A stretch of DNA of 64,000 nt from Quercus robur (Eukaryota; Streptophyta; Magnoliopsida; Fagales; Fagaceae), in contig NC_065535.1 in assembly GCF_932294415.1 (NCBI RefSeq), positions 67,043,862 to 67,107,861 on the forward strand, written 5' to 3'. Positions 1 through 64,000 of the stretch are shown here, one piece after another; position 1 is the first letter of the stretch, and each line of letters begins with the position of its first letter. The position numbers and the translations under genes are program-made. The notes beneath the pieces are model-generated. The model made no database searches, was not told where the DNA came from, and worked only from the letters and a program-made list of their open reading frames with translations.

Positions 1-186
1 CGGTTCAATCTGAAATCTGAATATTTTCCTCCAGCATTTGGCATAGGTTCCAAATCTTGTAATATACCAGTCAATTGAAACTTAAATCTTGTAATAGGTT
101 ACAAGTCTTTTTGGCATAGGTTACAAGTCTTTTTGTTTTTTGAAACTTAAATCTTGTAATATATCATTCAATTGAAATTGGAATAC

Positions 187-190
<4 letters not shown>

Positions 191-272
<82 letters not shown>
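191..272. repeat. (GA)41 microsatellite
   Basis: An uninterrupted GA dinucleotide run of about 82 bp, long enough to be highly polymorphic. Confidence 0.97.
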
Positions 273-274
<2 letters not shown>

Positions 275-525
275 CAATACAACAGTCAAGACACGGCAAT
301 TAAGCTAAATCTAACTGCAGCAACTGTGTCCCCATAGGGGGGTTGACACCCTTCCAAACATGGGAAGCTCGACAATGTCTAGCATATTCTGTAGTCCCTT
401 TTCAGATGCTGAAAGCAGCAGCCAGCAAATAAGCTCACACATATTTTTGTAAATCATGAACTCTTTAAAACTCAAATTAAATTATTATAACAGTATAATA
501 TTTTAACTGTTTAAAAAAAAAAAAA

Positions 526-712
526 AACACTTTGTGTCCATTTGGAATAGTTTATCTGCTTTTTGTTGAAAGTGTGTTAAAATATATTTGTATCATAAAA
601 AAATTTGAAAAAGTGAAAAAAAAAAGAAAAAAGTAAGGTTTTAAAAAGTTGTACATAAAAACTAAAAACTAAAAGCTAAAAGCTAAAAGTTGAAACTGAT
701 GCCAGACAGACT
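526..712. mobile_element. MITE-like dispersed repeat, copy 1
   Basis: This stretch shares its order of motifs with 36395-36590: a 'gtgygytaaa' block, a 'gaaaaagtga' block, then A-rich 'aaaagctaaaa' repeats and a final 'gccaRayagtctaa'-like end. Poor terminal inverted similarity (gtccatttgg against gccagacagac) suggests a small decayed hAT-type MITE. No clear target duplication was found. Confidence 0.4.
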
Positions 713-2016
713 CTTTATAACATTCACTATTAAAATGAGGAATGCCATTTATCATTTTTACTACTTGGCACAAACACTTGAATATCACAATTTTTGACCA
801 AAATTATATTGAATATGATTAGAAGTTGTAATTCATGTTGGCGGCTGGTGGGTAGTGTTTTGTCATGTCAGAGTAGAGATATTAGATTATAGGGGTTGAC
901 ACAAACAACCAGTTTAATAATTGGGTAAAAAATCCTCAATCATAACAGGAATGGTTTGTTGGAAAGTTATATGCATCTCATACATATCAAGTATGATTTA
1001 CTTATTGTAGAAGTAGAAATTTTCATCCAATTACAAATTGGCACAACATACTACTAAGTCCATGTAATGTAGCCAATTACAAAGTGTCACGTACTAATTA
1101 GTGGTTCCTACTGGGGGGATCAAAGGGAATAAACCTAGATGAGTCCAAAGAGGTCCAATAGGATAATAATGGAAAATTAAGGAAGGAGCCCAGTCCAAGT
1201 ATTACAGGCTTAAATATAAGGGATTCAACCTAAATGAGACTTGTCTAAGAAGGATTCTCATAAAAGATTTTTGGAACACTTGTACAAGGAAGATTTATCC
1301 CACGAACCTTGACCAAGGAGCAAGGTAAGCTCGAAAATATGATCAGAGTATAGTGAATTTGCAGGTTATCAGTAGGAAACTATCTTGTCAAAGGAACAAT
1401 AAATTCCAAGATGAAGGGGAAGGAAGCTTCCTGAGAAAGTGACTGTTTCACCCATATTTTATGCACTTCATCAACTAGCCATGTCGTATTTATGACTGAA
1501 TGACACTTCTGAATATTGTTTAGTCAGCCTGCTGCGCACTCATCCAAGCCTCAAAAGGAGGGGAGATGGGGGATGGGACAAGTATCCTACCACTAAGTAC
1601 ATTTACCTTCCAAGTGGGTGGCTAAGATAGTTGCAATCTCCATATAAATAGAAAAAGACCCTTCATGTATAGGGGATCCAAAAATATTGAATCTAAGAAT
1701 AGGATTGTAAGAGAATTGTAAACGTCCTATTTGAAGCTGTATTCTTCAATTGCTTGTGTTCCTCCTCTGTTTGATCGAGGAAAGTTTATAAGAAAGAAAC
1801 AGTTTCTCTTTTGTACTCTTTCACTTTGCCTCTCAATTACTTTTTTATTTGAGTTTTTCTTTTCAAGTCTTAGCTTTCTAGCCCATCTATACAAATTAGT
1901 TATTACGGTTTATGCCCCATTAGTCCACAAATTAAAGGTTTTTGCCCTGCACATCTACCATATTTATTTAGAGAATAATGTAAATATTCCAAGCGTCACT
2001 GAATAGAAATTATAAA

Positions 2017-2773
2017 TGTGGGGGCCAATTAATTAGGGAATACTATTAAGACAGTGTTAACTGGGCCTATGGCCCGATCCGAGGAAGTCCAGATAAGATT
2101 ATAAGGAGAACAGAATGAAGAGAGGAGTAGAGACAATATGAGATAGATCCAACAAGCGTCCGAGGATAAAAGCCCTCTCGGCAACATGTCTCCAAGGTCA
2201 ATCTGAGTGCCATATCATCACAGACTTACTTTAGAGTTACATCATCACTAAGAGTTAGACGTCGGACAAGGGATAAGAAAGGAGAAGGACAACAAATATC
2301 TCCAAAAAGCTGCTATCTCCGCATTAAATGACTCCCAACCAACTCTCTGACCACATTAATATGGAAGTGACGCCTGAACAGTGATTGAGCAGCCTTACAA
2401 CTACTAGTTGATGGTTCTGGGAAGTGCTAGATGGGACAAAAAGGAATTCTCCGAATCTAACCTACACGTGTGTGGTAGGGACAACACTAAGGTTGGAATA
2501 TATAACATGGAAAGGTGTGCCAAAAGGGGAGGGATTGGAACTCTTATACAATTTGATTATTCAAAAAAACCATATGATCCAAACTACTTGGGCTATTCCG
2601 AGGATAAATTTTCTAATTTGACCTGCGTCTTACAGTCTGAAACCACTAAATTTAATCGTTTTTCTTCTGGGATAGATCTAGTTCTTCCATTCACGCTCTA
2701 CAAATTTATTTTCTGGGCCGCTTGGGTTTGAGCTCAATCCTGTTTTGGGACCAATTCAATTTCAATCCTTACA
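2017..2773 (+). mobile_element. solo LTR, LTR retrotransposon fossil
   Basis: A single LTR of 757 bp begins TGTGGGGGCC and ends TCCTTACA, the same terminal signature as the LTRs of elements A, B and C in this window. It is flanked by a perfect 5-bp target duplication ATAAA (2012-2016 and 2774-2778). No internal region remains, so it arose by LTR-LTR recombination. The short open frames inside it (2408-2731, 2424-2621) are not genes. Confidence 0.85.
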
Positions 2774-2778
2774 ATAAA

Positions 2779-3872
2779 GAGATTTTTTTTTTTTTGAGAG
2801 AATAAATTATAAAGAATATCTAAGAGTTAATCACACATTGACACACATTGATATTTAATTGAAAATGGAAAAAGAAGTCTAATAAATACTACTATATGTT
2901 ATTTTAAATTAAAACAATTTGGTTAATCAAATAATGTCACGTGTTCCTTGGAGAACAAGATATAAAGTTCCTCAATTTAAATGATGACACGTATCGCTGT
3001 TCATAGCAAATCATATATCATCACACATATTCAAGACTCCTATAAATAAAGACTTAACTCAATCTTGTAGGAGCACGTTTTAAAAGTCTTGAAGCTCTTC
3101 CTACAAGTTACGATTACAAATTTACATCATAATTGAATAATCTTAAATTCTCAATTCCATTCAAGATGAAAAAAATATCGTATACAAAATGATAATCAAG
3201 TTCAAGCTTCATCATCATCAATCAAATTCAACATTTATAGACTTAAAAGAAAAAAATAACATTAATATGAACATTCCATTGATCATATAATCGTTTGATA
3301 TCTTGGCCATTTGGCCGTTGTTGTTTTATTTTCTTTACACTTTATTCATGTTGCACATACGCATAGCACGTGCCATTCACTGTTAGTCTGTGCCTGGACA
3401 CACGCAAATGAGCTTATGGCGTATGAATATGTGCTTGCATCGTGTGCACTGCATACACATAGATATAGTAGTAATATCTTCTAAAAAAAAAAAAAAAAAA
3501 TAGTAGTAATTTTTATCATTTTCCCTTTTTACTTTTTATAGTCTAACAAGAGACAACTCATATCTTTTCACATCTGGCGAAACCGTTATCAATATGTACC
3601 CTCAGCCTCAGTCCCACATCGGCTTGATTGATTGGCACCTGACTCAATAAATTGTACACAATCAATCAATCACCATTAACAAAATTACACTGTTGGGGGC
3701 CCGACCCATTAATGTGAATCCAAATCCAATAAAGGAAGTAAAAATTTGAATCCAGCACACGTTATTTTTAGGAGCCAAGGTAAAAAGTAAAAACCGTGTG
3801 CTCCTTTTTCCTTGCAATCCAGTTCAATTTCAAAACACATACCAAAAATAGAGAATATTCCAAGTTCAAAAT
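2779..3872. other. AT-rich intergenic and distal promoter DNA
   Basis: No gene or clear repeat is visible. The stretch contains a poly-A run near 3484-3500 and leads into the promoter of the ribonucleotide reductase gene. Confidence 0.6.
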
Positions 3873-3881
3873 GGCGCCAAA
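3873..3881 (-). promoter_or_regulatory. E2F-binding site
   Basis: The sequence GGCGCCAAA is the reverse complement of TTTGGCGCC, a perfect match to the E2F consensus TTTSSCGC. It lies about 360 bp before the TATA box and 460 bp before the start codon of the ribonucleotide reductase small-subunit gene. E2F control of RNR genes at G1/S is established in plants, so the site fits the gene. Confidence 0.65.
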
Positions 3882-4235
3882 CAAAAACTCCCGCTAATAT
3901 ACAAATTGTTTAATTTTCCCACAAAGCTTCCCTCGCAAGCTTCACTACAAAAATAAAATAAAATTAAAAATTAACCTTTCCTTTAATGTTTGAAAACTTC
4001 CCAAAAAAGCCCTTCAATACACTCAAATATTACACAAAGGCCCGCTATCTCCAAGCGCAATTCCAACCAAATCCAAGGATATTCGTAAAATAAAACAAAT
4101 CGCACTCAGACCAACCATAACGGATATGGACAATGTGGGAAATTCCCAAAATACCCTTGGGTTCATTCTCGCGCAAGCTTCTCACCCCCAAAATGAAATT
4201 TCAAATCCCCGCGCAAACTCTCTCACTCCAACCCT

Positions 4236-4242
4236 TATATAA
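4236..4242 (+). promoter_or_regulatory. TATA box of the RNR2 gene
   Basis: TATATAA lies about 100 bp before the ATG at 4339, which would place transcription start near 4265-4275 and give a short leader without an intron. Confidence 0.6.
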
Positions 4243-4338
4243 TTCCACCCAAACACTGACAATTCTCAGCACCCAAAATCACAAAAACAAAACCCTAATT
4301 CCCAAATTTCTTTCAAATTTCAAATTTCAAATACCAAT

Positions 4339-5331
4339 ATGCCTTCGATTCCCGAAGAGCCATTGCTAGCTCCGAACCCGGATCGGTTCTGCATGTTTCC
4401 GATTCAGTACCCGGAGATATGGGAGATGTACAAGAAGGCCGAGGCCTCGTTCTGGACCGCCGAGGAGGTCGATCTCTCCGGCGACGTACGTCACTGGGAA
4501 AACCTAACCGACGACGAGAGGCACTTCATCACTCACGTGCTCGCCTTCTTCGCCGCCTCCGACGGCATCGTTTTGGAGAATCTAGCGGGGAGGTTCATGA
4601 AGGAGGTCCAGGTTTCGGAGGCTCGCGCTTTCTATGGCTTCCAGATTGCGATCGAGAATATCCACTCCGAAATGTACAGTCTCTTGCTCGAGACCTATAT
4701 CAAGGACTCGGCCGAGAAGAACCGGCTGTTCCACGCGATGGAGACCGTTCCTTGCGTGGCGAAGAAGGCCGAGTGGGCTCTGCGGTGGATCGACGGCGGA
4801 GAATCGTTCGCGGAGAGGCTCATCGCCTTTGCTTGCGTCGAAGGCATTTTCTTCTCCGGAAGCTTCTGCGCGATATTTTGGCTAAAAAAGCGCGGGTTAA
4901 TGCCCGGGTTAACTTTCTCCAACGAGTTGATCTCGCGAGACGAAGGTCTCCACTGCGATTTCGCGTGCCTGCTCTACACTCTCTTGCGCAAGAAGCTGAG
5001 CGAGGAGCGCGTGAAGGCTATCGTCCGCGACGCGGTGGATATAGAGAGGGAGTTTGTGTGCGACGCGCTACCCTGCGCGTTGGTTGGGATGAACGGCGAC
5101 CTGATGAGCCAGTACATCGAGTTTGTGGCGGATAGGCTTTTGGGCGCGTTGGGGTGTGGCAAAATCTACAATGTTCAGAACCCATTTGATTGGATGGAGC
5201 TGATTTCGTTGCAAGGAAAGACCAATTTCTTTGAGAAGAGAGTTGGGGAGTACCAGAAGGCTTCTGTGATGTCAAGTTTGAATGCAAATGGTGGTGACAC
5301 CCATGTGTTCAAGTTGGATGAGGATTTCTGA
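4339..5331 (+). CDS. TSO2: ribonucleoside-diphosphate reductase small subunit (R2)
   Basis: This single-exon gene encodes 330 residues, the usual length for a plant R2. The protein forms the diiron-tyrosyl radical subunit of class Ia ribonucleotide reductase, which makes dNTPs in the cytosol for DNA replication and repair. The start [10 protein letters not shown] and the end VFKLDEDF match plant R2 proteins. Visible active-site residues have the same spacing as in E. coli R2: Asp75 (FFAASDG), Glu106 and His109 (IAIENIHSE) and radical Tyr113 (EMYSLL). The second half keeps the [10 protein letters not shown] and [10 protein letters not shown] blocks that carry the remaining ligands. The C-terminal acidic tail is the part known to dock on the large subunit. 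Overall it reads closer to Arabidopsis TSO2 than to RNR2A; this paralogue assignment is from memory and less sure. The coding region is GC-rich compared with its flanks. An upstream E2F site suggests S-phase expression. Confidence 0.97.
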
Positions 5332-6023
5332 TTTGGTGCCTAATTATGTACTTAATATTTAATATTTGTGTTTCTATTTTTTTAGTTTTTAGTTTTAAAG
5401 TGCTTTTTATATTTTTAATTTTAGTTTCTTTGTTTGTTCAATTTCTTGTTTAGAAATGATAAAAAGAAAATTTCGTTCACTTTTGATGTGTATGTTAATG
5501 TGTCATCCAATTTTTTTTTTTTTTAAATTGTGTCATATAAAGAATAGATAGTGCTTAACATTATCATTGTGATTATTATTATTTTTGTAATTGATTAATA
5601 TTAATTACTTACAAGTTATGATTAATATTTTTTGGCTTAAAGAATTATGAATTATGATTGAAACGAGATCATTCTTTTAGGGAAATGGGTTTGATCGTTC
5701 GTACCAATTTTCTTTAGAAAGAGTTTGAGAAACAGATAAGATTAAACATTGGTAAAAAAAAAAAAAAAAGGCGATGAAAAAGCGTTTTTTGTCACTTTTG
5801 ATGGTCCACTTTACCCTGTTTTACTCTGTTGAAATAAGATATATTTTGCTTCTAAAAAAAAAATAAATAAAATAAAATATATTTTAAGGAACAGACTCCT
5901 TATATTTTGTTTAATTCACAGGACCTTTTTTTTTTTTTGTTGATAGGACACAGGACCCATTTTCTTTCTTGGGTTTGGGAATTAATATGAAAAGGACATA
6001 AGTTTGGCAAAGACAAGAGCGTG
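5332..6023. other. 3' flank of the RNR2 gene, no gene seen
   Basis: AT-rich DNA with several poly-A and poly-T runs (for example 5757-5769) and no supported gene. It probably includes the RNR2 3' untranslated region in its first 200 bases. Confidence 0.6.
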
Positions 6024-6031
6024 CTGCGTGT

Positions 6032-7071
6032 TAGGGGTGTGTTCGGTTCGGTTTCGGTCGGTTTGTATGGGTATGGCCAACCGAAACCGAATATTTCGGT
6101 TTGTGAAATTCTCAACCGAAACCGACCGAAATGGCTGGAAATCAATCGGTTTCGGTGTATTTCGGTTTCAATCGGTTTCGGTCGGTTTTCGGTTTTCCAA
6201 AGAGAGGGTTATTGAGATTTTCAAAACCACACCATAAGCTCAAAACACAAACAAAACCAACATTCCACTCCAAATCAGTATTTGCTACTACTTATCCAAG
6301 AATTAACAAACCCCAATTCAAATAAAGATTAAAAATAAATAAATAAATAAAACACCACTTCAACTCTGCTAACAGATACCCTTTTTTCCAAAACAGAAAT
6401 TCTTGATGTTCTTATCTGTTCAGAAAGAATCAGAGAATATGGAGAGGAAACTTATCTGGGAAAATGAAAATTCTTCTGAAGCTTAAAACTTTCCGGCGAA
6501 AAAAAAAAACTCAGAGGCAAGAAACTGCAGAGAAAGTTTGTGGGAAAATGGGATGTGAGGAATGGAAGGAAAGACCGACCAATGTTCGTTGGTTTGGCGT
6601 TCTATAATGTGCAAATGTGTAAGATTTTCACAGCTTGAAGAAAGAGACAGAAAAAATTGAGAGAAAAAGTTGGGGAAGGAGGCGCCTGAAGAAAAGAAAA
6701 GAAAAGGGAAGGATATAATAGGGGTATTTTCGTATTTATTCATGCTCTAGGGTTTTAAAAAATTAAATAGCAAAAAAGACACACACGCCCCACGCGAAGG
6801 CTTGAACCTGGGAACAGCTAGCCAAACAACAAGGTGCATACCACTAAGCCACTGATCAGTTATGTACTAGTGTTACATGAATATATATATATTCGGTCGG
6901 TTCGGTCGGTTTCGGTGTGAAAAAATCCAACACCGAAACCGAAACCGAAAATTTCGGTTTTTAAAAAATGAAACCGAAACCGAACCGAACCGAAACCAAA
7001 CCGAAAATTTGGCAACAGTTCGGTCGGTTTCGGTCGGTTTGTTCGGTTCGTCGGTTTTTTGCACACCCCTA
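6032..7071. mobile_element. non-autonomous hAT element with CGGTTTCGG subterminal repeats
   Basis: A 1040-bp element is bounded by the inverted ends TAGGGGTGTG and CACACCCCTA and flanked by a perfect 8-bp duplication CTGCGTGT (6024-6031 and 7072-7079), the target-site length of hAT transposons. Both ends are packed with copies of a CGGTTTCGG/CGGTTCGGT motif in opposite orientation (about 6045-6195 and 6893-7055), the arrangement of hAT subterminal transposase-binding sites. The interior is AT-rich and shows no transposase. The open frames within the ends follow from the repeat and are not genes. It sits about 130 bp before the start codon of the next gene and may contribute to its promoter. 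Confidence 0.88.
6790..6862 (-). repeat. tRNA-like (SINE-type) fragment inside the hAT element
   Basis: Read on the minus strand, this stretch contains TGGCTTAGTGGTA, which resembles a pol III A box, and about 30 bp later GGTTCAAGCC, a near-perfect B box. No full tRNA cloverleaf with an acceptor stem is apparent. It is best read as a tRNA-derived fragment or SINE head captured by the transposon. Confidence 0.4.
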
Positions 7072-7201
7072 CTGCGTGTCACTCGTTTGGCCTCAATAAC
7101 ACCGAAAATGAAGTGAAAACAAATTTTCCCACATAGAGAAAAATAAAAAGAGCAATTTTAGGATAATCGTGTGCACTTTAGAGCCTCTCTAGGATCCGAA
7201 A

Positions 7202-9194
7202 ATGTCTGGGTCATCAACTATTGTCATTTCGCAGTTGCAGAGCTCTGGAATGCTCTCTAAAGAACAGTTGCTCCATCTTTTCAACCGCTTCACTTTTCTT
7301 ACGTCCCTTCCTGGTGGGTACCTTTGCAACTCTTTTTTTTTTTTTTTTTTTTTTTTTGGGTTTTTTCGTATTAGCTTTTTTTCGGTTTTTAAGATTTCGA
7401 GAATAATGTGCAGATGTGAAGAACAGGATTGCAGAAGCTGTTAAAGATCAGCAAGTGAGTTTCCCTTTGATCGTTTTCGTGCTTTCAATTTCTGATTATA
7501 AAAAAATTTGGTGTAATGTAACTTTTGTCTTTTGTTATTGTAAAGTTTAATATTTAGAAAGAGTGTGTTTAATTTGGATTAATTTGATCTTTGTACTACT
7601 TGTTAGGAGCCGTTGTCATTCCAGTTAATGTGCATTCTTGTATTAGTAAAAGGGCAAATGGGTTCACAGAATTGGTTTCACTGTGATGTCTAATTACATG
7701 AGTGTAATTCTTTTATTAACTTGGTTGGAATAGTATGTTTTGTGTTAAATTTGACTTTGGTGGCTTCTGTTAATCCTCATTACTCTTACTTTTGGCCTAG
7801 GAAATGTTTCATTGTATGTGGCCTGAGAAACTCTACTTTGCCCGCCTAATACGAGTGTTTGGCTTTAGTTGTGATGAGCTTTTTATTATTTTGAGATGGG
7901 ATTTTCTCAATGCGACTATTTGGGTAGGATCTCAAAAAGAAGTGTTGCTGTTAAAAATAGTTTTTGCTGATATTGGGGAGTATCTTACGGCCTATGTGGC
8001 AAATGCTACCACTGTGTCAAGCATGGTTTCTCTTCTTGGACTTATCAAGTATTACATCTATTTCTTGCTTGGTTTTTATGTTATCACATTACGCAGGAAG
8101 CTGTGGCTGCAACTACTGCAATCCAGGAAGAGATATTTCTGGAGATGGGTGTTGGTAAGTCTGTCCTATAGGGCTCTCTAGTCTTAGGTTCTTCAAGTTT
8201 TTGTTGTTCTTGTTTTAAGTGGTAAAGATGATGTACTTTTTGGCCCTAAAACAAAAAAGATAAAGATTTGGTACATATTGGCTAGATGAAATGCAGGCTA
8301 TACAGCTTACTAGTGTAAATGCGTTAGTTTTAATGTGAATGTCCAGTTCAAATAGAAAACTGTCTTCCCTCCATGCGGCAGGCATGTGCTGCAACTTGAA
8401 GTGATCACTGTTCTTAGTTACATGTTAATCTTTGGCTTACTTCACTTTGAATCAGTAAGTGATCACTGTTCAGTTGTTAAACTCATTTTAAAAAAGTGAT
8501 TAATGTAGTCTAAATATCTATATTGTGTGACATTACCCTTTTTATGATTCAACATGAAGAAAAAATAGATCATAACATTGCATGTTTCAATGAAGTAGTG
8601 TATTAAGGAATTCATAAAAGTACATTGGTGGATTTGATATTCAATTATTCACTTGGTTAAAGAAGAAGAAGAAAAAGAAAAAGAAAGGTCGTATCTAATG
8701 TGCAAAACTCCCAATTTTGCAGGGTCTAGACTAGGAGTGTGATTGGTAGGCAGCGTCATTCTCATATTTTTATGGGCAGGTTGATTGCTGGACTCGAACC
8801 TGTGTCTTTATAAATATATCATGTAATTGCTTCTTAAAGGCTTAATCTATGACATTTACCTTAGTACATGAATCTTAATTTGTAGATGTTGATACAATTC
8901 AGAGCCCCTTAGTTATGAATTCATGACAATTTACAGACAATAGATTAGTCATTGTTGGTCACACAATCAGATCAACCAATATTTCTGCTGTCCATTTGCA
9001 ATATTATCCCCTGGGAAGTTCCTATAACCAAGATACAATGTAATAGGATGTCGACTTGGTGTAATATTATTAATTGATATTCTTTTGTGCTACAGATCCA
9101 AGTTTTGGTTTATCATGCCTGGGGAAAGTGAATATTTATGAGAATGATCAGGAGTTGATGATTCGCTTTTTAAAATTTGTTGCAAGGTAAGCAT

Positions 9195-9233
<39 letters not shown>

Positions 9234-10433
9234 TTGTGTATGTGTTTGCTGAAACAATTTATATACCCTTTTATTTGGATAATTGGATAATGGTATGATG
9301 AACTTTTTAAGACGCTTGGATTTCTTTCCAATGAATGGTGTTCCATGGTTTACAAAAGTTTACTTTATTCTGGTCTCTGGTGCTACTGTTTTGTCATGTA
9401 TAGTAGAAAAGGGTATTGTGTCACTGTGTCTTTGATGAGGTGCTTTTGAAAAACAAAAGCAGGCAAACTGATACATGGTTTTTTTCCTCCTGCTTGGTAA
9501 TGTTCCATAGCATTCCCTTGTTCTCCCCCCAACCCCTCCCCCCGTGCCCTTTTTAATTAGTTTGAGTGATAAGTTTTTAATTAGAGGTTTCTTCATTCTT
9601 TCAATAGCTTTTAGCTGATTTAAAAGATCTTATTTTAATTGTGTATTGCTAGTAGTACTCATACCATCAAATGATAGGGAAGAGATGGCCTGTGATGAAG
9701 CTGAGCTTGGACCAGATGAGTTTACTGAAAGAATGCATAGTCAACAAAAACTACATGAACAGGTAATATTTCTCAAACTTGTGATGAAGAAAGTCGGTCA
9801 AAAATGGATATTGCTGAAGTACAGATGGTGAATTCTTTTGTAGCAACTGGAGACGCTAAAGCACATGCGCAAATTTCACTTGGATGATCAATCTGCAATT
9901 CTTGAGAAGGTACAGGCCTATATATGCTTTTTAGCTCACATAAGTATAAATTGTGTTTTGTGGAGATCAATGAACTTATGCAGTATCAACCATCTTATTA
10001 ATCCATTACCAACTTGGAATCTGTAAAGCTATTTGTTATCTGACACGCAAAAGTTACAACATTTTTTTTACTATTATGGTATATGTCCATTCTTGGTATT
10101 ATTGCAAGCTGTTATCTGACACACAAAAGCCATACTCTTGCTCTTTCTAGAGCCATGGTATTGGTCCCATGATAAAGAGCCCAACTAAAATTTACTTACA
10201 AGCATGAATTTGTTAAAACATATTGGTGTGGTTTATTGGTCAATGTTGAGTTTAATTATCCTTGGGAGGGAATTTTAATTCTCTTTCTTTCTTTCTCAAC
10301 TGGGTCCTGTGTTTTACAGTTGCATCAGCAGATGGAAAATACCAATTATGAAGGTGGAGTATCTGTTCTTTCATCTGAACAGATTCAGGAGATAGTTCAA
10401 AGGAGGGTGTCACCTTTATTTAGCCCCAGGTAG
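7202..10433 (+). CDS. conserved plant protein of unknown function, 7 exons
   Basis: Seven exons can be joined with GT-AG introns and consistent phases: 7202-7313, 7414-7454, 8097-8154, 9096-9186, 9678-9762, 9844-9909 and 10320-10433, giving 188 residues plus stop. The protein starts MSGSSTIVISQLQSSGMLSK and ends VSPLFSPR. It is hydrophilic, mostly predicted helical, and has no signal peptide or membrane segment. Clear blocks are an N-terminal SKEQLLHLF...FLTSLPDVKNRI helix, a central QEEIFLEMGVDPSFGLSCLGKV, an acidic CDEAELGPDEF, and a Gln-rich QQKLHEQQLETLKHMRKF helix. I recognise the pattern as a widely conserved plant family but cannot assign a function. The intron before exon 3 includes an open stretch (7804-8181) that is not coding in this model. 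A 5' CT-rich tract and a (CT)n run at 9195-9219 lie in introns. Confidence 0.85.
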
Positions 10434-10932
10434 TTTGGGATTTAAAATATAACCTATCAAGTTTTCATTGTATCTAATGTAGTGGTTGTAGTTGTCAATC
10501 ATAATATGCTGGATGGAATTTTGCTTATTTGTACTTCCTCTGGTTTTTCTTTTAATTGACATTTTGTGGTCTCTCTTTATTATCCAATTCCTTTTTCATT
10601 TACTTAACCAATGAATGACTGAGCCTATGGCGCAACGAACTGGGCACATTTGAGAATGCATCACCCGAGTGGACGTGACTTTCTTTGCAACTGAAGTAAA
10701 AGTGCGCTGAAAAGAAGATAATACAGTCATAGGTTAATGGAAACCGATTGAGATCAGGTGGGTTTTGCCCTATATGCAATTGGGTTTAATGGCTAAGATT
10801 GAGAGTTGAAACAGCAACCTTCAATCTCATCTACGGAATGAAAAAAGTGAAAAATAAGTGAAAGTTAAAAAGTGAGAGCAATAAAAACTTTTTGTAAAAG
10901 AAGAAAGGGTAACCTATTTTTGGCATGCATTA

Positions 10933-11339
10933 GAGCATTTGCATCTGCAATTTCTATCTTATTTTATTTTATCATTTCAAAAAATTACTTTATCAATTAT
11001 ACCATACTATTTTATAACATAACTAATATCCTAACTTTTATTTTTCTATTCTACTAATTAAAATAATATATATTACCTACTAAAAAATAATATAATATAT
11101 TTCAATGCAACTCTCTTTCTTTCTTCTCCTCTATCTCTCTTCTACTTTATCAATTAAAATATATTATAATTTTTACTAAAGTGCTATAGTGCTATCTTAC
11201 CTTTAGGATGGCATTATAGTACAATTGCAGAAAAATTTACAATTGTAAGATTTTACAAGTCCAGTTGGTAGGCTCCTTTTGTGTCTTTATGCTAAATTTT
11301 CCCAACATATACCATTTACCATTGCCAATGAGAATGCTC
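10933..11339. mobile_element. Tourist-like MITE (PIF/Harbinger type)
   Basis: Ends GAGCATTTGCATCTG and, inverted, GAGCATTCTCATTGG form imperfect terminal inverted repeats around an AT-rich core with a tract of C/T runs. The flanks are TTA and TAA, so the expected 3-bp TWA duplication is only partly kept. It resembles the better preserved element at 51278-51646. Confidence 0.5.
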
Positions 11340-11645
11340 TAACCCAAGATGAGGCTTTTTTAGGAGTTGCCGAGTAGATATTGTCGCAGGTTATGTCATT
11401 ACAAGAGACAGACCAACTTGTCTTTTGTGAATTTTCATTAGATCTCAACAACATTGTTGGAGAGTTCCTTCATTTTTGATATCTTATTTACAAAAAGCTT
11501 CTACTAAAACAGGGTGTATTGGTAGATGCAAATCCAAGTAGCAGGTTGACAACCATATAATCTGACATAGTTAACAAATGTTTGCATGAGGGCTATCTTA
11601 TCACGTTTCAACCAAGATGCACATTGGCATGTCATGTAGAACTAA

Positions 11646-11780
11646 GGGCTTGTTTGGTAATGTTGTTCTAGTAATCTTATTTAAATTTTGTGGAAATACG
11701 TGTGGGTGAAAGTGTTATGAAAATATGTAGTGTTATTTAAACAACGAAAAACTGTTATCTAAACTACATTACCAAACGGT
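11646..11780. mobile_element. short hAT-type MITE
   Basis: The ends GGGCTTGTTTGGTAATGT and, inverted, CCGTTTGGTAATGTAG match each other, as in the common plant MITEs with 'cttgtttgg' termini. No convincing 8-bp duplication was identified, so the exact limits are uncertain. Confidence 0.45.
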
Positions 11781-11883
11781 TGCACATCAGAATACCTGCA
11801 ATAGCTTAGGAAAACGGCTATTTTAGCTAAAATATGCCTAATAAATCCAAAAAAATACCCACATTAGGTTAGCAATTTGTAAA

Positions 11884-11884
11884 C

Positions 11885-11915
<31 letters not shown>

Positions 11916-11920
11916 AAAAA
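11884..11920. repeat. poly-C then poly-A tract
   Basis: A run of 22 C is followed directly by 15 A. Such a run is prone to sequencing and assembly error, and its true length should not be trusted. Confidence 0.9.
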
Positions 11921-12391
11921 GGGAAAGAAAAGAAGCATTTTAGCTATCTTGCCATCAAGTCCAAAGACCATGGGTATTTATATGGTTGTAAATATTGAAT
12001 GGTTGTTGTGGGGCCCAATAATTTGTGGCCCTGGCCCATTTATTCATTGGGGCCCAAGGCCCGAGCCGAGGAAGGTTATGGCCCAAGATCGGTAATACAA
12101 GTACAAAACAGTCTTGGGACACAGCCAAGGACGATTTAGTCCTCGGCATATTCGAGGTCTCACTGGAAGGAAGGGCAAAAACGGTATAGGAACAGTTTGG
12201 AAAAAAATCTAAAACATCTAGGTCAATAGAGAAGGATATGCTGGAAAGTATAACGACCAGGGAAAGCTGCCCTTACTGCCATTCAATACTCTGCATCTGA
12301 CAGAGCCATACTCTCCAGCTTTTACAACCACCCCCAACCACTCCGGATATGGGCTGATGGGACAAGTATCAATCTTGGAAAAGTCGATCCT

Positions 12392-12430
12392 ACACGTGGA
12401 CGGAGGATAAGGAATGCATGCTAGTATAAA
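12392..12430 (+). promoter_or_regulatory. LTR promoter: G-box and TATA box
   Basis: ACACGTGG (a G-box/ABRE-type core) at 12392-12399 is followed about 25-30 bp later by a GTATAAAAGG TATA box. The same pair is found in the LTRs of B (about 21945 and 21967) and C (about 38864 and 38896), which implies a conserved U3 promoter. Confidence 0.55.
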
Positions 12431-12935
12431 AGGAAAAGTAAGCAATCCAGAGCAGGGGTTGGGAAAAATGGCCAAAAACCAGAGTCTCCCAGCCCGCCTC
12501 CAGGAGAAAGACTCCTAGGGCGATCACGATTTAACTATGTACGGACACCACGAAAAACCTACCGTCTGGCGACTAAGGCCTAGCCTTTCAAACCCACGCT
12601 CTATAAATGATATTGTTTGAGCATTTTTATGTGCGAACCCAACACTACTATGGGTCGTCACAAATCGTGTCCTTACAATTGGTGCTGTCTGTGGGGAAGG
12701 CTTGTGTTTTGGCACAGGTAATGGGTTGAGACAATCCCTCACATCATTTCCAACAGCCGGATGTAGTGTTCTAGCGTAAAGTTCCACTAGGGGCTATGTT
12801 TCTTTACTAGGGGCTGCGCTTCGTAGCGTCAACAGCACGAATGGTTCTAGGGGCTTGGCCGGGGAGCTAATTCCCCTCAAACCAAGGTCCCACGCCATAG
12901 TCGAGGGGGTAATTCCCCCAACTACTTATCAAAAT

Positions 12936-13275
12936 CGGTCCTCGGACTCAAACCTATGGGGAAACCAACTACTTAGCTACTTATCAAAATCAAGTTTTGG
13001 ACAGAACCAACTACTTAGCTACTTATCAAAATCAAGTTTTGGACAGAACCAAGGTATTGCATGGTTCTTGGACTCAAACCTATGGGGAAACCAACTACTT
13101 AGCTACTTATCAAAATCAAATTTTGAACAGAACCAAGGTATTGCATGGTCCTCGGACTCAAACCTATGGGGAAACCAACTACTTAGCTACTTATCAAAAT
13201 CAAGTTTTGGACAGAACCAAGGTATTGCATGGTCCTCGGACTCAAACCTATGGGGAAACCAACTTCTTAGCTACT
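12936..13275 (+). repeat. 84-bp minisatellite of LTR element A
   Basis: The core 'ttttggacagaaccaagg' followed by a ggactcaaacctatgggg block recurs at an exact 84-bp spacing (the ggactc motif at 13070, 13154 and 13238), with an irregular first unit 126 bp earlier (12944). The linker between cores is acttagctacttatcaaaat. Because 84 is a multiple of 3, the repeat keeps one frame open, which explains the 160-codon open frame here; I see no protein family in it. Confidence 0.9.
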
Positions 13276-13489
13276 TAATAAAAATTCTAAAGTTGCTCAA
13301 TCCTCTGATCAAAAACCAGAAGAGGTTAAAGCTATGAAAGTTATTAGGAAGATGGTGAAACACCTTATTACTCAGCAACCTGTAGGGGCTGTTCATTTTT
13401 GGGTTATATGTCTTCGGATGATTACCTCATACACCGCACCGAGCATTCAGCTGTCATCTCGGCTATTTTGGGGTAAGTGTTGCTTTCTC

Positions 13490-13850
13490 AGGTCAGCATT
13501 ATTGTGCCAAACAACTCTATTAAGTTCATAATAATATCTTTTCCTTAGCAAGGGTTTTGACCCTAAGTGTCATTTGTTCAAATTGGTATTATTGTGCCGA
13601 ACAACACTCGTAAGTTCATGATAACGTCTTTTTTCTTGGTAAGGGATTTCGGCCCTAAGTATTGTGTTCTCAGGTCGGCGGTATTGTGCCAGGTAGCCCT
13701 AATAAGCTCATCATAATATCTTTTCCTTTTCTTCTTAATAAGGATTTCAGCCCTAAGTATCATTTGTTCGATTCAGTATTATTAATTCGGATAGTTTCAG
13801 TAAGCACAGAGCATGATCTTTTTATTAACTGGGATTTCGGCCCTAGGCAT
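13490..13850 (+). repeat. second tandem repeat of LTR element A (about 110-120 bp, about 3-4 units)
   Basis: Units share 'cagcattattgtgcc', 'taagttcataataatatctt' and 'gatttcggccctaagtatc'-like blocks with lengths that vary by several bases. One unit of the same sequence is present in element B (about 23403-23480) and a degenerate one in C (about 41110-41190), so the array expanded within A. Confidence 0.75.
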
Positions 13851-15678
13851 CGTTCAAAGTATGGAAATAAAAGAGAAGTCGCAAAGTAGCGTCTATTTAC
13901 GACATATCCATTCCAAAAAAGAAAAGAGATAGAACATACGAAGTAAAGCAATGATAATTTTTATTAATATAAAGGGGTATTACAGTGTACAAAGAAGGGC
14001 TTAAACAAGCCTATATAGAAAACGAATTACTAAAACAATAAAAAAAAAAAAAAACAAACGAACAGCCAGAAATCTTTTTTAAGCTTTGCTCCCAAGTCTT
14101 TCCAAACTCTGCTCCATTAGCATCCATATTGAGAGGAGGACCTTCCTTGGTGGGAGAGGAGAAGAAGAGGAAGAAGGAAAAGCACCAGGATGGATCTGGT
14201 GGTGGAAAGAAGAAGAAAGAGAGGCAAAAGGAGGCACCAGTGAAGGAAGAGAGGAAGAAGCAGGGATACTTTGTCCCTGCGTCAATCCTAACTCCTAACA
14301 CGCTGGTGCCATGTTAGCTATGCTCATAAGAGAGCGGCTGGTATTGGTAATGGGTGACCCCAGCTCAGTCGTGCCAAAAGTTTGACGTGACGAGCCCCTA
14401 CTTCGGATTTTGGCTGAAAGGAGGGTAAGAAAGATCTTGAGTCTCTGCCATCCCTGCCCTGACCGAGCCATTTTAAGCTTCATAAGAGCATGGTATTTCT
14501 GGGAAGGGTGTGGTTCCTTCATTACTTACTCCTATCTCGAACGTAACACAATTTAAGGTGTAACTAGCGGATAAAGTAAACTCTGGAGGAGGCTAAGTGT
14601 TTCAGATTTCAGAAGGATAAAAAGGGTCTCTGTACAAGAGAAATAACCTCTTGCTTTTCTTCTTATATGAAGGGCAAAACGGAAGGTATTTAATCCATCC
14701 AGATTTCCAAGAAAATCTGTAAACGAGAATATGCCCATTCCACTTCCCCACACCGTCAATAACCGTCGAATTTAAATGGTCTCGTAAAGGGAAATCATTA
14801 AAGGCGCGTTTTGGATAAGCAAAACGGCAGGAACGCATTGTGAATGAATTTAGAGGAATGTCTCGTAGCCTGATATGTTTCCTGGGTAGATGAAGAGACA
14901 CCAACATTAATGAAGGACCGAGTTAAACGAGCCGTAATAAAGGCTTGGCATTACCAAAACCCTCCTCTCCAACCAAGAGGTCGGACAATAGGATTTTGAG
15001 GGGCTATTGTGGGGCCCAATAATTTGTGGCCCTGGCCCATTTATTCATTAGGGCCCAAGGCCCGAGCCGAGGAAGGTTATGGCCTAGGATCGGTAATACA
15101 AGTACAAAACAGTCTTGGGACACAGCCGAGGACGATTCAGTCCTCGGCATATCCGAGGTCTCATTGGAAGGAAGGGCAAAAACGGTATAGGAACAGTTTG
15201 GAAAAAAATCTAAAACATCTAGGTCAATAGAGAAAGATACGCTGGAAAGTATAACAACCAGGAAAAGCTGCCCTTACTGCCATTCAATACTCTGCATCTG
15301 ACAGAGCCATACTCTCCAGCTTTTACAACCACCCCCAACCACTCCGGATATGGGTTAATGGGACAAGTATCAGTCTTGGAAAAGTCGATCCTACACGTGA
15401 ACGGAGGATAAGGAATGCATGCTAGTATAAAAGGAAAAGTAAGCAATCCAGAGCAGGGGCTGGGAAAAATGGCCAAAAACCAGAGCCTCCCAGCCCGCTT
15501 TCAGGAGAAAGACTCTTAAGGCGATCACGATTTAACTATGTACGGACACCATGAAAAACCCACCGTCTGGTGACTAAGGCCTAGCCTTTCAAACCCACGC
15601 TCTATAAATGATATTGTTTGGGCCTTTTTACGTGCGAACCCAACACTACCATGGGTCGTCACAAATCGTGTCCTTACA

Positions 15679-17529
15679 GTTGTTATTTATGAATCTCCAT
15701 TTTAAAATAGTAATCTAAAAAAAAAAAAAAAAAAACATTTCACTATTTTTACTATCTTGTCATCTAGTCCAAAGGTCAACGGTGTTTAAATATTTATATG
15801 TATTGAATGGTTGTTATATTTATATTAATTTCCAAAGGGAGTCTTCATTTTAAAATGCTAGTTCAAATAAATCACAAAACAATAATGACATAAAATAAAA
15901 TCAACAACAATCACTCATTAATTTTAAATTTTTTATTGAGTATGGATTATTAATAAACTAATTATGTTAGTCATATCATATACTATATAATAAAAGTTAG
16001 GTTTAAACGCTGTAGCAATGTCATATGGTTTCACCATGTTGTATAAATTTTTAAGATTTTTATATTTTACAAATATATAAATTTTTTATTCTCTTATAAT
16101 TTTTAAGTTGATAAAATATATCTTAAATTTCGTACTTATTAACAACTTTTTTTTTTTTTGGATAAAGTGGCAGTTGTCTCTTCGTATCAATTACTTCTTT
16201 TATGATTCATGTAATTTTTTTTTTTAGTAAATTTATAAAACAAAGAATGCATCCACGCATGACGCAACATGTGTGTAACCCAAAACAACTTGATGATTAA
16301 AGGTTATTTGATCCAGTCGGATGGATTATAGCCACGAAAATAAGGAAAAAGAATCCAGCCAAATAAAATCTAACATATCAAAGTTCTTGTCAACAAAACC
16401 AAAGAAAGAGAGAGAAACTGTCACTGGTCTGCATTGGATTTCTATTTTCTTTCCTTTTCTGTGAAAGAAGCGTCATAAAGTGGGAGGTCAAAAATCACAA
16501 CGGTCGCTTCCACAAATGTGACTTCTTATCCGAAATGATAGATAAGTACATATCTAATATCTTGGTTTAGCTTATAAACTATAGCATATTAGCACTTGCT
16601 AGTTTCAAGAATGTCTAAATAATATCAAGACTGAATGCAATAAATCAAAACTCTATTACTATAATTTTATTCATAACAGAGATTTGAAAATAAAATAAAG
16701 AAAATGAAATAAAATTATTTATGAAAACTAATTTAAAGCACGCTAATGTCACCCATATGGTACGATAACCACCGCGGAGTTTAAGAGGATGGAAGAGAAA
16801 GAAAATAATAATCACCTTAGTTGCTTAATTTTTTTCTAAGTAAATAATAGAAGTGAAATAATATTTCTCTTTTATATATATTAATATTTAACTTGTGCAA
16901 TACGCAAGAACATTGTACATTTTTAAAATACCATTAACTTGATATAACAATACAATAAATTAAAAATTAAAAACAATTGTATAAAACAACGTAAGCAATG
17001 ATCTTAGCATGGTCCAAAGACTTGTGTACAAATATTTTTATATCTTTTTATTTTATTCTAAACCGTATTCTTTATTATCCTCTTAATTAACATGTATAAA
17101 AGGTATACAATAATAATTTTTTTTTAAAAAAAAAAACTCCAACTTTCTATGGAATTTATCAAAGTTTTGATTGGAAATTTTTTACATCACACACTATGAC
17201 TAAGAACGAAAATTTGGAAAACAATTTAATGGGTTCTAATTGAAATAACACCTCACATAATAAAGAAATAGTGGAAGGTATGGTTGTGAAACTTGCCGTT
17301 CAAGCAAGAAGACGGAGAAAACTGTCCACAATTCCACATGTAGTTTGTAATTACAAATTTACAACACAAATTTCGGAAGATTCACTAGGATTTTCTTTCA
17401 AACAAATACAACTTTATTAAAACACAAAAACAATCTGCTACAAGGACATACGCCTCAATCACCATATCTTGAAACAAATACACAAAGTAATTGAGATAAA
17501 AGCATTGAAGCAAATACAATTACCACTAA
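15679..17529. other. AT-rich intergenic DNA, no gene seen
   Basis: No coding region, RNA gene or clearly bounded repeat was found. The last few hundred bases before 17530 are the 3' flank of the glycosyltransferase gene on the minus strand. Confidence 0.6.
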
Positions 17530-18954
17530 TTAACTAGGATTTATACAACTGCATATGTTTTTCGAATGCGATATTAGGTAATCAAGGAAGCTATCCAAGT
17601 ATCGATCTTGACTTGTCCTGTCTCCAAACAAGGCCTTCATCTCCTTAGCCTTGTCCCTGTAAATCTTGCCCTCTTCCTCTACTATCACCATCCTTAAAGA
17701 CTTAGCCACCGAGTCCCTAGTGAATGATCCATCATGCTCATTCCTCGGTATTAAATACCCAATATGTTTTTCTTCCAAAACCTTAGCATTAATCCCCTGG
17801 TCTGCATAGAAGGTCAATAATATGAGAGCTCTCTCAAACTGAAGTGCTTCCACCACAGAGCTCCACCCAGAGTGTGTGAAAAATCCACCAATGGAGTCAT
17901 GAGCTAAAATCTTGAGCTGAGGTACCCAACTCGTACACACCAATCCTTGTCCTTTGGTTCGCTCCTCGAACCCTTCTGGCAACTCGATCAACTCAGTATC
18001 AGCTTGGCCACGTCGAGTTCTTAGTACCAAGAAGAAGGGTAAGTTGGATTGTTCTAACCCAAGAGCAATCTCAGTGAGTTCCTCTTGACTAGGCTTCGCT
18101 TCACTCCCAAATGCTACGTACACTACAGAACCTTTGGCTTGCTTATCCAACCAGTCTTTCATCCACAACCAAGTCACAGTTTCATCACCATTGTCGTACA
18201 CAACAGTGGGAAGTTGACCAACGGGAAGAACAGGTTTCCGGTGAAGATCCTCAAGAACTCGTAGCCATTCTGGTTCGAATTCCACGCTGCTTCTCACGGC
18301 CACTATGTCACAGCCATCGAGCACTTCCACGGCTCGAAAAATCTCTGAGACGTCGGACTTGTCGGTGCTTATGCCGCCTTGAAAGACTTTCATGACCTCG
18401 AAGAAGCGCATTGTCACCGTGGTTGGGAATGGGACCCAGGTGGGCGGCACAGTAAAATCCTCGGGGTTCTTACGCTCACCAAGATGGGCTTTGGAGCCGA
18501 TGAAACTGAGAAAAGCCGCAGTGACTGTGCTGAAGAAGGCGTTTGAGATGCCGAGTTTACGGGCTATACTTGGTAACCAATAAGGAGCATAGTCGTAAAG
18601 AAGCCAGTCTGGGTGTGAGTCTTGTAGGAACCGAGCCATGGAGTCTTGGAGAGCATCATAAGCCTTCTTGAGGTACGGGAGTTTGTTGTTTGGGACATCA
18701 ATGGTGGCCTCGGCATCTTCTGGGAGGTTTTCCACGTGGGGTAATGGAAGCCTCACCAAGTCTATGTGGGAAGCCAAACTGGGAGTGAGTTTTGGGAGGC
18801 GATCAATGTTTCGAGGGGTGGATATGAAGGAGATATGGTGACCCTTTTGAGCCATAAGCTTGGCGAGCTCGAGGTAGGGGATCATATGGCCAAAAGCTAG
18901 CCATGGGAACATGGCTATGTGGAGCTTCTTCTTCTTGTTGGGCATGGAATCCAT
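17530..18954 (-). CDS. family 1 UDP-glycosyltransferase, UGT91 type
   Basis: This single-exon gene encodes 474 residues, typical for plant UGTs. I choose the Met at 18954 (MDSMPNKKKK) because family members begin close to the LHIAMFPWLAFGH block; an in-frame ATG lies 13 codons upstream. The enzyme should transfer a sugar from a UDP donor to a small cytosolic acceptor. The likely catalytic His is at about residue 23 (FGHM). The C-terminal donor-binding PSPG box runs from WVPQLKILAHDSIGGFFTHS to FYADQ, ending in the Gln usual for glucose- or rhamnose-using enzymes. The context FTRDSVAKSLRMVIVEEEGK is typical of UGT91 members, often annotated as UDP-rhamnose:rhamnosyltransferases acting on flavonoid glycosides. 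Acceptor and donor cannot be read from sequence. An oddity is Glu in ALQFERALILL, where relatives usually have Gly. No neighbouring UGT copies are seen. Confidence 0.95.
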   Translation of the reverse strand: MDSMPNKKKKLHIAMFPWLAFGHMIPYLELAKLMAQKGHHISFISTPRNIDRLPKLTPSLASHIDLVRLPLPHVENLPEDAEATIDVPNNKLPYLKKAYDALQDSMARFLQDSHPDWLLYDYAPYWLPSIARKLGISNAFFSTVTAAFLSFIGSKAHLGERKNPEDFTVPPTWVPFPTTVTMRFFEVMKVFQGGISTDKSDVSEIFRAVEVLDGCDIVAVRSSVEFEPEWLRVLEDLHRKPVLPVGQLPTVVYDNGDETVTWLWMKDWLDKQAKGSVVYVAFGSEAKPSQEELTEIALGLEQSNLPFFLVLRTRRGQADTELIELPEGFEERTKGQGLVCTSWVPQLKILAHDSIGGFFTHSGWSSVVEALQFERALILLTFYADQGINAKVLEEKHIGYLIPRNEHDGSFTRDSVAKSLRMVIVEEEGKIYRDKAKEMKALFGDRTSQDRYLDSFLDYLISHSKNICSCINPS

Positions 18955-19504
18955 AGTTAGATCTTTCTCTTCACAGGAGATATGAATGAACAATTTGATG
19001 TTATATTATTGCTCTCTTGTTACCGTTGACATTGGAAAAGGGGAAAAAAGAAAGATGGAACGGATGAGAACAGAGGCCACCGGTTTGTGAGAGTAAAAAA
19101 ACATACAATAGAGAAGGAGAAGTATTAGTGCCATAAATTAGTGCATAATTTTATCAACAATTCACTTATGTGGCGAGATATAACTAGTAAAAGAATGATG
19201 ATGGGTCATCCTTTGAACCAACCACAACTCGCAAGGCGCGTTGTGGGCGATGTACAGTATAATTTGTGGCACCAAAATTTTTCATATTGAAGATGAAGTT
19301 GATACTTTGATAATTTGTGGTCATTTATTTTTGAGAAGCGGACCCACAGGAATGATAAATGCTCTAGAGATGACATTCCCGTGGGCTGTGGGGAATGGTT
19401 TTTCTTGGATGGTACATTATTTATGTAATGGTTTTTTTTTTTTTTCAAACATTGTATTTGTTTAAAAATTTGAATATTTATAATATAAATAACTATTTTA
19501 TAAA

Positions 19505-20208
19505 TGTAAGGACTCGATTCGTAATGACTCCAAGATAATATTGGGCTCGTACGTAAAGAGGGCCCAAACAATATCATTTGTAGAGCGTGGATTTGGAAGG
19601 CTAAGTCCTGGGTCACATGACCGTGGTTTGTCGTGGTGTTCATACAGAGTTAAATCGTGTTCGTTCGAGGAGCCTTTCTCCTGGAGGCGAACTGGGAGAC
19701 TCTGGTTCTTGGCCATTTTTCCCAGCCCCGTTCTTGGTGCATTAACCTTCACATTATATAGCCCTTCTTGGTTGATCTTAGCCCTCCACTTGTTGATCAG
19801 GCAGGTGCCTACTTCAGTACCCGTCCCATCAGCTGTCCCTCCTTACTTTCTGTTAGTTGCGATGATCGAAGTCACCCTGTCCAAGCGTCTTTTCTCATTA
19901 ACATGGTTAGGACATTGGCGGATGCATTTAATGCGGAGGGGATGTATTCACCCTGTACCAGTTTCGCACCGTACCCCCACGTGGGTCCCATTCTACTCGC
20001 ATCTTTTTCAGGGGGCTTTTTGGGGGCAGCCTTCAACGAGACGTTGCTCTTCCCTTTGAAGTCTTGGAGTGCCGAGGATAGGGTCATCCTCGGCTGTTCC
20101 CCCCGACACTTCGGCCTTTCCTCATTCGTCCTCGGCAAATACCCTCCTCGGCACGGGCCCCGGGCCCTAATAGAGCGTGGGCCAGATCATAAGTTCCCTG
20201 GCCCCACA
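19505..20208 (-). mobile_element. solo LTR, inverted orientation
   Basis: Read on the minus strand this 704-bp LTR begins TGTGGGGCCAG and ends GAGTCCTTACA. It is flanked by the perfect 5-bp duplication ATAAA (19500-19504 and 20209-20213). It is related to the LTRs of A and B by its termini and its gccgagga-rich body. Open frames inside it are not genes. Confidence 0.87.
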
Positions 20209-21609
20209 ATAAATATTAACGGTAATTTTAGAATGTATGCCGAAATAAGCTGGTGATATCAATACCAAAATATTTTATTCTAATGAAAAAACCAAAATAT
20301 GTATTGAAATGGTATTCATAATATTAGTTTCCGCAAGTAGTCATGAATAAATTATCAAAGAAAAAAAAAATCTATGGGTAAGATAAGTAGTAAACAATAA
20401 CGTTTCTTCACCATCATTGCTGTTCTTTGTCACCTATTGAAGTTCTAAAAACAACAATACCAATCTTGGGTTTGGTGGTGTGTTTTAGTTAACTTAACTG
20501 GTCAAATTTGTTGTTGTTGAAATCAATTGATGTGTTGGTCTAATCATAAATAGTAATTATCATAAAATAGATACCAAAATATTCAAATATCTAACCAAAA
20601 AATTCTTGAATTTGGTGGTTAGTTTTATCATTTGTATGTTCTTGTCTTCAGGATCCAAGATCAAAGTTGGTGGGGGGAAGAAGAAATCTTTTCCTTTCCC
20701 CTTTATGTATATGATCCTATCGCAATTTAGTTCACAAAACTATTTACAGTAATATTTGACCTTTTAAGGTTTGAACTAAAATGAAATTGTTAAAATTCGG
20801 TCTCAAGTATCCCTAATGATTTTATTTTAGTTTTATTTATTTATTTTGGAATATCAATTTAGTTTAAATTTTAGAAGGTTAAAACCTAACAATTGAAAAA
20901 GCTTGTGGGTCTAAATTGTTATTAGCCAGGACCACAAAAAGGTAACTTGTAATTTACACTAAAAACAAATTAGACTTGAGACAAGCACCACGCGGATTAT
21001 ATTAAGTTTTTCAATTAAATTCAAATACATAATTGTATTAATTGATGAAAAACAAATAATGTTTATCTTTATTTTTTATTGATAATTATTTTTAACACAA
21101 CTATATATTTAAATGTAATTGAGGATCATACCTTACTTATAAATAAGTTTTAGTCTTCGTTTATCAAAAAAAAAAAAAAGTTTTAGTATTTGTTTTTATA
21201 TGTAAACTAATATATAACTTGTGCATATGTACGATAATTAAAAATAGTTATAATTTCACACATATATGGGTTCAAATTATTCTCGGTGTAAGAGTTAGAC
21301 ATTTTTTAAGTTATAGATGAGTTTCTCTCTCTCTCTCTCTTTTAATTTTTAATTTAGTTTTTTTTAAAAATATATATATACACATAAGTTTACTCTTTCT
21401 ATTATTATTATTTTTGTTTATTGGGTTTTTTATGGTTTATTTATATTAGACTATTCATTTTTTGCACAATATTAACTCACCTAGAACAAAAATTTTTTTT
21501 AAAAAAAAAAAAAATCTTACATAGGATGCTTGGCGTAAAATTTGATAACAATTGGAATCTAATTTAGAATCTAATTGAATTTTTTCTTAGCATTGGCTTT
21601 AATTATATA
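20209..21609. other. AT-rich intergenic DNA ahead of LTR element B
   Basis: No gene is seen. The last roughly 320 bp (from about 21275) are a diverged version of the spacer that separates the extra LTRs downstream of element B; the rest is unassigned. Confidence 0.6.
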
Positions 21610-24600
21610 TGTGGGGTCAGAGAATTTATGACCTCAGCCCATTTTATATTAAGGCCCAAGGCCTAGGCCGAGGAGAGATATTGCCGAGGACGCACCATGG
21701 GAGTCCAGAACGGCCTAGGGATGTGGCTGAGGATGACCTTGTGCTCGGCATCCCATAGTGCCCCTAAAAGGAAGGGCGAGCACAATGCAAGAGCAGCCCA
21801 AGTAAAAGGTTGCCAATACTGCAATAAAGCACTCTGCACCTGACAGGACCATACTCTTCAGCTTTTACAGCCACCCCCAACCACTTTAGGTATGGGCTGA
21901 CAGGATAAGTCCTAAACCCTAGAAAATTGAGCTTACACGTGGACGCTGGAGAGAGGGTAAATGCTAATATAAAAAGGAGAAAGAAGCAATACAGAAAGGG
22001 GGGACAACCCGTCTCCCAAACCATGGAGTCCTAGAAAAAGGAGGATAATAAGAGCACAAAGCTCCATACGCTCCTCGGACGAGGTTCAGTGACCGGAACC
22101 ACCAAAACCGTTGTCCGGTAACCAAGGCCTACTCTTTCAAACCCACGCTCTACAAATTATATTGTTTGGGCCTTTAACGTGCGAACCCAACACCATCTTG
22201 GGGTCGTTACAAATTGAGTCCTTACAATTGGCGACGTCTGTGGGAAAGGCTTGTGCGTTGGCCCAGGCGGTGGAACGAGAAGTCCTTCCATCACTTCTCG
22301 CAGCCCGTTGTTGTGTCTTAACATCAAGTTCCACTAGGGGCTGCGCTTCGAAACGTTAGTAACGCAGACTGTTCCAGGGGCTTTCAACGTTGGATCAATG
22401 TCCCACACCTTGACCGAGGGGCTAATCCCCCAAGGGGCTAACCTCGTCATACTTAAAAAAGCTAAGTTTTGGACAGAACCAAGGTATTGTATGGTCCTCG
22501 GACTTAAGCCTATGGGGAAACCAACTACTTAAAAAAGTTAAGTTTTGGACATAACCAAGGTATTGTATGGTCCTCGGACTCAAGCCTATGGAGAAACCAA
22601 TTACTTAAAAAAGCTAAGTTTTGGACAGAACTAGGGCATTGCATGGTCCTCGGACTCAAGCCTATGAGGAAACCAACTACTTAAAAAAGCTAAGTTTTGG
22701 ACAGAACCAAGGTATTGTATGGTCCTAGGACTCAAGCCTATGGGGAAACCAACTACTTAAAAAAGCTAAGTTTTGGACAGAACGAAGGTATTGTATGGTC
22801 CTCGGACTCAAACCTATGGGGAAACCAACTACTTAAAAAAGCTAAGTTTTGGACAGAACCAAGGTATTGTATTGTCCTTGGATTCAAACCTATGGGGAAA
22901 CCAACTACTTAAAAAGCTAAGTTTTTGACAGAACAAGGTATTGCATGGTCCTTGGACTCAAACCTATGGGGAAACCAACTACTTAAAAAACTAAGCTTTG
23001 GACAGAACCAAGGTATTGCATGGTCCTCGGACTCAAACCTATGGGGAAACCAACCACTTAAGAAGAATTCTAGGTTGCTCAGACCTACAGGAAGGTTATT
23101 TATTAAAAGTCGGATTAAGTCCTAGACGGAATGAAGATCCCAACCTGTCATCAGATCCTCAGTTCTAAGGGAACTGATGCAAACGAGCGTTTAAGTTCGG
23201 TACGGTCGTACTTCAGTCCTAGGACCGGATGCCAAAAATGGCTAAGGCTATGAAGGTTAGTAGGAAGGTGGCAAAGCACCCTAGTACTGGGCGACCCGCA
23301 TGGGCAGTTCATTTTGGGTTACCCATCCTCGGATGATTGCCTCCTACACGGTATCGAGCATTCAGCCGTCATCTAGGTTAATCTTAGGTATGTAACCTTT
23401 TTCAGGTCGGCATTATTGTGCCGAATAGTTTCAATACTCTTAGAATAATTTCTTTTCCTTAACAAGGGTTTCGACCCTAAGTATTGATTAGAATAATATA
23501 TATATATATATATATATAATCATATAATAGCACATCCATTCACAACATAGCTATTGCAAAAAAGAAAGAATACGTAGAATAAAATGATGTCAACTTTTGT
23601 TAATATAAAAAAGTAGTACAACGTACAATGAGGGGCTTAAACAAGCCTATATGGGAAGCTAATTACAAAAGCAAAAATGAAAAATACAAGGAAACGACAA
23701 GTCTTTCTAAACTCTGCTCCAGTAACGATTACGTATGAGAGGGTGACCCCCTTTGATGGAAGAGGAGAAGAAGAGGAAGAAGTAAAAGCACCAGGATGGA
23801 TCCGGTGATGGGAAAGAAGAAGAAGGGGAGGTAAAAGGAGGCACCAGTGAAGGAAGAGAAGAGGAAGCAGGGATACTTAATCCCTGCGTCAGCCTTGACT
23901 CCTATCACGCAAGTGCCATATTAGCTATGCTCGAAAGAGAGCGGATGGTACTGATGATGAGTAACCCCAGCTCCGTTGCACCAAAAATTTGATGTGATTA
24001 ACATCTGCTTCGAATAATCGCTTCGAATTTTGACTGAAGGAAGATGAAAAATATCTTGAGTCTCTGCCTACCCTGCCCTGACTGAGCCATCTTAAGCTTC
24101 GGAGTGACACGGTGCTTCTGGAGAGGATGTGGTTCCTTCACCCCCGCTTTTACCTCAGACATATCACACTCTAAGGTTTGGTTGTGCTGATAAGGAAAAC
24201 TTTGAGCGCAGCTGGAGGTTTAAAACTTTAGAAAGATTAAAGGGTCTCTATGTAAAGGAAGTAACCTCTTACCTTGCTTCTTATATGGAAGGCAAGTTTG
24301 GTGGCATTTAATCCATATAGATTTCCAAGAAGAACTACAAACGAGATAGTATCCACTCAACTCCCCCACGCCGTCTATAACCGTCAGATTTGAGTGGCCT
24401 CGTAAAGGGAATTTATTAAAGACACGCCTCGTACACTGAAACGGCAGGAGCGCATCGTGAGTAAATCTAAAAGAATGTCTCGTAACCCGGCGTATTTCCT
24501 AGGCAGATGAAGAGACATCGACATTAATGAGGGGCAAAGCTAGACAAACTGTAATAAAGGCTTTGCATTACCAAAACCCTCCTCTCCAACCAAGAGGTCG

Positions 24601-25241
24601 GACAGCAGGATTTTGAGGGGCTATTGTGGGGTCAGAGAATTTATGACCCCGGCCCATTTTATATTAAGGCCCAAGGCCTGGGTCGAGGAGAGATATTGCC
24701 GAGGATGCACCATGGGAGTCTAGAACGGCCTAAGGATGTGGCCGAGGACGACCTTGTACTCGGCATCCCATAGTGCCCCTAAAAGGAAGGGCGAGCACAG
24801 TGCAGGAGCAGCCCAAGTAAAAGGCTGCCAATACTGCAATAAAGCACTCTGCACCTAACAGGACCATACTCTTCAGCTTTTACAGCCGCCCCCAACCACT
24901 CTAGGTATGGGCTGACAGGACAAGTCCTAAACCCTAGAAAATTGAGCTTACACGTGGACGCTGGAGAGAAGGTAAACGCTAATATAAAAAGGAGAAAGAG
25001 GCAATACAGAAAGGGGGGACAACCCGTCTCCCAAACCATGGAGTCCTAGAAAAAGGAGGATAATAAGAGCACAAAGCTCCATACGCTCCTCGGACGAGGT
25101 TCAGTGACCGGAACCACCCAAACCGCTGTCCGGTGACCAAGGCCTAGCCTTTCAAACCCACGCTCTACAAATTATATTGTTTGGGCCTCTAACGTGTGAA
25201 CCCAACACCATCTTGGGGTTGTTACGAATTGAGTCCTTACA
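21610..25241 (+). mobile_element. LTR retrotransposon B, non-autonomous, structurally complete fossil
   Basis: The element is 3632 bp with two 617-bp LTRs (21610-22226, 24625-25241) that start TGTGGGGTCAG and end GAGTCCTTACA, flanked by ATATA (21605-21609, 25242-25246). The 5' LTR is followed by ATTGGCGACGTCTGTGGGAA, a primer-binding-like segment; GATTTTGAGGGGCTAT precedes the 3' LTR. The interior parallels element A in order: 76-bp minisatellite, 'gtattgtgcc' block, purine-rich block (about 23745-23875), then the 'ttagctatgctc' region. No gag/pol domain is visible. The two LTRs differ by a few percent by eye. The 3' LTR is closer to the two extra LTRs downstream than to its own 5' LTR. Confidence 0.9.
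22451..23060 (+). repeat. 76-bp minisatellite of LTR element B (about 8 units)
   Basis: The same core as in A and C (ttttggacagaaccaaggta ... ggactcaagcctatgggg) recurs at 76-bp spacing (ggact at 22500, 22576 and 22652), with the shorter linker acttaaaaaagctaag. One or two units deviate by a base or so. Confidence 0.92.
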
Positions 25242-25522
25242 ATATATATAGTCATAGATGAGTTTCATTCTCCCTCACCTTTTATTTTTTAATTTTAGTT
25301 TTTTTGAATATACACATGAATTTACTTTTTATTATTATTGGTTTTTTTATGGTTTATTTATATTAGACTCTTCATCTTTTGCACAACATTAATTCACTTA
25401 AAATATTAGTAAAAATTAAAAAAAAAAAATTAGATACAACACAAGGTGTAAATGTAGACAACAATTAAAGTCCAATTTAAAATTTCATTGAATTTTTACT
25501 TAGATTTGGCTTTAATTATATA
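25242..25522. repeat. host-derived spacer S1 in the LTR array
   Basis: About 281 bp of AT-rich DNA lies between the 3' LTR of B and the next LTR. It is nearly identical to 26140-26422 and more distantly similar to about 21275-21609, which lies before element B. It contains the landmarks 'catagatgagtttcattc', 'ttttttatggtttatttata' and 'ttgcacaacattaa'. Confidence 0.85.
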
Positions 25523-26139
25523 TGTGGGGTCAGAGAATTTATGACCCCGGCCCATTTTATATTAAGGCCCAAGGCCTGGGCCGAGGAGAGATATTGCCGA
25601 GGACGCACCATGGGAGTCCAAAACAGCCTAAGGATGTGGCCGAGGACGACCTTGTGCTCGGCATCCCATAGTGCCCCTAAAAGGAAGGGTGAGCACAATG
25701 CAGGAGCAGCCCAAGTAAAAGGCTGCCAATACTGCAATAAAACACTCTGCACCTAACAGGACCATACTCTTCAGCTTTTACAGCCACTCCTAACCACTCT
25801 AGGTATGGGCTGACAGGACAAGTCCTAAACCCTAGAAAATTGAGCTTACACGTGGACGCTGGAGAGAAGGTAAACGCTAATATAAAAAGGAGAAAGAGGC
25901 AATACAGAAAGGGGGGACAACCCGTCTCCCAAACCATGGAGTCCTAGAAAAAGGAGGATAATAAGAGCACAAAGCTCCATACGCTCCTCGGACGAGGTTC
26001 AGTGACCGGAACCACCCAAACCGCTGTCCGGTGACCAAGGCCTAGCCTTTCAAACCCACGCTCTACAAATTATATTGTTTGGGCCTCTAACGTGCGAACC
26101 CAACACCATCTTGGGGTTGTTACGAATTGAGTCCTTACA
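25523..26139 (+). mobile_element. additional LTR of family B (array unit 1)
   Basis: A 617-bp LTR nearly identical to 24625-25241, with the same junctions (aattatata before it, atatata after it). It has no interior of its own. Together with the preceding spacer it forms a roughly 900-bp tandem unit. Confidence 0.92.
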
Positions 26140-26422
26140 ATATATATAGTCATAGATGAGTTTTATTCTCCCTCACCTTTTATTTTTTAATTTTAGTTTT
26201 TTTGAATATACACATGAATTTACTTTTTATTATTATTGGTTTTTTTATGGTTTATTTATATTAGACTCTTCATCTTTTGCACAACATTAATTCACTTAAA
26301 ATATTAGTAAAAATTAAAAAAAAAAAAAAATAGATACAACACAAGGTGTAAATGTAGACAACAATTAAAGTCCAATTTAAAATTTCATTGAATTTTTACT
26401 TAGATTTGGCTTTAATTATATA
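26140..26422. repeat. host-derived spacer S2 in the LTR array
   Basis: Almost the same sequence as 25242-25522, differing by a base change near the start and a longer poly-A run. It is the second spacer of the LTR/host tandem array. Confidence 0.85.
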
Positions 26423-27039
26423 TGTGGGGTCAGAGAATTTATGACCCCGGCCCATTTTATATTAAGGCCCAAGGCTTGGGCCGAGGAGAGATATTGCCGA
26501 GGACGCACCATGGGAGTCCAAAATGGCCTAAGGATGTGGCCGAGGATGACCTTGTGCTCGGCATCCCATAGTGCCCCTAAAAGGAAGGGCGAGCACAGTG
26601 GAGGAGCATCCCAAGTAAAAGGCTGCCAATATTGCAATAAAGCACTCTGCACCTGACCGGACCATACTCTTCAGCTTTTACAGCCACCCCCAACCACTCT
26701 AGGTATGGGCTGACAGGACAAGTCCTAAACCCTAGAAAATTGAGCTTACACGTGGACACTGGAGAGAGGGTAAACGCTAATATAAAAAGGAGAAAGAGGC
26801 AATACAGAAAGGGGGGACAACCCGTCTCCCAAACCATGGAGTCCTAGAAAAAGGAGGATAATAAGAGCACAAAGCTCCATATGCTCCTTGGACGAGATTC
26901 GGTGACCGGAACCACCCAAACCGCTGTCCAGTGATCAAGGCCTAGCCTTTCAAACTCATGCTCTACAAATTATATTGTTTGGGCCTCTAACGTGCGAACC
27001 CAACACCATCTTGAGGTCGTTACAAATTGAATCCTTACA
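26423..27039 (+). mobile_element. additional LTR of family B (array unit 2)
   Basis: The third 617-bp LTR after the interior of element B, again starting TGTGGGGTCAG and ending ATCCTTACA. It is followed by atatata and then by unique DNA (caccgataaattgc), which marks the end of the array. Confidence 0.92.
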
Positions 27040-29288
27040 ATATATATACACCGATAAATTGCTCGTGCATTACACTAGAATTTTGCAAACTTCTAGAAAT
27101 ATTAGCATATATATAAACTTCTTGAAATAATTTTTAACCCGAAGATAAGTTAAGATGTTTTTAATGTTCTAAACAGTGGAGGGGAACTGACTTTCTTTGG
27201 GCGTCATGCCTCTCTGGTCTTCCTCATGAAATACTTTTGCAAACTGTTTTTATGTGGCTATTTTTTTCTTCCTTGTGAAGATTACCCTGTACTTTCTTTG
27301 ATCTTCCTTTTGGTTCTATCCTTGCTTCGATGACTCCATCCTCTCTTAGGAATTGAGATCAAATGCAATACCTTAACTCACTTTTCTCTTACAAATTTTT
27401 TCTATACTTACTTTTTATTATTATTTCATTTTAATATATTTAATTTAATAGTTAAGATTGATTTTTTTTTTCTTTTTTCAATATCAGCCATTGATATTAC
27501 ACTTAATCTCAATCACTCTCTCAACTAAACCCCTGGTCACTCGTCTTTATTACATCCTTCACCATTAATTCCCCTCTGCCATGACAGAATCTTTTGTGGA
27601 TGCCATTACTTCTCAAGTAGCTAGGCTCATTTGGCTAAAGAGTATAGTTAATCTCTATGAGGTCTCATATGTTGATACTATATTTTGTCCGATTCTAAAT
27701 TTTAATAGAAGTTTTAGCTTAAAAATGAATAATTTCATAGTTTTAATAATTTTTGTTGTTGTTGATTTTCATCAATTTCTATATGGTCAACTAATATTAG
27801 TGGACTTTTAAAATCAACCATATGATTGAATTAATTTTGGTGCTATATTTAACACCATGAAATTTTTTGTAATTTTCTTGCTCATGGGTGAAGACTAGGT
27901 TTAAATTAAATAAGGTATTGTTGATTAAAAGAATCTACTTGATTTGCATTTTAATTGTGAAAAAATATGTAATTTTCTATGGAACACATGCTAAAATTTT
28001 AGTGTGATTTTCTTGAAAAATTGCTACTAAATATATCATTTGGGTCTCTTTTATTGAATATGTCATTAAGATTTGAGTATCAAATTGATTTAGGAATTTA
28101 ATTAATTTTTATAAATTTTGTGTCATGTTTTTATGGAGTTCATTTACTTTGTTAAATTTGATTTTTTTATTTTTTATTTTTATCAGGACATACATGTGAT
28201 TTATCATTTATTCAAAAATCCAGTTAATTTCTTTTGATTAATGAGCATGCCAAGTTTTGACCAGAGATATTAACAGTTGACTTAAAGTCTATACAATTCC
28301 CTAAGTGCACTGCAGTCCAAGTTTTAATCCATTGCACAAGTAAATTATGGTATTGGTTCTGATTGCTAGAATGTTCGGGTGACATATCTCATCCATTCTT
28401 ATCTAGTGAGACAGGACACCTATCCTTATCCACCATCTTTAAAATCCCTAAAGCCACAGGAAACCCCATATAAAAGCTCTCACTTTCATTCCAATTAGGA
28501 ATAATCGATGGCCGGCTCCAAGGATTCCACATTCCCATGGTTTGGGCTTTTTACCACTTCTATTTTGGTTTTCATTCTAAACCTCTACCCAAGAGAAAAA
28601 ATCTTGTGGGACTCGCAGATTAATGAGACATAGTTCTCATGCCATACTTTTTACCAACATCTAAGTCTCCAACACCCAAAAAAAACTTCCCTGCCTAGCC
28701 CGAAAAACTGTCATACCTCCCTCCAAAACCCCCAAAAACAGAACCCAACAGAGCCTGAGGACCAAGAAAAATCCCTCATTTTTCATCTACCAGAAACCTT
28801 CAACAACCATTCTCAACAACCAGCTCCATCCCAACAAGAAGACCATCTACCCAACACCAACAAAGAGCAGACAACAACTTGAAGCAAGGCAGAAGCTAAG
28901 CAAAGAGAAACGATGATAGAACAGAGCAGAGACGACTTCTAAAACATTTTCTCACTTTCTTTTACTTCTTTTCTATTTTTGGTTTGGAATCTAACTTAAA
29001 AACTTGTTCCTTTTTCAGCTGGTAGATTGTTACACACCCAATTGACGCAATTGAGTTTGTTGGTTGCTTCGAGTGAACCGAGGCCTCTTTATTGATAAAT
29101 AAACTACTTCAAGGGAGTCTAGACCTCTAAAGTAAATATTCACTAAATAATCCTTTATTAATTAATATCAACCCATATAAATAGATGACTTTATAAAATA
29201 AAGCTAACATTTAAATCCTAAAGAAATCTAATCTTTATCTACAACAAGTAGATAAGATTTATTCAAATATTAAACTAACAATTTATCC
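27040..29288. other. intergenic DNA, no gene seen
   Basis: AT-rich DNA without supported coding regions. A segment around 28490-28950 has a less AT-rich, gene-like composition but no long open frame. A copy of a roughly 100-bp direct repeat lies at 29025-29130 (listed separately). Confidence 0.55.
29025..29130 (+). repeat. direct repeat, copy 1
   Basis: About 100 bp with the blocks 'aattgagtttgttggttg', 'cttcgag' and 'gagtctagacctc' that return at 30142-30250 at roughly 85 percent identity. The solo LTR at 29289-30050 lies between the two copies. Confidence 0.75.
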
Positions 29289-30050
29289 TGTGGGGCTAGA
29301 GAACTTACGACCCGGTCCACTTTTCACTAAAGCCCAGGGCCTGTGCCGAGGAGGGTAGTTGTCGAGGACGAGTAAGGAAATACCAAATAGCCTAGAGACA
29401 CAACCGAGGATGACCCTGTCCTCGACATCCTAAGACTTCAAAGGGAAAAGCGACATGTCGTCAAAGGCAACCTCCAAAAGGTCCCCAGAAGAAGAGGCGA
29501 GTAGAATAGGACCCATATGGAGTTACGGAGTGGAGGTGGTTCAAGGTAAATGCGTCTCCTCCGTATTGAATGCGCCCACAAACGTCCTGACCATATTAAT
29601 GAGAAAAGACGCCTGAACAGTATGGCTTCGATTATTGCAACTAACAAAAAGTAAGGGGAGGCGGTTGATGGGACAGGTGTTTGAATAGGCACCTGCTTGA
29701 TCAACAGGTGGAGGGTCAGGATCAACCGAGATGGGCTATATAAGGTGAAGACTTATGTGCCAAAAAGGGGGGCTCCCAGACCATGGAGTCCTAAAAAAGG
29801 GAGAATAATAAGGACATAAAGCTCCTTGGACGAGATCTAATGACCGGAGCCACTCATGACGTACCGGAATAGATTATTATCAAACACGTCAGGTTCATCC
29901 TTGTGCAAATCGCTATGGAAACCCTGATTAACCATCGTCCGGTGACCAAGGCCTAGCCTTTCAAGTCCACGCTCTACAAATTATATTGTTTGGGCCCTTA
30001 ACGTACGAACCCAATATCACTTTGGGGTCGTTACGAATTGAGTTCTTACA
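29289..30050 (+). mobile_element. solo LTR
   Basis: A 762-bp LTR beginning TGTGGGGCTAG and ending GAGTTCTTACA, related to the B-type LTRs in its 3' third (cacgctctacaaattatatt). The flanks TATCC and TATTC match in 4 of 5 positions, so the target duplication has begun to decay. Confidence 0.8.
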
Positions 30051-30141
30051 TATTCTATTCATTATCTGATTACCCAACTCCTAATAACAAAAATAAAATC
30101 ATAAATAATTATATAAAAACTAAGCATGTAACATTGTGATT

Positions 30142-30250
30142 GTCACAAACCCAATTGACCCAATTGAGTTTGTTGGTTGTTTCGAGGGAACCAAGACCTC
30201 TTAATTGATAAATAGACTACTTCGAGAGAGTCTAGACCTCCAATGTGAAT
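30142..30250 (+). repeat. direct repeat, copy 2
   Basis: Second copy of the repeat at 29025-29130, in the same orientation. Its origin is unknown; it may be an older duplication or the remains of terminal repeats. Confidence 0.7.
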
Positions 30251-30394
30251 AAAAGACGTAATTAACAAAAAGATTTAAATTACATAATTATAATATTGTT
30301 TTATATAAATGGAGAAGATGTTATTAAAGGGGACGAAATGGATTGAAGTAGATTAAATGGACTGAAATAGATTGAAGTGGACCAAAATAGTATT

Positions 30395-31180
30395 GTGGCA
30401 GAACTGTGGGGATTAAGGGATGGCCTCGTCCTTTGCTCCCAACTCCATATTGAGGCCGTTGAAATTGAGTTAGACCAGGGACAGACCCAAGAATTTAGGC
30501 TAGGGGGGCCGGAGATAAGTGGAAAAACAAATTCTCTCTGTCTTGCAGTCTTGCTCTTTCTTCTCAGTTTTTCTTTTTCTTTTTCTATTGCGTTCTCTGT
30601 TTGGAGTTTGGACTGAATTTTTGTATTTACTTTTTTTTTTTTTTTAATGATTTACATTGGGCTGGCCGGCTAGTAATGGGGTTGAAAATTTTGGAGAGGG
30701 TCTATTGCATTCGGAGTTTGGACTGAATTTCTATATTTACCTTTTTTTTTTTTTTTTTTTTTTTTGCCTGGTTGATTTACATTGGGTTGGCCGGCTGGTA
30801 ATGGGGTTGAAAAATTGGGGGGGGGGGGGGGGGGAAGTTATTATTATTATTAATTTTTTTTGAAAATATATCTACTAATAAAAAAAAATGGGCTAAGGGG
30901 GCCCGGGCCCCCACCTGTATCTGTCCCTGAGTTAGATGGTAAAGCTGTGGTTTGTCTCCTTAGTAGCAACTCTAGAATCACTTGGTGAATTTGTATCTAT
31001 TATTGATAATTGCTGGGACTTAATCAAGAATATTCCAAGAAGGAGATAATGCATTGCTTTAGAGAAGCGAATAGCCAAGAACACGATTTTGTTTTAATTG
31101 ATGTACCCCCATCTAAATTTGATGTTTTGTTATTACTCTACTTGGACAAACTTGGCATGTATTTTGATGGCACTCAGTGT
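30395..31180 (+). pseudogene. RNase H-like (LINE / RVT_3) remnant, interrupted by a hAT element
   Basis: Before 30476 the plus strand reads VAELWGLRDGLVLCSQL...EAVEIELD, and after 30929 it resumes ELDGKAVVCLLSSNSRIT, followed by weaker blocks near 31060-31180 (IMHCFREANSQEHDF). This is the pattern of the RNase H domain found at the end of plant non-LTR retrotransposons and in RVT_3 proteins. The domain is split by a hAT element and has stops beyond it. No reverse transcriptase part is present upstream, so it is a 5'-truncated dead fragment. Confidence 0.65.
30476..30929. mobile_element. small non-autonomous hAT element
   Basis: A 454-bp element begins CAGGGACAGA and ends TCTGTCCCTG, with flanking 8-bp sequences AGTTAGAC (30468-30475) and AGTTAGAT (30930-30937), a 7/8 match. 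It contains a tandem duplication of about 120 bp (about 30595-30700 and 30715-30815) with long poly-T runs and a poly-G run near 30817-30834. Confidence 0.82.
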
Positions 31181-31239
31181 TACTTTACCCACATGGGCCA
31201 CATCTATTTGATTTTCTATGAAATATCCATATTACCATT

Positions 31240-32494
31240 GTAGTGAGGTAGGTCTTTGGCCCATTCCAGAGTTGGGCCGAAGATGTTGAGGGGCCCATTT
31301 TCGAGAATACGCTCGACTTGAGAATGAGTAAGCTATGAAAAGGCCCGATGCTCAGACCCATGGCCCCATCCGAAGACTAATATGCGCCCATGCACCTAAA
31401 TTGACGTCAGACACAATTTACCAAGCAACCATCCCCCAATGTTAGAAGCTATGGGTCCCACTGTTGATAATCGATTTGACAGGTGGGAACAGTGTTACAG
31501 ACCCAGATAACCATTTGAACCCTTGATTCGGTAGGTCCCACACACTGGTGAATGATTCTATCATCATGAGGACTCCACTAACGAGAGAGTATAAAAGGGA
31601 AAGGAGGTCAAGGTGAGAGGGGTTGAAAAAATTGGGGTGTGAAACATGAGAGAAATGAAAGATAAAAACATAAGGGAACTGAGGCCTTGCTCGGTACCTA
31701 AAAGGGTGAGCTCGGCAAGAGGATATTATCCTCGGCTCGACCTCCAATGATTAGCTTAAAGGCCCGATCCATCACAACAACCAATTATTTTTGGGATCTC
31801 CCATTATGGGCCAAGAACATCACAAAATAACAAATAAATTGAGGGTCCAAGCCCAAATCACCAGTTTTTTGGGCCTCGAGCACCACAACCACGGAAAAAA
31901 AAAAAAAAAAAAAAATTGATTCAATCGACATAAATGCATGTGTTAATTACCGATTGTCCCAAAAATTTAAGTTATTGGGATATGGTAAACATAGAGTCCA
32001 TTTAGAAACAACTTATTTAGTTGAACAAAATTTTTTTTACTGAAAGAACTGTAGATAAAGCTAAAAAGTAACTGAAATAGTACAGTAAGACTCATAAATA
32101 GTACCAAAAAGTGCAATAAGACCTATGAATATTAGTTAAAATAAGCTAAATAGTAAAAAAAAATTGACTTTTTAAGCCAATGTCATACGCAACTTTAATC
32201 ATTTAGTCACATACTTATAACAATCAGCACCTAAACTTGCTTAGAAATAGCACCAAGCATGGCTCGAGACGACACCAATTGTAAAACTAAAGAAAATTTT
32301 ATTATTAATTTCAAATCTGTCTTACAAAACTAAAAACTAAAAATTATGTTTAAATAGAAAGTAGCAAAATGCATACAAGAATTCTTAATTATTAAGGCCC
32401 AATTACTAGGTTTGGTAGGTTTTCAGGCCCAATTATTAGCAAGTTTCGTCCATAAGTACGTATAATTAGAGGCCTATATCTTGTATCCCTCGTT

Positions 32495-32529
<35 letters not shown>

Positions 32530-33390
32530 TTATTTATATATTTTATGGGAATCACCGGTTACAATTTATTGTTTTCTGTGTTATAAAACAATTTTTTTTT
32601 TTTTTGTGAAACATGTTACAAAACAATAAATGTAAATGATAGGCGATTGACTGTATATTTACAAAAGTAGTGCAATAAGTTGGATAACCATACACCGCCT
32701 GAAAAAGAAAAGAAAAGGCCAAGCTTTTAGAAAATTCCATAGATAGGAAAAAGAACAGTGCTAAAGAGAAATTCCTCATCCTCATCATCACCATCATTAT
32801 CATTGATTCATTGTACGTTAAAATTACAAAGAGTGAAGTTTCGGTCCCATGCTAAGTCTAATACATTGGACGCAAACTAAGCCCACTATTACAAACACTA
32901 CCGTCTGTGATAAATTCATCTAATTATTTATGCTGCATAGAGTAACAGAATCTTCATTATTACTGTCACTATAAAGTCTAGACACTCTCCTCTCTCATCT
33001 CTCACCCTTTATCTTGGTCCATCAAAACCCCATTGGGATTGATGTTTTACTCCCTTATTATACATAATACATGTTCAAAAGTTTTAAAACAAAAACAAAA
33101 CAGAGAATTAAAATTTAATTCACATAATTTACATTTAATTCAAACCCAATTTTCATTCTTCAAATTTAAAATATCATAATTTTATTAATTTTAGTAACTG
33201 TCAATTCATACAAATCCATAAAAAAATATTCAATAAAAAGTTGCGTATACAGTGTTGACTTGGCACCTTAAAAAATAAAAAATCTGAAATAAGAAATGAA
33301 TTATAACTTTAACTTTGTTTTTTTTTTTTTTCCCCAGAATATCAAATTGAAAAAAAAAAAAAAAAAAAAAAGTGGATCCCATTTCTCATA
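31240..33390. other. intergenic DNA, no gene seen
   Basis: The part at 31250-31900 is rich in 'ggccca' and 'cctcggc' motifs like the LTRs in this window and may be a diverged LTR fragment, but no ends could be fixed. A MITE-like stretch lies near 31990-32200. A (TA)n run lies at about 32498-32524. The final part is the 3' flank of the IRX15-like gene. Confidence 0.5.
31990..32200. mobile_element. MITE-like repeat
   Basis: It starts gagtccatttagaaacaact and ends gccaatgtcatacgcaactt, resembling common plant MITEs with 'ccgtttggaaacaact' ends. No target duplication was recognised, so this is tentative. Confidence 0.35.
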
Positions 33391-34290
33391 TCAGCAAAAA
33401 CTGGTAGTATCAGTTTCGTTAGTAGCAGTAGCTGGAGGAATCTCAAAGTGCCAAAGCCTCCCAACTCCATTCACCTTATACTTCATACACAAAAACTCTC
33501 TTGCATAACCCTTCTCTACCCTCCTATTCACATCATGCAAGAACACGTGCGTCACACCCATTCTCGTTCTCGCACGTGCCATCACCGCCGCCGTGTATAT
33601 CGCCGCCATTCTCCCCGGCGCATCCGGGAAATACCCTCTTGGCGCGTCGATCATTATCATGTCCCATTCCTTCTCGTACACTTCTTCAGGCAACTCCGTT
33701 AAGGCCAACCTGCAGCGCGTGTCTTTGAGGCGCGCGTTGGTGGGAGAGCAGTCCGGTTCTGACTCGTAGGTTGAGAGGAGGTTGTCGGCTTCGGAGAGGC
33801 GCGTGCGGTAGCGGACTGTGGAGGCGCGTAAGACAGGGGCGCGTTTGAGAACTGTCTGGACCCACTTGGGATCTTCCTCGAGGAACAAGGTCGTGCCACG
33901 TGGGTTTAGCGATGCCCACATGAGCGAGTCGTGTCCGAGACCGAATACGAGGAAGTTGCAAGGAGCGAGGATTTGGAGGACGCTGAAGGAGATTTTGATC
34001 TCGGCGAGGGTTTGCTGTGGGACCACTCGTGACGTGGCGTAGTGGAGAATGGCGAGGAACTGAGTCGGCGTCGTCGTGGCGGCGGCTGAGTTTGAGTGTG
34101 AGTTCGAGTTGGGTTGGATCAGTGGGCAGAGGAGCGAGTTGTCATCGTTGTTGTTGTTGCTGAAGTTGTTAATGGGGGTTCTGCTTAAGCCGACTAAGAG
34201 AATTGTGGCGGTGATGGCGCCGGCACTTACGGCGGCGAGGAGCCGGAGCTTCTCGGTAATGTGACGGCGATTAGTGTTGTTGTTCTTCAT
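33391..34290 (-). CDS. IRX15-L: DUF579 family protein, IRX15/IRX15-L-like
   Basis: This single-exon gene encodes 299 residues. The family acts in glucuronoxylan biosynthesis for secondary cell walls in the Golgi; related DUF579 members are SAM-dependent glucuronoxylan 4-O-methyltransferases, while the exact reaction of IRX15 and IRX15-L is not settled. The start MKNNNTNRRH is followed by one membrane segment (about residues 16-36, LRLLAAVSAGAITATILLVG), fitting a type II Golgi protein. An Asn/Ser-rich stem then leads to the DUF579 domain from about residue 75. Visible family blocks are CNFLVFGLGHDSLMWASLNP (SAM-binding-like glycine loop), TTLFLEEDPKWV, EKEWDMIMIDAPRGYFPDAP and THVFLHDVNRRVEK. 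The C-terminus GRLWHFEIPPA is typical of the IRX15 branch, which is why I choose it over GXM. The coding region is GC-rich against AT-rich flanks. Confidence 0.93.
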   Translation of the reverse strand: MKNNNTNRRHITEKLRLLAAVSAGAITATILLVGLSRTPINNFSNNNNDDNSLLCPLIQPNSNSHSNSAAATTTPTQFLAILHYATSRVVPQQTLAEIKISFSVLQILAPCNFLVFGLGHDSLMWASLNPRGTTLFLEEDPKWVQTVLKRAPVLRASTVRYRTRLSEADNLLSTYESEPDCSPTNARLKDTRCRLALTELPEEVYEKEWDMIMIDAPRGYFPDAPGRMAAIYTAAVMARARTRMGVTHVFLHDVNRRVEKGYAREFLCMKYKVNGVGRLWHFEIPPATATNETDTTSFC

Positions 34291-35105
34291 GTCTCAGCTA
34301 ATTAAGCTGCGAAATAGAGAGGAAGCATTTGGGTTTGGTTTTATAAGAATGGGTGATCAGACTAGATCGAGAGAATTTTAAGATGGTGACGTGGCGTGAA
34401 TTGATACGAAATAGTGGACTTAGCACTTACCATTATCATTTTTTAGAAAATAAACAAACAAAAATAACCCATTGGGTTGATGCAGTTATACTAGTACAGT
34501 AGTACTATGAATTTTTTTTTTAATAAAATATTCAATAGGTTCACTAAGCACAAACTACATTTAACACCATTTTCCTTTCACTTTGTTTGGCAATATATAT
34601 ATATATATATATATAAAGATATTAAGTAAAGTTTGTTCTTAGTGAGAAAATTAGATATTTTTGTTTATACTACTAAGTTTTCTCATTATTTAGGCTAAAA
34701 TATCCTTCTTATGTCGGTACGTATATATGTATGGATGACGTCCACAACTGGGGCAAGGTGAACGAGTTACAACATAGGGATCGAACCAATTAAAGATTTT
34801 GACAAGAAATCTTGCGTGAAAGATTGACATGGCAGCTTGTTGTACATGATCGAGATGTGGTGGTAAATTCTGTGTGATATAAAGTTTTTTGGGTTCTGTG
34901 TGATATAAAGTTGGTTTGATAGTAATGGATGGGGTAATAGATGAAAGGAAAGGACACTGCCCCAAGTTATATACCTAGTTGGATTCGAAAACATTTATGG
35001 GAACATGAAGGTACGTGGTTAATTATAATAGGTTAAATAATAGTGTGAGATGAGAATATTGCAGACAATAGCAGTAGCTGTTACATGATTCCCCAAATAA
35101 ATAAA
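34291..35105. other. upstream region of the IRX15-like gene, no gene seen
   Basis: AT-rich DNA with a (TA)n run near 34594-34614. It should include the promoter of the minus-strand gene ending at 34290; no specific element was recognised. Confidence 0.55.
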
Positions 35106-35107
35106 TA

Positions 35108-35368
35108 CTCCCTCCGTCCCATTTTGTTTGTCCTGTTTGAAAAGTCAAACTTTTTAAGGGAACATCATTTATTGTCTTGTCTACCTTTTAAAAATGTATA
35201 AGTTTCCAAAACTACCCTTAAATAAATTTATCAAAAAATTGAATTAATAAATTAATAGGGGTATAATAGGAACATTAGTAAATTAGTGACTTTTATTTTT
35301 AGAAACAGGATAATATTTTGGGACATCCCAAAATGGAATAGAGAACAAACAAAGTGGGACGGAGGGAG
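35108..35368. mobile_element. Stowaway/mariner-like MITE
   Basis: A 261-bp element begins CTCCCTCCGTCCCATTTTGT and ends with its inverted partner (AAAGTGGGACGGAGGGAG). It is flanked by TA on both sides (35106-35107, 35369-35370). These ends are the classic signature of plant mariner-type MITEs. Confidence 0.92.
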
Positions 35369-36394
35369 TAATACATAACCACTGCAATATATGATACATC
35401 GATCACTCCACTACTCTATAAGGAAGCTACAGTTTTAGAGTTGGATAAGACATCATCAGGGGGATTAAATAAACATTGCCAGATCTGGTTCTAGACAGCC
35501 AACTTAATTGTCATCATCAAGAAAAAGGGCTGGCTCTATTGGCTATCAAGAAAATGTTTTTGATTGATGAAGGTCACTGCCCAACAAAATTTCCAAAAAA
35601 CTCACTATTGTGAGTGATGCATCACCAAACATATATATCTATATCATTTTTATAGAAAATTTTCTCTAGCGGATGATACAGACACTATTTAACAAATAAA
35701 AATGAAATCAAAAAATATATATAAATGACAGAGGGAGTTTTTAAGATTATCAACTTCCTACAAAAGCACTAAATCAAAATCATGAATTCCGACTCATGGT
35801 TTATAATAAAATGAGATATATTAAGCATAATAAAACAAATGAAGGCTTGATGTAGACCTTATATTATATTAGAAAGTAAAGTGTTGTAATTTTTCCTTTT
35901 TTTATATGGGCACAAAAAAATTTCATGTTTTAAACCCCCATATGTTAAAATAAAATAAAGTAAATCATATTGCAACCTATTATAACTCAAAACAAGATTG
36001 TTGTAAATATTTTTTGGATTATTTTCAAGAATGCAGTTAAACCACTTGAAAACAAATTGTTTCCTTGAAAATATATTTTTTTCAATAACATTTTACTTTG
36101 AAATAAACAGTATCTCAATAAATAAAAAAAAATCAAAGTTTTTTTAATTTTAAGATTAAGTCCTTTGTATTTGGTTTGAACTCTTTGATATGAACATCAA
36201 GGAGCTGCCCAATTGGCCCTTCCCCATGATGGTCGAACAAGTCAGTCCTTCCTAGTTCCCACTAATGCAGCATGACCCATTCAGTCCTTCCCCCAAATAC
36301 ACGGCCACTCAATCTTTCTACACTAATTGCTAGTTTAGTCAACAAAACAATTGAAAGGACAGAAAAATAAGTTAGAAAGTAACGTTAGTATGAA

Positions 36395-36590
36395 TAATTT
36401 ATATAGCTTTTTGTAGAAACTGTTTATTTAAAGTGCGCTAAAGTATAGTTATATCTTAAATTTTCTTGAAAAAGTGAGAAAATGCAGGAAAAAAAGAAAG
36501 AAGAGATTTTAAAAAACTGTATATAAAAGCTAAAAATTAAAAGTTGAGATTATAAGCTAATGCCAAATATAGTCTAAGTCAATTTGGTTT
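36395..36590. mobile_element. MITE-like dispersed repeat, copy 2
   Basis: Shares motif order and sequence with 526-712 (gtgcgctaaa, cttgaaaaagtgagaaaatg, A-rich ctaaaaattaaaagttgaga, ending gctaatgccaaatatagtct). The boundaries are approximate. Confidence 0.42.
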
Positions 36591-36748
36591 CTATATTTTA
36601 TGCCTACACTTCCAATTTTTAAAAAACTTAACATGATCCTTCCTTCTCTAAACTATAAAAACTTGAAATTAAATATTTTACTGATGATATAACTATTAAT
36701 TTTTTTTATCTTTGAAATTTTTTCAAATATGGAAGATATAAAAAGAAA

Positions 36749-37574
36749 GAGATTAAATTTAATAAGTACATGGTGTTTTACACCCTCCGATCTCAATATC
36801 ATTTCACAAATAGTTACAAATAATCAAATAGGGTGTGCCACACAATCAATCCTCACTGATACCTATCAGAAAATCAAAACTTAGCAACGCAAACTCAAAT
36901 CTAGATAGTCTTCTACGGCCTTGGATCCAACTAGCAGCAGCCATCCGGCCATCTTCATTGACGGCGAGTTCTTGGGAGGCGGAGGACAAGGAGGAGCATG
37001 GCTGAACTCTAATTGTAGTTTGTCCCCTTCTTCATCCTCGAAGCCTTCCACGTTGTTTTCTATATGCCTATTTTAAAGCGTGAGTTTTTGTTTCCAATTT
37101 GCAATAAAGGGTGGTAAAGTCAGGCTATTGTGTGAATGTTTGTTACTGGGTTTGTTTCACAAAAAATTATTTTCAATTCTTCACAAGAGATATGGGATTA
37201 AAGGGTTCTTGGTAGGGATGGTAAGGGTGTGTTGCATTTGCTAGGAAATTGGTATCAATGAAGCTTTCTAATCCCAGATTTGACTTTTGCGTTCTTGGCA
37301 GGCCATAATGGTCTTGATATGACCCAAGAACTCGTCGTCGATGAAGATGGCCGGATGGGCTACTGCTGGTTGGAGCAAAGGCCGTAGAAGACTGTCTGGA
37401 TTTGAGTTTGTGTTGCTAAGTTTTGATTTTCTGATGGGTATAAGTGAGGATTGATTGTGTGTGGCACAACCAATTTGATCATTTGTAATTATTTGTGAAA
37501 TGATAATGTGGCGTATTGAGATTAGAGGGTGTAAAACAATGGTTTTATACTACGTCCTTATTGAATTTAATCTA
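36749..37574. mobile_element. Mutator-like fold-back element with long inverted repeats
   Basis: The 826-bp element starts GAGATTAAATTTAATAAG and ends in its inverted partner AATTTAATCT. The inverted repeat extends inward for over 200 bp per arm: blocks such as atcaatcctcac, ttttgattttctgat and ggccggatgg recur in opposite orientation, leaving a loop of about 300 bp. The flanks aaaaagaaa and aaagagaaa match in 8 of 9 positions, as expected for a 9-bp Mutator duplication. The ends are related to those of the element at 52178-52452. No transposase is visible. Confidence 0.78.
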
Positions 37575-37630
37575 AAAGAGAAAATGTAATCTAATGGTAG
37601 ATTTTTTAAAGTTCTCATCTAATGAGAAGA

Positions 37631-37793
37631 TTTTTTTTTTAAAGAGAGTTTCAACCTATAACGTCCGCTCCTGATGATAACTCTTTATCATCAGACCAAG
37701 ACACTAATCGGTTTTTGGTGTAGGTAGGAATTGAACCTCAAATCTCGTATTCAATCATCAAAGACTTTATCAATTGAGTTAACTGGAACCCAC
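37631..37793 (-). mobile_element. tRNA-derived SINE, copy 1
   Basis: On the minus strand the element starts GTGGGTTCCAGTTAACTC, contains an A-box-like TAACTCAATTGATAAAG and a B-box-like GAGGTTCAATTCC, and ends in a poly-A tail (poly-T at 37631-37640). It has a 16-bp target duplication tcatctaatRagaaga (37615-37630, 37794-37809). Confidence 0.87.
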
Positions 37794-37819
37794 TCATCTA
37801 ATAAGAAGATATTGTGTAA

Positions 37820-37990
37820 TTTTTATTTTTATTTTTTGGAGAGAATTTCAACCTATGACGTCCGCTCTTGATGATAGCTCTTTATCATCAAACCAAGACA
37901 CCAATCAGTTTTTGATGTAGGCAAGGATTAAATCTCAGATCTCATATACAACCATAAAATTTTTTACTAGTTAAGTTTACTGGAACCCAC
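37820..37990 (-). mobile_element. tRNA-derived SINE, copy 2
   Basis: Same family and orientation as the previous copy: head GTGGGTTCCAGTAAACTTAA, tail shown by the T-rich start. It is flanked by the 13-bp duplication agatattgtgtaa (37807-37819, 37991-38003). Its left duplication overlaps the right duplication of copy 1 by 3 bp. Confidence 0.87.
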
Positions 37991-38230
37991 AGATATTGTG
38001 TAAGTTTGTAGCCAAATGTTGTCTTAAATATATAATATATAATAATGATAATTACTAATATATACTTATTAGGATTGTGTTTTTATATAGAACTATTTCT
38101 TTTTATGGCATTTATTCTATCATTTAAAGAAAATATGATGTGTCAAGATTCTAATTGAGGGTTTAAATATATAATTAATTTTAATTAAATTAAAACATAT
38201 ATTCTTCTTTAAAAAAAAAATTAAAACATA

Positions 38231-38490
38231 CTCCCTTTGTCTCAATTTGTTTGTCATTTATTCCATTTTGGAATGTATACAAAATATTGTCCTGTTTCTA
38301 AAATTAAAAACTATTAATTTACTAATGTTCCTATCATACCCCATTTTATTTCCAAAAACTTTTTTGATAAATTTATTTTAGAGTAATTTTGGAAACTTAG
38401 ACATTTTTATACAGCAGACAAGACAATAAATGATATTTCATTAAAAAATTGGATTTTTAAAACTAGACAAACAAATTGGTACGAATGGAG
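38231..38490. mobile_element. decayed Stowaway/mariner-like MITE
   Basis: An older relative of the MITE at 35108-35368, about 260 bp in inverted orientation. It starts CTCCCTTTGTCTCAATTTGT and ends ACAAATTGGTACGAATGGAG, with TA on both sides. Confidence 0.85.
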
Positions 38491-39464
38491 TATATAGTAG
38501 AATATTGACATGTAAAATTATGAGAACTCAAAATCTTATGTGGTAAAATATTATAAATGTGGGGCTAGTGAATTCGCGGCCCAGGCCCATTCCGCATGGG
38601 GCCTAGGAACTAGGGCCCACGCCGAGGAGAGCCATTGCCGAGGACAACCTCCTGCTCGGCACCTCACGAAATGCCTAAGGAAGGGGGGAAAATGAGTTCA
38701 GGGGCAAGGTAAGGAAAAAAACAACCAACATCATAATATCAAGCCCTATATCTGACAAGTCCATACTCTAAACCATGCCCTGTAACTTTCCCAGCGACCC
38801 CAAACCATACTGGAGTATGGGTTGACAGGACAGGTCTGCACCCCGAAAAAAGGGTGAGACTTACACGTGAACTTGAAGGAAGAGAAGAAACACGAATATA
38901 AAAGGAGGAACTCACCAGAAGGAAAAGGGGGGGCTCTCTCTCTGGAAAAAGAGGAGGGAGGGAAGGAGACAAGGATCCTGGGACAGCTTCCGAGGACAAA
39001 AGTCCTACAACCCGTTCCAACGGAGGGCTTAGCTAGTCAAGCAAGGCCCGCCGGTACCAGAATTTCCATGGTCGCCACGATCAAATCGACCACCTGTGCC
39101 CAATGTCATGCCATTCGAGCCCACTCTCTACAAATCATATTGTTGGGGTCCATTGTATACGAGCCCAACGTCACTCTTGGGCCGTTAAATAAATCGTGAC
39201 CCTACAATTGGCGCTGTCTGTGGGGATGGCTTGTGCGTTGGCTCAGGCGGCGGTGGAGTTAAGCTTTTGTAGAGCAAGGGTCTATGAGGATGCCTTTATG
39301 ACCGGCGACACATTGCTGTTGTTCCAACATAAGTTCCCACTAGGGGCTACGCCTCACAGTGCCAATGGCATGGGCAAGTCTAGGGGCTTCAAACATCAAG
39401 CTAGCTTCCCCTGCCTTGTTCGAGGAGCTGACCTTCGGAAAATGAATAAATACAAGAAACAATA

Positions 39465-40815
39465 CAAGTTTTGGACAGAACCAAGGCCTTGCGTGGTCTT
39501 CGGACTCAAGCCTCTGGGGAAACCAACTACTTACAGAAAAAATACAAGTTTTGGACAGAACCAAGGCCTTGTATGGTCTTCGGACTCAAGCCTCTGGGGA
39601 AACCAACTACTTACAGAAAAAATGCGAGTTTTGGACAGAACCAAGGCCTTGCATGGTCTTCGGACTCAAGCCTCTGGGGAAACCAACTACTTACAGAAAA
39701 AATACAAGTTTTGGACAGAACCAAGGCCTTGCATGGTCTTCGGACTCAAGCCTCTGGGGAAACCAACTACTTACAAGAAACAATACAAGTTGTGGACAGA
39801 ATCAAGGCCTTGCATGGTCCTCGGACTCAAGCCTCTGGGGAAACCAACTACTTACAAGAAACAATACAAGTTTTGGACAGAACCAAGACCTTGCATGGTC
39901 TTCGGACTCAAGCCTCTGGGGAAACCAACTACTTACAGAAAAAATACGAGTTTTGGACAGAACCAAGGCCTTGCGTGGTCCTCGGACTCAAGCCTCTGGG
40001 GAAACCAACTACTTACAAAAAAAATACAAGTTTTGGACAGAACCAAGGCCTTGCATGGTCTTCGGACTCAAGCCTCTGGGGAAACCAACTACTTACAGAA
40101 AAAATGCGAGTTTTGGACAGAACCAAGGCCTTGCATGGTCTTCGGACTCAAGCCTCTGGGGAAACCAACTACTTACAAAAAAAATACAAGTTTTGGACAG
40201 AACCAAGGCCTTGCATGGTCTTCGGACTCAAGCCTCTGGGGAAACCAACTACTTACAGAAAAAATACAAGTTTTGGACAGAACCAAGGCCTTGCATGGTC
40301 TTCGGACTCAAGCCTCTGGGGAAACCAACTACTTACAGAAAAAATACGAGTTTTGGACAGAACCAAGGCCTTGCATGGTCTTCGGACTCAAGCCTCTGGG
40401 GAAACCAACTACTTACAGAAAAAATACAAGTTTTGGACAGAACCAAGGCCTTGCATGGTCTTCGGACTCAAGCCTCTGGGGAAACCAACTACTTACAGAA
40501 AAAATACGAGTTTTGGACAGAACCAAGGCCTTGCATGGTCTTCGGACTCAAGCCTCTGGGGAAACCAACTACTTACAGAAAAAATACGAGTTTTGGACAG
40601 AACCAAGGCCTTGTATGGTCCTCGGACTCAAGGCTCTGGGGAAACCAACTACTTACAGAAAAAATACGAGTTTTGGACAGAATCAAGGCCTTGTATGGTC
40701 CTCGAACTCAAGCCTCTGGAGAAACCAACTACTTACAGAAAAAATACGAGTTTTGGACAGAACTAAGGCCTTGCATGGTCCTCGGACTCAAGCCTATGGG
40801 GAAGCCAAGTACTTA
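39465..40815 (+). repeat. 80-bp minisatellite of LTR element C (about 17 units)
   Basis: The core ttttggacagaaccaaggcc ... ggactcaagcctctggggaa recurs every 80 bp (for example the ccaaggcctt motif at 39481, 39561, 39641 and 39721) with the linker acttacagaaaaaatacaag. Units are 90 percent or more identical. Since 80 leaves remainder 2 on division by 3, all three frames are used in turn, and the unit has no stop in any plus-strand frame. This produces three overlapping long open frames (558, 431 and 421 codons) that are a by-product of the repeat, not evidence for a protein. Confidence 0.96.
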
Positions 40816-41340
40816 AAGGAAAAATCACATTACATGGACCTTAGAATCTATCCGAGGAGAACTCTCCATTAATGATTGGGTTAATTCCTAAACTGTATGG
40901 ATTCTCAAGTCTGCTCTCGGATCCTCAGCACCAAAGGGATTGATGCAATATAGAGCAATATGTTGCCAAAAACACAATCGGAGTCCCCTACTGCTCGGTC
41001 ACCCCCTCGGATGAATTATATAGAGTTTGTCGTTCTCGGACGGTATTCTCGCACTTATTATAGAATATTCAGCTGTTATCTTGGTTAGTTTCCTAAGTTT
41101 AACTTACTATGAATTGTCGTTATTATGCCTGGTAATGTCGGTAAATTAGAATTAGTTGAATTATGTTTCGAGGTTTCCCGCTCTAAGTATCATTGAAGAA
41201 AAACACACACGGAGCACACCCATTCACATAGTAGTATTGCAAAAAAGAAAAGTATTCAAAACAAACAAATAAATTTCCCTTTTTATTAAAACAAAGAAAT
41301 AGTACAGCGTACAATGAAAAGCTGGAATCAGCTTATATTA

Positions 41341-41503
41341 AAGCTAACTACATAATCGAAAAGAAAGATACAAGAGAATAAGATAAAGCTGAGGAGGTAG
41401 TACAGAAGAGAGGTTGGTTGCTAAAGCTAACTACATAATCGAAAAGAAAGATACAAGAGAATAAGATAAAGCCGAGGAGGTAGTACAGAGGAGAGGTTGG
41501 CTG
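41341..41503 (+). repeat. 81-bp tandem duplication inside element C
   Basis: The segment from 'aagctaactacataatcgaa' to 'gaggttggttgct' occurs twice in a row with only a few differences. Confidence 0.9.
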
Positions 41504-43158
41504 CTGCTTCAAGACTTTGTTCTTCCTCAATACTTTTACATGCCCATAACTCAGGCAGCAAAAGAACCCAGCGTGGGGCCTGCACCGTTGAAGAAAAGGT
41601 GCAGAGAGAGCCCAACTTCAGGCTAGCGCAGCTGAAGAAAAGGTGCAGGGAACCCAACTTGAGGCCCACACCGTTGAAGAGAAGGTGCCGGGAACCGGAA
41701 GTTGAAGAGCCTACACAAAAATTTGCCTGTGACAAGGCAGATGGCGATGATGGCGGAAAACTTTACTTTTGATGCACCAAGAATCTGGTGCGACCAGTAC
41801 CTGCTTCGGATTTTGACTAAAAGAAGGAGAAACACCGTTTCCCCCTTTGTCCAGACGGAGTATTTTCTTGAATCTGTGCCTCCCATGCCCAGACCACACT
41901 ACCTTGAGTCTCGGAAGGACCCGGCGCCTCTGTGGCGGAGGGAGTTCCTTCACCCCAACCCGCGCCTCAAACATATTATACTAAGGGAGGATAACACCAG
42001 ATATGGAAGTTGTGATTATGACTGAAGGATCGTAGTTTGGGAGGAAATTGAAGGATTTGGGTGTAAGTGGAGCAACCTCCTACCCTATTTATTTAAAAGA
42101 CAAGGAGGTGGCATTTAATTCACGCAGAGTCCCAAGGAACACTACAGAAAAAATGGTTCCGGTTCAATTCCCAACGCCACCAGCAACCATAAGATTAAAA
42201 GATTCTCGTGAAGGCGCATCTCGAACACTGGAACGTCAAAGGGTACCGCGTAACCAAAGACTGAAGGAATGCCTCTTAATCCGGTGCATCTCCTATGCAA
42301 ATGGAGAAAGCCCAAACATCAAAAGTACATAATCTGAGTGAGTTGTGATGTGGGCCCAGCATTATTAAAATCCTCATCCCCAACTAAAAGTCGGGCAGTA
42401 GGATTTTGAGGGGCTATTGTGGGGCTAGTGAATTCGCGGCCCAGGCCCATTCCGCATGGGGTCCAGGGGCTAGGGCCCACGCCGAGGAGAGCCATTGCCG
42501 AGGACAACCTCCTGCTCGGCACCTCACGAAATGCCTGAGGAAGGGGGGAAAATGAGTTCAGGGGCAAGGTAAGGGAAAAAACAACCAACATCATAATATC
42601 AAGCCCTATATCTGACAAGTCCATACTCTAAACTATGCCCTGTAACTTTCCCAGCGACCCCAAACCATACTGGAGTATGGGTTGACAGGACAGGTCTGCA
42701 CCCCGAAAAAAGGGTGAGACTTACACGTGAACTTGAAGGAAGAGAAGAAACACGGATATAAAAGGAGGAACTCACCAGAAGGAAAAGGGGGGGCTCTCTC
42801 TCTGGAAAAAGAGGAGGGAGGGAAGGACACAAGGATCCTGGGACAGCTTCCGAGGACAAAAGTCCTACAACCCGTTCCAACGGAGGGCTTAGCTAGTCAA
42901 GCAAGGCCCGCCAGTACCAGAATTTCCATGGTCGCCACGATCAAATCGACCACCTGTGCCCAATGTCATACCATTCGAGCCCACTCTCTATAAATCATAT
43001 TGTTGGAGTCTATTGTATACGAGCCCAACGTCACTCTTGGGCCGTTAAATAAATCGTGACCCTACAATAAAGTTAACCAAAAGTCAAACTCCTTTGGTTT
43101 TATATACACTAGACACAGCCCCTCAGAATGCGTGGGATAGTTACAATTTTGTGTGTGT

Positions 43159-43167
43159 GTGTGTGTT

Positions 43168-43222
<55 letters not shown>
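43159..43222. repeat. compound (GT)n(CT)n(TA)n microsatellite
   Basis: Adjacent short GT, CT and TA runs directly before the MITE at 43224. Confidence 0.9.
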
Positions 43223-43223
<1 letters not shown>

Positions 43224-43599
43224 GGGTTAGGTTCAAGTTACACTTGGTGTAACTCTAAACAATGTTACACCACCCAATATTTTTTAATTAGATATGAATT
43301 TTGACTGTTAGATTATATTATCTTCATATATCTTCCATGCTTACAAAATTTAAAGATGATCAAAGATCAACAGCCATGTCATCAATCAATTGTTTAAATT
43401 CAAGTTTTTGTAATTTAAAAAATGCATAAAAGATAAGTTTATAAATCGAATGATAGATTACATCCAATTGACATGCATGTTAAGAACATATAGAACATAT
43501 AATTCTACAATTGGATTTTCAAAATACAAATTCAATAATAAGTTATTACGTGGTGTAACATTGCTTAGAGTTACATCAGGTGTAACTTGATCCTAGCCC
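43224..43599. mobile_element. MITE with about 50-bp inverted ends
   Basis: The start GGGTTAGGTTCAAGTTACAC and the inverted end GGGCTAGGATCAAGTTACAC match over about 50 bp, reaching into gtaactctaa and aatgttacaccac blocks. The element lies within TA-repeat DNA, so the target duplication cannot be defined. Superfamily not assigned. Confidence 0.82.
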
Positions 43600-44269
43600 A
43601 TATATATATATTTATAGGTTAAGTAAAAAGTTTGGTGCTTCTTCCAATCACACACCAAAGTCATCAGTATAAAGAGCTTGCTTCATGCAGTTTTGTTTTG
43701 TCATTAATTATTTTGAGCGCTTGTATACAAATATATATAATCCTTCTTCTTAGAGAATAAAGATGACCATAAATTTATTTATGAACAAATTTATGCTATA
43801 TATAGTATGTTAATTAAATAGCTTATACATTGCAAGATGAGCTGCACATGTCAATACAAAAAAGCTTTCATGTGCTCATGTTATTCATTTAAAAGGTTAA
43901 AAGAACCATAGTTATAGCAATCTCCTAATGTCTATTTGATTTAGAAGTTGGTCTTTAAATTCAAGTTATATCATATCAAAACTATGGTTTTAAAAATTAG
44001 TACGGTCAAAGAACCAGAAAAGCTCTCAATTTCCAATTTTGATAAATTTTGAGGGTTTTTTTCTAGATTGAATTGGTGCTTGGTTCCGAGTTGAACCGAC
44101 CAGTACGGTTTGATTTTTAAAACTATGATCAAAATACTAAAATTGTGTAATTCACTAAAAAACTAAAATACTAATATTAAATAAGGCGGAAAAAAGAACA
44201 TTAAAAAAATGATAATACCACAAATCATTAAATTAAACAATTAAAAATAATAATATTACTTTTTATCAT

Positions 44270-44987
44270 TGTAAGGACCAAAAGATTTGGCAGCCCAGGC
44301 CCACTTAGAATAGTGGCTGGATCAGTTCAACCATAGCCCAAAACAAAGAATTTGTAAGAGAAGGAACCAGACAAACAAAGGGGGGCTTTGCCCGAGGACA
44401 AGAACAAGGAAGAAAAGGCCAATCGTATTGGATAGGTGAACCAATTTATCCGCCCAAGCTAGTCCAAGGAGGCCACAATTACATAGGAATTATTACTATT
44501 CAGTCTCTTCTCTCTAAGCATTCTCCTTGTTTCTTTCTTTGTCTCTTGATATTTATGTCTCGATCCTTCTCTCTGTGCACCTTCCTTTCCTTATATACTC
44601 CTCTCTTTATCATATCTCAACCATCCATCCTTACCTAACATCCTTCCTCTCATGACACTTGTCACTTTTTACATCTGAAGAAGGCGGTGGAAGGAGTTTG
44701 CTTAGCTGTGACTTACACTCTTCAAGCCACTTCCTCGTCAATGCAACTAATAAAATTGTTGCCCACTATTTAATGCGGAGGCAATAGGCTATTCCAAACT
44801 AGAAACTTCCTTTATGACCACTGATTCTCTCTCTTCAGATTCTCGTTCCCACTTGGAATGCCTCAGAGTACTTTGACTCATCCCTTCCTCTCCTCGGGTG
44901 ACCTTTCTCCTCAGGTCCATGGCCCGTGGCATCCCAACACCATTGTTGCAACTCTTCAACTTCATCCTTGGTCCTCGAGCACCCACA
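44270..44987 (-). mobile_element. solo LTR, inverted orientation
   Basis: A 718-bp LTR that on the minus strand starts TGTGGGTGCTCGAGGACC and ends GGTCCTTACA, flanked by the perfect 5-bp duplication ATCAT (44265-44269 and 44988-44992). A TATATAAGG motif on the minus strand near 44595 would be its TATA box. It is a distant relative of the other LTRs. Confidence 0.82.
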
Positions 44988-44992
44988 ATCAT

Positions 44993-46398
44993 CTATATAT
45001 TTTTAATAAATTTGGATTTAGAATAGGTATACTCCATCCAAACTTGTCTTTTCCCATTCTTAAATAAGTGCAGTGAATTAGATCGATATGAACAGAAATA
45101 GACTAAAGTGGACAGAATAGACCAAAGTGGCCGAATCATCAACCACATTACCAAAATTTTTTTTTATTGATTTGTTCTTCTATTTTTTTTATAATACTAA
45201 ATATATTAATCAATTGAGTTTACACATTCAGCTTGGATGGTTTAATATATTTAATATTATAAAAAATTTAAAGGAACAAATCTATTAAAAAATGGTGACG
45301 TGTCCAATGGTGTGGATTTCGCAAAAACCCAACAATTTAACATATATTTTACTAGTTGATAACCTATGCAATGACAAAATTTAACATTTTTTTTTTTTTT
45401 TGGGGTCTAAACATGAAAGTTATAATGTGAAAAATTATGTTGTCCCTTGCTTGTTGAGGTCCCAAAACCATGTCATTCGAGGGTGGAGTTTTTTAAAGGC
45501 TTAAAAACCCTACAATTTGCTACGACTCATGATTAGTGTAAGTGAAGTCTAGTGCCAGATCAATGGGTGAGACAAATAGGCAACTGCTTAAGGCTTCCAA
45601 TGAAAAAATGCCCCCAAAGTTTTATCATTAGAGAATAGAGATAACCCTGTACCAATGGAAGTATTAATTAAGCCTCAAATATTCATCAATAGATATTAAG
45701 TAGGTTTTTTATATTTTTTATTTTTTTTTTATTTTTTTTTCATCAAAGAAAAACTCGTTAAAGAAAATTCTTTTCTTTGGCTATGGCAATGACTGTTTAT
45801 TTTTCTTAGTTTTAGATTGTAGAACTCATTAATCTCCCACTTGTAAATAAATTTATGCTCAAATTTTATTTAGAGATATCAAATATTTAATTTTATCAAA
45901 ATTTTCAATCATAATTGTTTAGTATTTGGTTGCTTCACTCAATAAATAGTGTTTATTTTAGTTATATAGTCATTGAGTAATAGGATGAATTTGTTTTAAT
46001 TTGTAATTTTGCATCTAAAAATATATATTTTTAATGGAAAAAAAAGTTAAATAGATCTTTTATTTTCTGTAAAAAAAAAAAAAAAAAAAAGATCTTTTAT
46101 TAATATTTAAAATATAAGAATAGACCCCATTTAAAGTAGTCATCTTAAACCCCATAATGCCTTGAGCCGGCCCAGCCATCTCTTTATAAATTTGCAATAT
46201 GAGTAATCTCATGATTGTGCAGATACATATTCACTAAGTCTATCCGTTTATAATACAATAGTACCAGCAGATTAGGATTTCTCAAAACAAATAAGTGATA
46301 AAAAAAAATTTTAATTATGCATGTTACCTTATTAATTTAATTTAAAAAAATTATATTATCAAATAATAGGAAGTTGGGATCGAGCTCCAGGTTGGTTG

Positions 46399-46452
<54 letters not shown>

Positions 46453-47577
46453 GGACAACTGCATCATGAATTTCATTATCAAGACCCAAAAAAAAAAAAA
46501 AAAAAAAACCCACACATGGCATTGGATGATAAATAGGAAAAACATTTTTTTTTTATAGGAGAGAAATAGGAAACATTATTTGGTCCTCTTGGAATATTGA
46601 AAATGAAGAAGAGGCTGATATGTGGGGTCAATAAACCCATGTTTTTTTTTTTTGAGAAAGTCAATAAACCCATGTTGATCCGACTAAATAGGCATAATTT
46701 TAATAATCAATTATTATGCTATGAAACTATGGATAAGGTGTGGCCTTTCAGACACTTGAAGGGCCAGTTTGATCTATCCAATTGGCTAATCACAGCCGGC
46801 CATTTGGCATTGCGAATTGAGACTAGAACCATTTTGTTATTTACAATACATAGAAATTTATAGAATTCTTAGAAAATTTGTTATGTAAAGAGTAGGAGAA
46901 ATTTGTATGGAGTATAGGTGGAATGGATATGCATTACGATAGAAAGTGATATGATCAAAAGGAATTGTATAGTTGGTAGTTTTTATTTATGTGAAGCGGC
47001 CACAATAGAACGGGAGGGAGATTTTGGCTGACTAGTTACTAGTAGAGTAGTCCCTTTGACCCAAAAAATTCATTTACTGCCATAATAAAAGTGTAAATTC
47101 TACCTTTTAAGCATCAGTATCGTAATAGTTGAGACATGCACAAGTCACGTTGAATATGTAACTATCAAATGCCAGCATTAGAATGCCCTTGAAAATGAAT
47201 TTTGCCATTTCTGACTCAGAATTTTGAGAGTAATCCCCGGTAGGCTACTAAAAATTTGTGACGTTTCAAAGGAAATGACCGAATTAGTCATCATTCATTG
47301 GCAAGCGTCCAATCCATGGTTCATAATCAGCTCAGGAAAGAACGCAACCACCTACTCCATAAACATATCTCAATGCCAATGTTTTCAACATGTATGCAAA
47401 GAAACAATCATGTGTCTATTAATAGAAAGAACATGATGACTGCATCATTGCATGCTCTCTCTCATTTTGAATTCCCTATAAGAACAGAAAAGGTATCTCA
47501 CTTTGTTCCAATCCAGAACCAACCAAGAGCACCAACTTCTGAGCTTCTTAGAGTCTGTGTTTAGACTTATTGCTCCA
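44993..47577. other. intergenic DNA, no gene seen
   Basis: AT-rich DNA with a (TA)n run at about 46400-46452, several poly-A and poly-T runs, and no supported gene. The last few hundred bases should hold the CLC promoter and 5' leader. Confidence 0.55.
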
Positions 47578-50500
47578 ATGGAGAAACAATCAAGTCAATT
47601 TATTGCAGAAGCAACCACCACCCAAAACATGGAAGTAGAAGCTGATGAAGAATGCAATCCACTAAACCAGCCACTCCTCAAGAGAAGCCAAACGCTTTCC
47701 TCCAATCCACTGGCCATGGTTGGAGCCAAAGTTTCCTATATAGAAAGCTTGGACTATGAGTAATTACTAACATCATACCATCTCATTGTTCTTAGAACTC
47801 AGTTCTCTTTCTCATCTTCTATCTTTTCAATCCTTCCTCCAAGAAATATTTATGTAGAAGAAACTTGAAAGTCATTTTGATGCAGGATCAATGAGAATGA
47901 CCTATTCAAGCATGACTGGAGAAGCAGATCTAAAGTCCAAGTATTGCAGTATGTATTCTTGAAATGGACACTTGCATTCCTTGTTGGACTTCTTACTGGT
48001 TTAATTGCCACCCTCATCAATCTTGCGATTGAGAACATTGCTGGCTACAAGCTTCTTTTCATTGTCCACTTGATCCAGAAGAAAAGGTTTGATAACCATT
48101 TCATTTCACACTGTCACAGCTCCTATAATCAGTTTTGTGTAATCTATTATGTCAATGGCTAGGATGCAAATCTTCTTTATTGGTTTCTAATGTGGTGCAG
48201 GTTTTTTATGGGATTCATCTATTTCACTGGGGCTAATTTACTTCTGACAATGGTTGCTGCTGCTCTCTGCGTCTGTTTCGCGCCAACAGCAGCTGGGCCT
48301 GGGATACCTGAAATCAAAGCTTATCTTAATGGAGTTGATACTCCCAACATGTTTGGAGCTATAACATTGATTGTCAAGGTGTGTTGCCTTTCACATATAT
48401 GATATTGCCTTTGCCTGTATAGTTTTAGTAACAGAGTACGTGCTAAAACTGAGAAATTGATTTTGGAGGAACAATTCTAGTGTACTACATTACAGGAACA
48501 CTCAATGTGGCTAGCACCAGAGACTACAGGTTTCTTCCGGTGGGATTTACTTACCAATCAGAAATCAATTCTTGAGTTCTATTAACTATATAATTATTAT
48601 TTTCCTATCGTTACAGTGTTAGGGGCTTTCAATGTTTGATAATGTTCAATGCCTGAACAACATAAACTTCTGTAATTTATTGGTAAATGTTTACTTTTTT
48701 TAATTCAAACTTTAGTTAGTAAATCTAAGGACAGTTAATAAAATATATCCGCGGGGAGAAGATTTTTTTATTTTTAATTTTTAAAATAGGAGTTACTCTA
48801 TTTTTTTTTTTTTTTTTTTTTTTTGGCTGAAAAAAATAGGAGTTACTCTAGAGTAAAAGATGTACATGATGTGGTAGGCAATGTTAGATGCCACTTTACT
48901 ATGTCAGGTCTTTCCTCTTTTACACTAGTTTATCATTAGCTAAGCGGCCTGAAACTTTTTCACTAGTGTCGATAATTGGAAGTATTGGAGCTGTCTCTGC
49001 TGGACTAGATTTAGGGAAAGAAGGGCCTTTGGTACACATTGGCAGCTGCATTGCCTCCTTACTAGGCCAAGGGGGGCCTAATAATTACCGGCTTAAATGG
49101 CACTGGCTTCGCTACTTCAACAATGACAGGGACCGCCGTGATCTAATTACCTGTGGTGCTTCCTCAGGAGTTTGTGCAGCTTTTCGAGCCCCAGTGGGTG
49201 GTGTCCTCTTTTCTCTTGAAGAGGTTGCTACATGGTGGAGGAGTGCCCTCCTCTGGAGAACATTCTTCAGCACTGCTGTTGTGGTGGTGGTGCTCAGGGC
49301 CTTTATTGAAATATGCAATTCTGGGGAATGTGGACTTTTCGGGTCAGGAGGGCTTGTTATGTTTGATGTGAGTAATGTTACTATTAAGTACCATTTGATG
49401 GATATCATCCCAGTTAATGTAATTGGCATTATTGGTGGAGTTTTGGGAAGCCTTTACAACTATTTTCTTCACAAGGTCCTCAGACTCTACAATCTCATCA
49501 ATCAGTAAGCATCATGTCCAACTCTTCGTTCTCTTTAACTCTTTAATATAATGCAACAAGAGAGCACAATTCAGGCTAAGTTAGGCCATTTTGCAGTCAA
49601 ACATAAACTTGAAGTGAGGTAACAGAGACAACCATCAGACCACTAAACAGCTACACCTAGATGGCCCAATTTCTTCAAGTAATTTGATTCATGCCATCCA
49701 AAATTTAACCTACACTATGCTCGTCACAAGGACCTAACTCAAACTGACCTGAGTTTTCATATCTAGGTCTCATTGTGATAGCAATAATTACTATTATTTT
49801 GTTTATGGTGTTGCAGGAAGGGAAGAATCCATAAGCTCCTTCTCAGCCTCACTGTCTCACTTTTCACCTCAGCTTGTCAATATGGTCTCCCTTTTCTAGT
49901 AAAATGCAGGCCTTGTGATTCCTCCCTTTCAGAAACTGAATGCCCCACCAATGGAAGGTCAGGCAACTTCAAGCATTTTAATTGCCCTGATGGTTACTAC
50001 AATGATCTAGCCACTCTATTTCTTACCACCAATGATGATGCTGTCCAAAACATCTTTTCCACAAACACTCCTTATGAATATCAAACCTCCTCTCTCCTAA
50101 TCCTCTTTGCACTCTATTGCATCTTAGGACTGTTTACCTTTGGCATTGCTGTCCCTTCTGGACTCTTCCTCCCAATCATCCTCATGGGCTCAGGTTATGG
50201 CCGCCTACTAGGTCTTGCCATGGGGTCTTATTCAAATATTGACCGGGGGCTTTTTGCTGTGCTTGGTGCAGCCTCGCTTATGGCTGGCTCAATGAGGATG
50301 ACTGTTTCACTGTGTAATATTCCTTGAACTCACCAATAACCTTCTATTACTACCCATAACAATGGTTGTCCTCCTAATTGCCAAAACTGTTGGAGACAGT
50401 TTCAATCCAAGCATCTATGAAATTATACTACACCTAAAAGGCCTGCCTTTCTTGGATGCACATCCAGAACAATGGATGAGAAACCTCACAGTTGGTGAGC

Positions 50501-51171
50501 TTGCTGATGCAAAGCCACCAGTAGTCAATCTCCATGGAGTGGAAAAGGTGGCCCGAATCGTGGATGTACTGAGAAATACTACACACAATGGTTTCCCTGT
50601 TGTAGATGATGGCGTGGTGCCACCATTGGGAATAGCCACTGAGGCAACAGAAGTACATGGTATAATCCTAAGAGCTCACCTTCTTCAAGCTCTAAAGAAA
50701 AAATGGTTCTTGAGAGAGAAAAGGAGAACAGAGGAGTGGGAAGTGAGAGAGAAATTTAACTGGGTTGATCTGGCTGAGAGGGAAGGAAGTATTGAAGTGG
50801 CTGTGACAAGTGATGAAATGGACATGTACATCGATCTGCATCCTCTCACCAATACAACGCCTTACACAGTGTTGGAAAGCATGTCAGTGGCAAAAGCTAT
50901 GGTGCTTTTCAGGCAGGTGGGACTCCGCCATTTGCTCATTGTACCTAAGTATGTAGCAGCCGGGGTGAGTTTTTCAACTTGATAATTTACGCAACACACA
51001 CAATATTTATGATATGAAATGGGAATGAGTGAAAACATACCTGATAGTATGCTCCATTTATAGGTACCTCCTCTTGTAGGGATCTTGACCCGGCAGGACT
51101 TAATGCCCTACAACATATTGACTGCATTTCCCCATTTGGCAAGAACAACGAGTGGAGAAAAGGGGAACTGA
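47578..51171 (+). CDS. CLC-b: CLC-a/b-type vacuolar nitrate(chloride)/proton exchanger, with frameshift
   Basis: Exons: 47578-47759, 47886-48086, 48201-48378, about 48972-49504, 49817-50964 and 51064-51171. The product would be about 783 residues, close to the family length. It is a tonoplast CLC with about 10-12 membrane helices followed by two cytosolic CBS domains (NLTVGELADAKPPVV, VLESMSVAKAMVLF). The selectivity loop reads GPGIPEIKAYLNGVDTPNMF; Pro rather than Ser marks the nitrate-preferring CLC-a/b branch. The gating Glu lies in GKEGPLVHIG. Two defects are visible. At about 50312-50316 the expected tgtgtgta reads tgtgta, a 2-bp loss that causes a stop a few codons later; restoring 2 bp makes all phases close. 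The acceptor before exon 4 also lacks an AG at the expected place (gtgtcg before ATAATTGG); the only in-frame AG nearby is at 48944 and would add nine residues. The gene is either a recent pseudogene or affected by sequence error. Confidence 0.85.
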
Positions 51172-51277
51172 GTCTCTCATAATACAAATGGCACTAGCAC
51201 ATTTCTGGAAGCAACACATCTCTTCCTGTTTCTATTATTTTTTTTTTACAACTTATGATTTTATTATCAAATTCTAA

Positions 51278-51646
51278 GAGCATCTCCAGCAGATTAGGCA
51301 AATTTCTGTACTGTTTGGAAAATGAACAGTGACTTTTACCTTTTAACTACTCACATTTTCAAATACACTTTCCAACAAATTCTCTATCTCATTTAAATAT
51401 TATATCTATTCATTATTTATTCTTTTTTTAACTACACATCTTTCAATATTTTTTTATTCAATACCTGATTATTATAATAGAAAAAAAACATTTGAAGAAT
51501 GAACAATTACCCATCAGACTTGATGAACTACTGTTCATGAGCCAAAAAAAATTACAGGTATAGAGAGTTCATTGGAGACCTATTTTGTGGGTTTACTCTC
51601 TATAGCTGAGAGGATTTTGTGTTCAGCTCTCCTGTTGGAGATGCTC
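51278..51646. mobile_element. Tourist-like MITE (PIF/Harbinger type)
   Basis: A 369-bp element with inverted ends GAGCATCTCCAGCAG and TGTTGGAGATGCTC, flanked by TAA on both sides (51275-51277, 51647-51649), the 3-bp duplication of PIF/Harbinger elements. It lies just after the CLC stop codon and may be in its 3' untranslated region. Confidence 0.87.
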
Positions 51647-51924
51647 TAAACATGATAAAATAGATAATGCAATGATATCAAACTTCATTTTACCGTAACT
51701 GTTCTATTTTATACAAATTTCTTCAAGGACGAACAAATTTTTTTTTTGAATGCAACAATACAGGGGAACCAACTATGACAATTGCTTTCTGATTCAGACA
51801 TCTCTCATCTATATGACTCATTTTGCATGCAATTTGCCCATCTCTAATAGTTGCATCTTCTTTGTCTACTCTTAAGTGCAGTTGGATATTAGTCCATCAT
51901 GCTTTATCCATAGCTTAGTGTTCC

Positions 51925-54900
51925 TTACAAGCGTTTCTTCTTTTTCTTTCCCAATTTCTTTTTCTTGAGGCCTCCTTGACCCCTCTTGAACACAGCTAAA
52001 ACCTCAATGCTGCAAGCATAACCCAAAATTAATTGTCATGGACATATTTAATGCTTCAAACTGACAAGAACATAGTCCTTTGAAGTTCATAGTTAGCTAC
52101 CTAAAAACTAAAAAGTGGCTAGAAATATAGATTCAGTTCGTATGGTCATGCAAAGCTGTATTGCATATAATTTGAAAGAGATTAAATTCTATAAGGACGG
52201 GGTGTAAAATCCATGTTTTACATCATCCAATAAGTGATTGTCATGTCAACATTTTACTTAAAATTCAATACATCCTACCACACCTAACAACATCTCAATA
52301 AATTTCCAATTTGGTTGGATTTATATATGAGTATTAGAATTGATTGAGTGTGATTGTGTTTATTCTTAAATATGTGATAAGATGATGTGGCATGTTAGGA
52401 TTGGAGGGGTAAAACATAGGTTTTACACCACGTCCTTATAGAATTTAATCTCAATTTGAAATCAAAACAAGTAACACAAAGTTACATTCAAGATGACGTA
52501 CTCATAAAGGACCGATTTACTATTGGGAGGGCAAGATAGAATGGAATGAAAGAAGAGATCAATACCTCTGGGTGCCAGGAAAGAAATTATAACCATGGGC
52601 TTTTTCCAAATGCCATGCCTTACTAGACAATAATAACTTGCAATCCTGTTAGAAAATTGATGCAAACTTAGCTAACAAAATAGTCAACTTAAACTTCAGA
52701 ATTATCAAAGAGGACAAAAGCAGTGGGAAAAAGTATAATCAAAGAAGAATATAATCTGATTCCATGACATTGTATCGCATCCACTTCAACTGAGGAAGTA
52801 CCTCTTTGAAGCTTTCCCACCCACAACTTATATAAATAAGCGTTTCAGGTAGTGCTTGACTATCCACTGAAGTTGTTTTGCTTCCAATCTGAACTGAATC
52901 TTCCCTTGCACGCAAAATCCATGGTCTCTTTTCATCTTTGGCCTCATGTGGACTGAAGTTGACATACATATCATAATGTATTAATAACTTGCCAAGTTCT
53001 ATGATTTTAACAGTCTTTATAGGGACCATTAATGAGATATGGTTTTAAATTTATCTAGGGAAACACAAAGTGTTCCAACCTTTCAGATGATGATTTAGCT
53101 TTATGCTTCACTGATTTTATATTCTGTAATGCATCAACAAGAGATGTGTCCAGTCCCTTTCTAGGAGGATCAACCACAATTACATCAGATCCCACCATCC
53201 AAGAAAGAGGTTCCTGTTTACTTGTAAGTACATCATTGAATTAGTCCTGAACCATTCCATAGCTAAATCAAAGGTCAAACACAAAGATTATTCTATACAA
53301 GCACCATTTCATTTCCTGTAAAATAAAAGAATTTCATATTGAAAAAAACATTACTGCAATAAGTATTAATCACGTGTGGAATTATCATAAATTCCTTAAA
53401 TTATGGGTTAAATGCCAACCTTTGAAGCATCTGCATGATGCCAACTGATGCTGCTATCTACAATTTTTGGCAGGCGGTCAGCTGTCTTCTCAAAAGATAA
53501 CTTTGATTCCTTATTAATCTCAATGCATTTGACAGACCTGAAAAACAATAATAACAACAATGAGTTAGAAATTTAGAAAATAATAAGACTCTAGGCCCCA
53601 GCGCATTTATAACTATCTTGGTTCTTGCCTGCATTTTCTAGTGGCTGCTAATGATAATCCAATTACACCAGCTCCTGCATACAAATCAGCAACAGATGCA
53701 CCAAAAGGAACATACTTCTGTAACTTCCGGAGCAAGATATCAAAAGCCTGAGCATTGGACTGAATATTATTATTACTTGTGTCAACATAAGATAAAATTA
53801 TGCATGTCTTGCTATCAAGTTCTAGGTATCTAAAATAAAAAAAATGAAAATAAACCTAAATGATGCAATAAAACATAAAAGGACAAAGAAACTTGGGCAT
53901 CCCAAACAAAAAGAGGCAGGATCTAAATCCCAATACTCAAGTTCTCTATGCCTTCCAGCCCATAAATCCTATCTTTTCAAGGAATTGATTCTACTTTGAT
54001 CCACATGTCCATTGCTGTCCAATATTTGATCTAAAATAAAGAATATACATGCTCAATTAAATAAGAAGAGGGTTTGCTTGATTAGAAAGTCCATCTACCC
54101 GTGTGTTTGCTTGGCCAAAACTGGATGGAGCCAAGGCAATATCAATTCCTCCAACATGTTCCCAAAAGTCTCTCTCTCCTAAAAGATGTCTCCATCTATT
54201 CCCAAAAATTATCTGCATCATCAGTTAAACATTCTTAGTTCCACAAGTTTCAATCTTTTGAATAAATACAACAATTTGTAAACTATCCTAGCATATTGCA
54301 TAGCAAATAAGTACATGAGAGAATACAGTAAGTCTTGCAGTTAAGAAAGCAGATCTTAAACTGAGATGACCTGCATTAGATGTCATAATTGTAAAGGAAA
54401 TATTAACCATTGTAAGAGTATACCCAGGAAGTGAAATATTCATTTCCCTTTTTATTTCAATCATCTCCTCAACATATTATCCTTTCCGTAGGCTTTCGAA
54501 ACCCAACATTAACAGTCAGTGTCAAAAGAATATTCAAAGCATTTGAACTTTCACTCTAGACATTTTGTTCCCAGGACACTAATGCAGAAAGCACACAATC
54601 CTATACTAAAAAAAAGGCTTTATTACAATAGAGGAAATGCTTTAGATATGCTCAATTGTACAACTGTTACCACTGCTGATTGTGTTCGACTATCTGAAAC
54701 ATCATAAAGCACACATAGAACAAATAAATCATGACAGGCTATACATAAAATATACTCTCTTCAGAAAAGCATTTTAACTCACATTGTTAGCTGATGTCTG
54801 AAAGTTAGCCCACACAGAATGGATTAAATGGACATTGCTCTTTGGTCCACCATTTCTCCATAGAAACTGCCATAGTTATAAAAATATGATGATAATAATA

Positions 54901-56340
54901 ATAATAAAAAAACACCTACAACAGTTACAAGAAAACAAAGCAGGCTGGCAAGCTCACATTGGCCAAGGCATTAAGTTTTTCGGAATTGGGGGAATTCTCA
55001 TTCCTCGAATTCCAAACCAGAGAGACCTGTACTTTACCTGGAAACAATTATAAGTTCATTAAGTTTAAATCTTAAATTGGTCAGTGTTAAAAACTCAAAA
55101 GAACAAGGCAGCATTAGTATGAATTCAGCTAGTAACCATTTCTATATCTTTCAGAGGCCGGAAGGGATGTGTTGTATGTTGTCACCGCCATCTGCACACA
55201 CCCACCACTAGTCAAATTCCAAATTTCTAAATGTCACAACCACTGCATTTACAGAATATATCCACAAAACGCCTTATTTTCCCCGTGCGTCATTTGAAAT
55301 AAAAATCTACCATTTCACAGGAAATATTTTATACTTCTTCGTTAATCTAGATAGTGTCATGTCATTTAAAATTAGCTATCATCCCTTATTTGATGGAACG
55401 AGATTTTAAACACCATTTAGTAGTTAGTAGCATAACTCACTCACCTGAACATATCGCAAATCACCTGTTCCCTGATCCTCATCATACGGCTCAACATTCA
55501 ACTCAGTAATTCCTAAAAATTATCCAAAAGAAACACATATTATACTATTCACCAGCTAAACTTAACACCTAGTAAAACATTCAACCAAAACTGAGCTTGT
55601 TAATTTATAAATTTTTTTTTCGTTACCTCGTCTAAGCAATTCGACTGCAGCATTAATATTGGGATGGTGAGCTACACAACACAACAAAACCAAATATTTA
55701 AACTTCAACAACAAAATTTAACACATTTATTAATCCAAAATTAAATTGCAAAATTACCTTTACACTGAGGAATGTCTACTACATTGTGAGTACCCTCCTG
55801 ATAAAGCCCGATAAGAGGGCTTTCCGCCGAGCCGCGAACCGCGAGTTTTGCACGGCACCGCCATTCCCACTGAAAGCCAAAAAACAAAGGCATTAAAATG
55901 AATTTTCAAAAAGCCCTAGAAATTAGCCGGGGTTATTATAAGGTGTACCAGTCTACAAGTATCGAAGGTGAAGTCTGAGACACCTAGGGTTTTGAAGAAG
56001 TCGGTGGCTTCGTCGACGATGATCGGACGGTGGAGATTGAACTCGTGAGTGCACCCGGAGCACCTGAAAAATAAAAAAATTTAAACAGTTAAAAAGAAAA
56101 GTGGGCAGTTATTATTCTGTTAAAAAAAAAAAAATGATAGTGAGAAAGAGAGAAGGGTGCGTACGATTGGAAGTGAGGGCAATGGAGGGCGCAGGTTAGC
56201 GAGGGAGGAGGGGTTGGGGGCAAAGAAAGGGATGACGTGGAAGGAGGGGAAGGGTGGGTGCGCAGTGCGCCGGGGGAGGCTTGGCAGGTGATGAGAGTGA
56301 GAGAGGAGGGTGGGCGAGTAGAGAGGAGGCACAGTGGCAT
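51925..56340 (-). CDS. TrmA/RlmD-type RNA (uracil-5-)methyltransferase, 15 exons
   Basis: Fifteen exons join with consistent phases to 511 codons plus stop: 56165-56340, 55949-56063, 55758-55869, 55627-55671, 55445-55512, 55137-55191, 54958-55037, 54783-54866, 54099-54212, 53629-53747, 53420-53537, 53080-53213, 52802-52952, 52566-52645 and 51925-52009. The family transfers methyl from SAM to C5 of uridine in tRNA or rRNA. Cys54, Cys60 and Cys63 (CPHFQSCSGC) and Cys133 (IPQCK) fit the RlmD-type 4Fe-4S ligands. The SAM loop is DLYAGAG (304-310), then VVDPPRKG (375-382); Cys450 in ISCGW is the likely catalytic Cys, and Glu486 (SIEVLAVFK) the likely base. The first 60 residues are rich in Ser, Thr and Pro with no acidic residue, like a plastid transit peptide. 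The C-terminus is strongly basic. The donor after exon 10 is GC. The last intron holds a Mutator-type MITE. It corresponds to a plant family of unproven substrate. Confidence 0.92.
52178..52452. mobile_element. Mutator-like MITE in the last intron of the methyltransferase gene
   Basis: A 275-bp element with ends GAGATTAAATTCTATAAGGA and its inverted partner, flanked by a perfect 9-bp duplication AATTTGAAA (52169-52177, 52453-52461). The inverted ends extend about 45 bp. It is related to the larger fold-back element at 36749-37574. Confidence 0.92.
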
Positions 56341-57572
56341 TGTGAGTCTAGCAGTGTCCGGAGCTTGGCTGCTCCTGCTCCTGCTCCCTGGTGTGGCGGG
56401 AATGGATAATATGCTAGAAAATGGAACTTTCTGATAGATAATTAAGGCCTATTTGGTAGATGATTTTGAATACTCATTTTCAGTTTTTAAACCATATTAT
56501 ACACATTTTTTTCACTCACATATATTTTAAAAAACTACAAACAACATTACTAAAACTCCCCTTCCAAACAGCCTCTAAATATCTTTAGGATTTAAATTTA
56601 TTTTTGCAGGAAAATTAGCTTGACATTTTTGCAAAAATGAGTTTGATACAAATTTTGGTGCGAAATTGAGAGTGTACATAGTTAAAAAAAGAAAAAAGAA
56701 ATTATCAATTCAATCTCATAAAACATCTCCTCGTAATATATGTGGATCTCACATGTGGTAAGAGAAATATCTTATGAGATACCTTCTCGATAAATAATTA
56801 TTTAAAATTGAGGTATAAAAATTGTATCCGCGTACCTTTTTCATTTTTTTTCACAACTTTTAAAATGACTTATTATAATTGGTGCATTTTGAAAACGTAT
56901 TAGTTGAACCGAATTGAAAGTGATGTTGTTAGGCCATGTAACACTTGTAAAAGTATGTTGTGCAAAATATATCCTCTTAGCTCTTGCATTGCATGCTTCA
57001 TGTGAGAGAAAAGTTAACAACTCATCAAAACTTAAAAAGATCAAAAAATATTCTATGAGATTTAAAGTGAATTATTAATCTCAACCTCACCTTATTCCTT
57101 AAATAGTTTACCTAGGAACACACTTATTTTCACATGTAATTTCACAACCTACTAACTTAAACAGTTTACCCATGAACACACTTATTTTCACACCTAATTT
57201 TACAACTTATTGACTTATATGATTGTAAGTGATTGACAAAAAGTAATAAATCCATATAATAAGTAATAAGTAGAAAGTATCTACTACTCACAATAAATTG
57301 TGAAATTGGGTATGCGACTAAGTAGGTCCCTAGATTTACTCGCTTGAAATAGATAGTTACACACATATATAGGGACTCTAGGAACTTAAAAAGGAAAATT
57401 AAATGAATAATTTATAGAACACATTCAATTTCATAATACCAGAAGTGATGTGCAATTGTGAGTAGTGTTTATGCCCACCTCCGATTTACATGAATCCATT
57501 AATTTTTGTGATCACTCGCGGTTACATAAGTCAAAAGCGGTAAATTTTGGTGTGAAAAATGGTTGTCCATAG
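56341..57572. other. intergenic DNA upstream of the methyltransferase gene
   Basis: No gene is seen. The first few hundred bases should contain the promoter of the minus-strand methyltransferase gene. A hAT-type MITE candidate lies at about 56447-56575, and a short direct repeat (accyatgaacacacttatttt) at about 57110 and 57168. Confidence 0.55.
56447..56575. mobile_element. short hAT-type MITE candidate
   Basis: Ends AGGCCTATTTGG and, inverted, AGAGGCTGTTTGG match weakly around an AT-rich core of about 100 bp. The target duplication is unclear. Confidence 0.35.
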
Positions 57573-58476
57573 CATAGTTGTCAGTATCGTACGATACGCG
57601 ATACATATCGTATCGTTTGTAAAAAGTTCTGTATCGTATTGGCGTATCGTAAGTGCTCATGAATCGTACGATTCAATGTGTGTATCGTATGAATCGTATC
57701 GTATCGTAAAATCGTACGTATCGTACGATACATAGACAAATGCTTTAAAATAAAATTTTTTGTTAAAATTTGTACTTCTATTTGAATCTAACAAGTTGTT
57801 AGACTTATTTTTAACATACAATTATTAGTTTGCTTAATTTTGCCTACTAAAATAACATATTTATAAATTTTTCCCCTCTCTCCTACAATTGGACTACACA
57901 GTACACACTTATCTTTCACTTTAATATTTTTTTTATTTTTATCATTATTGTTACAAGTCCAAGAAACTAGAATGCCAAAAAAAAAAAAACTATAAAAAAT
58001 TATTAAAATAAAAAGAACAAGAAGAGATAGTAAATGTTAATGACGAATGACAATTAAGAAAATTTTAATAAAGAAATAAATTTGCAAAATTATAAACATG
58101 ATGATAGCGTTGGTGTAGATGGGGTTGACTAGGTAATTTGATGAATATGATAAAAATAAATTATTATTTTGGGTCATTTGTAATATATTATCACTTTTGA
58201 ATTTAAGTAATTTGAATGTGTATGTTATGAACAAATGCTAGTTTAATTTATTTAGTTAGCTTGTTAAATATTATTACATAAGTGATGAATAAATTAGTTA
58301 TTAGTTAAATATATTCAAAATTTATAATGAATATACCATTTATATATGTATATTTATAATTTTTTTATGAATTTTATTAAGTGTTTGTGTATCTTACGAT
58401 ACACGATACGATACGATACACGATATGAAAAATTTAAAAATCGATTCACGATACGATTCACGTTTTGACAACTATG
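57573..58476. mobile_element. non-autonomous hAT element with CGTATCGTA subterminal repeats
   Basis: A 904-bp element with inverted ends CATAGTTGTCA and TGACAACTATG, flanked by GTCCATAG (57565-57572) and ATCCATAG (58477-58484), a 7/8 match of the hAT target length. The left end (about 57585-57732) carries more than ten copies of cgtatcgta/tacgatacg, many of them palindromic, and the right end (about 58390-58460) several more. The centre is AT-rich with no transposase. It lies about 230 bp before the alpha/beta hydrolase start codon. Confidence 0.86.
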
Positions 58477-58705
58477 ATCCATAGTATTAAGGGGACCCAA
58501 ACTCCTAAATTCGTAATGTTGACCTACTCCTAGGGATATACTGTATAAAATATAATATATTCCCTCTCGGACGTTCACAAATTCTAAAGAGAGTAGCGAC
58601 TCGCGAACTCAACGGGCTGATCTGATTGAGTGACTGTGTTTCATTCCAGGTTCGTGAACCAACAATATCTCTTGCTCCTTTTTTCTTTCTTTGTCCCCTA
58701 AAGTC

Positions 58706-59623
58706 ATGTCCTCCGAATCCAAATCTCAAACGCCCTCCTCTGCAATCATACCACCACAGCCAGGGGAATGTGAAAACTCATCGAAGGCCATGAGCAATAA
58801 GGCAGACCAAAAAGAAGCCTCCCCCGCACGCAAGGCTAAGCAACAGAAGGTGATAATACCAAACAAAGATGGTGAAAATCTCGTGGGGTTATTGCATGAA
58901 ACTGGGTCGAAAGAGATTGTGATATTGTGCCATGGTTTCCTATGCACAAAGGAGAACAACACCATAAAGAAGCTAGCTCTTGCTTTGGAAAATGATGGGA
59001 TAAGTGCCTTTCGCTTCGATTTTGCTGGTAATGGAAAGAGCCAAGGATCTTTACTCTATGGTAGGTATTGGGGAGAGGTTGAAGATTTACGTGCTGTGAT
59101 TGAATACATTGGTGGAGTAGCAAATCGAGCTGTGAGTGCCATTATTGGTCATAGTAAAGGGGGTGATGTGGTTCTATTGTATGCTTCTAAGTACCATGAT
59201 GTTCACACAGTTGTGAATATCTCCGGTCGTTTTGAGCTGATGAGAGGGGTTGAGTTTCACTTGGGTAAAGACTACATGGAAATGATAGAGAAAGAGGGGT
59301 TCATTGATGTTAAGAACAACAAAACAGGGAGTGTTGTTTATCGAGTGACTAGAGAAAGTTTGGTGGAGTGTCAAGGTACAAATATGGGTAAAGTGGGTTC
59401 TGGGATTGAGAAGGAATGTAAGGTCTTGACGGTGCATGGATCTGCCGACAATATCGTCCCTGTTGAAGATGCACTTGAGTTTGCAAAGGTTATAGCTAAT
59501 CACGAGTTGCATATAATGGAAGGTGCAGAACATGGGTACACAGCACAGCAGACAGAGTTAGCCACAGTTGTGTTGGATTTTGTAAGGAGGGCAAGGCAGC
59601 AAGATTGTGATACAAACAACTAA
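58706..59623 (+). CDS. alpha/beta hydrolase (S33-type esterase/lipase-like), intronless
   Basis: The protein has 305 residues, starting at the ATG at 58706 (MSSESKSQ); the reading frame is open further upstream but has no earlier ATG there. A hydrophilic Ser/Lys-rich N-terminus of about 55 residues, without clear signal peptide, leads into an alpha/beta hydrolase fold. Visible catalytic features are the oxyanion-loop block CHGFLCTKEN, the nucleophile elbow GHSKGG (Ser), the acid in SADNIVPVED (Asp) and the His in EGAEHGYT. The family in plants includes cytosolic or plastid serine hydrolases of unknown substrate. I do not assign a reaction. The single-exon structure may reflect a retrocopy, because I recall related plant genes with introns, but no poly-A tail or target duplication is evident. 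The gene looks intact. Confidence 0.92.
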   Translation: MSSESKSQTPSSAIIPPQPGECENSSKAMSNKADQKEASPARKAKQQKVIIPNKDGENLVGLLHETGSKEIVILCHGFLCTKENNTIKKLALALENDGISAFRFDFAGNGKSQGSLLYGRYWGEVEDLRAVIEYIGGVANRAVSAIIGHSKGGDVVLLYASKYHDVHTVVNISGRFELMRGVEFHLGKDYMEMIEKEGFIDVKNNKTGSVVYRVTRESLVECQGTNMGKVGSGIEKECKVLTVHGSADNIVPVEDALEFAKVIANHELHIMEGAEHGYTAQQTELATVVLDFVRRARQQDCDTNN

Positions 59624-60082
59624 ACATGATCGGAAGGATTTTTTAGAAGATTTTAATTTTCGTTGTTGTCATTATCTCGGTTATTATTACACTTTTGTCT
59701 TGAATATTATTCCGATACCAAATTACTGTTTACTTTACCTTTGTCTATAATCATGCAGTTATGATGATTAAGGAGGACGGTCTCCACATCTCATTGCAAG
59801 AAAAACGATTGCGTAGAATTATCTGAAATATCAGTTTCTTATCTGTACTTGCTTAAGTAAACTGGCAATCATCTCATTATGCTCTGTTGAAGATTCTTAG
59901 TAAAATATTTGACAACATAAATGTACCATAGAAAGGAAAATAGCAGCAAAGCTGGCTGCTATGAAATTCATATAAATGCATCTGCAGATCTTCTGTCTAG
60001 TAGTTTGAATAAAAAAACCTAATTCAAAGGCATAGGCCAGTCCTGTTAAGGCTCAAAATCTTCACATTTCAACGATCATTGA
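59624..60082. other. intergenic DNA between convergent genes
   Basis: The tails of the plus-strand hydrolase and the minus-strand uridine kinase-like gene face each other across 459 bp. Both 3' untranslated regions must lie here; no other feature is seen. Confidence 0.6.
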
Positions 60083-63000
60083 TCAATCGTCAGTACCAAA
60101 ATAACGATCACCAAACTCACCCAAACCTGGTATGACACGGTATTCTTCATTCAGAGAAGCATCAATCTCAGAGGTGACAATTTTCAAGGATGGGAACATT
60201 TTGCTAACACACTCAATTCCCTCAGGGGCCTGAAGTCAACATAACGCAGTATAAGTTGGTGCATATGGACATTGTAATAAAATGAGTAATTAATTTGCAA
60301 ACAGCAAGGAAATGACTTACAGAGATGAGGTTTAGAAATATAATGTGGGATTCTGGTACACCTTTCTGTATGAGTAGTTCGATTGCTTGGTTAGCAGAAT
60401 TCCCTAGAAAGGCAACAAGATAGATTTCTAATCATCAGCATGCAAGCATGGCTATTAAGCAATGAATGTACTGTACTCCACATTATTTATAAAATTATAT
60501 GCACATCCACAAATATTCAATTAGTCCATTGGACAGCTTAACAGCTCTGCATATACATAAAAAAAGTCTATGATATAGAACAGTTAACAAGTACAGAACG
60601 CAGCAAGGAAAGATAGGAGGCAAATACACCAGTTAAGCATGAACCAAAAAAAATAAAAATAAAAACATAAACTGCCAGACATTGGATGTAAGGCTCAAAA
60701 GAAATTCATTTAACGAGAGTAGGATGTGCAGGCAACACAAGGCGAAGCTGTATAAATGCATGAAGATGGAACAGAGCAAATGATCAAACTTTGTAAGCAG
60801 AATTGTTTTTCTTTCTTTAAAATTTATGAAATCTCCTTCTCCCCTTCCCTTCTCACATATACCATCTCCTATTCAATAAATAATCTTTTATCCAAAGTGA
60901 AAAGGAAATGGAAACAAGAATGACAAATAGTTTTAAGAAATGCACTTCTGTTGGCCTATTCTTACATGATGCAGAATTGGCAGAAATCAAGTAAAGGAAA
61001 GGACAATAGATTTTTACGGGAATCAAACAAGTACCTGTAGCAAGAACCGGATCTAGAAGCAGGACATGCCGTTCAGATATATCCTTGGGAAGCTTCTCAT
61101 ATATAAGCTGCTTAAAGCGAGGTAGCAAATCTACTGTTAAAATTAATTATATCCAATTCTTAAAGAATAGAAAGAATGGCTCTAGTTCAAAAGCAAATTA
61201 TTTCTTCTAGAAAATAAAACACAATTACCTGCTTGCCATTATCTCCATCGCGATGAATTAAAATTTTTCCAATTTTTATTCCTTTACAGCATGCGCGCAA
61301 GGCATTTTCCATGCTTTCACCACTATTACATAACAAACAAGAAAAGATCTTAGAATTATAAAAAGAAGTCACAATACTGCAAGACAAGTTTCCCATGTTG
61401 ATGGGCTAATGAGAATCTGAGATTTTCCATGTTTACAGTATAAGATGGATACTCGGACACAAGGCATGTCTTGAATATACAAGACTCATTACTAGAAAAC
61501 TAAAAACTGCCAAAATCAATACCTGAGCCAAAGCTCACCTTCGAACGATGGAAACCCCACACAATTTCTTGCAAAAGTCAACCCCAGTATATACCGATGC
61601 TGAAATAGAAGAATAACAATACTTCAGAGAAATTCCCCTTTTTTTCTGATGAATAACAAAGAAGTTTATTAAACAAAACACAAATTCAAGTAGTCAAGTA
61701 CACATGTAATGTACAAGAGAAATGATAAAAATACTCTGAGAACTCTAGCTCACACAAAAACAGATCTCAGAAGTAAAGTTTAAGCTGAGTCAAAGGAGTT
61801 TTAATTCCCTAGAATATCCTAGCATTAAGATCTCTCCAATACCCCACATCAAACAAAGGATAGCTTTCCACACCTCTAGCATTTGATGCTTCTTGTAACT
61901 GCCTCTTCAACAAGTCAACATCTCCTTCAGAGACTTAGGCCTCACCCATGGGACATGGTTCTCAAGTTTAAGCTCAGTCAAAGGAGTTTCAATTCCCTAG
62001 AACATCCTAGCTTTACGCTCTCTCCATTTACCCCACATCAAACAGAGCAGGAAGGCTTTCCACACCTCTAGCATTTGATGCTTCTTGTAACTGCCAACAA
62101 GTCAACATTTCTCTAGCAATGTTGCAATGCAAAAAGTGTGCCAGCACAGACATGGTTCTCAAGATTTTTTTAGTTTAATATATTAACCATATATGTTAAT
62201 CTATATTTAAGAATAGGTTTGCATGCAAAAGAATCATGGATTGTAAAATGGTCATGAAATGACAACTACATAATAAGTTTATGGACAGAAATAATTTACA
62301 CTCTCCTGATTGTAAACAATGCTAAGAAAAATGAAATCTTTAATAAGTGCTTAAACAAGGTGGGACACAGGTAGATATGAGCGCTTGTCCTCAAGCAACC
62401 AACATGCTTTACTATTATGAGAATTATACAAAAATCATAGATTTAGGAATTTACTTCTTGTGTACTTGGGTTGTTCCCCCCGTAGTGTCTTCTAATGAAT
62501 CTACTAATTAAAAGAAGTTTACGGGTTAAAACAATTTGAGAAAATTGAACAACCAGTTAACACACCTGTTGGAGTAACTACTTGCTTCTCAGTGAATGGC
62601 AGATGGCCAAGGCCATGCTCCACAACCTGAAAAATAAAATCAACATTAAGCAGTTGCATTATGCATGTTATAAGACACAGGGTACTGAAACTCATGTCAA
62701 TTATGAGCTTCAGCTAAGCCATGCAGCAGAAAGTACCAGACGAATAAGTCGATCTGAATAAAATACAAAGTCATGCTTCGATATTTCCCGGTCTCTAATC
62801 AGCGTATGCATACCCCTTATCTGCAACAAGGGTCACACATATGAGTAAACAATGACTGAATTGCATATCAGAGTGCAGGTGTGCGGTAGAAATCCTACAA
62901 AATCTTAATATTCAACCATAGTTGTGTTATTGCCATTGCCTGTTATTTGTTTAAAATCGGTTGATGTCCACGACACAGTTGCTGGAGAGATTATCTAGTC

Positions 63001-63787
63001 CTCAAAGAATACCACATGGTATGCATAATAAAGTACGCCATTCTAAAACTAACAGGCATGGAATCAACCGTAAGGCGTAATGATACTATAATATGAGGGT
63101 AAGGGATTGGTTATCCACTTTTTTCTGTTTTAGTGACAGTATGCCAGGTCAATCATTCACACCATCTGACCTCTATCTCTGGTAATTCTTTGCTAAAACT
63201 CAAATTTTTTTGCTTTTCCATTCAAATATTTATAAATTAAAAAAAAAAAAAAAAACCCTCCATTTGGTAATTACCTGGGGCAGGTCACATGCCACATGGT
63301 GACTTGTTTGACTATTTATCTAACATATTTTCAATATCTTCAAACTACTAAACACCAAATTTAACCTCATCTAATGCTGCTTTTGTATCTATTCTACTTC
63401 ACCAATCATTATTGACTATAATTTGAGGCTATGAACCATCAATGGAACAGGAATTGTCTCGTGCTTAGAATAGAGAAGTCTAGGCAATGCCCATCAAACT
63501 TTCTTTTGTCCATAATACAAAATATTTCTGAAGAGAAATTTCAAAGGTACAAAAACATAATAAGTTAATAACACAATCACACAAACGCATACCTGAAATG
63601 TCGACTGAATGACATACACATTGGGGTATGTTTTACAGAGGTTATGCTGACCAAGTTTAGTTCGGATATGTTGCACAATCAAATCAATGGCAACATGATT
63701 ATCACCTCCCCGGGGAATAATCACATCAGCATACTTCTTTGATGGGAGAACAAAATCATCAAAAGCAGGTTTGACAAACTTTGCATA
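60083..63787 (-). CDS. UKL: uridine kinase-like protein with UPRT domain, 3' part
   Basis: The gene runs off the right edge; eight exons are visible: 63593-63787, 62737-62820, 62566-62626, 61539-61599, 61229-61322 (upper end within 1 bp), 61035-61107, 60321-60403 and 60083-60229, giving 265 codons plus stop. The first exon ([20 protein letters not shown]) is the end of the uridine kinase domain, with the typical [10 protein letters not shown] block. The rest is a complete uracil phosphoribosyltransferase-like domain: [25 protein letters not shown], the PRPP-binding [16 protein letters not shown], and the C-terminal [14 protein letters not shown]. Plant proteins of this architecture (UKL1-5) salvage uridine and cytidine by phosphorylation; whether the UPRT domain is active is disputed. 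The N-terminal kinase and any plastid transit peptide are outside the window, so the paralogue cannot be named. Introns are long and AT-rich. Confidence 0.93.
61640..62565. other. long intron of the UKL gene with a local direct repeat
   Basis: Two copies of a roughly 90-bp block (61782-61895 and 61966-62096: aaggagttt, aattccctagaaYatccta, cacacctctagcatttgatg, cttcttgtaactgcc) lie in direct orientation. No gene is seen in it. Confidence 0.65.
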
Positions 63788-64000
63788 CTGCACAATTAAC
63801 ATAATTCTTTCAATGTATCAATTATAATATTGTCATATGTTTAAATATAATAAATCTTCCAAAGCACAGGATCAAAATATCCCATAGTTCACAACCAAAA
63901 GTTACCAAAGTAGCAACATCAATGTAAATACATGTCAAAAGGACCAAAACCATACAGTGCTATGAGTAGAAGGTGGATTGAAATTAAAGCTAATGCAGCT

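Follow-up and report, generated by a model that had tools for sequence, protein, structure and literature searches.

LTR retrotransposons of the LARD and TRIM types have LTRs, a primer-binding site (PBS) and a polypurine tract (PPT), lack gag and pol, and are presumed to be mobilised in trans. The Quercus robur elements analysed here (A, B, C and their relatives) resemble them in having LTRs, PBS and PPT without gag and pol, but their parent lineage is identified and their interior keeps a constrained tandem array. In the Drosophila gypsy element, conserved cores alternate with variable, AT-rich spacers in an array of Su(Hw) insulator sites close to the 5′ end. By description the core/spacer plan is alike, whereas the core in our elements is of greater length and there is some support for a hairpin in it.

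Retand elements, as described in the part of PMC11963269 drawn on here, have a long region between pol and the 3′ LTR, with an antisense TRP28 ORF and tandem arrays that often lie next to pol. The array units are 8–100 bp long and differ in copy number between copies, their sequences are highly variable and family-specific, and their origin and function are given as unknown; 10 of 63 clusters are without some coding domain. Whereas these arrays are called family-specific, in our material a single core is common to families with and without gag-pol that have hardly alignable LTRs, and whereas the defective clusters tabled in that part of PMC11963269 miss some domains, elements A, B and C miss all of gag-pol. 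In Ogre elements short arrays of the 3′ UTR, located downstream of gag-pol, are kept in pol-less non-autonomous elements (Macas 2009 as cited in PMC7004042). The part of PMC7004042 used here describes the Ogre arrays as hypervariable and as seeds of satellites, in contrast to the constrained core found here in array regions that were LTR-flanked in all 13 sampled cases.

Structure and coding content of elements A, B and C

The window (the whole 64-kb stretch of DNA that was analysed) contains three LTR retrotransposons, A, B and C, each with 5-bp TSDs, a tRNA-Lys(UUU)-type PBS, a tandem array and a PPT (Table 1). The matching layout that the first-pass annotation had described was confirmed: each element has an LTR pair with TSDs, a primer-binding-like site and the PPT-like sequence GGATTTTGAGGGGCTAT. 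The periods proposed there were reproduced by TRF: 84 bp × 3.3 in A (13005-13285), 76 bp × 8.1 in B and 80 bp × 17.1 in C, with only 3 full units plus partial ones in A. The 18-mer of the core, searched with up to 3 mismatches, had 28 matches in the window, all on the + strand (0.09 expected).

Table 1. Parts of elements A, B and C (positions in the 64-kb window)
Feature	Position	Strand	Remarks
Element A 5′ LTR	12007..12677	+	643/671 identical to 15008-15678; TSD GTTGT on both sides
Element A PBS TGGTGCTGTCTGTGGG	12680..12695	+	2 differences from the exact tRNA-Lys(UUU) complement
Element A core-linker array, 84-bp period	12937..13285	+	partial units, then 3 full units
Element A PPT GGATTTTGAGGGGCTAT	14991..15007	+	
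Element A 3′ LTR	15008..15678	+	pair of 12007-12677
Element B 5′ LTR	21610..22226	+	588/617 identical to 24625-25241; TSD ATATA
Element B PBS TGGCGACGTCTGTGGG	22229..22244	+	1 difference from the exact tRNA-Lys(UUU) complement
Element B core-linker array, 76-bp period, 8 units	22450..23061	+	TRF
Element B PPT GGATTTTGAGGGGCTAT	24608..24624	+	
Element B 3′ LTR	24625..25241	+	pair of 21610-22226
Element C 5′ LTR	38558..39206	+	635/649 identical to 42418-43066; TSD ATAAA
Element C PBS TGGCGCTGTCTGTGGG	39209..39224	+	1 difference from the exact tRNA-Lys(UUU) complement
Element C core-linker array, 80-bp period, 17 units	39455..40825	+	TRF
Element C PPT GGATTTTGAGGGGCTAT	42401..42417	+	
Element C 3′ LTR	42418..43066	+	pair of 38558-39206

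Six-frame Pfam scans of the three interiors revealed no gag, pol or TRP28, in agreement with the absence of gag and pol noted earlier. The sole family above its cut-off was bpX1, in element C alone (37.6-65.5 bits, over short repeat stretches), and was taken as a repeat artefact; matches to RHS, propeller, RWP-RK and Carm_PH in the interiors all stayed under the Pfam cut-offs. No known RNA family was found at gathering threshold within the window. A repeat protein encoded by the array is extremely improbable. All three + frames of element C are open over 1.3-1.7 kb and long frames are present in several other elements, but the 76- and 80-bp periods change the reading frame at every unit, and no frame in element B or in two further elements (L013, L016) reaches 130 aa. 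A protein-coding repeat was rejected on the ground that reading frames are not maintained.

Gag-pol-bearing partners in the same genome

In the 786-Mb genome to which the window belongs the PBS junction occurs 5,179 times and the PPT-LTR junction 4,347 times (up to 2 mismatches), with no occurrence of either reversed control. The exact PBS is complementary to the 3′ end of loci called tRNA-Lys(UUU) in 4 of the 6 fetched. Fifteen exact PBS matches in C1:0-2.9 Mb led to arrays found earlier (7), to arrays with a variant core (3) or to gag-like sequence (5). According to the first-pass annotation, gag-pol copies with coding sequence at the site of the array, combined with a core drifting at the neutral rate, would speak against a role of the repeat as nucleic acid. 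Gag-like coding sequence does fill the site in 5 of the 8 copies read past the PBS; the core, however, is conserved beyond neutral yardsticks (see below).

The search for an autonomous partner suggested there yielded candidates: two gag-pol copies, L052 and L053, have the PBS junction and the PPT in common with A, B and C, the PPT being identical in L053 and having two differences in L052. Pfam detected gag in L044, and RVT_1, RNase H, RVT_3 and integrase, in this order, in L053 and L052. The layout of the latter two is LTR, PBS, gag, RT/RNase H/archaeal-type RNase H/integrase, array, antisense TRP28-related and coiled-coil ORFs, PPT, LTR. An additional RNase H in pol is a mark of the Tat clade, and in Ogre and Retand it lies between RNase H and integrase (PMC6317226, in the part used here); RVT_3 lies between RT_RNaseH and integrase in both copies, while A, B and C have no pol. 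The TRP28 matches of L052 (17.7 bits) and of the non-autonomous L017 (20.1 bits) are below the 26.2 cut-off, and the antisense ORFs of L053 itself have no Pfam match to TRP28; an antisense ORF of L017 is 52% identical over 168/175 aa to an ORF in L053. The extra RNase H places L052 and L053 in the Tat clade, and the TRP28-related antisense ORFs make them probable Retand-type elements. The 12 TRP28 loci with the highest scores (L025-L036) showed neither the PPT nor the PBS of the family of A, B and C within 1.5 kb. L037/L028 represents another Retand-like family, which has the same PBS motif but an unrelated LTR, and in which no core array was observed.

A homologous 79-81-bp array follows pol in 3 of 5 gag-bearing copies (L052, L053 and, by matching offset, L055). 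L056 has one diverged unit, which beat shuffles for just 3 of 6 queries, and no unit was found in the examined slice of L054; a tandem array is therefore not strictly required. Among the PBS matches listed (88 of 100, those below 22.1 Mb; first match per array), at least 14 of 26 autonomous-type arrays are preceded on their own strand by an exact PBS at a distance of 5,064-5,863 bp, and none of the 26 has one within 9 kb downstream. The array is thus not special to non-autonomous elements, a point that the first-pass annotation had missed.

Because the PBS junction leads into gag elsewhere and a homologous array follows pol in those three copies, A, B and C classify, from sequence comparison, as gag-pol-less derivatives that kept the array. 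They are LARD-like in lacking gag and pol and in having their termini in common with a gag-pol-bearing partner. Most derivatives are also without the antisense ORFs. Inside the LTRs, derivatives and gag-pol copies have only short stretches in common. The derivative leaders match gag-pol copies solely in 18-30 nt at the PBS, so simple deletion of gag-pol stays a candidate route only; a search for the origin of the ~240-bp leader did not find it. In viral and prokaryote contigs the exact 18-mer occurred in 3 viral contigs, about the estimated chance level, and longer patterns did not occur.

Core, linker and period

LTR-type direct repeats flank 13/13 sampled array regions and are complete in 10. 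The elements fit the LTR-retrotransposon pattern of a TG..CA LTR pair, TSD, PBS and PPT: equal 5-bp TSDs border 13/13 of those in which the LTR pair is complete, the boundaries having been shifted one base by eye in L013, L020 and L022. In the sampled derivatives the array starts ~240-280 bp 3′ of the 5′ LTR. Young copies were seen, for example L019, whose LTR pair is 756/758 identical.

The array unit consists of a conserved core of ~57-65 nt and a free linker of 1-19 nt; the linkers are A-rich and variable in length. Over 78 pairs of 13 elements (of 16; L012, L015 and L024, in which no complete LTR pair was measured, were left out) the mean pairwise difference was 0.099 for the core, 0.407 for the LTR and 0.485 for the linker, which bore out the earlier statement that the core is kept while the linker changes. 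The core differed less than the LTR in 78/78 pairs, and did so too (0.108) after removal of the 18 bases used for finding the elements. In the single gag-pol pair compared (L052 and L053) the core differs by 7.8%, pol fourfold sites by 25% (74/293) and the LTR by 22%.

The view of the periods as 'species-like' lineage markers proved overstated, because 76- and 80-bp periods alternate within L017, and the periods are unlike (68-72 bp and 81 bp) in L022 and L019, which are closest to each other in their LTRs. The period is not locked to lineage.

Could the array have arisen without function, by slippage and strand transfer during reverse transcription, the cores being similar through exchange of units among co-packaged families? 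We consider this unlikely. Such an origin is cited as a hypothesis for Tat arrays in the part of PMC7004042 used here, the first arrays of the sampled elements range from 3 to 31 units, and the linkers keep some residual similarity: their difference reached the shuffled value in only 19/78 pairs, and the close families L019, L021 and L023 have common linkers (difference 0.14-0.22). Exchange should, however, move the adjoining linker with the core, yet once L022, with its linkers of 1-5 nt, is set aside (66 pairs), the linker difference (0.428) is close to that of the LTR (0.412), against 0.098 for the core. Nor does this origin suit a core that is recognisable across gag-pol families with little LTR similarity and whose difference in the L052/L053 pair is a third of that at fourfold sites.

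Predicted hairpin and possible role of the core

A hairpin is predicted in which the two ends of the core form the outer helix, and the unit variants give it moderate, not conclusive support. In the unit alignments (in A3, at most 3 distinct units per locus, one partial L074 unit left out) one stem position shows three Watson-Crick pair types, and 90.1% and 96.1% of the stem cells are paired in the two unit sets. The two-sided changes were matched by at most 3/500 shuffles, a test inflated by the relatedness of the units. When the partners were slid by +1 column in the autonomous set, the covariation score was equal (0.081) and 4 pairs and 20 cells had two-sided changes, yet just 51% of the cells were paired. 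The 'further pair types' score was not above shuffles in either unit set. In folding, which had been suggested earlier, single units of A, B and C did no better than shuffles (z -0.09, 0.06 and -0.71); for five distinct autonomous units, folded in the sense orientation, z was -2.18, -2.48, -0.04, -2.25 and -1.62.

Since frames are not kept and the core is more conserved than LTRs and pol fourfold sites, the repeat is more likely to act as nucleic acid, as had been proposed, than as protein. Wobble changes separated neither the two strands nor RNA from DNA: G.U and A.C changes were found in 9 and 9 pairs, 3 and 3 pairs and, for the window units, 9 and 4 pairs. This lack of a decisive strand preference leaves room for a core acting as a DNA site, in a protein-binding array (insulator, enhancer or terminator) with AT-rich spacers on the pattern of the Su(Hw) array of gypsy, although we regard such a site as rather unlikely. 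A conserved core with free, A-rich linkers of variable length fits it, and its place in L052 and L053, with pol on one side and the convergent antisense ORFs on the other, would suit a boundary or terminator. Two-sided changes that preserve pairing, however, are not expected of a plain binding site, and the array is still present in 12 of 14 derivatives without a detectable match to the antisense ORFs of L017, including A, B and C.

We lean towards the explanation that A, B and C derive from Retand-type (Tat, Ty3/gypsy) elements as non-autonomous forms copied in trans, with the core as a cis-acting RNA signal. Mobilisation would be effected by gag-pol elements with the same LTR ends, tRNA-Lys PBS and PPT, and the core in the transcript would be recognised by the Gag or RT of the partner, in packaging, dimerisation or otherwise. 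The core may have been kept and multiplied by raising the chance of the element to be copied, the linkers being spacers whose drift in length would give the different periods. The comparisons suggest that the repeat helps the element to copy itself; a packaging or dimerisation role is our best guess. It is possible, though doubtful, that the 'hypervariable' array between pol and the 3′ LTR of Retand/Tat elements is an array of a constrained hairpin, hidden from earlier comparisons by its variable linkers and serving as packaging or dimerisation signal, and that many protein-less parasites of this genome live by the signal that they carry and multiply.

Arrays after pol are already known in Retand; the new aspect is the constrained core common to partners and derivatives. 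A core held in common by gag-pol elements and derivatives, whose difference in the pair compared is about a third of that at fourfold sites, makes function testable, with the derivatives as minimal constructs supplied by nature. Should the core be a packaging signal, it would account for the spread of these parasites; should it be a DNA site, the elements would carry a boundary with them. On either reading, constrained and free parts can be told apart in a region that has been handled as hypervariable.

Elements A, B and C and their relatives in the genome

Elements A, B and C are LTR retrotransposons in which the two LTRs differ almost exclusively by transitions (table). Six-frame Pfam scans detected no gag, pol or TRP28 in them, in agreement with the first-pass annotation, which had seen neither gag nor pol. 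By pairwise alignment the three elements are about 74-80% identical in the LTRs, 62-68% in the leader and 76% (A/B), 52% (A/C) and 59% (B/C) in the region following the array. Alignment of the array units revealed an almost invariant core of about 65 bp, adjoined by linkers varying in sequence and length.

Elements A, B and C and other features of the window
Feature	Position	Strand	LTR pair identical	Transitions:other differences	Flanking duplication	Array period downstream of leader	Remarks
Element A	12007-15678		643/671	27:1	5 bp	84 bp	
Degenerate ~90-bp repeat	13498-13780						second repeat of element A, beyond the array (ATTATTGTGCC..AAGGGTTTCGACCCTAAG); one copy in B
UDP-glycosyltransferase-like sequence	17560-18950	-					putative; resembles the plant gene by eye
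Solo LTR, related family	19507-20208	-					TGTGGGG..TTACA; ends set by eye
Element B	21610-25241		588/617	27:2	5 bp	76 bp	
Tandem duplication (flank + solo LTR)	25242-27040						~900 bp, adjoins element B
Family-B LTR copy	25523-26139						ATATA borders; with copy of B's ~283-bp left flank
Family-B LTR copy	26423-27039						ATATA borders; with copy of B's ~283-bp left flank
Solo LTR, related family	29289-30050	+					TGTGGGG..TTACA
Element C	38558-43066		635/649	13:1	5 bp	80 bp	

The genome assembly that includes the window (785,749,727 bases, 42 contigs) contains 48,814 exact matches to a core 18-mer and none to the reversed control. Thirteen regions covering arrays were sampled among the matches listed, all in the first 2.9 Mb of one contig (C1). 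LTR-type flanking direct repeats were present in all 13, and complete in 10. Fourteen elements were measured (11 regions plus A, B and C); the 13 with a complete LTR pair have equal target duplications, LTR identities of 93.1-99.7% (756/758 in L019) and interiors of 2.0-5.6 kb. In 12 of the 13 the first full unit starts 239-282 bp past the 5′ LTR; in A, where partial units precede it, the distance is 358 bp. The primer-binding site (PBS) and the polypurine tract (PPT) recur across the measured elements with about 0-2 changes. Six of the 14 (L014, L015, L019, L021, L022, L023) carry a second array about 1.2-1.5 kb past the first, with the variant core CCTAGGACTTGC or CCTAAGGCTTGC, which looks nearer to the gag-pol form than the first-array core does. 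In L019 (19 copies vs 1) and L042 (8 vs 0) the core starts with TAATGG instead of TTTTGG, so the exact 18-mer search nearly misses both.

The first-pass annotation had called the shifts in array period species-like. Periods range from 66 to 84 bp in the sampled elements, and 76 and 80 bp alternate within L017, a non-autonomous element. In the LTR tree of 13 elements, L022 (68-72 bp) groups with L019 (81 bp) with 98% bootstrap support, and the clade around them otherwise consists of elements with the 81-bp period. Judged from this tree, period is no lineage label.

The primer and the gag-pol-bearing copies

The primer-binding sequence TGGCGCCGTCTGTGGG is complementary to CCA joined to the terminal bases of a sequence that the genome contains in 22 exact copies. 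ARAGORN identified tRNA-Lys(UUU) at four of the six loci fetched and no tRNA at the other two. Element A differs from the exact PBS in two bases, B and C in one each.

With up to two mismatches, the LTR-end/PBS junction had 5,179 and the PPT/LTR junction 4,347 matches in the genome; both controls gave 0. Seven of the 15 exact PBS matches on C1 up to 2.9 Mb lead to arrays with the exact core 18-mer. Reading about 1.5 kb downstream of the remaining eight revealed three variant-core arrays and five copies with gag-like sequence directly past the PBS, where the array is absent. Gag was identified by Pfam in L044 (5.2e-9); the other four copies were called by eye from shared motifs, with only short frames in L039 and L046. 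The LTR starts with TGTGGGG in four of the five gag-bearing copies, and no such LTR was found in L047, upstream of L039.

Two gag-bearing copies, L052 and L053, were traced through to the 3′ LTR. They have 5-bp target duplications, and their LTRs are identical at 667/682 (L048/L052) and 679/687 (L050/L053) positions. Pfam placed RVT_1 (7.5e-31), RNase H (5.3e-16), RVT_3 (1.4e-20) and integrase in this order in L053, and the same order was found in L052 as far as the integrase zinc-binding domain. Over TTTTGAGGGGCTAT the L053 PPT matches A, B and C exactly; the L052 PPT has two differences. These copies are candidates for the autonomous partner with the same LTR ends and PBS for which a search had been proposed. 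LTR interiors of gag-pol copies and gag-pol-less derivatives have only short stretches in common (e.g. L050/L017, 80% over 85 bp), and the match of derivative leaders to gag-pol copies is confined to 18-30 nt at their start, around the PBS.

Two published criteria bear on the lineage: Ogre/Retand elements of the Tat clade are recognised by an additional RNase H located between RNase H and integrase (PMC6317226), and Retand by a TRP28 ORF in antisense orientation (PMC11963269). TRP28 scores were 17.7 in L052 and 20.1 in L017, under the Pfam cut-off of 26.2, and Pfam gave no TRP28 match in L053. Over 168 of its 175 aa, the L017 antisense ORF shares 52% identity with L053; its identity with L052 is 51%. 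The coiled-coil ORF of L017 is 30-43% identical to L052, L053, L055 and L056. The genome has 4,149 TRP28 candidates; all 150 scored were above the cut-off. From these sequence features we use 'Retand-type' as a working label for the gag-pol copies. Another gag-pol-bearing Retand-like family (L037, L028) has an identical 16-base PBS motif and an unrelated LTR; no core array was seen in it.

Arrays behind pol and conservation of the core

Pol is followed directly by an array in both L052 (81 bp, 5.9 units) and L053 (79 bp, 3.8 units). The slice of a third gag-bearing copy, L055, contains one as well at a matching offset (81 bp, 5.4 units). Aligned with these three, real units taken from A, B, C and from three further derivative arrays scored 36-56, shuffled queries at most 23-30. 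A fourth copy (L056) has a single diverged unit, which beat 60 shuffles for three of six queries, and no units were found in L054, a slice of a fifth. A gag-pol-type 22-mer had 9,094 matches in the genome (up to two mismatches; control 0). When 26 gag-pol-type arrays on C1 were compared in position with the exact PBS matches, 14 proved to have a same-strand PBS 5,064-5,863 bp upstream; the 9 kb downstream contained none for any of the 26. The homologous arrays behind pol and this upstream PBS indicate that A, B and C hold near their 5′ end a repeat found behind pol elsewhere.

The earlier statement that the core is kept while the linker changes was borne out: in an all-against-all comparison of 13 elements (78 pairs), LTRs differed on average by 0.407, cores by 0.099, linkers by 0.485 and shuffled linkers by 0.540, the core value being lower than that of LTR and linker in all 78. 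When L022 with its 1-5-nt linkers was left out, the values for the remaining 66 pairs were 0.412, 0.098, 0.428 and 0.493. Linker difference reached or exceeded the shuffled value in 13 of these 66; linkers therefore keep some likeness, with about LTR-like divergence. LTR differences came from a multiple alignment and lie above pairwise values (A/B 0.345 vs 0.217), and the core difference is far under both. Since the elements had been found by the exact core 18-mer, positions 19-65 were retested alone (0.108, lower than LTR in 78/78). The unit finder allowed up to 15 substitutions, which caps the measurable core difference. Slippage with exchange of units is disfavoured as the source of core uniformity, because linkers diverge like LTRs but the adjoining cores do not.

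Two findings had been named that would together count against the original reading: coding sequence filling the array site in gag/pol copies, and a core no better kept than neutral sequence. The first was encountered, in the five gag-like copies among 15 junctions. The second was not: between L052 and L053, a single pair, cores differ by 7.8%, LTRs by 22% and pol fourfold sites by 25% (74/293), and the pol proteins are identical at 654/728 positions.

The predicted hairpin and the proposed signal

Gag-pol-type and derivative units were tested separately, as no one structure-consistent alignment fits both. For a 19-pair hairpin, 57 distinct gag-pol-type units gave 90.1% paired cells and two-sided changes at 4 pairs, involving 26 cells; of 500 shuffles, 3 reached this number of pairs, and none reached this number of cells or the covariation score. 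At one stem pair the counts were U-A 25, C-G 18, A-U 3, U.G 4 and unpaired 7. Two results from this set count against the hairpin: further pair types were not above shuffles, and a +1-column slide gave the same covariation score, with 4 pairs and 20 cells, at just 51% of cells paired. Pairing reaches 96.1% of cells in 21 derivative units, where 3 pairs (8 cells) have changed on both sides. By eye, the outer helix (UUGG/CCAA vs UUAA/UUA) has two pairs changed on both sides between the groups.

Predicted fold stability is modest: single units gave z of -0.09 (A), 0.06 (B) and -0.71 (C), and the whole B array, with 20 shuffles, -1.87. In the gag-pol type, five distinct sense units scored -2.18, -2.48, -0.04, -2.25 and -1.62, and two antisense units -1.97 and -1.78. 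On balance the predicted hairpin is likely.

Ogre arrays, also in pol-less elements, are already described (PMC7004042). Literature searches by titles and abstract openings, largely outside the subscription journals, listed no paper reporting that such arrays have a conserved core or form a hairpin, or describing the A/B/C family.

We propose that A, B, C and their relatives, being protein-less, would be copied in trans. The core may then be a cis-acting signal, because a constrained core with a free linker persists in such elements. The main rival is an array of DNA sites; G.U vs A.C changes (9 vs 9, 3 vs 3 and, in window units, 9 vs 4 pairs) do not discriminate between the strands. Recognition as RNA is favoured on two grounds: changes in the core are paired, and the derivatives retain it where coding parts have gone. 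On this reading the core would serve the family in RNA packaging or dimerisation.
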